34,491 bases of DNA from the NCBI GenBank assembly GCA_017962565.1, contig JAGCVC010000015.1, forward strand, positions 1-34,491, given 5' to 3'. Made by a program: the position numbers and the translations under genes. Below, one piece after another: positions 1 to 34,491 of the stretch. Each line of letters begins with the position of its first letter. Within the stretch, counting starts at the first letter, position 1. Below the pieces are notes generated by a model that was not told the origin of the DNA, did not search any database, and saw only the letters and a program-made list of their open reading frames with translations. The stretch comes from Alphaproteobacteria bacterium. GTDB taxonomy: Bacteria; Pseudomonadota; Alphaproteobacteria; CAAHEQ01; UBA3637.

Positions 1-593
1 AGAATTGTAGCCCCTGCTCTAATAGCTCGTGACACAGCGACCCGTTTGGATTGCCCCAAAGAAACACGAGCTCCCGTTGAGTTCTCACGACCGCCTAAAC
101 CAAAATCGGATAAAACCTTACGAGCATATTCATCCTGCTCTTTTTCTTCCTTTTTGACTTTTGGAAAAAGTGCTAACGCCTTTAGGGGGCTTTCTCCTGT
201 TTGGTTGGGTGAGGCAACCGTAATGTTATCTTTTAAAGTCTGTGTCTTAAACAAACGAACATCTTGCCACATACGCCCCATACCCTCACTGGAAAAGCGT
301 TCGGGTGAAAAATAAGTAAACGGGATAATAGCACGCCAAAAAGGACGAGGAAATAAAAAGTGTTCTACCTGTTGACCTGTTGCTAAAGTAATACGCCCTT
401 TGTCAGGCATCAAGTTCCCCGTTAAAATATTAATCAAAGTTGTTTTACCGGATCCGTTTTCTCCCTGCAACAACATCACTTCACCTTCACGGATTTCAAG
501 GCTGACATCTTTCAAAACTTCATTTCCGTCAAAAGCCTTACGAATATGGCTAGCTTTTAAAAGTATCTTATTTCTCGTTTTTGTTTTTTTCAT
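1..593 (-). CDS. livG: LivG-type ABC transporter ATPase, 3' end cut by window edge
   Basis: Energises a branched-chain amino-acid-type ABC importer on the cytoplasmic face of the inner membrane. The reading frame is open from ATG at 593 to the left edge (197 codons, no stop). Walker A GENGSGKT is at residues 44-51, a Q-loop in MWQDVRLF near 109-115, and the signature appears as VSLGQ at 177-181. The segment before VRLF matches the LivG pattern better than LivF. Walker B and the H-loop lie outside the window. It starts 13 bases after the broken binding-protein gene upstream and is the last visible gene of cluster A. The signature differs from the usual LSGGQ, which is common in LivG. The paired LivF is not seen and should lie to the left. 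Confidence 0.88.
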   Translation of the reverse strand, partial: MKKTKTRNKILLKASHIRKAFDGNEVLKDVSLEIREGEVMLLQGENGSGKTTLINILTGNLMPDKGRITLATGQQVEHFLFPRPFWRAIIPFTYFSPERFSSEGMGRMWQDVRLFKTQTLKDNITVASPNQTGESPLKALALFPKVKKEEKEQDEYARKVLSDFGLGGRENSTGARVSLGQSKRVAVSRAIRAGATI

Positions 594-606
594 CGCTTTT
601 ACTTTC

Positions 607-1668
607 TTATTCTACAGGAACAATTTCTCCATTTTTCCAAACACCCATTTGCATATTCTGATTGCTGTGCCCGTTTTTGTAGAAGTTTACAGTTGTAATA
701 TTTTCATACTTTCCTATTCTTTGAAACTCATCTTGAGTAAAAGGCACTCCATTTCTAAAAGCTTCATCAACATAAGTCAATGCATCATAAGCAATCATAT
801 CAGGATGAGAATTTAAATTTGTTTTATCAAATTTATCTTTATTTATAATTTTTGCAAAAGGAAGATATACTCCCTCTAAAGCACCATCCAATCTGTCATA
901 TGTATCTTTTCTTGCAACTACAGTATCTGAAACGATAAGACCTTCATATTTATACTGTTTTAACAATCTGAAGATATTTTCATACCCTGTTCCATAACCA
1001 ATTACGCCAATAGCATCCGGCTTATAAGATAATGCCTTTTGGACCAAATCTCTTACCTTAAATTCTTGAAGCGGATAGCTGTCAGAAAAAACTATCTTAT
1101 GTTCATCGTCCAAATATTAATCTTTTAAAACTTTAAATCCGCCATCGCCATAGGCATCTCCGACATATAAGACGGCAATTTTTGAAGCTTTTTGCTTTAA
1201 AAAACGTCCCATTGGTTCAAAAATGTCACTTCCCTTTGTGCTAAAATACTGAAAATTTTTCATATTCCCTTTTGCTTCTGGGCTTTGTGTTTCACAATAC
1301 ATTCCCAAGACAAAAATGTCTTTTTTATCAGTAATTGGTAAAATTGCATCAACAACTGTATCAACAAAGGCAACCACCAAATCAATCTTGCGCAATGCTA
1401 ATTGTTGGTGTAAAGCTGAAACAGCTACGCTTGGCATAGCTTGGGTATCAACAGAAATCCAATTAAATGATAAATTCGGATGTTGTTCTTTAAACCTATC
1501 CAAAGCTTTCTTCAAAGCATCTGATGCAGCACCTGCTCCCGTCAAATGGGCCATAACCAAAACATTTGGTTTTTCTTTCGAAATGGCTTGTTTTTCAGAA
1601 ATATTGTATTTATAACCAATCAAACCTATACATATAATAACAAGTAAAGCAATCCATATTTTTTTCAT
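607..1668 (-). pseudogene. Branched-chain amino-acid-type binding protein broken by an in-frame stop
   Basis: A family-typical Peripla_BP_6-like binding protein of about 353 codons is interrupted once. The N-terminal half (1117-1668) has the Lys-rich start, a hydrophobic segment and the first lobe, ending VLKD. A TAA follows at 1117-1119, and the same frame then continues with the second lobe, including the conserved KPDAIGVIGYGTGYENIF stretch, to a normal TAA at 607. No frameshift is present, only the one stop. A TTG at 1111-1113 could let the second half restart, but it would lack a signal sequence. It lies between livM and livG, the same place held by an intact binding protein in cluster B. 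A sequencing error is the main alternative. Confidence 0.85.
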
Positions 1669-1678
1669 TTTATTTCCC

Positions 1679-2578
1679 CTAATCTATTTTGTAGTTACCC
1701 AAAAGTCCGTTTGGTCTGAAACGTACCATCAACACTAACAATAGCCCATAAAGCATAATCCTGACTTCTGCTGCTACCGTATCGGGAATGGACAACATAC
1801 GCAGACATTCCGGCATTGCCAACAATAAGGCTGTTCCAAGCAACGGCCCTATCATGTTACCGCTACCACCGACCAAAACCATTGACAACAACAAAATGGA
1901 TTGATCCATTGTTGCTAAATTCGGATCGATATAAGATACGTAACTGGCATAAACAGCTCCGGCAATTGATGCCATTGTGCAAGCGATTAAAACGGCTTCC
2001 AATTTGAAAAACTGCACTTTTTTACCCAAATTACGAGTAGATAATTCATCATCTCGCATACAATTTAACACGCGCCCCCATGGTGATCTTAACAATGTAC
2101 GCGTCATCCATGCAAAAAACGCCAATAAAACCAAACTGAACGCGGCGATCAAATACATATTATCAAGAGGGAAACCAAACAAAACCGGACGAGGAATACC
2201 CGATATTCCAAATGGTCCATTTGTTAAATTTTCCATAGAACCGACCGGTTCATTAGAGTTCACCCAATTGTACAACATACTGTAAATCAGAACTTGAATA
2301 GCAATTGATGCAACCACAAAGTAATCGCCCTTTAATTTCCAAGTCGGTAATGAAATCAGCAAACTGGATAATGCTCCAAAAACAATTGCAAAGCCAAATG
2401 CTGCTACAGGTGAAAAACCATATGCAAAAGTAGCCAATGCATAAGTATAAGCCCCGCCTGCAAAAAATGCCGCATGAGCCATTGTCATTAAACCACATGC
2501 TCCAACCAAAATATTCAGCGATAAAGCCAATGTTCCGTAAATACCAAAATATGTTAATAAATGATAAAAGTAATTCAT
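1679..2578 (-). CDS. livM: LivM-type ABC transporter permease
   Basis: One of the two membrane subunits that form the translocation path of cluster A. The protein has 299 residues and about eight to ten hydrophobic segments. It carries the family's early GACGLMTMAHAAFFAGGAY stretch (residues 27-45), a cytoplasmic-loop region with WGRVLNCMRDDE, the VGGSGNMIGPLLG loop and the C-terminal RFRPNGLLG. The start overlaps the stop of the preceding binding-protein gene by four bases (ATGA), so translation is probably coupled. It pairs with the LivH at 8043-8915, from which it is separated by five binding-protein genes. Confidence 0.92.
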   Translation of the reverse strand: MNYFYHLLTYFGIYGTLALSLNILVGACGLMTMAHAAFFAGGAYTYALATFAYGFSPVAAFGFAIVFGALSSLLISLPTWKLKGDYFVVASIAIQVLIYSMLYNWVNSNEPVGSMENLTNGPFGISGIPRPVLFGFPLDNMYLIAAFSLVLLAFFAWMTRTLLRSPWGRVLNCMRDDELSTRNLGKKVQFFKLEAVLIACTMASIAGAVYASYVSYIDPNLATMDQSILLLSMVLVGGSGNMIGPLLGTALLLAMPECLRMLSIPDTVAAEVRIMLYGLLLVLMVRFRPNGLLGNYKID

Positions 2579-3672
2579 TTTTCCCCACCTTCTTCCACAG
2601 GAACAAACTTTCCACCTTTTATAACTGACAAAATAAACGGATACGTACTGTTTCCGTTTTCCGTGAAAACAATATCACCGGAAATGCCATGCCATTTCCC
2701 CATTTTCATAAATTCACTTTGATTAAAAGGAATGTTATTTGCAACAAAATAACTGATAACATCCATAATATCCCAAACGTTAATAGGGAATGTATATAAT
2801 TCCAAATCATTTTTCTTCAAAATATCTGCAACTTGAGGATATTCCTGGTAGATACGTTCTGTTGGCATAACAGAAGTATACACACCATCTGCATTGTCTT
2901 CTAACATAGCAACCACAGATGGAGTCCTTAATGCTGCATCGGCCAATATCACCCCAGGATATTCTTGCGTTTTTAATTCTTTAATGACATTTATAAAACC
3001 GATTGTAGGCGGGCTGATTACAAAAATAACGTCCGTTTTATAAGAAATAGCTTTTAAAACAACAATCTTCATATCCAATTCTTTTGTATCAAAGGCCAAT
3101 TTTTCGACAACAACCGCTCCGTTTTTTTCTAATGTTCCCTTGGTTTTATCCGCACCGGTATGACCAGCTGTATCATTTGAATGCATGATAACAACAGTTT
3201 GCCCTTTTTTTACGGAATCAATAAGAGGTTTATTCATATCTGCTGAACCATAGCTGATACGTTGAAATTCTTTATATGTCCCGTCTTCTTCCTGTGTTGA
3301 AGGTGACAAAATCATAAAGCCGTTCATGGCTTTTAACTGTGGAACAATCGGATGACACATACCTCCTGTTGGGCAGATAAAAAGTGGTTGTTTATCTGAC
3401 ATCGCTATGCGTTGCGCTAAAGTTAAACTTTTTGTTGCATCAGATTCATTGTCAAAAAATTCCAATTCAAATGGCGCATCTGGATGGTTTTGCATCCAAA
3501 CTTCCATGGTCTTTTTTTCTTCTTTCCCTTGAAATGACAAATTGCCCGTAACCGGTAAAATTGCATATACTTTCTTTTTTCCGTTGTCCACCCGTTGTTC
3601 GGATCGATAAGCATTATATCCTACAGCAAAAATACACAATGCGATAAATAAAACAATCAAAACTTTTTTCAT
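2575..3672 (-). CDS. Branched-chain amino-acid-type ABC substrate-binding protein
   Basis: Expected to capture a small solute in the periplasm and hand it to LivH/LivM; the ligand is unknown. The protein has 365 residues. MKK is followed by a hydrophobic stretch to about residue 19 with no clear signal-peptidase site or lipobox, so it may stay membrane-tethered. LPVTG (39-43) opens lobe 1. C100 and C106 (C-X5-C) flank the predicted first-lobe ligand loop and recur in the paralog at 4742-5848. The last ~60 residues are almost identical to that paralog. It has ATGA overlaps with both neighbours. The final codons for GGEK supply GGGGAA as the ribosome site of livM. Confidence 0.92.
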   Translation of the reverse strand: MKKVLIVLFIALCIFAVGYNAYRSEQRVDNGKKKVYAILPVTGNLSFQGKEEKKTMEVWMQNHPDAPFELEFFDNESDATKSLTLAQRIAMSDKQPLFICPTGGMCHPIVPQLKAMNGFMILSPSTQEEDGTYKEFQRISYGSADMNKPLIDSVKKGQTVVIMHSNDTAGHTGADKTKGTLEKNGAVVVEKLAFDTKELDMKIVVLKAISYKTDVIFVISPPTIGFINVIKELKTQEYPGVILADAALRTPSVVAMLEDNADGVYTSVMPTERIYQEYPQVADILKKNDLELYTFPINVWDIMDVISYFVANNIPFNQSEFMKMGKWHGISGDIVFTENGNSTYPFILSVIKGGKFVPVEEGGEK

Positions 3673-4745
3673 TTTTCCTCGCTTTCTACCGGAATGACTT
3701 CTTTATTTTGATTAAATTTGAACATCTTTTGTTTTAAAATAGCATCTCTGTCTTTGTCAAAAACAATTTTACCAGTTAAACCATTGAAATTCAGATTTTC
3801 TATTGCCTTGCCTACTTCTTCCGGAGTTTTATCTTTTGCCTGTGCAACGGCTTTCATAAACATATCCATTGTATCGTAAGCATAAAATGTTTCATAACCC
3901 ACAGATATTTTATTGTTGTTTTGGAACATGTTATAATTAGGAATCTCCATTATAAATTCAGGTTGTCTGAAAACGACATCTTTGAGTTGGGAATATGGTA
4001 AATCATTCAACTGCAACGTATTAAAACCTAACAATAACGGAATATTCCATGCTGTATCTTTATGGTGAATGATAGAGCGAAAATGAGGAGCATAACCATT
4101 CACTAAAATGGCTTCTACCTTTTCGCGTTTAATCCTTTCTAACAAAATACGGAAATCTTTTTCATCAGTATTGAATAACTCTTCATAAATTGTGACATCC
4201 GGTAATAAGGCTTGCAGGTGTTTGATGCAACCTTCATAAGTTGCCATCATAGCAGTCAAAACGCCCAATTTTTTGTATCCTTTTTGTTTTACATATTCTG
4301 CGACACCTTCCATTTCCTGAATGGCTGTTGGATAAATCCGATAGGCCAAAGGATAACTTTTTGTTTGATTTGGCATCATGGTAATTGTGAACACAAAAGG
4401 TTTATCCGGTTGTGTTTCTAAAACAGATAGAACAGCATTAGTTTGTGCTGTTGTAGAAGTGTAAAAGAATTTATCACCCATAGCTAAATGTCTTTGTAAA
4501 ATAGTAATGGCCATTGTAGCATTCCCGTGAGTATCTTCAAAAATCAACTCTACATCATCTTTATTCGGGGCGTTTTTATATGCTTCCTCAATGCCCAACT
4601 TTTCTTCTTGTCCTAAATAGCCGACAGAATCAGATAACGGAGCCATCACAACAAAGCGTAATTTTCCAGTGTGTTGTTGTCTGTTAAAGAAAACAACAAA
4701 CCCGATAAAGACGATTAAAAGGATGAAACCAAAAATCTTTTTCAT
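3669..4745 (-). CDS. Branched-chain amino-acid-type ABC substrate-binding protein, divergent member
   Basis: The protein has 358 residues. N-terminal MKK plus a hydrophobic segment to about residue 20 (ending VVFF) is followed by a mature domain that begins FVVMAPLSDSVGYLGQEEK. It is the most divergent binding protein of cluster A: it has neither the GYNAYRSEQ juxtamembrane stretch nor the Cys pair of its neighbours. It carries the EAILVNGYAPHFRSIIHH variant of the usual GYG motif and ends VIPVESEEK. Family assignment rests on length, position, two-lobe layout and the NGLTGKIVFD C-terminal motif. ATGA overlaps join it to the genes on both sides. Its ligand probably differs from theirs. Confidence 0.87.
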   Translation of the reverse strand: MKKIFGFILLIVFIGFVVFFNRQQHTGKLRFVVMAPLSDSVGYLGQEEKLGIEEAYKNAPNKDDVELIFEDTHGNATMAITILQRHLAMGDKFFYTSTTAQTNAVLSVLETQPDKPFVFTITMMPNQTKSYPLAYRIYPTAIQEMEGVAEYVKQKGYKKLGVLTAMMATYEGCIKHLQALLPDVTIYEELFNTDEKDFRILLERIKREKVEAILVNGYAPHFRSIIHHKDTAWNIPLLLGFNTLQLNDLPYSQLKDVVFRQPEFIMEIPNYNMFQNNNKISVGYETFYAYDTMDMFMKAVAQAKDKTPEEVGKAIENLNFNGLTGKIVFDKDRDAILKQKMFKFNQNKEVIPVESEEK

Positions 4746-5848
4746 TTTTCCCCACCATCATCTGCCGGAACAAACTTTCCATCTTTTATAACAGACAAAA
4801 TAAACGGATACGAACTGTTTCCGTTTTCCGTGAAAACAATATCACCGGAAATGCCATGCCATTTCCCCATTTTTATAAATTCACTTTGATTAAAAGGAAT
4901 GTTATTTGCAACAAAATAATTTAAAATATTTAACGTATCCCAAACATTAATTGGGAAATTATACAACTCCAAACCATTATCTGTTAAAGCTTTTGCCACT
5001 TGCGGATATTCTTTATAAATCCGATCCGTTGACATAACAGGAACGTAAATTCCTTGGCTCTCATCTTCTGAAAAAAGTGAAATCAAAGAGGGAGTTCTCA
5101 ATGATGGATCTGCAAATATCATTCCCGGATATTCTTGTTCTTTTAATGTTTTTATTATTTTAACAAATCCCATACTCGGTCCCGCAGTAACAATAATAAC
5201 ATCCGGATTATAAGACATCGCTTTCATAACGATAAGCCTGTTATCTAATTCTTTATGCTCAAAAGCAATTTTTTCAATAATATCGATCCCTTTAGCTTGC
5301 AGATTATCACTGATAAGACGAGAACCACTATGTCCGGTTTCATCGTTTGAATGAATAATTATAACCTTTTGTCCCGGTTTGACGTATTCAATGAATGGTA
5401 AATTCATATCTAGATGGCTAAAGCTAATACGCTGAAAATTTTGAAAATCTTCCGTCTCTGCCCGAGGACTGGGAGATAAAATTAAAAAGCCATTAATAGA
5501 AGGTAAAACAGGAAGTAAAGGACGACACAAACCGGACACTCCGCACATAAAAAGTGGTTGAGTATCGCTAAATGAAATTTGTTTGGCTATGTTTATAGTT
5601 TGATTCGGATCGGATTGATTGTCATAAAATTGAACTTCCATCGGCATATTGGGATGATTCTGAGTATAAACTTCTACTGTCTTTTTTACCTCTTTTCCCA
5701 CTGATGCCATTGTACCTGTTAAAGGTAAAATTGCATATACTTTCTTTTTTCCGTTATCCGCATGCTGCTCGGAACGATAGGCATTATATCCAACCGCAAA
5801 GATACATATAATAACAAATAAAGCAATTAGTATTTTCTTTATCATCAT
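4742..5848 (-). CDS. Branched-chain amino-acid-type ABC substrate-binding protein
   Basis: The protein has 368 residues. It is a close paralog of the protein at 2575-3672: both share the GYNAYRSEQ juxtamembrane stretch, a C-X5-C pair (C102, C108 here), the HSNDxxGHxG segment in the interlobe region and a nearly identical C-terminus (FNQSEFxKMGKWHGISGDIV). Two ATGs stand in tandem; the first (5846-5848) overlaps the upstream TGA and is used here. Its own stop again overlaps the next ATG, and the preceding GGT-GGG-GAA codons form a strong ribosome site. The first-lobe sequence differs clearly from its paralog, so the two may bind different ligands. Confidence 0.92.
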   Translation of the reverse strand: MMIKKILIALFVIICIFAVGYNAYRSEQHADNGKKKVYAILPLTGTMASVGKEVKKTVEVYTQNHPNMPMEVQFYDNQSDPNQTINIAKQISFSDTQPLFMCGVSGLCRPLLPVLPSINGFLILSPSPRAETEDFQNFQRISFSHLDMNLPFIEYVKPGQKVIIIHSNDETGHSGSRLISDNLQAKGIDIIEKIAFEHKELDNRLIVMKAMSYNPDVIIVTAGPSMGFVKIIKTLKEQEYPGMIFADPSLRTPSLISLFSEDESQGIYVPVMSTDRIYKEYPQVAKALTDNGLELYNFPINVWDTLNILNYFVANNIPFNQSEFIKMGKWHGISGDIVFTENGNSSYPFILSVIKDGKFVPADDGGEK

Positions 5849-6948
5849 TTTTTACTTTCTTGTACTGGAAGTATTTTTCCTTCTTTAATTATTGCCATTA
5901 CATACGGATAACTTGTATCCCCTAATTTTGTAAACTTAAACTTACCTGAAATATCATCAAATTCTTTTATTTTTAAGAAATTTTCCTGAGTAAACTCAAT
6001 ATTTTTTGAAATCATATCATCAATCAAAGCGGAAGTTGCATATCCTTCTATCGCCACCCAAGAAGGATATAAATTGTTTTCTTGAGCAAATTTTCTAAAT
6101 TTTCTTCCTGCCTCTGTTTGCGGATCATCCAAATGAGCATCCATCGTCATAAAAATCACATTTTCCGAAACATCTCCCAGAGCATTTAAAACAAAATCTT
6201 GGCCAAAAGTAATTCCGGTAAAAATTTGTCCAGTATAGTTTTGTCTTTTCAATTCTCTAAAAATATTTAAAAATGCAGGAACTGCCGCACCGACAACAAC
6301 AATGGATTCAGGATTTTTTTCTAATATCTTTTGGACAATAATCCGTACATCCGCATTCTTTTCATCATACTCTTCTTGTATAAAATCTATTTCTTCTTTT
6401 AAATTCGTTTTAAAAATATCTCTATTTAAAATACCATATTCACTGTTTGCATAGAACACACCAGCATTTGAATAATGATTGGAAATATAATCAGCTACAT
6501 TTTTCATTTCCTCGCCATTAAGCACTGAAAATACGAGGTAATTATGATAAGCATCTAAACTCTTTGAATGTGCGCCTCCGATAAAAACAGTAAAACCATT
6601 TTGCTTTTCCACAAAAGGAACAATTGCATTACCGACAACCGTCCCGGCAGTCACAACGAGTGGCTTTTCTTCACCTATAACCTTTTGTTGTAATGCTGTA
6701 AGGGATAAAGATCCTTGAAATTGTCCGTCAATGTACACAACATCATACGAAGCATTTGGATGTTGTTTTTGATACAATTGCATTGCTCGTTGCTGTAATT
6801 GCCCACACTGCCCTATCGGTCCTGTCAAAGGTAAAACCGCATAAACCGTTCTTTTTCCAACTACTTTTTGTTTTTCAGATTGGTACGCGTTATATCCGAT
6901 TGCAGAAATACATATTACAATTAATAATCCAATTAATATCTTTTTCAT
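5845..6948 (-). CDS. Branched-chain amino-acid-type ABC substrate-binding protein
   Basis: The protein has 367 residues, with an MKK start, a hydrophobic segment, GYNAYQSEKQ and then YAVLPLTGPIGQCGQ at the start of lobe 1. The typical interlobe motif is present as NPESIVVVGAAVPAFLNIFRELK, and the C-terminal DDISGKFKF block is conserved. The first-lobe ligand loop reads VVTAGTVVGNAIVP, closer to the broken protein at 607-1668 and to 6945-8030 than to the C-X5-C pair. It ends ESKK, so its 3' end gives only a weak AAGAAAG ribosome site for the next gene, unlike the other junctions in this operon. ATGA overlaps occur at both ends. Confidence 0.91.
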   Translation of the reverse strand: MKKILIGLLIVICISAIGYNAYQSEKQKVVGKRTVYAVLPLTGPIGQCGQLQQRAMQLYQKQHPNASYDVVYIDGQFQGSLSLTALQQKVIGEEKPLVVTAGTVVGNAIVPFVEKQNGFTVFIGGAHSKSLDAYHNYLVFSVLNGEEMKNVADYISNHYSNAGVFYANSEYGILNRDIFKTNLKEEIDFIQEEYDEKNADVRIIVQKILEKNPESIVVVGAAVPAFLNIFRELKRQNYTGQIFTGITFGQDFVLNALGDVSENVIFMTMDAHLDDPQTEAGRKFRKFAQENNLYPSWVAIEGYATSALIDDMISKNIEFTQENFLKIKEFDDISGKFKFTKLGDTSYPYVMAIIKEGKILPVQESKK

Positions 6949-8030
6949 TTTTCCCCGCTTTCAATAATATCAAATTGTCCATTTTTAAATGGAATAAGTT
7001 CGTATTCTATCGATGATTTACCATCTCCTAAAAATGTTATATTATTCATTCCGGACCAACTTCCCAATTGTTTAAAAACATTTTGAGTAAATGACAAGTT
7101 ATTTTTCATAAAATAATCTATAATACTTAAAGAGTCATAGGATTGTTTTGTAGTATAAGACAGATATGAATTTTTATTTGCCAATTTCTGTTCAAATTCA
7201 GATAACTGCTTATTATGTATATTTGTTTTACTGATGATGGCTTCTACATCCATATTCAAATCTTTTACAACTTCATTTAAAAATTTATTTTCAAAAGCCA
7301 AGTCCGCTATAATTCTTCCGGAAAAATTATTCTTTAATTCTTTTAAAACATTTTGATACATAATACCTGGTGTCATTAAAATAACAACGGCATCGGGGTT
7401 ATTCATCAGTAATTTTTGTGTTTCCAGACGAATATCCTGTTGATTAGCGGGAAAAGCAACAGAGTAAACCTGAATATCTGAATTTAAATGTTTTATCAAA
7501 TAATTTTTTTGTTGTTCTCCAAATTCATCCAAGCTCGAAACAATAGCAACAGATTGGTAATTTTGGTTAATTTTATTCGCAATCGGTTGCACGACATCAT
7601 TTAAAGAATAGCTTAAATTCTGAGCATTAGAATATCCTTCAACAATGGGATTGAATGTAATAATGGAAAAATTAAATCCTTCACGATTTTTCATAACAGG
7701 AAATACAACATTAGCAAAAATACTTCCGATTGTTATGGTGATTGGATGATCATCATTTATTGTTTTTTGTTGAATTCCGGTAACCGCCTTATCCGGACGA
7801 CTTTCATTATCTACATAAACCAAATCAAAAGAAGCATCCGGATGCATTTCCATCCAACTGTCCATAGCCGCTTTTACATGCTTTCCTGCCTCTGCAATTG
7901 GACCAGTCAGTTGAACAACAACATAAACTTTTCTTTTTCCTTCATTTACTTGTTGTTTTGATTGGTAGGCATTATACCCCACCGCAACTACACATATAAT
8001 AACAAATAAAACAATCAAAACTTTTTTCAT
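6945..8030 (-). CDS. Branched-chain amino-acid-type ABC substrate-binding protein, first of the cluster A series
   Basis: The protein has 361 residues and is the first of five binding proteins after livH, 12 bases downstream of it. The N-terminus (MKKVLIVLFVIICVVAVGYNAYQSKQQ) is of the cluster A type. Lobe 1 opens VVVQLTGPIAEAGK and is followed by a TITIGSIFANVVFP ligand loop. The usual glycine-rich interlobe motif is altered to DAVVILMTPGIMYQNVLKELK, and the C-terminal region (SWSGMNNITF) is weakly conserved, so it is a diverged member. It ends ESGEK; the GGG-GAA codons serve as the ribosome site of the next gene, whose ATG overlaps the stop. Confidence 0.9.
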   Translation of the reverse strand: MKKVLIVLFVIICVVAVGYNAYQSKQQVNEGKRKVYVVVQLTGPIAEAGKHVKAAMDSWMEMHPDASFDLVYVDNESRPDKAVTGIQQKTINDDHPITITIGSIFANVVFPVMKNREGFNFSIITFNPIVEGYSNAQNLSYSLNDVVQPIANKINQNYQSVAIVSSLDEFGEQQKNYLIKHLNSDIQVYSVAFPANQQDIRLETQKLLMNNPDAVVILMTPGIMYQNVLKELKNNFSGRIIADLAFENKFLNEVVKDLNMDVEAIISKTNIHNKQLSEFEQKLANKNSYLSYTTKQSYDSLSIIDYFMKNNLSFTQNVFKQLGSWSGMNNITFLGDGKSSIEYELIPFKNGQFDIIESGEK

Positions 8031-8042
8031 TAATGCTTCTTT

Positions 8043-8915
8043 TTACTTCTCTTCGGCTTCCAAACGGGTTTGACCACCTAATAATCCGTTTGGACGGAAC
8101 AACAAGAAACCTGCTAAAATCACAAAAGTAATCGTATCTTGCCAACGTGCTGACCAAAGCCACACAACTTCCGCACGTAACAAACCTAATATCAACCCAC
8201 CGAGCAAAGTACCGATAAAACTTTTCTTACCTCCGATAATTGTTGCAATTACGGCCAACAAAAAAGCATTCATACCGACGTAAGGGTCAAATCCCAAATC
8301 ATATGCTGACAATATACCGGCAAAACCGCCCATAGCACCAGACAATGCAAAAGACAAAAGTCTTAAATGGTTGATATCGTATCCCAACAACGCCATTTGT
8401 GTAGGGTTATCAGCAAGTCCTCGAAAAAACAAACCTAAGTTACTTCTTTTCAACCACAGGAAAAATCCGCCAACAACCAAGGATGCTCCCAGCAAGTTAA
8501 TAATCTGAGATAAAGCAATCGTTAAATCACCAATGTGGTAAGTTGTATCTATACCTGTTTTTAAGATTTTTGGCTCATTTCCCCAAATAATAGCAATCGT
8601 TTGAACCATAATCATGTAAATACCCAAACTGGAAATCAAATGTGAACCATGCGAAGCATTATGCTTTGTTAAAATTCTGTGATTTAACAATTCACAAAGA
8701 ACAGAGATCACGGCTCCGGCAACAACGCTGATAACAATTGCCCAAGTCACCGAAAAACCGCTTTTTATCATTTGCCATGTCAAATACGCACAGCCGACAT
8801 AAATCCCGGATAAAGAAATATAAAAGATTTTTGTTGGCACATACACAACCGTGTATGCTATTGCAAGCAATGCAATTACCATTCCATTACAAAGTCCGTT
8901 TAGTAATATTTGCAT
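8043..8915 (-). CDS. livH: LivH-type ABC transporter permease, first gene of the cluster A operon
   Basis: The protein has 290 residues and about eight hydrophobic segments. It forms the membrane channel with LivM. The N-terminal LLNGLCNGMVIALLAIAYTVVY, the cytoplasmic RGLADNPTQMALLGYD loop (about 165-180), the ALSGAMGGFAGIL segment and the C-terminal FRPNGLLGG are LivH hallmarks. AGAGG precedes the ATG by about eight bases, and a consensus promoter (8958-8986) stands just upstream. It is therefore the head of an operon that runs through five binding proteins, livM, the broken binding protein and livG. Confidence 0.93.
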   Translation of the reverse strand: MQILLNGLCNGMVIALLAIAYTVVYVPTKIFYISLSGIYVGCAYLTWQMIKSGFSVTWAIVISVVAGAVISVLCELLNHRILTKHNASHGSHLISSLGIYMIMVQTIAIIWGNEPKILKTGIDTTYHIGDLTIALSQIINLLGASLVVGGFFLWLKRSNLGLFFRGLADNPTQMALLGYDINHLRLLSFALSGAMGGFAGILSAYDLGFDPYVGMNAFLLAVIATIIGGKKSFIGTLLGGLILGLLRAEVVWLWSARWQDTITFVILAGFLLFRPNGLLGGQTRLEAEEK

Positions 8916-8957
8916 ATTTAATTAACCTCTATTGAGATAACCCTTATTTTCCACTTG

Positions 8958-8986
8958 ATCTTAGTCTTTTTATTTGGTTGTGTCAA
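8958..8986 (-). promoter_or_regulatory. Sigma-70 promoter of the cluster A livH operon
   Basis: On the minus strand TTGACA (8981-8986) and TAAGAT (8958-8963) are separated by 17 bases. The -35 matches consensus fully and the -10 has one or two differences. Transcription would start near 8950, about 35 bases before the livH ATG. Confidence 0.75.
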
Positions 8987-8987
8987 T

Positions 8988-9009
8988 AAAAAACAGGATC
9001 ATTCCGTTT
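8988..9009 (-). terminator. Probable intrinsic terminator after the separate binding-protein gene
   Basis: Minus-strand hairpin AAACGGA / TCC(T)GTTT with a four-base loop and one bulge, followed by a run of six T (8988-8993). It sits 30 bases downstream of the stop at 9039 and directly ahead of the livH promoter, so it would separate the two transcription units. The stem is short. Confidence 0.5.
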
Positions 9010-9038
9010 AACTTTTTTGAATATTTTAAATACTTTTT

Positions 9039-10160
9039 TTATTCTTCATTCGCTACAAATTGTCCATTTTTCATTGTTCCGACAACAACGGGAATGTGAA
9101 AAATACCATTTTCATCCGATATTATTGTACCAAAACCACCTTGATAATTCTTCATTTTCAACAGTTCTTGTGATAATTCTTTTCCATTGGCTTTGTGTTC
9201 ATTTATTTCATATGCCTTTATGATAACATCAACAACATCATAAATATAAGGAGCCATCTCGGAACTGATCTCTTCCATATATTTTTTTTGGTATTTAGCA
9301 AAAAAATCAGAATGGTAATCATTGGCTCCCACACCCCAATTACCTTCAAACAATTCTTTATTTTTTGCATGTTCAAAACGATTTATAGAAGAAATTGGAG
9401 TTGTTATGTTTTGTTCTTTCATCTTTTGAGCAAATTCATCAAAAGTCGGTGCCAATAAAACAGACAGATAAATATCCGGTTTTTGGGCATTCATTTTTAA
9501 CAAGGTTGTTCTTAAATCAGAGCCAAACAAAGGAACTCTTTCAATACTGACTATCTCCATCTCCGGGTAATTTGGTAAAAGTTCTTCTGCCGCGCTGATA
9601 ACATATTCGCCACCGGCATGAGTTTCATTGTTAACAATGGCAATCTTGCGCAACCCCTTCTGATAAGCTGTATCCAACCATAACTTTACCACATCTTTCG
9701 GCATCTGATTATACGTAAAAGCATAGGGACTTGTTTTGACAATTTCATCCGTCCACTGAAAATTCCAATAAACAACCTTCGCTTTGTCGGCTAAACCGGC
9801 TATTGCAGATGCACCACCTGAAAACCCAGAAATCATCACATCAACATTGTTAAAATTAATCAGTTTTTGAGCATTTGTAAATTCTTTTGAAGACTGTAAT
9901 TGATCGTCCTCAAAAAGAACTTTATATTCAAATCTTGAATCCGAAGGGACTTCCGAAATACGTAAATCAACCGCCTTCTTAGCTTGCTGACCTAGTCTTG
10001 CCATTGAACCGGTCAAAGGCAAAGTTACGCCGATTTTAACAACCGGCTTTTCTGTTTTTTCAATCCTCTGTTGTTGATAAACGTTAGTTGCTATAATGCC
10101 AATTAACACCAAAGCCGCAATAAACCAACCAATTACTTTTTTCCGATTAAAATTTCTCAT
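9039..10160 (-). CDS. Branched-chain amino-acid-type ABC substrate-binding protein, separate transcription unit
   Basis: The protein has 373 residues. A basic N-terminus (MRNFNRKK) and a hydrophobic segment (about 9-25) precede the mature domain. This carries VKIGVTLPLTGSMARLGQQAK and the classic first-lobe ligand loop VDVMISGFSGGASAIAGLADK, closer to ordinary LivJ-like proteins than its neighbours are. FAYDVVD-like content near the C-terminus (PYIYDVVDVIIKAYE) and NYQGGFGTIISDENG fit the family. A good ribosome site (AAGGAAA, six bases before ATG) is present. A terminator and the livH promoter follow, so it is made independently of the cluster A operon although probably served by the same permeases. 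Confidence 0.92.
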   Translation of the reverse strand: MRNFNRKKVIGWFIAALVLIGIIATNVYQQQRIEKTEKPVVKIGVTLPLTGSMARLGQQAKKAVDLRISEVPSDSRFEYKVLFEDDQLQSSKEFTNAQKLINFNNVDVMISGFSGGASAIAGLADKAKVVYWNFQWTDEIVKTSPYAFTYNQMPKDVVKLWLDTAYQKGLRKIAIVNNETHAGGEYVISAAEELLPNYPEMEIVSIERVPLFGSDLRTTLLKMNAQKPDIYLSVLLAPTFDEFAQKMKEQNITTPISSINRFEHAKNKELFEGNWGVGANDYHSDFFAKYQKKYMEEISSEMAPYIYDVVDVIIKAYEINEHKANGKELSQELLKMKNYQGGFGTIISDENGIFHIPVVVGTMKNGQFVANEE

Positions 10161-10192
10161 TGCAAGTTTCCTTCTGTTGCCAAACTACTATT

Positions 10193-10221
10193 ACTCTACA
10201 TACACAGTACAGAAATTGCAA
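10193..10221 (-). promoter_or_regulatory. Possible promoter of the separate binding-protein gene
   Basis: Minus-strand TTGCAA (10216-10221), 17-base spacer, TAGAGT (10193-10198), about 33 bases before the ATG at 10160. Both hexamers are imperfect. It overlaps the inverted repeat at 10204-10245. Confidence 0.35.
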
Positions 10222-10245
10222 TAAAAAATTTCAAAGTACAACTGT
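10204..10245. repeat. Imperfect inverted repeat in the 10161-10283 intergenic region
   Basis: The arms ACAGTAC and GTAC(AA)CTGT flank inner arms GAAATT and AATTTC around a nine-base AT-rich centre. It covers the candidate -35 region of the gene starting at 10160 and lies about 40 bases past the stop of the protease gene. No T-run follows in the protease direction, so an operator is more likely than a terminator. Confidence 0.4.
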
Positions 10246-10283
10246 ATGTCACAGAGTTTAGCACTAAAAGATTGCAGAATAGT

Positions 10284-11474
10284 TTATCGGCCGGGATTTT
10301 TTATATTTTTTGCTTGATTTATGGTAAGCTCTGATTTCAGCAAACGTTCATTTTGAATCGCTTCTATTAATCGTTCAGGTTGCGCAATCAGAGCCGGAAC
10401 ATCAGCCCTTTTAAATCCAGTATCAAGTGCTTTTCTGTGAAAATCCTCTAACGTAATATTTTTATCGGCTTGACGAGCCAACAAAAATAATCCCGTATAA
10501 AACGGTATTGCCCAACTCCAACCACCATTAGCATAGTGTACATAACCGTTTTTGGATTGAGGAGAAGCCAATGTTCTGTTGTCCATAGGAACGGCCAGTG
10601 AGTTCGGATATACCATTTGTATAAAATAACCGTGACCATAAGAATTAACATCATCCGGATCTGCATTATTTTTTCTTCCTAATCCTATAAAATGCAGTCC
10701 ATAATCTTGACGCAAATTAGATGAAATGACACAAACACCTGCTTTTTTTGCCCTTTCCAACGTGTTATTCCATTCTTCAGCCCCATCACATTCGTCCATC
10801 CTCCCCCAAGAAACGCTGACGGCTTGTATTTTTTCCCCATCCGGTAATGTCTCATTCAAATCCAAAATATCATTTAATGCCTTTGCATGATTTTTACTTG
10901 TCAATTCTCCATTGGGCTTCTTATTATTTGCCGCGTAATAGTACAATTTTGCATCAGGAGCTACACCACATGTCCGTCCGACCAAAATAGATGAAACCGC
11001 AGATCCGTGCATGCTTCCTTTCAAAAAGTCCAATCCTTCATAACCGAATTCTTTATATGAAACCAAATTTTTCATATACTCTTGATGAGGAGAAAGTGTT
11101 TGATCAATAATCGCAACAGATACGCCCTTTCCCGTAAATCCTTCTTTATGCAACTGACGAACACCCAAACCCGGATTTTTATGTCTTTCCATAATTTCCT
11201 TTGGATTAAAATCCTTAATCATTTTTTGCGGATTTTTCGGAAAAACTGTTTCGGAATCATACGTAATAAGTTCCGGAAGGCACTCAGACAAGTCCATTGA
11301 AAAACAATCTCTTGTTCTAATATCCAATTCACGCCTTGCTGTCGTAGCATCTGTTATTTCTCTTGGATCAAAAACATAATTAAATACCGAATAATCCTCA
11401 TGAGATCTTAATGCTACTTTTTTCCGATATTCTTTCAAATTAAAAAGACAAATTAAACTCTTCAGTAAATCCAT
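10284..11474 (-). CDS. Subtilisin-like (S8 family) serine protease, no signal peptide
   Basis: The protein has 396 residues. The catalytic triad can be read as D124 (VAIIDQTL), H156 (MHGSAVSSILVG) and S320 (GGWSWAIP, in place of GTSMAAP); N253 in VISSN fits the oxyanion position. VAPDAKLYYY (171-180) is the usual strand after the His helix. There is no signal peptide or membrane segment, so it is probably cytoplasmic. The ~100 residues before the catalytic domain have no match I recognise and could be a propeptide-like or targeting region. The start has AAGGA five to six bases upstream and a TTGACA promoter. The neighbouring hydrolase is divergent. Target unknown. Confidence 0.85.
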   Translation of the reverse strand: MDLLKSLICLFNLKEYRKKVALRSHEDYSVFNYVFDPREITDATTARRELDIRTRDCFSMDLSECLPELITYDSETVFPKNPQKMIKDFNPKEIMERHKNPGLGVRQLHKEGFTGKGVSVAIIDQTLSPHQEYMKNLVSYKEFGYEGLDFLKGSMHGSAVSSILVGRTCGVAPDAKLYYYAANNKKPNGELTSKNHAKALNDILDLNETLPDGEKIQAVSVSWGRMDECDGAEEWNNTLERAKKAGVCVISSNLRQDYGLHFIGLGRKNNADPDDVNSYGHGYFIQMVYPNSLAVPMDNRTLASPQSKNGYVHYANGGWSWAIPFYTGLFLLARQADKNITLEDFHRKALDTGFKRADVPALIAQPERLIEAIQNERLLKSELTINQAKNIKNPGR

Positions 11475-11495
11475 TTTTTCCTTCCTGAAAAGAAT

Positions 11496-11523
11496 ATCCT
11501 ATCATAATAAAAAATTTTGTCAA
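11496..11523 (-). promoter_or_regulatory. Sigma-70 promoter of the subtilisin-like protease
   Basis: Minus-strand TTGACA (11518-11523), 16-base AT-rich spacer, TAGGAT (11496-11501), ending 22 bases before the protease ATG. Confidence 0.6.
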
Positions 11524-11579
11524 TGTTTTTATTAAAGCAACTTATTGACCTTATCCGAAAAATGTTATAGGTTATAATC

Positions 11580-12377
11580 ATGAAAAATCTTTTTAAAATA
11601 ACTTTATTTTTCTTTATCATATTCGTTATTTACCTGGGTGTTTTATACTTTATTCAGGATGATTTGTTGTTTTATCCGGATAAACAATACAAATCCCCAT
11701 CTGATATATCCATGTCACAATTTTTGGAAAACCCACTAAAGGCACGGGACGGTACGGATATAATGACTTGGTATCATGAAGGAGATAAGGATAAACCGGC
11801 CATTTTGTTTTTACATGGTAATGGCGGACAAATAGCCACTTTTGCACCACCTTTACGCCCTATTTTAGATGCAGGTTATACCGTTTTAATGATGGAGTAC
11901 CGTGGTTTTGGAAATATGCCCGGAACCATATCCCAAGAAGTAATCGCACAAGATGCCGCACTTGCTTTCGATTGGCTAAAAAATAATGGATATTCAAAAG
12001 TTATTGTTTATGGATACTCCTTTGGAACGGCATTTGCATGTGCTTTGACTGCTATTCGGCAAATTGACGGGTTAATTTTAACAGATCCGTTTTCATCACT
12101 GAGCAAAATTATCTCTGAAAAACCTATTCCTTTTGCTAAACTTGTTTTAAAAGATGCATATATGTCTCTTGATTACCTGAAAAAATATAATGCTCCCTTG
12201 TTAATAATCCATGGAAAATCGGATGCCTTAATTCCTTATCAACATGCACAAGAATTATTTGATCAGGCTTTATCAAAAGAAAAACAAATTGAATTATTAG
12301 ACAATGAAACACATATTTCTGTATTTTTCGAACAAAAAAATGTTCCTATCATATTACAATTCTTAAAAAGGTTCTGA
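11580..12377 (+). CDS. Membrane-anchored alpha/beta hydrolase (BEM46/ABHD13-like)
   Basis: The protein has 265 residues. One N-terminal hydrophobic segment (about 5-24) is followed by LLFYPDKQY, which is typical of this hydrolase group. HGNGG (79-83) gives the oxyanion site. The nucleophile is S147 in GYSFGT, the acid D215 in HGKSDALIP, and the base H245 in NETHISVF. The triad is complete. It is probably a serine hydrolase facing the periplasm or held at the membrane; the substrate is unknown. The only upstream ribosome-site candidate is a weak AGG at 11569-11571, and a TATAAT (11573-11578) abuts the ATG, so its translation start signals are poor. It is convergent with cluster B, 62 bases away, where I see no convincing terminator. 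Confidence 0.88.
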   Translation: MKNLFKITLFFFIIFVIYLGVLYFIQDDLLFYPDKQYKSPSDISMSQFLENPLKARDGTDIMTWYHEGDKDKPAILFLHGNGGQIATFAPPLRPILDAGYTVLMMEYRGFGNMPGTISQEVIAQDAALAFDWLKNNGYSKVIVYGYSFGTAFACALTAIRQIDGLILTDPFSSLSKIISEKPIPFAKLVLKDAYMSLDYLKKYNAPLLIIHGKSDALIPYQHAQELFDQALSKEKQIELLDNETHISVFFEQKNVPIILQFLKRF

Positions 12378-12439
12378 TAAAATTCTTCAGAAGTTATCAA
12401 ATTTGACAAAACCGGGGTTAAAAAACAATATTAAGAAAA

Positions 12440-13603
12440 TTATTCTTCCGGAATAACCTCCAAAACTTCATATTTTCCGTTACCTTTTGTTTCTGCCAAA
12501 ATCAACGTCAAATCGCAAGAACCATCTTCATTCAAAGTCAGCGTTCCAAACGGTGTTTCGAACTTTTTAATAGCATCTAGAGCCTCATGGATACCTTCTT
12601 TATCCAACGTTTTTGCGTTTTTAATGGCTTCTCCCATCAACTTCATAGACGAATAACCAAATGTTGAAAAGTCAGTCGGGTCTTCACCAAAACGTTTTTT
12701 ATAAGCAATCGCAAATGGAGAATTTTTTTCATTCAAATTGTCAAATTGCTGAACAAAGACGATATTTTCATCTGTCTTGACATATTCTTTAAATCCGGCA
12801 TCTTTGAAAGTCGGGCTGCTTAAAATCTTGCCTTTAAAACCTGCTTCTCTTAAACGATTAATGCCTATAGGATAACCCATACCATAGCCAGCAACAAAAA
12901 CCGCCTCTGGTTTACTTGCTAATACTTTTGCAATCCCGTCTTTACAGTCCCGTTCATCTTCCGGATATAATTCGATGTGCGTAATTTCAACATCTGTTCC
13001 TTTAAGTCCGTCTTGAATACCTTTTATAGCTTCCTTACCAAATGGCAAGTTAATGGCATAAATAGCAACCTTTTTAATGCCAAAAAGCTCAATTGCCCTA
13101 CGTGTTAACGCATAATACAATTTTTCAATGGTTAAAAAGTTTTTATACATATATTTAGGATCATTGGATTTTAAGAATTCGTTGTTATAAGATATTGTCA
13201 CAACAGAAGGGATTTTATTATTTTTGACTAAAGGAGCAACAGCCGGAACTGCATTATCACCGGCAATAACAGCTGCCACAATATCTTTAAACAACAATCT
13301 GTTAAATTCTGAAATAGCGATTTTCGGGATGATCTGAGAGTCACCCACAAACATTTCTATCTTTCGACCGTTATAATCATCAGAAGCATTTATTTCTTCT
13401 TTTGCCAATAATGCTCCGTTTAAAATTTCTTGTCCCATTTTGGCAACAACACCTGATGGATGCGTCAACAAACCAACTTTTACAATAACATCTCCGTTAT
13501 TTGCTTCCGGTTTAACTTTCTTTTGAGATTGCAAATACCATGCGCGACCAGCAAAAACAGCAATCAATGCAACAACACATAAACCTATAATTGCCTTTTT
13601 CAC
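12440..13603 (-). CDS. Branched-chain amino-acid-type ABC substrate-binding protein (subgroup I), end of cluster B
   Basis: The protein has 387 residues and a GTG start. The N-terminal anchor ends FAGRAWYLQSQKK. Lobe 1 opens VGLLTHPSGVVAKMGQE, the ligand loop has AGDNAVPAVAPLV, and the interlobe motif is KPEAVFVAGYGMGYPIGINRL. It pairs most closely with the protein at 16649-17782, with which it shares the INASxDY and SNxPKxMYxN stretches. Unlike most of cluster B it lacks the IKQMQxDGT C-terminus and ends EVLEVIPEE, which fits its place as the last gene, with no following gene to serve. It lies 13 bases after the gene at 13617-14723. Confidence 0.92.
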   Translation of the reverse strand: MKKAIIGLCVVALIAVFAGRAWYLQSQKKVKPEANNGDVIVKVGLLTHPSGVVAKMGQEILNGALLAKEEINASDDYNGRKIEMFVGDSQIIPKIAISEFNRLLFKDIVAAVIAGDNAVPAVAPLVKNNKIPSVVTISYNNEFLKSNDPKYMYKNFLTIEKLYYALTRRAIELFGIKKVAIYAINLPFGKEAIKGIQDGLKGTDVEITHIELYPEDERDCKDGIAKVLASKPEAVFVAGYGMGYPIGINRLREAGFKGKILSSPTFKDAGFKEYVKTDENIVFVQQFDNLNEKNSPFAIAYKKRFGEDPTDFSTFGYSSMKLMGEAIKNAKTLDKEGIHEALDAIKKFETPFGTLTLNEDGSCDLTLILAETKGNGKYEVLEVIPEE

Positions 13604-13616
13604 GAAACTATCCTCT

Positions 13617-14723
13617 CTATTTTTTTATAATTTTTATTGTACCATCTGCCTGCATTTGTTTAATAACCAAAGGAACACGCATATGATTGTTTTCACCAAT
13701 TGAAATAGGTCCTAATACAGACGAAAAATCCCTTGTATTTAATATATTCTTATAAACTTCTTGGACATCATAATCATACTTTTTTATTGATGAAGCAATA
13801 ATTTTAGCCGCAATATAATTCATCATTGAAAAACTGGACGGTGAACGTTGATACTTCTTTTCAAAACGTTTAACAAAGTTTCGAAGTTCTACATCATCAG
13901 AATTGAAATCAAAACGTGTATCTGTCCAATATAGAGGATGCTTTGTTCCAATAACATTTGTATATGTCGTTATGTTCCAATCAGTAATAATCGGACCTGT
14001 AAAACCCTGTTCACGCAAGGTATTGATCAGTTTAGGATAAAGAGCCCCCCATCCGAAAATAGCAACAACTTCAGGATTGGGCTCCAAAATCTTTGTAATC
14101 AAAGAACGTGCATCTGTTGCATCAATAGCAAAGGAATCTTTTCTTAAAACAGGAATATTTTTTTCAGCCAACCTGTCTTCGAAATGTTTGGCCATAAATT
14201 CTGTTTCAATACCTTTTAAATACAAAATGGATGCGCTTTTGGCGTTCAAATCATTCATTACAAAATCAGATGAATAATCAATTAAATAAGATGTATCCGG
14301 AAAAAAGTTAACACCCAAATCTAATGTTTTTAAAGCATTAGCATAAATAGGTAAGTTTTGTTCTTTTGAAATAGGTTGAATAGCAATTGCAGGAACATCT
14401 CCATAAATAAACACGATATTTATATTATCAGATTGTAACTTTCTAAATGCAGAAATGGAATCTTTTGCCGTAAATTTACCATCTTCAACAACCAATTTAA
14501 CCTTAAAATCAGACGATTGATTAAATTCATTAAAAGCCTCCGTTAATGCTTTTTGAGTCATAGAACCATCATCCGAAAGAGCTCCACTCATTGGCAAAAC
14601 AGCCCCGATTTTTATAACTTTATCAATTTTTTCTGTTTTCTTTTGAGATTGTAAATACCATGCGCGACCACCAAAAACAGCAATCAAAGCTACGACACAT
14701 AAACCTATAATTGTCTTTTTCAT
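13617..14723 (-). CDS. Branched-chain amino-acid-type ABC substrate-binding protein (subgroup II)
   Basis: The protein has 368 residues. MKKTIIGLCVVALIAVFGGRAWYLQSQKK is followed by IKIGAVLPMSGALSDDG. It pairs with the protein at 21677-22789: both have a short interlobe loop ending LREQGFTG, a YWTDTxFD segment and a VLGPxxI C-terminal block. The ligand loop reads VFIYGDVPAIAIQPIS. The second lobe contains NYIAAKIIASSIKKYDYD in the place where related proteins have an AxSYE-type helix. It is the middle gene of the three-gene unit driven by the promoter at 15868-15896, three bases after the gene before it. Confidence 0.92.
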   Translation of the reverse strand: MKKTIIGLCVVALIAVFGGRAWYLQSQKKTEKIDKVIKIGAVLPMSGALSDDGSMTQKALTEAFNEFNQSSDFKVKLVVEDGKFTAKDSISAFRKLQSDNINIVFIYGDVPAIAIQPISKEQNLPIYANALKTLDLGVNFFPDTSYLIDYSSDFVMNDLNAKSASILYLKGIETEFMAKHFEDRLAEKNIPVLRKDSFAIDATDARSLITKILEPNPEVVAIFGWGALYPKLINTLREQGFTGPIITDWNITTYTNVIGTKHPLYWTDTRFDFNSDDVELRNFVKRFEKKYQRSPSSFSMMNYIAAKIIASSIKKYDYDVQEVYKNILNTRDFSSVLGPISIGENNHMRVPLVIKQMQADGTIKIIKK

Positions 14724-14726
14724 ATT

Positions 14727-15836
14727 TTATTCCTTTATAATTTTTGACGTACCATCGGCCTGTAATTGCTTAAATTCAAAACGGGGCAATTCCAAATTAC
14801 CATTGGGTAAATAATGAATTTTCCCGAAAATACTATCAAAATCTTGTGAAGATAACAAATTTTTGCGAACCTGCTCTGTTGTTTTATCCGTATTTTGGAA
14901 AGCATACGACAATATGTACAAACTCTCATAAGCAAACGCAGTAAATACATTTTCTCTTGTGTCTTTAAGATCATCAGAATTAAATTCTAATGTTACGTAA
15001 TAAATTCCGTCACCATTGTTCGCAACTAAATTGGTATTAAAAGGTATATCCGGTCCGGTAACTATTTTTCCATTATATTTTAATTCCATTAAAGAATTTA
15101 AAGCAGCAAAATACCCTGGTCCATATCCCCAAACAACGACAACGGAAGGTTTTTTATCCAATATCTTTACAACCTGAGTCTTGGTATCTGTTGTAGCCAA
15201 CGGAAACGTCTCTACAATCGATACCGAAACATTAGCTTCTTTCATACGCATTTTCATCAGTTCAGCAAAACGATCACCATCTGATGTTTTGACTTTTAAA
15301 ACAGCAATTGAACCATCTCCGACCATCTTAACGACAGGACCTGCCATTTCCGAAGCTAATTTATCCAAACTATACCATCCCCGGAAAAGATAGTCGTTCG
15401 TTGTTGTCGGAGTATCATCAATGTCGACCAAGGAAATTGCTACTTTTTTATCCTCATTAATTCGGGAAGAAAGAACTTTTGTTGTCAATTCGCCGAAAAG
15501 AATAAAAGCATCACAATCGGCAATTCTGTTGTAAGCGGACAATGTCCCGATTTCGGTATATTTACTGTCTTCAATATATTGTGCAATATGCAATCTGACC
15601 TGTTTTTTCGGATTAGTTAAATTAATACTCTTTTGTGCTGCATTAAGTCCTATCAAGGCATCTTGAGCATCTTTTGCAACAAAGGAAGATAACGGCAATA
15701 ATACACCGACATTAATAATATCACTTCCGTTGCTTGCAACTTGCTCTGTTTTCTTTTGTGATTGCAAATAATACGCACGACCGCCAAAAACAGCAATCAA
15801 TGCAACAACACATAAACCTATAATTGTCTTTTTCAT
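14727..15836 (-). CDS. Branched-chain amino-acid-type ABC substrate-binding protein (subgroup III), first of a separate three-gene unit
   Basis: The protein has 369 residues from the ATG at 15834-15836. That start has GGGGAAG four bases upstream and gives the shared MKKTIIGLCVVALIAVFGG anchor. The frame is open 22 codons further, but those codons run through the promoter, so the longer form is rejected. The mature part starts INVGVLLPLSSFVAKDAQ; the ligand loop is ILFGELTTKVLSSRI, with neither of the usual glycine or proline residues. KPSVVVVWGYGPGYFAALNSLM is the interlobe motif. It ends with the cluster-typical LQADGTSKIIKE, whose AAG/GAA codons form the next gene's ribosome site. Confidence 0.92.
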   Translation of the reverse strand: MKKTIIGLCVVALIAVFGGRAYYLQSQKKTEQVASNGSDIINVGVLLPLSSFVAKDAQDALIGLNAAQKSINLTNPKKQVRLHIAQYIEDSKYTEIGTLSAYNRIADCDAFILFGELTTKVLSSRINEDKKVAISLVDIDDTPTTTNDYLFRGWYSLDKLASEMAGPVVKMVGDGSIAVLKVKTSDGDRFAELMKMRMKEANVSVSIVETFPLATTDTKTQVVKILDKKPSVVVVWGYGPGYFAALNSLMELKYNGKIVTGPDIPFNTNLVANNGDGIYYVTLEFNSDDLKDTRENVFTAFAYESLYILSYAFQNTDKTTEQVRKNLLSSQDFDSIFGKIHYLPNGNLELPRFEFKQLQADGTSKIIKE

Positions 15837-15867
15837 AACACTTCCCCATTGCGCGTTGACAAACTTG

Positions 15868-15896
15868 ATTGTATTCATAGCAAAGGGAAATGTCAA
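15868..15896 (-). promoter_or_regulatory. Sigma-70 promoter of the three-gene binding-protein unit
   Basis: Minus-strand TTGACA (15891-15896), 17-base spacer, TACAAT (15868-15873); nearly full consensus. It lies in the only gap longer than 13 bases inside cluster B (15837-15907), between livF and the binding protein starting at 15836. Confidence 0.8.
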
Positions 15897-15907
15897 ACAC
15901 AAAAATA

Positions 15908-16645
15908 TTAAAAATAATGTTCTTCCAATGAGCTTTCGGAAAGAGCTTTTTTAATGGATGCAAACTCTTTTGCAATTTGTCCTTCACGTAACAAATAAGC
16001 CTTGTTCATCCACTTTAACAATTCCAATCTGTGTTCAACCATCAGCAAACTGGATTGCGGATGCGTTTTCGCAAAATTCTTTAAGCAATCCATAATTTCG
16101 ATAGCTGCAACCGGAGATAATCCCGCAGTCGGTTCATCCAATAAATATAATGAACAGGGTTTAATTAATACCATTGCAATGGCTGCAGCTTGTCGTTGTC
16201 CGCCTGAAAGTAAACCGGCACGCTTGTCCAATTTTTCTTTCAACATCGGGAAGATTTTCAAAACATTCTTTATGGCTTCTTGTTTATCAATATTTTTAAG
16301 CGGCAACAAAGATAACTCCAAATTTTCTCGAACGGTCAAATTTGTAAAAATGTTCTGAACTTGCCTTAAATAACCGATACCGGCATTGATACGAAAATCC
16401 GTTGTTGGTTCTTTTTTCTTTGTCCATTTGTAATTTAAGAATTGAATGGATGAATCTGCACGCCATATTTTTAACTCACCGACTATGGCTTTCAATAAAG
16501 AAGATTTACCACTTCCGTTCGGTCCCATCAATAAAACGCTTTCTTTGGGTTTGATAATTAAATTGACATCCTTTAAGACGGGATTTTTTTCATACCCGCT
16601 CGTTAAATGAGAAATTTTTAAAAGATATTGCTCTTTATCGTTCAT
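15908..16645 (-). CDS. livF: LivF-type ABC transporter ATPase
   Basis: The protein has 245 residues. Walker A GPNGSGKS is at 41-48, signature LSGGQ at 146-150, Walker B LYLLDEP at 166-172 and the H-loop histidine at 205 (VEHRLELL). The GIGYLRQVQNIFTNLTVRENLELSL stretch is where LivF has its VPEGRxxFxxMTVxENL block. It forms the ATPase pair with LivG (18663-19442) for cluster B, and may also serve cluster A if that cluster has no LivF of its own. It starts three bases after the binding protein 16649-17782 and is the last gene before the internal promoter. Confidence 0.92.
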   Translation of the reverse strand: MNDKEQYLLKISHLTSGYEKNPVLKDVNLIIKPKESVLLMGPNGSGKSSLLKAIVGELKIWRADSSIQFLNYKWTKKKEPTTDFRINAGIGYLRQVQNIFTNLTVRENLELSLLPLKNIDKQEAIKNVLKIFPMLKEKLDKRAGLLSGGQRQAAAIAMVLIKPCSLYLLDEPTAGLSPVAAIEIMDCLKNFAKTHPQSSLLMVEHRLELLKWMNKAYLLREGQIAKEFASIKKALSESSLEEHYF

Positions 16646-16648
16646 ACT

Positions 16649-17782
16649 CTACTCCCGTTCTTCTAAAATGTCATAAGTTCCATCAGCTTTCATTCTACCA
16701 ATGAAAATCGGCAAAGACCCCATACCTTGTTCGTCCAATATCAGATTTCCACGAATTGTATCAATCTTTTTAATTTTACTAAGTGCGGTATTAATACCCT
16801 CTGATGAACCATCAGAATTTTTGATAGCTTCACCTAATATCATTACAGAAGAATAACCATCCATCGCAAAATTACTCATTTTTTCATTAAATCTATTTTG
16901 ATATGCCCGTTCAACTTGTTCATTTCTGCCCATTTGAGTTGATTGAGCGAAGAATATAAAGTCTTTTATATCCTTTATATTTTCAACTGTTTTGGGATTT
17001 GTAATCCCTTGATCAGTAACAAGAAGCCCGTTATAACGCACCTCTTTTAAACGATTAAGTAAGGAAATATATGCTTGTCCGTAACCAACAACCAAAATCC
17101 CATCCGGTTTTTGAGCAATAATTTTTTCGACTAAGGAACGCGTATCTGTTTCATGTTCTCTGAATTTTTCTACTGTCGTTATAACACCACCCTGCTGTGT
17201 ATAGATATTTCTAAATCCTTCAAAACATTCCAAAGAATACGGAACATTCATAACTAAAACAGAAAAGTTCTTTTTCCAAAAAGCTGAAATCAAATACTCT
17301 CCCAATTTTTCGCCACCTTTTAAGACTGAAAAATAATTCTGATACATAAATTTTGGGGTATTAGATTTGGCAAATTCGCTATTACCCATAATTGTAAGAA
17401 TTGTCGGAATTTTATTTTGAATAATAAGAGGAGCTACAGGTGGAACTTGATTATCTCCGGTTGCAATTAACGCATCAATTTGATTAAATTTTAATTTGTG
17501 GAAAGCGTTTACAGCCTCTTTAGCAACACCTTTACCGTCCTCCATAATTAACTTTATTTTTTTACCCTTATAATCCGATGAAGCATTTATTTCTTCAACT
17601 GCCAAAATAATTCCATTATTCAATTCTTGCCCCATTTTCGCATATTGTCCGGAAGGGAAAGAAAGTACACCAACTTTTACTACGTTTTTCTCGGTTTCAC
17701 GATGTTCATACAGCCACCACGCACGGCCACTAAAAACGCCGACCACAACTAAAATCACAAAAGTCCAAATCCATTTTTTCAT
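16649..17782 (-). CDS. Branched-chain amino-acid-type ABC substrate-binding protein (subgroup I), between livM and livF
   Basis: The protein has 377 residues. The anchor is MKKWIWTFVILVVVGVFSGRAWWLYEHRE, somewhat unlike its neighbours up to the GRAWWLY part. VGVLSFPSGQYAKMGQE opens lobe 1, the ligand loop is IATGDNQVPPVAPLI, and the interlobe motif is KPDGILVVGYGQAYISLLNRL. It is closest to 12440-13603. Its place between the permease and ATPase genes matches the position of the broken gene at 607-1668 in cluster A, so this slot may hold the ancestral receptor of the system. The C-terminus IGRMKADGTYDILEE departs from the IKQMQ form. Confidence 0.92.
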   Translation of the reverse strand: MKKWIWTFVILVVVGVFSGRAWWLYEHRETEKNVVKVGVLSFPSGQYAKMGQELNNGIILAVEEINASSDYKGKKIKLIMEDGKGVAKEAVNAFHKLKFNQIDALIATGDNQVPPVAPLIIQNKIPTILTIMGNSEFAKSNTPKFMYQNYFSVLKGGEKLGEYLISAFWKKNFSVLVMNVPYSLECFEGFRNIYTQQGGVITTVEKFREHETDTRSLVEKIIAQKPDGILVVGYGQAYISLLNRLKEVRYNGLLVTDQGITNPKTVENIKDIKDFIFFAQSTQMGRNEQVERAYQNRFNEKMSNFAMDGYSSVMILGEAIKNSDGSSEGINTALSKIKKIDTIRGNLILDEQGMGSLPIFIGRMKADGTYDILEERE

Positions 17783-17792
17783 ATTAAACTTC

Positions 17793-18662
17793 TCACTTTA
17801 CCGTGTAACTGCCCTTTAATCCGTTAGGTCTGTAATACATCAGCACGATTAAGATCGTACCATACACAATTTCACGAATGTTTGCTGCTATTTCATCCGG
17901 AAAACCAAGAAAACGCAGTCCCTCTGGAAATAATATCATAAAGATAACACCCAAAAACGGTCCAAGCAAATTTCCGGAACCACCAACAAACAAAATGCAC
18001 ATGATAAACATACTTTCAGATAACGAAAAAGATGTCGGATCAATATAAGTAACATAACTGGCAAACAAGCAACCGGCAAAACCCGCCAACGCTGCGGAAA
18101 TAACAAAAGCACGTGTCAATTGTTTTTGCGGGGAAATACACAAAGTTTCAGCCGCTTTTTCATTATCACGAATAGCTTTTAATGACAAACCGAAAGGACT
18201 TTTGCCCAATATTCCGACAATGTATGTAATCAATAATGCTGCTATAATTCCCAAAATGGTAAATTGTTCCATTTTAGTAAAATAAAATCCGAAAAATTCC
18301 GGTTTGGGTATTTCTTGAATTCCGTAAGAGCCCTTTGTGACACTTTCCCAGTTATCCAAAATAGAAAATATAATCATTTGAAACCCGAGTGTCGTTAAAA
18401 CAAAGGTTTCTCCTCGAAACTTTAAGGTTGCCTTTGATAAAATCCATCCGATTAATCCCGAAAAGACGATAGCCAGTAAACAACACGCGGAAAATCCCAA
18501 GTTAAAATGCATCGCAAGTAATGCATAAGCATAAGCTCCTATACCGTAAAAAGCCGCATGCCCCATACTCATTAAACCACCAAATCCCGTAATCAGGTTC
18601 ATGGAATAAACCAGCACCAGATAAATGCAAATCATCATCATTAAATGTAATCCGTATGCCAT
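17793..18662 (-). CDS. livM: LivM-type ABC transporter permease
   Basis: The protein has 289 residues and about eight to ten hydrophobic segments. ITGFGGLMSMGHAAFYGIGAY is the conserved early segment; KSPFGLSLKAIRDNEKAAE is the cytoplasmic coupling loop, more canonical than in cluster A; FVGGSGNLLGPFLG and the C-terminal YYRPNGLKGSY are also typical. It abuts livG (18663) with no gap, so the two are surely co-translated. It partners LivH at 25041-25922. Confidence 0.93.
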   Translation of the reverse strand: MAYGLHLMMMICIYLVLVYSMNLITGFGGLMSMGHAAFYGIGAYAYALLAMHFNLGFSACCLLAIVFSGLIGWILSKATLKFRGETFVLTTLGFQMIIFSILDNWESVTKGSYGIQEIPKPEFFGFYFTKMEQFTILGIIAALLITYIVGILGKSPFGLSLKAIRDNEKAAETLCISPQKQLTRAFVISAALAGFAGCLFASYVTYIDPTSFSLSESMFIMCILFVGGSGNLLGPFLGVIFMILFPEGLRFLGFPDEIAANIREIVYGTILIVLMYYRPNGLKGSYTVK

Positions 18663-19442
18663 CTATTTATCCTTTCCTAACCCAATATAAATTCGCTTAA
18701 CTTCACTATTGTTCAACACTTTTTTTGCAGAGCCGTGTAAATAAACTTGTCCTTCATTTAAAAAGTAAATGTAATCGGATAATTTTCTGACAACCTGCAT
18801 ATTATGTTCAATTAACCCAACGGAAATATTACGTTCTTTAACCAAATTTTTGATTAAAGTCGTCATTTGCTCTACCATAACAGGTGACAAACCGGAAGTC
18901 GGTTCATCTAGCAAAATATAGCGCGGTTCACGTGCCATAATACGAGCTAAGGCAATCAACTTTTGCTGTCCGTAAGACATCTTTTCGACTTTTTTATTGG
19001 CAAATTCGCTTAATCCTATCTTTTCCAAATAATATAAAGCTTCAGCTTTATGCTTGATTAAAAAGTCTTTTAAACAATAAAAATGCGTAAAAGTCCACCA
19101 AGGAGTTTTTTCATGCTTTTCCATCAATGCAACCAATATGTTTTCTATTGCAGACATATCTGAAAAGACACGCAAGTCTTGGAACATTTGCGTCAATCCT
19201 AAATGGGCCATTTCAAAAGGTTTCAAACCAGTAACGTTTTTTTTGCCCATAAAAATCTTTCCCTTATCGGCCGACAAATTACCCGTAATGATATGAAACA
19301 ACGTTGTTTTACCAGCTCCGTTTGGACCAACAAAAGCCGTTATCATACCCGGTTTAATTTGAGCATGGATGTCTTTTAAAATTTCGACTTCCCCAAATTT
19401 TTTATAAATACCGTCAATGCTTAAAACGTTGTTATCTTCCAT
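18663..19442 (-). CDS. livG: LivG-type ABC transporter ATPase
   Basis: The protein has 259 residues. Walker A GPNGAGKT is at 39-46, the LivG hallmark LTQMFQDLRVFSDMSAIENILVA around 83-105, signature MSYGQQ at 155-160, Walker B YILLDEP at 175-181 and the H-loop histidine at 213. Length and the long helical insertion before the signature fit LivG rather than LivF. It starts three bases after the binding protein 19446-20576 and directly precedes livM. In cluster A the corresponding gene sits after livM instead. Confidence 0.94.
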   Translation of the reverse strand: MEDNNVLSIDGIYKKFGEVEILKDIHAQIKPGMITAFVGPNGAGKTTLFHIITGNLSADKGKIFMGKKNVTGLKPFEMAHLGLTQMFQDLRVFSDMSAIENILVALMEKHEKTPWWTFTHFYCLKDFLIKHKAEALYYLEKIGLSEFANKKVEKMSYGQQKLIALARIMAREPRYILLDEPTSGLSPVMVEQMTTLIKNLVKERNISVGLIEHNMQVVRKLSDYIYFLNEGQVYLHGSAKKVLNNSEVKRIYIGLGKDK

Positions 19443-19445
19443 TTT

Positions 19446-20576
19446 CTACTCTTTCACTATTTTTGCTGTTCCATCCTGTTGCATTTGCTTTATGGCCAAT
19501 GGCGCATGTGCTTCACGCCCTCCATCATATCCAAATTTTCCCACCATTGTTGGTTTATTATTAAAACCGGACAATTTTAAACGAACTGATTCTGTTGTTT
19601 GAGGCTGCGAAGAAATAATTGCTTCTGCTAATAACTTTAACGATTCATAAGAAAATCCATGAATAGCTACAGCCGGTTTTCCACGTTGTTCTTTATATTT
19701 TGTAGCAAAATCAGAGTAGCCTTGATAGTTTGAATCAATAATCGGTTCAACAAAATAAACACCGGCGGCATTATTTGCTACATGTTCATAAGTATTCGGA
19801 AAAGATATGGCCGTTTCCGAAAGAATGGGCTTGTCATAGCCGGTTTCCATAATTTGGTTGATAACAGCTGCTAAACCAGCTCCGAAACCAAAGACAACAA
19901 TAGAATCCGGTTTCTTATCCAGTACTTTTGCCACAAAGGAACGAACATCCCGTGAATCTTGAGGATATGTTTCCTGTATCACAATTTTACCACCATTATT
20001 CTGATAAGCTTTAGTAAACCCATCAGCACCCTCTTTTCCATAGTTATTGTTGATTCTCATAACGGCTGTATTTTGAATTTTTAAATCATCCGATAAGAAA
20101 TCCGCCAAAGCCTTAGTAGAATAACTGGTCGAAATCCATGAACGGAATACCCAATCAGATAGTTGGGTAACATTATCCGCGGCAGCAATGCCCATAACAA
20201 GCGTTTTGTTTTCCTTTGTTAAAGGGGCCAAAACATAACTGGGATTATCACCATAAACAACAAAGTATTTAATACCTTCACCGGCCAATTTATGGTATGC
20301 GGAAATAGTGGCTTGCGAATCATATTTCCCATCTTCCATGGATAATTTTACAGGTGTTTGTGAATGTTGCCTGTTAAAATCATCTACAGCGATTTTTAAA
20401 CATGCTAAAACATCTTTGCCTTCTTCACCATAAATTCCGCTCATTGGTAAAATTGCCCCAATTTTTATGGTGTTGTCAACTCGTTCTGCTGTCTTTTGAG
20501 ATTGCAAGTACCATGCGCGGCCACCAAACATGACCACTAATACAACAATCACCAAAATCCAAATTACTTTTTTCAC
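19446..20576 (-). CDS. Branched-chain amino-acid-type ABC substrate-binding protein (subgroup III), fifth after livH
   Basis: The protein has 376 residues with a GTG start. The upstream gene's TAA together with GGAA just before the GTG forms the ribosome site. The anchor ends FGGRAWYLQSQKTAE. IGAILPMSGIYGEEGKD opens lobe 1. FVVYGDNPSYVLAPLTKE is the ligand loop, and KPDSIVVFGFGAGLAAVINQI the interlobe motif. MRINNNYGKEGADGF aligns with the IKNNYGDD segment of the neighbours 20581, 22794 and 23904. It is followed by livG. Confidence 0.92.
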   Translation of the reverse strand: MKKVIWILVIVVLVVMFGGRAWYLQSQKTAERVDNTIKIGAILPMSGIYGEEGKDVLACLKIAVDDFNRQHSQTPVKLSMEDGKYDSQATISAYHKLAGEGIKYFVVYGDNPSYVLAPLTKENKTLVMGIAAADNVTQLSDWVFRSWISTSYSTKALADFLSDDLKIQNTAVMRINNNYGKEGADGFTKAYQNNGGKIVIQETYPQDSRDVRSFVAKVLDKKPDSIVVFGFGAGLAAVINQIMETGYDKPILSETAISFPNTYEHVANNAAGVYFVEPIIDSNYQGYSDFATKYKEQRGKPAVAIHGFSYESLKLLAEAIISSQPQTTESVRLKLSGFNNKPTMVGKFGYDGGREAHAPLAIKQMQQDGTAKIVKE

Positions 20577-20580
20577 TTCC

Positions 20581-21672
20581 TTATTCCCTTACAATTTTTG
20601 TTGTACCATCCGGTTGCATTTGTTTAATAAGCAATTTGGGAAAAATAATCTCCCTTTTCTCATCATAACTGATTTTACCCAAAGGTGTATCAAAGTTTTT
20701 GATATTCAAAAGTGCTTGACGTATACTATCAGCACCATTATCAGAAGCATTTTTAATTGCCTCAGCCAATAATAACGTACCAATATACGCGAACATCGCG
20801 TGCAAGCTCATCTTATTATTCGGATCTAAAAAATCCCACGTCGTAGAAGTAAAGTAAACATCGGCACCTTTACTTTTCCAAATAGCATAATCCACCATAG
20901 CATCCGGAGTGGTCAAAATTGCGCCGGAATAGCCTTGTTCCTTCAATGTATCGATTGCAGCCGCCACTCCATGTTCAAATCCAAAAACAACGACAGCTTT
21001 TGGATTTTTATCTATAATCTTGGCAACTTGTGATTTAACATCTGTGTCAGAAATAGAAAAACTTTCCGTCAAAACAACTTTACCTTCTAAATTTGCATAT
21101 GCTTGTGAAAAATTATCTTCATAATCATCACCAAACTGGTTTTTAATCTTAAATATAGCTACTTCATTTACCCCTAAATCATTTTTAATAAAATCGGCCA
21201 ATAAGTCAGCCTGCGGTTTTACGTAAATCCACCCCCGAAACATCCAATTACTTAAACTTGGAATTTCTGTATTTGCAGCAGAAGTTGCAATAGTAGGAAT
21301 TTTGGCTTGTTCGACAAGTGGTGCTAAAGTTAAGACGGGAACACTTCCCATTATAATAAGTCCCTGTATTTCATCATTTAAGGCTTTTTTGAAGGCACTT
21401 AAAGAATCCTTTGCTAGAAACTTATGATCTTGAACAGATAACTTGATTTTAAAGCCATATTCCGGTTTGTTATTTATTTCTTTAACTGCCTCTTGGGCGC
21501 CCGAAAGAGCCTCTTTCCCAGAGGGCGAAGAAAAACCACTTAAGTCACTTAAAAAACCAATTTTAATAATCCTATCCGTTTCACTTTTTGTCTGCTTGCG
21601 CAAGTAATATGCTCGTCCACCGAACACGGCAACTAAAACAACAATACATAAACCAACTATAATTTTTTTCAT
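20581..21672 (-). CDS. Branched-chain amino-acid-type ABC substrate-binding protein (subgroup III), fourth after livH
   Basis: The protein has 363 residues. The anchor MKKIIVGLCIVVLVAVFGGRAYYLRKQ is nearly the same as in 21677-22789. The mature part opens IGFLSDLSGFSSPSGKEA; the ligand loop is IIMGSVPVLTLAPLVEQ. KNQFGDDYEDNFSQAY and NPKAVVVFGFEHGVAAAI are subgroup III features. The glycine of the usual GYG motif is replaced (FEHG), and the FRGWIYVKPQADLL stretch is close to that of 14727-15836. It ends IKQMQPDGTTKIVRE. It lies four bases from both neighbours. Confidence 0.92.
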   Translation of the reverse strand: MKKIIVGLCIVVLVAVFGGRAYYLRKQTKSETDRIIKIGFLSDLSGFSSPSGKEALSGAQEAVKEINNKPEYGFKIKLSVQDHKFLAKDSLSAFKKALNDEIQGLIIMGSVPVLTLAPLVEQAKIPTIATSAANTEIPSLSNWMFRGWIYVKPQADLLADFIKNDLGVNEVAIFKIKNQFGDDYEDNFSQAYANLEGKVVLTESFSISDTDVKSQVAKIIDKNPKAVVVFGFEHGVAAAIDTLKEQGYSGAILTTPDAMVDYAIWKSKGADVYFTSTTWDFLDPNNKMSLHAMFAYIGTLLLAEAIKNASDNGADSIRQALLNIKNFDTPLGKISYDEKREIIFPKLLIKQMQPDGTTKIVRE

Positions 21673-21676
21673 TTTT

Positions 21677-22789
21677 TTATTCCTTTACTATTTTTGCTGT
21701 TCCATCCGGTTGAAGCTGTTTAATAACAATCGGCAATTTCATCCATTTATTCTTATCAATGGTCACAGGTCCTAACACTGTTTTCAAATCTTTTGTTTGT
21801 TGGATGTTGTTATAAATGTCCATAGGTTTATATTCGGCTGTTTGAATAGCATTCATAAGAGCCTGTGCTCCGACATAACTCATCATGGTAAAAGTAGATG
21901 GTTTTTTACCGAATTTTTCTTTGAATTCAGCCAAGAATTCTTTAATTTCAGGTATGTCTGTATTGTCATCAAACAATGTGTCTGTCCAATATAACGGATA
22001 AGGTGTCTTTGCCAATTCATGTTTAATGGAAGAAACATTCGGATCTGATACAATTGTGCCTGTAAAACCTTGTTCCCGTAACGTGTTTAAAATGGCTGTA
22101 TAAGTTGAACCATATCCCAACACAATCACAACATCCGGTTTATAGCTCAACACTTTTGATACCAAAGGTCTGACTTCCATTACATTGGGGTCAAATTGTT
22201 CTGAATTAATAACTTGAACGGTATCTTTGAACTTGTCTTTCAAACGTTTTGTTGATTCCACATGTGCCATATCTTTTTGATGAACAATAACTACATTTTG
22301 CGGTTTTAACATCTCATTTACAAAGCTGAAAATACTGTCCGTCCAATCTGTGCTAGATGGGCTCAAATTAACCACAACTGGACTGTCATTCAATTCTTTT
22401 GATTCAGCCATGGCGAACAAAGGCAATTTTTGTTCTTGTGCAATAGACACAATGGCTTTTGCAGGTAAATCACCATAGACAAAATACAAGTCTACCCCTT
22501 GTGATTGCAACTTACGGAAAGCGGAAACAGAATCTTTGGAAGTATATTTATCATCTTCATATATAACTTTAATTTTCACATCCCGTTTTGCGTTCATTTT
22601 TTCTGCCAACAAATTTAACGCACTTACAACATTCTTACCTTCAAAAGCCATAAAACCGGAAGTCGGAACAAGTGCTCCAATCTTCACCACATTGGTATCA
22701 GTTTCGCGGTGTTGGTAAAGCCACAAAGCACGACCACCGAACACGGCAATTAAAACAACAATACATAAACCAACTATAATTTTTTTCAT
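21677..22789 (-). CDS. Branched-chain amino-acid-type ABC substrate-binding protein (subgroup II), third after livH
   Basis: The protein has 370 residues. The anchor MKKIIVGLCIVVLIAVFGG is followed by RALWLYQHRE and IGALVPTSGFMAFEGKN. The ligand loop VDLYFVYGDLPAKAIVSI and the VLGYGSTYTAILNTLREQGF interlobe motif are well kept. The YWTDTLFDDN segment and VLGPVTI block make it the partner of 13617-14723. It ends IKQLQPDGTAKIVKE, and the AAG-GAA-TAA codons double as the next gene's ribosome site. Confidence 0.92.
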   Translation of the reverse strand: MKKIIVGLCIVVLIAVFGGRALWLYQHRETDTNVVKIGALVPTSGFMAFEGKNVVSALNLLAEKMNAKRDVKIKVIYEDDKYTSKDSVSAFRKLQSQGVDLYFVYGDLPAKAIVSIAQEQKLPLFAMAESKELNDSPVVVNLSPSSTDWTDSIFSFVNEMLKPQNVVIVHQKDMAHVESTKRLKDKFKDTVQVINSEQFDPNVMEVRPLVSKVLSYKPDVVIVLGYGSTYTAILNTLREQGFTGTIVSDPNVSSIKHELAKTPYPLYWTDTLFDDNTDIPEIKEFLAEFKEKFGKKPSTFTMMSYVGAQALMNAIQTAEYKPMDIYNNIQQTKDLKTVLGPVTIDKNKWMKLPIVIKQLQPDGTAKIVKE

Positions 22790-22793
22790 TTTT

Positions 22794-23900
22794 TTATTCC
22801 TTTATAACCTTTGCTGCACCATTCGATTGCATTTGTTTGATAATAACCGGCGGATGCGGTTCACCATCCTTATCATACCCGATTATTCCCATCACTGTTT
22901 TAAAATTTTGAATATCATAGAACCCTTGATTTAAATCTGTTTTATTTTCAAGCGCTTTCATTAAAACATCAACAGTCACATAAGACAAAACTGCAAAAAC
23001 ATCCGGATCAGATCCAATCTTAGCACGATATCTTTCCAAATAGCGCGGACTCATCTGATCAACTCTGTAATCACCAATTGCAAAATAGGTTCCCTCTGCT
23101 TGATTATAAATATTTTTCCAAACAGCTTCATCCGTGACGGTATGATCTGTAATAAAATCACCCTTATATCCTCGTTCGGCCAATTGATTAAAAGCAGCAT
23201 TATATCCGGGACCGAAACCAAACATTCCAATCAGTTGTGGTTTTTCATCTAAAATTTTTAAAGCCTGTGCTCGAACATCCATATCCCCGATATTATAACT
23301 CTCTTCAATTAAAATCTTACCACCCAATGCTGTATAATACTTTTGAAATTCGTTGCTGAAGTCATCTCCATAGTTATTTTTAACTTTAAAAATAGCCATT
23401 TCCGTTTGCTTCATATCATGAAACACAAAGTCTGCTATTTTTTTTACCAAGTCTGTTGTTGAAGTACAAACCCGGAACATATACGGACTTTTTGACGGAA
23501 GTTGTGAATCACCCAGAGCCAATGCAATTGTAGGCACCTTTGTTTCATTAATCAATGGTAGCAAACCAAACGCCGGCAAATCACCAAAAACAATATAAGC
23601 ATCTGGATTAGATGTTTTTAACTTATTAAATGCGGAAATACTGTCTTTGACTGTGTACCTGCCATCCTCAAAAAGATACTGAATTTTATAAGGTTTATCA
23701 GCGGTCAGTTCTTCTGTTGCAATTTTTAATGTCGTAACAACACGATTTGTCAGATTTTCATCAAATCCCGACAAAGGAACAACAACTCCAATTTTGATAG
23801 CATCTTTATTTTGCTCTGCTTGTTGGTGCAGATACCACATACGACCACCGAATACGGCAATCAAAACAACTACAAACAAACCAACAAGTATTCTTTTCAC
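22794..23900 (-). CDS. Branched-chain amino-acid-type ABC substrate-binding protein (subgroup III), second after livH
   Basis: The protein has 368 residues with a GTG start at 23898-23900. The ribosome site AAGGA comes from the last codons of the gene upstream. The anchor ends FGGRMWYLHQQAEQN. IGVVVPLSGFDENLTNR, the ligand loop YIVFGDLPAFGLLPLI and the interlobe motif LIGMFGFGPGYNAAFNQL are present. FKVKNNYGDDFSNEFQKYY puts it in subgroup III, closest to 23904-25028. The C-terminus is IKQMQSNGAAKVIKE. Confidence 0.92.
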   Translation of the reverse strand: MKRILVGLFVVVLIAVFGGRMWYLHQQAEQNKDAIKIGVVVPLSGFDENLTNRVVTTLKIATEELTADKPYKIQYLFEDGRYTVKDSISAFNKLKTSNPDAYIVFGDLPAFGLLPLINETKVPTIALALGDSQLPSKSPYMFRVCTSTTDLVKKIADFVFHDMKQTEMAIFKVKNNYGDDFSNEFQKYYTALGGKILIEESYNIGDMDVRAQALKILDEKPQLIGMFGFGPGYNAAFNQLAERGYKGDFITDHTVTDEAVWKNIYNQAEGTYFAIGDYRVDQMSPRYLERYRAKIGSDPDVFAVLSYVTVDVLMKALENKTDLNQGFYDIQNFKTVMGIIGYDKDGEPHPPVIIKQMQSNGAAKVIKE

Positions 23901-23903
23901 TTT

Positions 23904-25028
23904 TTATTCCTTCACTATTTTTGCCGTCCCATCCGCTTGCATTTGTTTAATGGATAAAGAATCTAAATATAATTCTCCGTCCGCATTAAATGTGACTTTT
24001 CCCATAACGGTATCAAAATCTTTAAGAGATAAAAGGGCTCTTCTGATTCCCTCTGGTTCAGTTCCTCCACGCCTTATGGCCTCTGTTAAAACCTGCATTG
24101 TCATCAAAGTAAAAGCTGTAAAAATATCAGGTTCTTCTTGAATAGCTTTTTGATACCTACCCTTAAAAGTCGGAAGTTGTTCAAAACCATATTCAGCCGT
24201 TGCAAAATAACACCCTTCTGCATTGTTGGTAATGTGGCTATATACTTCGGTATCCATAATGGCGCTTTCCGTCAAAACAATACCTTCATAAGCATTTTCC
24301 TTTAACTGATTAAATGCGGCAATATATCCTGTTCCTGATCCAGTGATAAAAACAGCTTTCGGATTTGTGTTCAAAATTTTAGCAATTTGCGGACGAACAT
24401 CCAAAGAATCCATGGCATAGCTTTCATTTATCAAAACTTTTCCACCACCTTGTTCAAATTTTTCAATAAAGGTATTGGCCATATCATCACCATAGTTGTT
24501 TTTAATTCTTAAAATTGCAACCGTATCTGCACCTTTATCTAACAAGAACTTGCTATTCTTTTCGGCCAACACATTATTTGCATGAAATGCCCTAAACAGA
24601 TAAGGATTGTTTTTTGTAATATCTGCCGTTCCTGTAATCAAAGCAATTGTTGGAATTTTATTTTCCTTGATACGAGTTTTTAATCCATACACAGGAACAT
24701 CCCCCAAAACGATGATTGCATTTGGTTTATCCGTTATCAGTTTGTTAAAAGCGGATAAACTGTCTTTGACCGTATATTTGCCATCTTCTAGCTGATAAGA
24801 AATACACTGATTTTCCAACAAGTTTTCGGCTTCAATTATGTCTTTTGCAACATTTAAAGTGGCAACAATCTTCTTATTGCTATCGGACACAATTCCACTC
24901 ATTGGCAACACTGCACCAATCTTCACGATGTCGTCTCCTGTTTCTTTATGTTGATAGAGCCACCATGCCCGTCCACCAAAGACAGCTATTAAAACCACGA
25001 CACATAAACCGATTATAATTTTTTTCAT
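23904..25028 (-). CDS. Branched-chain amino-acid-type ABC substrate-binding protein (subgroup III), first after livH
   Basis: The protein has 374 residues and follows livH by 12 bases, the same spacing as in cluster A. The anchor MKKIIIGLCVVVLIAVFGG is followed by RAWWLYQHKE and IGAVLPMSGIVSDSNKK. The ligand loop is IIVLGDVPVYGLKTRIKE, with ILRIKNNYGDDMANTFIEKF and NPKAVFITGSGTGYIAAFNQL further on. It is closest to 22794-23900. It ends IKQMQADGTAKIVKE. The ribosome site AAGGAATAAAAGA follows the livH stop. Confidence 0.92.
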   Translation of the reverse strand: MKKIIIGLCVVVLIAVFGGRAWWLYQHKETGDDIVKIGAVLPMSGIVSDSNKKIVATLNVAKDIIEAENLLENQCISYQLEDGKYTVKDSLSAFNKLITDKPNAIIVLGDVPVYGLKTRIKENKIPTIALITGTADITKNNPYLFRAFHANNVLAEKNSKFLLDKGADTVAILRIKNNYGDDMANTFIEKFEQGGGKVLINESYAMDSLDVRPQIAKILNTNPKAVFITGSGTGYIAAFNQLKENAYEGIVLTESAIMDTEVYSHITNNAEGCYFATAEYGFEQLPTFKGRYQKAIQEEPDIFTAFTLMTMQVLTEAIRRGGTEPEGIRRALLSLKDFDTVMGKVTFNADGELYLDSLSIKQMQADGTAKIVKE

Positions 25029-25040
25029 TCTTTTATTCCT

Positions 25041-25922
25041 TTATTTTTCTTCCAAACGTTTGCTGTTTCCGATTAATCCAGATGGTTTAAATAACAAAAC
25101 AAAAATCAAAATAATGAAAGTCACCATACTGACCCATTCACCGGAAAATTTCCAACTGACAATGCTTTGGCACAATGCTAAAATGAAGGCACCTAATCCC
25201 CAACCCCAATATTTATCTATACCACCAAAAAATACGGCCACAGAAGCTGTTAATAAATAAGACATACCGACATGAGGTTCTATACCGACATCATACGCGA
25301 TTAATGCCGCCGGAAGTGCTATCATCAAAGAACTGACAGCAATGATTAACTGTCTGATTTTTTGCAAAGGCAATCCCATTACGGGAACCAACCGTGGTTG
25401 ATCACCCATAGCCCAGGCTACTTTAAAATAAGGATTTTTACGTATCAACAATCCTAAAATCACAAAAGCAGAAGCACAAATTAAAAATTCATACAGTTGA
25501 ATTCTGGTTACCTTTAATCCATAGAAAATATATGTAGGCTCTAAATCAACAGAAATACTTTTTACATTATTGCCAAAAAGCAACGCAATTGTATTTTCGA
25601 TAATAATCATGACACCCAAAGAAGCCAACATTACTACACCGGATGTTGATTTTTTCTTTGCAAAAGGATAATAAACACAACTTTCTAAAATGGCGCCGGC
25701 AATAAGAGTAGCAAGTAAAGTCAAACCGGCGGCAATGGGGGTTGAAAGGTGCAGCAATGCTACAAAAGTATAAAAAAAGTATCCGACTAAAATGAACATA
25801 CCACCCAGGGCGATATGAAAAATACGCAACGACCTGTATACCAACCCAAAAGCAACAGCCATACACGCGACAAGCGCCCCTTGAACCAAGCCATTGATAA
25901 GAAGTTGCAATAATAATATCAT
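25041..25922 (-). CDS. livH: LivH-type ABC transporter permease, first gene of cluster B operon
   Basis: The protein has 293 residues with about eight hydrophobic segments. LLINGLVQGALVACMAVAFGLVYRSLRIFHIA at the start, GVMIIIENTIALLFGN, the GMSYLLTASVAVFFGGIDK loop and FKPSGLIGNSKRLEEK at the end are LivH features. The coupling loop (MGDQPRLVPVMGLPLQKIRQL) is less canonical than in the cluster A protein, so the two LivH are not recent copies. AAGGGG stands nine bases before the ATG and a promoter at 25957-25986. The operon runs on to livF. Confidence 0.93.
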   Translation of the reverse strand: MILLLQLLINGLVQGALVACMAVAFGLVYRSLRIFHIALGGMFILVGYFFYTFVALLHLSTPIAAGLTLLATLIAGAILESCVYYPFAKKKSTSGVVMLASLGVMIIIENTIALLFGNNVKSISVDLEPTYIFYGLKVTRIQLYEFLICASAFVILGLLIRKNPYFKVAWAMGDQPRLVPVMGLPLQKIRQLIIAVSSLMIALPAALIAYDVGIEPHVGMSYLLTASVAVFFGGIDKYWGWGLGAFILALCQSIVSWKFSGEWVSMVTFIILIFVLLFKPSGLIGNSKRLEEK

Positions 25923-25956
25923 AAAATTCTACCCCTTTGCATACCAAACTTGTGAA

Positions 25957-25986
25957 AGCATAGCACAAAAAATGTACTTTTGTAAA
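25957..25986 (-). promoter_or_regulatory. Sigma-70 promoter of the cluster B livH operon
   Basis: Minus-strand TTTACA (25981-25986), 18-base spacer, TATGCT (25957-25962), about 35 bases before the livH ATG. The rest of the AT-rich gap 25987-26127 shows no other feature I can support. Confidence 0.6.
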
Positions 25987-26127
25987 GTTTTTTGGTATTA
26001 AAATGTGAAATTATCCATTTTGTTTTAAAAAGTTTTAGAAAATGCTTCTTAAAACGGATAAAATGTGTATATCTCATTGTTCTTGAGCAAATATGTATTA
26101 TGCATACGATATCATCTTTATCAATAA

Positions 26128-26153
26128 CAAGGCCAACCATCTAGGTGGCCTTG
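26128..26153 (-). terminator. Hairpin, probable terminator of the acetyltransferase gene
   Basis: The arms CAAGGCC(A)ACC and GGTGGCCTTG form about ten pairs with one bulge around a five-base loop, six bases past the stop of the gene at 26159. The T-run on either strand is interrupted, so termination could be weak or could need Rho. Confidence 0.5.
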
Positions 26154-26158
26154 TTTGG

Positions 26159-26809
26159 TCAGCTATATTCCCTTTGTTTGATAATCCTTTTGACTTTCAT
26201 TTTCCCTTTGACATTTCTGGAAACAATATGCTGCTCTTTCTTCCAGTCAGATTTTAATTTTGAGTAAACATATTCATCCCGATAGTCTTGGAAATACTCC
26301 GCCCAATCGGCAGCCCTAATAGTTCCGTCCAACTGATAGTTGCACCTTATAGCTACCATCTCGGAACGTTTGTTCCGGGTATCCATACGAATTTGTATCC
26401 GATTGACACCTTGCTCAAAAACTGTTTTTTCTATAACACGAACAGCTTCTGTAATGTAACCATGTCCGACGGCTTCGTCAATCAGCCAATAACCGATTTC
26501 TGACGTTTTACTTTTATCATCATATTTGAAGAAGTCTATCAATCCGGCAAAAGCTTTTGTATTCTTATCCCTGACAATATAAGTATAGCCACTTCCTTCT
26601 TCCCAATGCCTTTTAGCCCAGTTGACCAAATAATTATATTCATCTTCAGGGCGTTTAATCTTATCTGGCCATGGCAACCATTGACGTAATGTTCCATACG
26701 ACGGCTTAGCCTTTTCAACAATTTCTGTTGCCAAAGCAAAGGATGGTGGATAAGCCGCTTCCAGTATGATACGTTCTGATTTGATTTTCTTTGGCATCTT
26801 CAGTGGCAT
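26159..26809 (-). CDS. GNAT-family acetyltransferase (RimJ/RimL-like)
   Basis: The protein has 216 residues. It is predicted to move an acetyl group from acetyl-CoA to an amine, possibly a protein N-terminus as in RimJ/RimL. SERIILEAAYP begins the fold. AGLIDFFKYDDKSKTSEIGYWLID gives the central strands, GHGYITEAVRVIEKTVFE the CoA-binding region (in place of Q/RxxGxG/A), and RIQIRMDTRNKRSEMVAIRCNYQLDGTIR the last conserved part. The ATG at 26807-26809 has GGAGAG five bases upstream. An ATG 11 codons further up has no such site and is rejected. A Lys/Arg-rich tail follows the domain. Confidence 0.87.
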   Translation of the reverse strand: MPLKMPKKIKSERIILEAAYPPSFALATEIVEKAKPSYGTLRQWLPWPDKIKRPEDEYNYLVNWAKRHWEEGSGYTYIVRDKNTKAFAGLIDFFKYDDKSKTSEIGYWLIDEAVGHGYITEAVRVIEKTVFEQGVNRIQIRMDTRNKRSEMVAIRCNYQLDGTIRAADWAEYFQDYRDEYVYSKLKSDWKKEQHIVSRNVKGKMKVKRIIKQREYS

Positions 26810-26851
26810 TTGTACTCTCCTCTCTCCATTCCACATACACATACGTGGTAT

Positions 26852-26879
26852 ATTGTATACTTTTTTCTTCTTTAGTCAA
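26852..26879 (-). promoter_or_regulatory. Sigma-70 promoter of the acetyltransferase gene
   Basis: Minus-strand TTGACT (26874-26879), 16-base spacer, TACAAT (26852-26857), about 42 bases before the ATG. Confidence 0.6.
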
Positions 26880-26962
26880 TGAAATACTATTTAAAACATC
26901 AAAAAAGTCTCCATCAACATTTCAAATTTATCAGTTAGGCACTGTGTAATTTACGAATACAC

Positions 26963-26991
26963 TTGACACGAATTGTCATGTTTACTACAAT
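26963..26991 (+). promoter_or_regulatory. Sigma-70 promoter with overlapping inverted repeat, before the 154-residue gene
   Basis: TTGACA (26963-26968), 17-base spacer, TACAAT (26986-26991); close to full consensus. TGACA and TGTCA form a perfect inverted repeat with a five-base centre at 26964-26978, covering the -35 and the start of the spacer. This is a likely operator position for a dimeric repressor. Confidence 0.75.
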
Positions 26992-27010
26992 AAAAGCCGA
27001 AAGGTAAGAT

Positions 27011-27475
27011 ATGCTGTCGGAAGATTATTTTCAAATTAACCAATTGGCCGGAGAAGCCAGTCCGTGGTTGCCTCGTTTAAATCAAATTCGAAAAATTATT
27101 CAAAAACCTGATTTCCAATATAGCGAAGAAGACGGCGCGGACTTTATGCTTACATCATTTCTGGGAAGCAGTTATTGGTTGGATAAAGAGTTATTTAATG
27201 AAAATTATTTATATAGAAGGAAGTTCAAAGGATTACACACAGCATTTCAAGAAATCCATTTTCAAATGGTGGACATAGGCGCTCTTCTGTTGAAAAAAGG
27301 GTTCCCATTGGAATATGAGCCGTCAATTTATCGTAATCAAGGGCCAGATCAATTAGCTTCTTATGTTAAAGCTTTTGTAAAGCAGTGCCATGAAAGATAC
27401 AATCTTTTCTACAAAAAAATAGCGCATAAAAATCAAATCCAACCGACCAAAGATTTTCAAAAAATAAACGGTTAA
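27011..27475 (+). CDS. Protein of unknown function, 154 residues
   Basis: I do not recognise a family. It is soluble with no signal peptide or membrane segment. It appears mostly helical, with many aromatic and charged residues (FLGSSYWLDKELFNEN, FKGLHTAFQEIHFQMVDIG, SYVKAFVKQCHERYNLFYKK). It is a genuine gene by its consensus promoter, the AAGG ribosome site about seven bases before ATG, and a full-length frame with normal codon use. It stands alone, divergent from the acetyltransferase and convergent with the HIT-like gene. The inverted repeat on its -35 suggests regulated expression. Confidence 0.75.
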   Translation: MLSEDYFQINQLAGEASPWLPRLNQIRKIIQKPDFQYSEEDGADFMLTSFLGSSYWLDKELFNENYLYRRKFKGLHTAFQEIHFQMVDIGALLLKKGFPLEYEPSIYRNQGPDQLASYVKAFVKQCHERYNLFYKKIAHKNQIQPTKDFQKING

Positions 27476-27485
27476 ATTTTTCAAG

Positions 27486-27503
27486 TTAAAAAAGACTTTT
27501 TAA
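27486..27503. terminator. Weak AT-only hairpin between convergent genes
   Basis: TTAAAAA and TTTTTAA pair around AGAC in the 34-base gap between convergent stops. It could terminate both directions, but AT-only stems of this size are frequent in such DNA. Confidence 0.25.
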
Positions 27504-27509
27504 ATACTT

Positions 27510-27992
27510 TTACACAATATATGAATTTATCTTTGTTTGCAACTTGTCTTTATACAATATAACTTTTTGTATATTTTCTTTTCTCAGCTTTTTGCAGTCT
27601 TTAATTAAATCAGACAGTATTGTTTGGCTATCTTGGTAAACAGAATCTTTCCAAATGGGCATAATTGCCAAATGCATGTGATATCCGGTAAAACTTCTGA
27701 AAAAATAAGAAATTCGAATGCAATCGGAATCTTGCCGTAATGCTTTAGTTGCAATAGCTAATAATTTATTCCATTCATTAGCTTCATCTGTTGTAAGTTG
27801 ATCAAAATATTCAACATGTCTTTTGGGTGATAAAATCATCATGCCAGGATAAGAAAGTTCCAAGTCCAAAGAAAGTTGCATTGTATTTGTTTGAGAGATC
27901 AAACCATCTTTAAAAAAATCCGTATTAACCAAGTGACAACCAATGCAATCTTTGATCTCTAATTCCTGATTAAATATAGTAGTTATTTTCAT
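27510..27992 (-). CDS. HIT-like nucleotide-binding protein with incomplete histidine triad
   Basis: The protein has 160 residues from the ATG at 27990-27992. C16 and C19 (DCIGCHLV) resemble the N-terminal zinc-site region of some HIT proteins. YPGMMILSPKRHVEYFDQLTTDEANEW is the usual central strand-and-helix block, and GYHMHLAIMP holds the HxHx motif. The third triad position is alanine, so nucleotide hydrolysis or transfer as in normal HIT enzymes may be lost. The frame is open 26 codons further up, but those run through a promoter, and GAGG about seven bases before the chosen ATG supports the shorter form. It is a single-gene unit. Confidence 0.7.
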   Translation of the reverse strand: MKITTIFNQELEIKDCIGCHLVNTDFFKDGLISQTNTMQLSLDLELSYPGMMILSPKRHVEYFDQLTTDEANEWNKLLAIATKALRQDSDCIRISYFFRSFTGYHMHLAIMPIWKDSVYQDSQTILSDLIKDCKKLRKENIQKVILYKDKLQTKINSYIV

Positions 27993-28016
27993 TTTCCTCA
28001 CCTCTTTAATGAAAAT

Positions 28017-28045
28017 GTTGTACCATATTTCAAATGCGTTATCAA
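28017..28045 (-). promoter_or_regulatory. Sigma-70 promoter of the HIT-like gene
   Basis: Minus-strand TTGATA (28040-28045), 17-base spacer, TACAAC (28017-28022), 25 bases before the ATG. Confidence 0.55.
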
Positions 28046-28078
28046 GCATTTTTGGTTTTGAATATATCAAACAATTAC

Positions 28079-28107
28079 AAAAAAAAAGCCGCCTTTTCAG
28101 ACGACTT
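28079..28107 (-). terminator. Intrinsic terminator after the first tRNA copy
   Basis: Minus-strand stem AAGTCGTC / GGCGGCTT (eight pairs, two of them G-U), loop TGAAAA, then a T-run of eight or more. It resembles the terminator at 29342-29368 closely, which shows that the tRNA end and terminator were duplicated together. Confidence 0.8.
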
Positions 28108-28115
28108 AGTTTTAT

Positions 28116-28186
28116 TGGTTGCGGGGGTGGGATTTGAACCTCACGACCTTCAGTTTTATGAAACTTGATAAATTACCAGACTGATC
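28116..28186 (-). pseudogene. Decayed initiator-tRNA (fMet) copy, att-like
   Basis: On the minus strand the sequence from the D-arm (CAGTCTGGTA) through a CAT anticodon loop to the T-arm, CCCCGCA acceptor strand, discriminator A and CCA follows initiator tRNA. The 5' acceptor strand that should pair with CCCCGCA is missing, the D- and anticodon stems are mismatched, and the T-stem has an extra A. It is therefore not a functional tRNA. The 38 bases 28116-28153 are identical to 29377-29414. It ends ten bases from the glycosyltransferase stop. Confidence 0.7.
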
Positions 28187-28195
28187 CTTATCATT

Positions 28196-29071
28196 TCACT
28201 TCCATTCTTTAACTAACGAGCCTAAATTAAATTTATCAGGAACCACTGCATATGGAAGATTCTTATATAAAGTGCTATTATCAACAAATATTTTATATTG
28301 TTTGGATGCGCTAGTTTCAGTCCACTTAGACATTATATTTTTTCTTAGAAAAGAAAAATGATGCATCGTTATACCTTCCTGCACCCAATACCTCGCAAAA
28401 GGGATATGTAAAATTTCTCTCGTAGGATCACATAAACAAGGGGCATGAAGATTATGCCCAAGTTTGCTAAAAAAGTAGATTTTACTCCATATATTTACGA
28501 AATATCCCGGAAGGATAATTTGCTTTGTTGGAGAAAAATATGTCGTAATTGGTGAATAAACATGTGTCAGTTTCTTTTCCAAAATTTGATACTTTACCTC
28601 ATTTAGTTGATCCGCATCATAAAACTCATCAGCATCCATTGTCATAAAATAATCAACCCCTCTTTTTTTTAACATCATTAAACCTATATTTCTTTTTTTT
28701 AATTCATTATGCCATGGTTTATCGTTTATATCTGGTTCAAATTTTACCAATTCATCAATCAAACCATCTTTTTCTAATTTCTTCAGTAAAGAATACAGGT
28801 TACCTGATGTCTTGGTCCCTCTCCAACTAATTTCTTGCCATACAACTTGTATGTAATCAGCGGCAGCTCTAACAGAGCGAATAGATTCCTCTAAAAGTTC
28901 TTCACAATCCCAGACCGAATAGGATATACCCCATTTTAGTTTTTTGATCTTTTGAGTGAAATTAATTCTCATACAATATCTTCGCCAATACTGACGAAAA
29001 CGCTTATTCTTCATTCGCTTATCCATAATAAATAAGCTACGCATTCTTAATACTGTTTCATATTTAATCAT
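28196..29071 (-). CDS. Glycosyltransferase, family 2-like (GT-A type)
   Basis: The protein has 291 residues. It is predicted to transfer a sugar from a nucleotide-sugar donor, perhaps onto a surface glycan. KLKWGISYSVWDCEELLEESI (from ~45) is the first strand of the GT-A fold, and MDADEFYD puts the metal-binding D-x-D at D146 and D148. HHFSF near 237-241 lies where such enzymes have a late conserved His. The first ~35 residues are very basic and could be an extension; M34 is an alternative start, though neither start has a strong ribosome site. The ATG overlaps the TGA of a 26-codon upstream reading frame. It is flanked by tRNA copies, so it is probably island cargo. Confidence 0.75.
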   Translation of the reverse strand: MIKYETVLRMRSLFIMDKRMKNKRFRQYWRRYCMRINFTQKIKKLKWGISYSVWDCEELLEESIRSVRAAADYIQVVWQEISWRGTKTSGNLYSLLKKLEKDGLIDELVKFEPDINDKPWHNELKKRNIGLMMLKKRGVDYFMTMDADEFYDADQLNEVKYQILEKKLTHVYSPITTYFSPTKQIILPGYFVNIWSKIYFFSKLGHNLHAPCLCDPTREILHIPFARYWVQEGITMHHFSFLRKNIMSKWTETSASKQYKIFVDNSTLYKNLPYAVVPDKFNLGSLVKEWK

Positions 29072-29148
29072 CGCCGCTTTCTTTCAAAATCGCCTTTGGT
29101 GCGAAAGGCGACTGGAAGCTGAAAACTACTCATAGGAATAGCGGGCAT
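29068..29148 (-). CDS. Possible 26-residue upstream reading frame overlapping the glycosyltransferase start
   Basis: It starts at ATG 29146-29148 (a second ATG follows five codons later), runs through the 3' part of the structured leader and ends in a TGA that overlaps the glycosyltransferase ATG by two bases (ATGA). The peptide is rich in Arg/Lys at its end (RTKGDFERKRR). No clear ribosome site precedes it; AAGGAGG lies about 39 bases upstream inside a hairpin. It may be a coupling or leader peptide, or chance. Confidence 0.3.
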   Translation of the reverse strand: MPAIPMSSFQLPVAFRTKGDFERKRR

Positions 29149-29289
29149 ATTGATTTGAACAGGACTAAGCCTGCAAACTTATTAGCCTCCTTCCAGTCAT
29201 ATCGACCAGAAGGAGTTTTTACACCAATAGTATCTATTGGCAACCTATGAAGAGTTTTTCAGTCCTCGGGGCAGACACCAACCTGCCTT
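29091..29289 (-). ncRNA. Structured leader RNA upstream of the glycosyltransferase gene (candidate cis-regulatory RNA)
   Basis: Minus-strand RNA from the promoter at 29296-29324 toward the glycosyltransferase. A long-range helix of about 17 pairs (29244-29262 with 29119-29136; one mismatch, one bulge) closes a junction holding three hairpins: 29224-29240 (seven perfect pairs), 29187-29215 (twelve pairs, loop GATAT) and 29141-29174 (five of six pairs). A 5' hairpin lies at 29270-29287 and a 3' hairpin at 29091-29110 (CGCCTTT / AAAGGCG). The pairs that are not Watson-Crick are G-U only in the minus-strand RNA, which fixes the sense. GACTGGAAG in 29190-29198 can pair instead with 29110-29118. 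I do not recognise a known riboswitch class. Confidence 0.6.
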
Positions 29290-29295
29290 AAGGAC

Positions 29296-29324
29296 ATATT
29301 AAACAAATACGCCTAATAAGTCAA
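29296..29324 (-). promoter_or_regulatory. Sigma-70 promoter of the structured leader and glycosyltransferase
   Basis: Minus-strand TTGACT (29319-29324), 17-base spacer, TAATAT (29296-29301). Predicted start near 29289, giving a leader of about 218 bases before the glycosyltransferase ATG. Confidence 0.7.
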
Positions 29325-29341
29325 GTTTTTTTTGTAAAAAC

Positions 29342-29368
29342 AAAAAAAGTCGCCATTACTGACGACTT
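29342..29368 (-). terminator. Intrinsic terminator after the second tRNA copy
   Basis: Minus-strand stem AAGTCGTC / GGCGACTT, loop AGTAAT, then seven T. It is a duplicate of the terminator at 28079-28107. Confidence 0.85.
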
Positions 29369-29376
29369 GTGATTTT

Positions 29377-29422
29377 TGGTTGCGGGGGTGGGATTTGAAC
29401 CTCACGACCTTCAGGTTATGAG
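29377..29422 (-). repeat. 3' end of an initiator-tRNA gene: attachment site of the integrative element
   Basis: 46 bases on the minus strand run from the anticodon loop (CTCATAA, anticodon CAT) through the T-arm to the encoded CCA. To its right the match to tRNA stops abruptly and AT-rich element DNA with the integrase gene begins. This is the usual layout of a displaced tRNA 3' end left by a tyrosine-integrase element. An intact tRNA-fMet would be expected at the far (right) end of the element, outside the window. 38 bases are identical to 28116-28153. Confidence 0.8.
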
Positions 29423-29594
29423 TTTTGGTATCTATATATGATGTAGAAATAAAAATATAGTATTTTCAATGAGTTATTATTAAATTAAAAAAAGATATAT
29501 GCTCTAAAATACCCTATAAAAGACCATTTTTCTACATTTTATGTAGCAAAAATGAATCAAAAACAACCAACCAGAAGGTCTAAAATTAGGCATT
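29423..29594. other. AT-rich att-flanking region with repeated TGTAG motifs
   Basis: No gene is seen. ATGTAG followed by A-rich sequence occurs at about 29440 and again near 29540, with TTTTTCTACAT on the opposite strand between them. These could be integrase or excisionase arm sites next to the tRNA core, but the motifs are short. Confidence 0.3.
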
Positions 29595-29617
29595 AAAAAA
29601 CCCCTGATTTTCAGGGG
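29595..29617 (-). terminator. Intrinsic terminator of the int-excisionase unit
   Basis: Minus-strand perfect stem CCCCTGA / TCAGGGG with a three-base loop and six T, 27 bases past the stop at 29644. Confidence 0.9.
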
Positions 29618-29643
29618 AATAACTGCTTTACAAACATATTTAA

Positions 29644-29856
29644 TTAGCAAATATATTCATCAGGTGTTTCTTTGGTGTTTTCTATTATAAAATCATCTAA
29701 ATCCTTTTGGGAATATCTAATAGCACCACCAAGTTTTACATATTTTAGTTTTGTTCGCTGATTATATCTCCAATTATTCAAAGTTTTCGTTTGTAATCCA
29801 AGATATACTGCTGCTTCTTGTGTAGTAAGTAATTTTTTAGTTTCTAATTCCATCAT
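29644..29856 (-). CDS. Excisionase/AlpA-type HTH DNA-binding protein
   Basis: The protein has 70 residues. LLTTQEAAVYLGLQTKTLNNW is a MerR/AlpA-like helix-turn-helix, followed by the wing KYVKLGGAIRYSQKDLDDFI typical of the excisionase (HTH_17) family. Such proteins bend att DNA to direct excision or activate int. It overlaps the end of the integrase gene by 20 bases; AAGGAG eight bases before the first of two tandem ATGs lies inside the int frame. The order int then xis in one unit suggests joint control. Confidence 0.85.
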   Translation of the reverse strand: MMELETKKLLTTQEAAVYLGLQTKTLNNWRYNQRTKLKYVKLGGAIRYSQKDLDDFIIENTKETPDEYIC

Positions 29857-31021
29857 TTTTATTCTCCTTGTTTGTATCTAATAATGTATGAACTGCATTT
29901 TCCATTGAAAGTTGGACTGGGTCTTGTGTAAGAAAAGCATAAACCTGTGTAGATTGAATGCTTTTATGTCCTAATGATGCTTGAATTGCCAACATAGACT
30001 CTTTGTTTATTGCCTGATAACACCCCAAGGTCTTTCTTAAATCGTGAAAGTGAAAATCTTTCAGTTGTGCTTCTACCTTAAACTTATCCCAATAATTGGA
30101 ATAATCAACGATATGACCTGAATTACTACCTTTTGTGCTTGGAAAAACAAAAAGTGATTTGTCGGCAAACTCCTTTTCTCTTCTCAAAAGCAATTCTTTT
30201 GCTAATGGTATCATTGGAATACTCATTTCATCACCATTTTTGGATTTTGAAGCATCTATGCTAATTAAATTATTTTCAAAGTCCAAATCGTTCCATTCTA
30301 ATGAAGATAGATTCCCTTTTCTTAAACCACTATATATTGCAAGCATAACATAGTCTTGAAAATCAACTGGATATTTTTTTAAGGTGTCTAAAAACAAACC
30401 AACTTCTGTTTTTTTCAAAAATCTTTTTCTTGGATGTAGTCTGTGCTTTTTGATGCCTTTTGTTGGATTTTCTCCATTCCATCCCCAGTAAATCATTTTG
30501 TTATACATTGCTCTCACTTTTTCTAACAATCTATTAGCACAGGTTTCGCCAGATTGTTTAGTTGTTTTATTGAAAAAATCTTCCCACTCTATTATTCCTA
30601 TGGAACTAATTTTCCTATTAAAAAACTTTTTACAATGATTGTTTATATCTTGTTCGTCATATTTCCAAGATTTTTTACAAACCTTACTATATTTTTCCAT
30701 CCACAAATTATACATTTCTTGGAATGTTGCTTCATCTCTAATTTTTCTTTTTTCTGCCATTGGGTCAATTCCTTCTGCTACTTGTGCTTTGATAATTTTT
30801 ACTTTTCTTCTGGCATTATCAACACTCATATCAGGAAATCTTCCAATTTTAATTCTTTCTACTCTTCTGCCAATTCTTTTCTGTATGTAGAATGTTTTTG
30901 TTCCTAATGGAGATACAGATAAGTAAAGTCCTTCTTCTATTGTATCATAATAAAAAGTTATATTTGACTTTGCATTCAAGTTCATTAAATTAGTTTTATT
31001 AAAAGTAATTTTTTCTTTCAT
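29837..31021 (-). CDS. P4-type tyrosine recombinase (integrase)
   Basis: The protein has 394 residues. The N-terminal ~90 residues (YDTIEEGLYLSVSPLGTKTF, IGRFPDMSVDNARRK) are the DUF4102-like arm-binding domain, followed by a SAM-like core-binding domain and the catalytic domain. Catalytic residues R234 (SGLRKGNL), H326 and R329 (HDLRKTLG), H352 (LGHKSIQSTQVY) and Y361 are all present, so the enzyme should be active. It integrates the element at the tRNA end 0.4 kb away. A strong ribosome site AAGGAG and a promoter with TATAAT precede it. Confidence 0.95.
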   Translation of the reverse strand: MKEKITFNKTNLMNLNAKSNITFYYDTIEEGLYLSVSPLGTKTFYIQKRIGRRVERIKIGRFPDMSVDNARRKVKIIKAQVAEGIDPMAEKRKIRDEATFQEMYNLWMEKYSKVCKKSWKYDEQDINNHCKKFFNRKISSIGIIEWEDFFNKTTKQSGETCANRLLEKVRAMYNKMIYWGWNGENPTKGIKKHRLHPRKRFLKKTEVGLFLDTLKKYPVDFQDYVMLAIYSGLRKGNLSSLEWNDLDFENNLISIDASKSKNGDEMSIPMIPLAKELLLRREKEFADKSLFVFPSTKGSNSGHIVDYSNYWDKFKVEAQLKDFHFHDLRKTLGCYQAINKESMLAIQASLGHKSIQSTQVYAFLTQDPVQLSMENAVHTLLDTNKENKNDGIRN

Positions 31022-31055
31022 AACAATTTCTCCTTATTTTTTTTGTTATGTTTTC

Positions 31056-31085
31056 ATTATACAATAACAGGAATAGGGATTTCAA
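31056..31085 (-). promoter_or_regulatory. Sigma-70 promoter of int
   Basis: Minus-strand TTGAAA (31080-31085), 18-base spacer, TATAAT (31056-31061), about 35 bases before the int ATG. Confidence 0.7.
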
Positions 31086-31087
31086 AA

Positions 31088-31106
31088 TATCTTACCAGTA
31101 TCTTAC
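31088..31106 (-). repeat. Tandem GTAAGATA operator-like repeat upstream of int promoter
   Basis: Two exact copies of GTAAGATA (minus strand) with an 11-base period, one helical turn, end two bases before the int -35. The outer copy overlaps the stop codon of the gene at 31103. The position fits an activator or repressor site, perhaps for the element's own HTH protein. Confidence 0.5.
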
Positions 31107-31945
31107 TTTTTATTTTCTTGGTATTCTTCTTTTAATCTGTTGTTGATTTTTTGTGCTAATTTAGTGAGATATATAAAAGCATTATCATAATCCATTTTTT
31201 CTACTTCTTTTGTAAAGTGAAATGGGAACTTTATAGTGTTGTCTTTATCATATTTTTCTTTACATTGCTTATAATATCTTTTGGCAAAATCTTTGGCAAT
31301 AGGAGTTATTCCCTTTGATTTTTTCTCGTAAAACCATTGCTTTTGTTCTTCATACATCTTTTGCTTAAATGGTTCAGCATTCTTACCTTTTTGTAATCCA
31401 CCTCGTTTTAATTTGGTTTTTAGTTTTTCTTTTCTTATTATTGCATTGTATTCAATATTATCTAACACTCCTCGTTTATCTGCTATAAACAATTGTGTGG
31501 AGAGAATATACAAATGAACGACTTGCTCTTGTGTTCTGCTTGATAAAGGTGATTTCAAGTCAATAATCTTTTGAATCGTAGCAAGGATTTCTCTTACAAG
31601 TAATGATTTTCTGATGAACGGAAGTCCTTGTCTGTATTTTTTATGAGATTTAATAAAGTCCTTATCTTCTTTTGTCAGTTCTCTATTTAGATACCTTTTG
31701 ACTATTGGATACTTCAAATTGGAAACTGGTAAGTTCAAAAATACTAACCATTCATTTTTTCTAATGTTATTTACTTTAATATTTTTACCATAATATCCTT
31801 TGTAAAATAGAGAGATATTATATCTTACTACTGCAATAATACCTTTAATTAAAGTGAATAGATTATCATTTCCACACACAGATTTGGAAAACTCTGCTGG
31901 GATATCAGTAATTCTTTCAATTTTATCCAAATTAGCATCTAACAT
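31103..31945 (-). CDS. Basic protein of unknown function, 280 residues
   Basis: I do not recognise a family. It is soluble and rich in Lys, with long predicted helices; the region ~165-190 (RKEKLKTKLKRGGLQKGKN) is strongly basic and could contact nucleic acid. There is no signal peptide. It is real by its length in an AT-rich element and by a good promoter (31953-31980) whose -10 ends seven bases before ATG. With no ribosome site, the message is probably leaderless. It sits where replication or packaging genes of small integrative elements are often found, but nothing in the sequence assigns a job. Confidence 0.65.
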   Translation of the reverse strand: MLDANLDKIERITDIPAEFSKSVCGNDNLFTLIKGIIAVVRYNISLFYKGYYGKNIKVNNIRKNEWLVFLNLPVSNLKYPIVKRYLNRELTKEDKDFIKSHKKYRQGLPFIRKSLLVREILATIQKIIDLKSPLSSRTQEQVVHLYILSTQLFIADKRGVLDNIEYNAIIRKEKLKTKLKRGGLQKGKNAEPFKQKMYEEQKQWFYEKKSKGITPIAKDFAKRYYKQCKEKYDKDNTIKFPFHFTKEVEKMDYDNAFIYLTKLAQKINNRLKEEYQENKK

Positions 31946-31952
31946 AAAGAGT

Positions 31953-31980
31953 ATTATAGTAAAAATAATTAAATATTCAA
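31953..31980 (-). promoter_or_regulatory. Promoter giving a probable leaderless transcript
   Basis: Minus-strand TTGAAT (31975-31980), 16-base spacer, TATAAT (31953-31958). The start of transcription would fall at or within a base or two of the ATG at 31945, leaving no room for a ribosome site. Confidence 0.6.
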
Positions 31981-32060
31981 AAGAAATAAAAATTATTTTT
32001 TGTTAGAATCATAATTTTTTGATTTTCACAATAAATAACTTTGTATGAAGGAGGAAAACG

Positions 32061-32081
32061 AGATTTTAGAATCAAGTTTTC
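32061..32081 (+). repeat. 21-base direct repeat, copy 1
   Basis: Identical to 32878-32898 inside the rep gene (begins GAGATTTTAG). This copy lies in the non-coding region upstream of rep. Confidence 0.7.
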
Positions 32082-32159
32082 TGTTATGCCAGCAAGAACC
32101 ACTGAAATAACAATAAATGATACAAGGTTCAAATCACTTATTTCTTTCATACAGGGACA

Positions 32160-32205
32160 CACAAACTTCGGTTTGTGATTAAACGGGTCTAAAAATCTGT
32201 TTAAT
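32160..32205 (+). repeat. Stable hairpin plus inverted repeat upstream of rep: candidate replication or nicking origin
   Basis: CACAAAC-TTCG-GTTTGTG (32160-32177) is a perfect seven-pair stem with a C(TTCG)G loop, directly followed by ATTAAAC / GTTTAAT (32178-32184 and 32199-32205) around 14 bases. No T-run follows, so a terminator is unlikely. HUH Rep proteins commonly act at such hairpins near their own gene. The origin role is inference. Confidence 0.45.
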
Positions 32206-32306
32206 TGGTAAGGTTGCATCAACTCTTACTTGGTCTTTTGAAAATAAATGGAGGGTAAAAACCTGCCATAAGTTATTATATTGAATATAGAATATAGGAG
32301 AAAATA

Positions 32307-33299
32307 ATGTATATAACAAATTATAATGATTATAAAACAATAAAAAAACTATCTATTATCATAAGTGATAATTACAAAACAAATGAAGATATAATTAAAA
32401 TTAAAGATATGTTGGTTGATAATCAGTTAGGAGAAGTTGATATGAAAACCAATAATTCATTGTCTATTAAATTAAATAATATAGATAAAAACATAATTAT
32501 CAACTTTCCACTTGATATTCATACTAATCGTTCTTTTACAATTGGTTATGAAAGAGAAGAAGATAATGATGAAAGTGATAACAATGAGAATAAAGGTCAT
32601 ATAGATAAGAAGTATTTAGATGAAGTTTATAATCCTACTAAACGAAATGGCATTCGTAAGATGATTACTCTTGGTGGAGAGATTAAAAAGAAAACAGATG
32701 ATGTAGAAAAACCAAAAGATGATGATACTGACAAGAGAACTGATAAAGAACATTTTGATGATGTATGGAAAAAAATACTTGAAAGGTCTTATGCTGAAAA
32801 AGGTGTTATAGAACATCATTTGGTTATAAATCCCAAAATAGAGAACTATGATGAAGATAGATTATTAGAATTATTTAGAGATTTTAGAATCAAGTTTTAT
32901 AGGAAATATTTAGGAAAACACTTTAATAAAATGAAAGAACAACAAATAGAGTTCTTTACAGCAGTTGAGTATGGTGAATTATATAGTTTAACTGGTAAGA
33001 AAGACACCCATTTGCATATTATTCTAAAAACCACGAATCAAGATATGTTAAATAAGTTTCATATATCTATTAAAGAACAATTAGAAAAACATTTTGGAGA
33101 TAGAATAGATTATCAGTATAAACTAATAGATAAACCTAATTATAGAGTAAATGTTTATAATTATATCTTAAAAGAAGGAAATGAATGCTATACACATAAT
33201 GATTTTCTTTACAAGAAAATTAGAGAAAAAAGTAAAAAACAAAAAAATAGATTATTTGATTTAGATAATCCACTTATTCATGCTTTATTAGATAAATAA
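32307..33299 (+). CDS. HUH-endonuclease Rep-like protein
   Basis: The protein has 330 residues. FFTAVEYGE (~216-224) fits motif 1. THLHIIL gives the metal-binding H235-x-H237 (HUH, motif 2). VYNYILKE gives Y286-x-x-K289 (motif 3). Such proteins nick one DNA strand through the tyrosine and start rolling-circle replication of plasmids, filamentous phages or integrative elements; a relaxase role is the alternative. The N-terminal ~150 residues are acidic and low in complexity (EEDNDESDNNEN, DDVEKPKDDDTDK) and are not recognised. There is no helicase domain. A ribosome site AGGAG stands six bases before ATG, and a strong terminator follows. Confidence 0.75.
   Translation: MYITNYNDYKTIKKLSIIISDNYKTNEDIIKIKDMLVDNQLGEVDMKTNNSLSIKLNNIDKNIIINFPLDIHTNRSFTIGYEREEDNDESDNNENKGHIDKKYLDEVYNPTKRNGIRKMITLGGEIKKKTDDVEKPKDDDTDKRTDKEHFDDVWKKILERSYAEKGVIEHHLVINPKIENYDEDRLLELFRDFRIKFYRKYLGKHFNKMKEQQIEFFTAVEYGELYSLTGKKDTHLHIILKTTNQDMLNKFHISIKEQLEKHFGDRIDYQYKLIDKPNYRVNVYNYILKEGNECYTHNDFLYKKIREKSKKQKNRLFDLDNPLIHALLDK
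32878..32898 (+). repeat. 21-base direct repeat, copy 2 (within rep)
   Basis: Identical to 32061-32081. Here it encodes part of RDFRIKFY in the Rep protein, so the upstream copy may be a fragment copied from the gene or a shared protein-binding site. Confidence 0.7.
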
Positions 33300-33334
33300 T
33301 TATGCAGTATAAATCTCTTTCATACACAAAACTA

Positions 33335-33371
33335 AATAACCCATATCAGCAATGATGTGGGTTATTTTTTT
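33335..33371 (+). terminator. Intrinsic terminator of rep
   Basis: The stem AATAACCCATATC / GATGTGGGTTATT has 13 pairs with one G-U and the loop AGCAAT, followed by a run of T. It starts 36 bases after the rep stop. Confidence 0.92.
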
Positions 33372-33529
33372 ATATGCTGTTATATATTTTTGGCATATTC
33401 ATCTATACATTTTTAAGAAACTCTTTTTCTCTGTATGTGTTGTATTTCTTCAAAAATGATAAAGTTTCCACAGATGCCTATATATTTCTGTTATATATTT
33501 TGGGTAATATATTCAATAAAACCCAGTAT
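33372..33529. repeat. AT-rich gap with a 14-base direct repeat
   Basis: CTGTTATATATTTT occurs at 33377-33390 and 33488-33501, both followed by G-rich-starting sequence (TGG / GGG). No gene is seen. These could be iteron-like sites for the element's replication or control, but AT-rich DNA makes such repeats less surprising. Confidence 0.35.
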
Positions 33530-33558
33530 TTGCAATGGAATTAGAATCGTGATATTAT
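33530..33558 (+). promoter_or_regulatory. Promoter of the small membrane protein gene
   Basis: TTGCAA (33530-33535), 17-base spacer, TATTAT (33553-33558), 44 bases before the ATG at 33603. Confidence 0.5.
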
Positions 33559-33602
33559 AAACTTGATAATCAAACAGGAGTATAAGAGGATTTCAGGGTT
33601 AA

Positions 33603-33788
33603 ATGATTTTATTTGTGATTATTGGTGCATTTATTCTTATAAAACTATATAACCAAGTTGTGCTTCCACCAGATGTTCAGTCGTTATTGAATAAGATTGA
33701 ACGAGAACAACATAGTAATTCTAATTCTCATACTGGTGGAGAAGATGAGTTTGATTTAATTGAAAATGATATTATAGATGTGAAATGA
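33603..33788 (+). CDS. Small single-span membrane protein, 61 residues
   Basis: Residues 2-15 (ILFVIIGAFILIKL) form one membrane segment. The rest is hydrophilic and acidic at the end (GGEDEFDLIENDIIDVK). There is an AGGG ribosome site and an upstream promoter. No family is recognised. Small membrane proteins of this form are frequent in phages and integrative elements. It is convergent with the serine recombinase, 21 bases away. Confidence 0.55.
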   Translation: MILFVIIGAFILIKLYNQVVLPPDVQSLLNKIEREQHSNSNSHTGGEDEFDLIENDIIDVK

Positions 33789-33809
33789 ATAACTTTTCTT
33801 TATATCTAT

Positions 33810-34421
33810 CTACTCTTCTTCCTTTATATTATATCTTTTCAAAAAACGATAGAAAGTTGTTTTATTCACATTAAATATACGAGCAATTTGTGCTTTTGGT
33901 ATCTTCTTATTGAGTAATCTTTGTATTTTGGTCTTATTCTTTGACAATTTTAATTCTTTTGATTTATGACCGATTGGTCTGCCAAGTATTCTTCCTTCCG
34001 CTTTTAATCTTGCCATTGTTTCTTTTGTTCGCTGTTGAAGCAATTGTTTTGACAATTCAGCAGTTAAACCAAAACAAAATGCTAATACTTTACTTTGAAT
34101 ATCATTTCCAAGTCGGTAATTTTCTTTCAAAGTCCATACCTGACAATTTTTCTTTAAGCAAGTTTCCAAGATATTAAATAATTCGGTTATTGACCTTGAT
34201 ATTCTTGAAATCTCTGTTGTAATAAGAATATCTCCATCTTTTAATTCATCTAATAATTCTCCCAATTTTCTTTTCTTTAATTTTTTGGAAGATGATATTT
34301 TTTCTTCCACCCATCTATCTATGTGAATGTTGTTTTTATCAGCAAACTGCTGGATAGCAAAGTGCTGGTTTATTTCATTTTGATGTGATGTTGAAACACG
34401 ACAATAAGCAATGTAAGACAT
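33810..34421 (-). CDS. Serine recombinase (resolvase/invertase type)
   Basis: The protein has 203 residues from ATG 34419-34421, chosen because AAGGAG stands just upstream; the frame is open 22 codons further without a site. YCRVSTSHQ places the nucleophile at S10. GDILITTEISRISRS (~63-77) carries the conserved arginines, AELSKQLLQQRTKETMARLKAEGR is the long dimer helix, and a C-terminal helix-turn-helix (KAQIARIFNVNKTTFYRFL) binds DNA. Size fits the resolvase/invertase group, not the large integrases. It could resolve multimers of the element or invert a segment; no obvious crossover site is seen in the window. Confidence 0.93.
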   Translation of the reverse strand: MSYIAYCRVSTSHQNEINQHFAIQQFADKNNIHIDRWVEEKISSSKKLKKRKLGELLDELKDGDILITTEISRISRSITELFNILETCLKKNCQVWTLKENYRLGNDIQSKVLAFCFGLTAELSKQLLQQRTKETMARLKAEGRILGRPIGHKSKELKLSKNKTKIQRLLNKKIPKAQIARIFNVNKTTFYRFLKRYNIKEEE

Positions 34422-34491
34422 TTTAACTCCTTTTTTTACATTGAAAAATAACGATTTCTCTTGACTTTGGAGTTGCGAAAAATCCAAGAAT

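Follow-up and report, generated by a model that had tools for sequence, protein, structure and literature searches.

The window analyzed here, the whole stretch of DNA examined (34,491 nucleotides; contig C5, bases 1–34491), belongs to a genome of 1.34 Mb (G000) in 21 contigs, which is 97% complete. By the same LivM, the closest named genomes are two Alphaproteobacteria MAGs, yak-rumen RGIG10246 and SIG60 (G014 and G021); these two, G001 and G010 are the relatives from the same order referred to below. The host is a rumen bacterium with a tiny genome. Between positions 25922 and 1, nearly all on the minus strand, lie 16 genes for substrate-binding proteins (SBPs), two LivH-like and two LivM-like permease genes, and three ATPase genes. 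A Pfam scan of the window placed PF13458 in 15 intact ORFs and in the N-terminal half of a sixteenth gene (607–1668). The features are:

25041..25922, minus strand, LivH-like permease of importer A (PF02653; NCBIfam LivH/UrtB below cut-off)
23904..25028, minus strand, SBP1, A-type anchor, core sharing 95% identity with a gene from another genus (PF13458)
22794..23900, minus strand, SBP2, A-type (PF13458; AF2 model)
21677..22789, minus strand, SBP3, A-type (PF13458)
20581..21672, minus strand, SBP4, A-type (PF13458)
19446..20576, minus strand, SBP5, A-type (PF13458)
18663..19442, minus strand, LivG-like ATPase of importer A (ABC_tran; LivG best, below cut-off)
17793..18662, minus strand, LivM-like permease of importer A (PF02653; LivM best, below cut-off)
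16649..17782, minus strand, SBP6, A-type (PF13458)
15908..16645, minus strand, LivF/UrtE-like ATPase of importer A (ABC_tran)
14727..15902, minus strand, SBP7, A-type, true start probably 15836 by anchor alignment (PF13458)
13617..14723, minus strand, SBP8, A-type (PF13458)
12440..13603, minus strand, SBP9, A-type (PF13458)
9039..10160, minus strand, SBP10, B-type anchor, just upstream of operon B (PF13458)
8043..8915, minus strand, LivH-like permease of importer B (PF02653)
6945..8030, minus strand, SBP11, B-type (PF13458)
5845..6948, minus strand, SBP12, B-type (PF13458; AF2 model)
4742..5848, minus strand, SBP13, B-type (PF13458)
3669..4745, minus strand, SBP14, B-type, most divergent core with a long branch (PF13458)
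2575..3672, minus strand, SBP15, B-type (PF13458)
1679..2578, minus strand, LivM-like permease of importer B (PF02653; LivM best, below cut-off)
607..1668, minus strand, SBP16, broken by one in-frame TAA (PF13458 in the N-terminal half)
1..593, minus strand, start of the importer B ATPase, LivG-like, cut by the contig end (ABC_tran)

These genes form two operons, in which the junctions are mostly 0–15 bp or 4-bp ATGA overlaps. Operon A (25922–12440) has the order LivH, SBP1–5, LivG, LivM, SBP6, LivF, SBP7–9. Operon B (from about 10160 to 1, and past the contig end) has the order LivH, SBP11–15, LivM, SBP16, ATPase, with SBP10 just upstream, and a subtilase gene and an alpha/beta hydrolase gene lie between the two operons. 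Importer A carries the Liv/HAAT-type gene set, i.e. two PF02653 permeases, two ABC ATPase domains and PF13458 SBPs together. Importer B carries it with the ATPase cut by the contig end; in two relatives, the ATPase of this system is a single protein of 505–534 aa with two ABC_tran domains. The LivF that seemed to be missing from the second transporter is probably fused into this ATPase and truncated here by the contig edge. The window's left end might have continued into the start of contig C12, which has an SBP, but that start does not encode the remainder of the ATPase, and this was rejected. The Liv names denote best NCBIfam matches only, since every cut-off was missed by a wide margin (bits versus cut-off were 171 and 366 for LivM, 192 and 362 for LivG, and 56 and 477 for SBP9), and none of the window proteins scored qualified by NCBIfam cut-offs as an E. 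coli-type branched-chain amino acid Liv equivalog.

The sequence-only reading of this DNA had counted 16 SBP genes (15 intact) against two LivH, two LivM, two LivG and one LivF, and the Pfam scans reproduced these counts and their coordinates, although they understate the genome as a whole. PF13458 had 32 matches genome-wide (one gene was matched twice and one match was LppC-like), and reading of the loci gave 31 SBP genes: nine of A, seven of B and 15 scattered outside the window. About 30 of them are intact (15 in the window and 15 elsewhere). Sixteen of the 31 are in or beside the transporter operons, and the scattered genes occur singly or in groups of two or three, surrounded by unrelated genes. 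The possibility, also raised earlier, that each SBP has its own permease elsewhere was not borne out, as a PF02653 search of the genome found none beyond the window's four permeases. With 31 SBPs to four permeases, the genome thus has an expanded family, many paralogous SBPs with few matching membrane components; a permease may lie in an assembly gap of such a fragmented MAG, though three assemblies agree. The same four-permease set and a similar two-locus layout occur in two other rumen MAGs, with 30 and 19 PF13458 matches, so the arrangement of many receptors and two importers is well supported. This is in line with the earlier proposal of many receptors on common channels, and suggests that the receptors share the importers.

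Among 43 genomes of the order, PF02653 was found in six, with 32, 30, 19, 9, 3 and 3 PF13458 matches, and the 37 genomes without it had zero to two PF13458 matches each. At least three matches were therefore present in 6/6 genomes with the permease versus 0/37 without, and this co-occurrence is beyond chance. By our own arithmetic, the probability of such a split is about 1 in 6 million if the genomes are independent, a figure that overstates the evidence because four of the six permease-bearing genomes belong to one genus. The lone PF13458 match in most members of the order was LppC-like in the two genomes checked, and was left out of the SBP count. The array seems to have decayed in genome G010, in which a TAG interrupts LivH and eight SBPs are present. 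In the other alphaproteobacteria sampled, unlike here, PF02653 permeases were roughly as many as SBPs among the matches listed. No relatives of the A family were detected in the viral contigs scanned.

The A-family profile was compared with solved Liv proteins, and the best match was 3td9 (E about 1e-42). The AF2 model of SBP2 (pLDDT 89) showed a type-I fold with a TM of 0.82 to 3td9. Pockets were compared over eight loops that homology predicts to line the cleft; they were placed by sequence rather than from a ligand-bound structure. In these loops, identity was about 29% among same-genome paralogs and 91–98% in close orthologs, where it was above that of the rest of the core, indicating that the pockets of the paralogs are different and maintained. 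Identical pocket residues across paralogs, which the sequence-only reading had named as evidence against a modular array, were thus not found. The alpha-amino-acid pocket of LIVBP contains the residues Ser79 and Thr102. In an HMM alignment to 3td9, the loop that should contain the carboxylate-binding Ser had a 3-residue gap, and Thr was not conserved at the second site. In R. palustris, whose COG0683 SBPs are of the same family, Liv-type proteins mostly bound ligands other than branched-chain amino acids (PMC3223731). With this precedent and the gap in the Ser loop, it is plausible, as had been suggested, that the ligands need not be branched-chain amino acids, and different SBPs would capture different small molecules.

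A pattern search of 77 SBPs from three full genomes found a lipobox in 0/77 and an AxA site in 0/77. All 77 begin with a strongly hydrophobic segment (17-residue N-terminal hydropathy with a mean of 2.38 and a minimum of 1.85), and in the SBP2 model residues 2–31 form one continuous N-terminal helix. The SBPs are probably tethered to the inner membrane by this helix, which would remain uncleaved. Two types of anchor were recognized, and their split by system was complete: FGGRAWYL in the genes of operon A, and NWKSIVGW or GYNAYQ in those of operon B and in the scattered genes. The anchor is conserved among paralogs whose cores are 21–30% identical. In system A, paralog identity was 0.59–0.64 for the anchor versus 0.27–0.30 for the core, per-pair values for the anchor being noisy because it is short (about 32 aa). 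A conserved, system-specific anchor and the exchange of cores did not feature in the earlier reading.

All 31 reciprocal-best core pairs between genomes fell within A or within B. For the anchor, the best same-genome paralog matched or surpassed the ortholog in similarity in 87% of comparisons; for ten core slices, it did so in 3–24%. Label permutation gave a genome signature in the anchors (3/5000 for A, 0/5000 for B), but in none of the A core slices and none of the tails; some B core slices had a weak signature (67–900 of 5000). The anchor tree contained 23 genome-label changes versus 35.6 when shuffled (0/1000 as low), and the core tree 40 versus 35.5. By these measures, the anchors follow genome and locus, and the cores have other histories.

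Individual genes showed the same pattern. Between the SBP1 core and a gene from another genus, identity is 95% at the protein level and 92% at the DNA level, and codon identity at shared residues is 0.81. In the same pair of genomes, protein identity is 66% for the SBP1 anchor, 62–67% for the four importer-A subunits and 72% for RpoA, and codon identity is 0.42–0.48 for the importer-A subunits and 0.54 for rpoA. Identity changes abruptly where anchor meets core, and a second time in the last codons, and on these values the SBP1 core is identified as an inter-genus transfer. In the core of SBP2, G000 is closest to G021 (0.82, versus 0.63 between the congeners G014 and G021), and in the anchor G014 and G021 group together (0.84 versus 0.56). 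The gene L053_6317 of G021, located in locus B, has a B anchor and a core that falls within the A clade (SH-aLRT 99), and is by this placement an A-core/B-anchor chimera. The clear cases found were this one chimera and one core transfer only.

Taken together, these results suggest a receptor array, in which some 30 tethered SBPs feed two Liv-type importers, the anchor being local and the core exchanged; we give this interpretation a probability of about 0.7. The two Liv-type ABC importers, A and B, would be served by one array. Each SBP would capture a different small molecule and hand it to one of only two LivHM channels, and the uncleaved N-terminal helix would keep it at the inner membrane. 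Since the anchor type matches the importer, the anchor may hold the SBP near its own importer or dock it there, which would make it a docking or address part. The array would evolve by modules, with cores diverging and swapping between species and anchors kept alike within genome and locus. A stronger version is offered tentatively: the helix may be a transporter-specific address tag, so that any core with the anchor of a locus would be brought to the importer of that locus and specificities would spread as exchangeable cores, each importer forming an uptake hub of about 15 inputs.

The likeness of the anchors could also result incidentally from homologous recombination between similar gene ends, which would shuffle cores and involve no docking, although tethering and sharing could still hold. 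Junction DNA is repeated in the operons, and some anchor pairs have 85–92% DNA identity over cores at 37–50%, a sign of recent conversion or of recombination at the 5' end. However, most A anchors have a codon identity at background (0.51–0.53), and yet their protein sequence is conserved, so that selection on the protein explains these better. Recent gene conversion was therefore rejected as the only cause, and is shown for some pairs only. In addition, scattered genes outside the operons have the same anchor type, and the A/B split is complete. This explanation is possible but rather unlikely. The sites of scattered SBPs were also compared with those of the SBP-free congener G001 in a search for insertion boundaries. 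Most flanks were not syntenic. Homology ended about 120 bp away from the SBP side at rpsM and about 16 bp away at L009, so that no clean empty site or target duplication was readable.

An ordinary scavenging expansion, in which soluble, cleaved Liv SBPs share the two importers and the N-termini are signal peptides left from duplication, is improbable. Excerpts of the literature report both several SBPs per ABC importer (PMC3223731) and large SBP expansions (PMC5994714), and the A-type anchors contain G-R-A, possibly a weak SPase I site. In contrast to the SBPs, with neither AxA site nor lipobox in any of the 77, other exported proteins of the same genome end in cleavage motifs such as AMA and SYA, as judged by eye. 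Leftovers of duplication should diverge at least as much as the core, whereas the anchor is about twice as conserved and is genome-specific. The receptor array also agrees better with the data than a sensing array reporting ligands to sensor proteins, which is highly improbable: although some SBPs of other bacteria activate sensor kinases (excerpt of PMC11113362) and 15 SBP genes lie away from permeases, the chemoreceptor domain PF00015 (MCP signalling) had no match in G000, G014, G021 or G001, SBPs and permeases are present or absent together in the 43 genomes, and the other 16 genes are in or beside transporter operons. Of the "sensing or uptake array" proposed earlier, uptake is thus favored, and a chemotaxis array is unlikely.

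Sharing of an importer is known on a smaller scale, as LivJ and LivK share LivHMGF. "Orphan" SBPs use distant ABC importers, with several SBPs per importer (Thomas 2010, cited in an excerpt of PMC3223731). The array resembles these systems in having several SBPs per importer and SBP genes away from the permease, but they usually have one or few SBPs per importer, of the standard soluble type, and here there are about 15. Mycoplasma variable lipoproteins combine a constant N-terminal export segment with a variable mature part through recombination, and switch surface antigens. The SBPs share the constant N-terminus, the variable mature part and recombination with them, but neither switching machinery nor silent cassettes were observed here. 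Expansions of TTT (Bug/TctC) SBPs occur in Bordetella and Rhodoplanes, with 434 SBPs and tandem arrays of up to nine (excerpt of PMC5994714). These are likewise lineage-specific growth of one SBP family, partly as tandem arrays of divergent paralogs, but they concern another SBP and transporter family and an 8.2 Mb genome, the authors favor duplication over HGT, and neither a system-specific anchor nor mosaicism of core and anchor is mentioned in the excerpt.

In the literature searched, which omits most subscription journals, no account was found of SBPs with an anchor and swapped cores, nor of these bacteria having this gene set. Receptor sharing and expansion are already known, and a design with anchors and exchangeable cores in a genome of 1.3 Mb seems to be a new variation on them. 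If the interpretation is correct, this small genome offers a compact natural case of many receptors serving one ABC importer, and a testable answer, a swappable membrane anchor, to how orphan SBPs find the right importer. It would also suggest how gut bacteria may exchange nutrient specificities with one another. With some 30 receptors that differ in their pockets, and two importers, the array is a ready experimental set.

The conserved tail of the SBPs was considered as a second protein tag and rejected. It is not genome-specific and should not be over-read as a tag, because its last codons, e.g. aaaggaataa, overlap the likely ribosome-binding site of the next gene.

Three of the Liv-type substrate-binding protein (SBP) genes of G000, the genome to which the window belongs, lie upstream of rpsM, at a site where the congener G001 has an unrelated ORF that occupies the rpsM-adk gap of the ribosomal operon (sites compared: L002:6269-9731 and L074:3629-4600). 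No insertion was present in the rpsM-adk gap of the two rumen relatives with a similar two-locus layout, G014 and G021.

In both of these relatives the ATPase of importer B carries two ABC_tran domains in one protein (L048:3487-5088; L053:13125-14639), and is apparently a LivG-LivF fusion. In G010, from another genus of the order, the sole LivH is interrupted by an internal TAG (L055:1-3419) and eight SBPs are retained; this set appears to be a copy of the system in decay. Within the window, SBP16 (607-1668) is interrupted by one in-frame TAA, which could reflect either a genuine pseudogene or an assembly error.

The following features lie between operons A and B, or within a block at the window end (29837-34491) where G+C is reduced (26–28% across 30–34 kb):

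10284-12377, subtilase-like ORF and alpha/beta hydrolase, between the operons
29837-31021, tyrosine integrase, within the block
32307-33299, ORF with an HUH-like HLHIIL motif, within the block
end of the window, serine recombinase, within the block

A signal peptide was not obvious in the subtilase-like ORF. Searches for Pfam and PHROG matches to ORF 32307-33299 gave none. The block is probably a mobile element adjoining the SBP array.

Most members of the order carry one PF13458 gene, which was LppC-like in both genomes checked (L003:6665-8281; L069:3357-4802) and is a pitfall for SBP counts based on this Pfam family.

Follow-up and report, generated by a model that had tools for sequence, protein, structure and literature searches.

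The question raised by this locus is what kind of element lies between a promoter and the glycosyltransferase-like gene that follows it on the minus strand of the window (i.e., the whole stretch of 34,491 nucleotides that was analysed), and by which principle it might act on that gene. A sequence-only reading had proposed a candidate new structured RNA on the strand of the gene, resembling no riboswitch class familiar to that reader. Folding of the minus strand segment 29091-29289 yielded -71.6 kcal/mol (z = -5.0), with 0 of 200 shuffled sequences being as stable. The plus strand of the same segment is about as stable (z = -5.7), so that fold energy alone cannot pick the strand and the context has to decide; promoter, terminator, downstream gene and conservation together point to the minus strand. 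Rfam comparison of the window RNA gave no family at gathering score, and to this extent the novelty claim endured; as detailed below, the RNA is nevertheless a divergent relative of sRNA-Xcc1 (RF02221) and not a free-standing class. The parts of the window copy are given here in the direction of the putative transcript, whereby a and b denote target words, a' and b' antisense words, and states A and B two alternative folds.

29319-29324, minus strand: -35 element TTGACT, recognised by sequence, 17 bp before the -10 element
29296-29301, minus strand: -10 element TAATAT, recognised by sequence
29270-29289, minus strand: P0, 5' hairpin; its stem covaries (both-side changes in 6 of 6 pairs)
29275-29281, minus strand: P0 loop UUGGUGU, predicted to kiss the terminator loop
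29252-29267, minus strand: GAGG..CUC segment, which carries target word a
29255-29262, minus strand: target word a (CUGAAAAA), assigned by a:a' pairing
29244-29252, minus strand: target word b (CUUCAUAGG), pairing with b'
29222-29243, minus strand: P3, a hairpin variable in sequence and length, from the fold and the variability of the alignment
29187-29215, minus strand: P4, local hairpin holding W1 in state A, from the predicted fold and covariation
29190-29198, minus strand: W1 (GACUGGAAG), 5' strand of the helix closing the three-way junction, assigned by W1:W2 pairing
29110-29198, minus strand: the whole antisense (sRNA-Xcc1-like) three-way junction, matched by model R3 with E=1.2e-6
29143-29187, minus strand: inner junction arm, whose AAUAA..AAUA internal loop is conserved, from covariation of the inner helix
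29159-29174, minus strand: apical hairpin of the inner arm
29126-29142, minus strand: P6, third hairpin; stem 100% paired
29129-29136, minus strand: antisense word b' in the P6 loop, pairing with b
29119-29126, minus strand: antisense word a' (GUUUUCAG), pairing with a
29110-29118, minus strand: W2 (CUUCCAGUC), common to the closing helix and the terminator base, both pairings being conserved
29087-29113, minus strand: terminator-like hairpin, 93.0% paired over 7 pairs in 88 copies
29096-29103, minus strand: terminator loop, predicted to kiss P0
28196-29071, minus strand: downstream gene, probable family-2 glycosyltransferase by a weak Pfam match

Judged by the promoter boxes, similar ones of which precede the homologues, the RNA would start near 29289-29290. 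The window copy has a short U tract of 4 U; the family mean is 7.7 T within the 10 nt past the terminator stem. The start codon of the downstream gene, whose match to Glycos_transf_2 (E=0.014) lies under the curated Pfam cut-off, follows the 3' hairpin after 19 nt.

Conservation was addressed in 43 genomes, which sample the family and also the entire order. A search of their DNA revealed close copies in two of them and fragmentary matches in almost every one, while a covariance model built from 17 homologous copies (R1), i.e., the check proposed along with the initial claim, found the RNA in 38 of the 43 with 1-39 copies per genome. Records that share the core sequence are MAGs of uncultured Alphaproteobacteria, sampled in the rumen and in further gut material; matches to this pattern in non-alphaproteobacterial genomes mostly come without the RNA. 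One copy (L217) was observed in a Gastranaerophilales MAG of the same rabbit-gut series, which probably reflects misbinning. Covariation was measured on 88 distinct copies against shuffled and slid controls. In state B, the three-way-junction form, 91.3% of cells pair as compared to 74.4% upon shuffling, 42 of 48 pairs have both-side changes and covariation amounts to 0.511 (0.191 shuffled; slid controls at most 0.124), which bears out that a structured RNA on the strand of the gene is conserved. State A, consisting of P4 and a longer terminator, likewise covaries (0.508 versus 0.206 shuffled). Among the single elements, a:a' is 97.3% paired with both-side changes in 5 of 6 pairs, the junction inner helix 96.3% (6 of 6), P4 78.6% (4 of 9) and W1:W2 99.1%, the latter for example as GACUGGAAG/CUUCCAGUC and GGUUGGAAG/CUUCCAACC. 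In 87.9% of cells the P0 loop can pair with the terminator loop, and an exchange of A-U to G-C was seen between them.

The long-range helix, the hairpin of about 12 pairs (29187-29215) and the 3' hairpin (29091-29110) were found where the sequence-only reading had placed them, as was the alternative partner strand 29110-29118 next to the 3' hairpin before the start codon. This strand, W2, is predicted to pair either with W1, giving state B, or with the terminator, giving state A, the two folds thus being mutually exclusive. The terminator stem reaches three to four pairs into W2 and its pairing ends abruptly at the next column; the mean terminator energy is -9.3 kcal/mol with W2 free and -4.1 kcal/mol without W2. 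As W2 is unable to serve both helices and both folds covary, the on/off switch envisaged earlier was well founded. Pseudoknot-free folding favoured the P4 state for 55 of 82 copies; the closing helix appeared in a single copy. The long-range helix, initially described as closing three hairpins, is present, but it is more than a scaffold, since it consists of an antisense arm pairing with its own target copy.

The relationship with sRNA-Xcc1 was approached from both sides. RF02221 scores 33.9 bits against the 3' half of the window RNA and 33-42 bits (best 41.9) against four other members of its subfamily, all under the gathering cut-off of 53, so that a match to a known RNA family, which would have spoken against novelty, exists below threshold only. 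Within Pseudomonadota, RF02221 was detected in 47 of 385 genomes of a class sample and in 58 of 398 of a phylum sample, and upstream of these matches the same 5' hairpin is found, with a target word in its loop. R1 detects RNAs of the RF02221 type over their full length in other families, at 27-63 bits (L160 63.4, L142 52.5, L140 49.6, L164 27.2 and L136 26.9 bits). For the opposite direction, a model with an RNAalifold structure (R2) failed because the mixed set of RF02221-type RNAs was misaligned; its place was taken by R3, a small curated alignment with hand-written structure of ten RF02221-type RNAs, none of which stems from this order. Within the window R3 returned the leader RNA with the E-value given above, the next best match having an E of 1.3, and it found 36 of the 38 other loci of the window subfamily. 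The matches obtained with R1 and R3 in both directions show that the window RNA is homologous to the sRNA-Xcc1 three-way junction. Both share this junction and an upstream hairpin with target words. Differences are that the Rfam model spans the junction only, that the window subfamily adds a terminator after the junction as well as the kissing 5' hairpin, and that it precedes other genes and lacks a clear downstream target. In Xanthomonas, integron cassettes carry sRNA-Xcc1 upstream of symE (PMC12444791).

The order of elements in the subfamily is promoter, target, antisense three-way junction, terminator and gene, and target (a, b), antisense junction (a', b'), terminator-like hairpin and gene would thereby form one transcript unit, as far as the arrangement of the sequence tells. 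The same order of promoter, target, antisense and gene is found for C4 of phages P1 and P7 and for CI of P4 (RF01695, RF01394 isrK, RF03163 c4-a1b1): in P4 immunity seqA and seqC flank CI (PMC4825925), P1 C4 follows the order target, antisense, gene (PMC5320573), and Rfam places a1/b1 or isrK upstream and C4 downstream in P4 and P1. Target words upstream of the antisense domain on one transcript, as in C4/CI, are present in the window subfamily, and further common traits are the a', b' arms, a three-stem antisense RNA and private specificity, a 4-nt change being sufficient to separate P1 from P7 (PMC5320573). In contrast, the terminator follows the antisense domain in the window subfamily and precedes it in C4/CI, the putative target genes of the subfamily are mainly surface genes instead of phage antirepressor or replication genes, and it has no detectable sequence match to C4 of P1 or P4: the window RNA contained nothing matching RF01695 (cut-off 45 bits) at E-values of up to 5, and searches of P1 and P4 with R1 and R3 did not detect C4. 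L113 and L115, which belong to a sister subfamily within this order, score 32.3 and 28.7 bits against RF01695, under its cut-off. As this sequence link is weak, working like C4 appears better supported than being a C4. Systems of the C4/CI type are processed by RNase P to an RNA of ~80 nt that acts in trans; processing and antisense action in trans may likewise occur for the window RNA.

Many RF02221-type relatives, unlike the window RNA, precede phage antirepressor or SymE genes. A Pfam check of ten of their downstream genes, picked for a phage-regulator or SymE look, gave three BRO-N, two KilA-N, two pRha, one P22_AR_N, one SymE and one unmatched; at other RF02221-type loci the genes differ, and a good number of them have no clear assignment. 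In 47 RF02221-type loci the antisense arm, taken as the third hairpin plus the following strand, is complementary to its own upstream region with a score of 24.6 (18.5 swapped) and to its own downstream region with 19.8 (16.6 swapped). For the window subfamily the complementarity between target and antisense is locus-specific (20.3 with the own partner versus 14.7 swapped), whereas a downstream copy at the ribosome binding site is weak (15.1 own versus 14.5 swapped). An invariant CUUCC might pair with GGAAG, the Shine-Dalgarno sequence found before many of the downstream genes; this idea was not adopted, as the gene of the window has no GGAAG and as such Shine-Dalgarno sequences may just be common in these genomes. 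Apart from this, a second copy within the same genome (L121; G000 contig 2, 130-335) belongs to a sister subfamily and precedes a lipoprotein gene; here UUAGAAAA recurs directly at the start codon (GGAGTTAGAAAATG) and is complementary to the antisense arm of L121.

Downstream ORFs were available for 82 leaders, 41 of them prepilin-like, 12 lipoprotein-like and 14 others with a hydrophobic N-terminus, hence 67 of 82 are prepilin-like, lipoprotein-like or exported as compared to 55 of 228 other ORFs of the same loci, whereby the classes were assigned by simple sequence rules and two genomes contribute many of the copies. Glycosyltransferase-like genes follow a few copies, among them that of the window. 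In genome G027 many copies are located about 180-215 nt before their gene. About 30 prepilin-like genes of this genome (e.g., L051-L069) each have an RNA copy of their own, and RNA and gene are often separated by another conserved stretch, about 200 nt long. Twenty G027 copies carry 19 different a+b codes; every a word fully matches its own a', and the own a+b words pair at 95% of positions, while only 2% of swapped combinations match fully. Identity among copies is 0.74 in a columns and 0.55 in b columns but 0.96 in other paired columns; such rapid change of the matched words, relative to the remaining RNA, would be anticipated where recognition between copies has to be avoided. Nineteen matched codes in 20 copies thus point to a self-specific antisense action, and these private codes are the main argument for action between molecules. 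Compensatory drift within a purely intramolecular helix could also give private codes; such drift would, however, not obviously be faster in the a and b words than elsewhere.

Considering these findings, we favour, with a probability of roughly 60%, a leader RNA of the antisense superfamily that includes sRNA-Xcc1, built on the plan of P4 CI and P1 C4 and acting by antisense-controlled attenuation. The suggested mechanism assumes that a nascent leader left alone adopts state A, in which P4 holds W1, a and b pair with a' and b' and the terminator forms, a process which would stop transcription before the gene. Occupation of a and b, most probably by the antisense domains of RNAs transcribed earlier from this very locus, would let the junction form instead; in the resulting state B, W2 would be withdrawn from the terminator and the gene would be read. 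Matched, locus-private words would make each copy answer only to itself. In P4, antisense binding causes termination, and the sign of regulation could hence also be the reverse here. What speaks against this explanation is the lack of a strong locus-specific a, b copy at the ribosome binding site, as it exists in P4, P1 and RF02221-type loci. The negative searches for C4 of P1 and P4 with R1 and R3, the short U tract of the window copy and the distance between many G027 copies and their genes also count against it.

Two exclusive folds, a terminator and the conserved AAUAA..AAUA internal loop would equally suit a riboswitch, in which a metabolite or second messenger bound at the conserved junction selects state A or B and the antisense likeness is ancestral, and surface genes are typical of riboswitch regulons. 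We regard this as unlikely, though worth keeping in mind, since among paired columns change is fastest in a/a' and b/b', contrary to what a ligand pocket implies, relatives precede antirepressor genes and have extra downstream target copies, and curated riboswitch models matched neither the window RNA nor its subfamily members. Somewhat less probable still is a stand-alone trans-acting small RNA gene located upstream of the gene by chance: such a gene would have its own promoter and terminator, as is the case here, and sRNA-Xcc1 was seen as an 88-nt sRNA by Northern blot (PMC2996969), but the constant same-strand position before the start codons of dozens of different genes with biased content is not accounted for by this idea, nor is the presence of a, b and a', b' together in one transcript.

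The surroundings of the window copy contain two repeats (28081-28156 and 29342-29417) that are 87% identical, each with a terminator and a tRNA-Met 3' end; an intact tRNA-Met match exists elsewhere in the genome. The repeats, by their sequence probable att sites, bracket the RNA and the glycosyltransferase gene as a 1.26-kb module, adjoined by an integrase (29837-31021), and a serine-recombinase-like protein (PHROG DNA invertase, E=4e-46) is located at the window end (33810-34487). A further locus of the same order (L111, G005 contig 10) has an sRNA-Xcc1-type RNA (48.8 bits) before a Rha antirepressor gene and is a possible phage-side ancestor. The position of the window copy between tRNA-Met repeats next to an integrase, together with antirepressor-linked relatives of which L111 resides in the same family of genomes, would fit the immunity RNA of a prophage or satellite carrying the glycosyltransferase as cargo. 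This reading is nonetheless improbable, as blastn of the window RNA against phage and plasmid records gave nothing similar, the 20-base core pattern of the subfamily has no exact match among 2.9 million viral contigs, and most copies precede pilin-like or lipoprotein genes and not phage genes. A palindrome or mobile repeat that matters at the DNA level and has no function as RNA, for which the many copies per genome and the good folding of both strands could be cited, is hardly credible given the promoter-to-start-codon order, the terminator U tracts, compensatory changes including G-U intermediates and a pseudoknot pairing possible in a transcript only.

For the antisense-controlled leader, the kind of RNA is already known; what surprises is that it extends, with private codes, across a regulon of the host. 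A precedent for many C4-like RNAs per genome are the Group 1 C4-like sRNAs of Acinetobacter baumannii, whose variable a' was taken as co-option (PMC5320573), but these were not reported there as self-matched surface-gene leaders with an attenuator. The work also suggests that sRNA-Xcc1, annotated as trans-acting, may be the 3' part of a leader controlling the adjacent gene. More tentatively, and at somewhat below even odds, a phage-type antisense immunity RNA may have been domesticated into genome-wide, insulated and self-addressed switches, each governing a single one of dozens of pilin-like and other surface genes, their codes being diversified by selection against cross-talk. If this holds true, the antisense logic of P4 and P1 immunity would have been turned into a multi-gene regulatory system of the host lineage, in which up to 39 parallel copies are kept apart by private base-pairing codes, and the leader set would represent a natural collection of orthogonal RNA switches.
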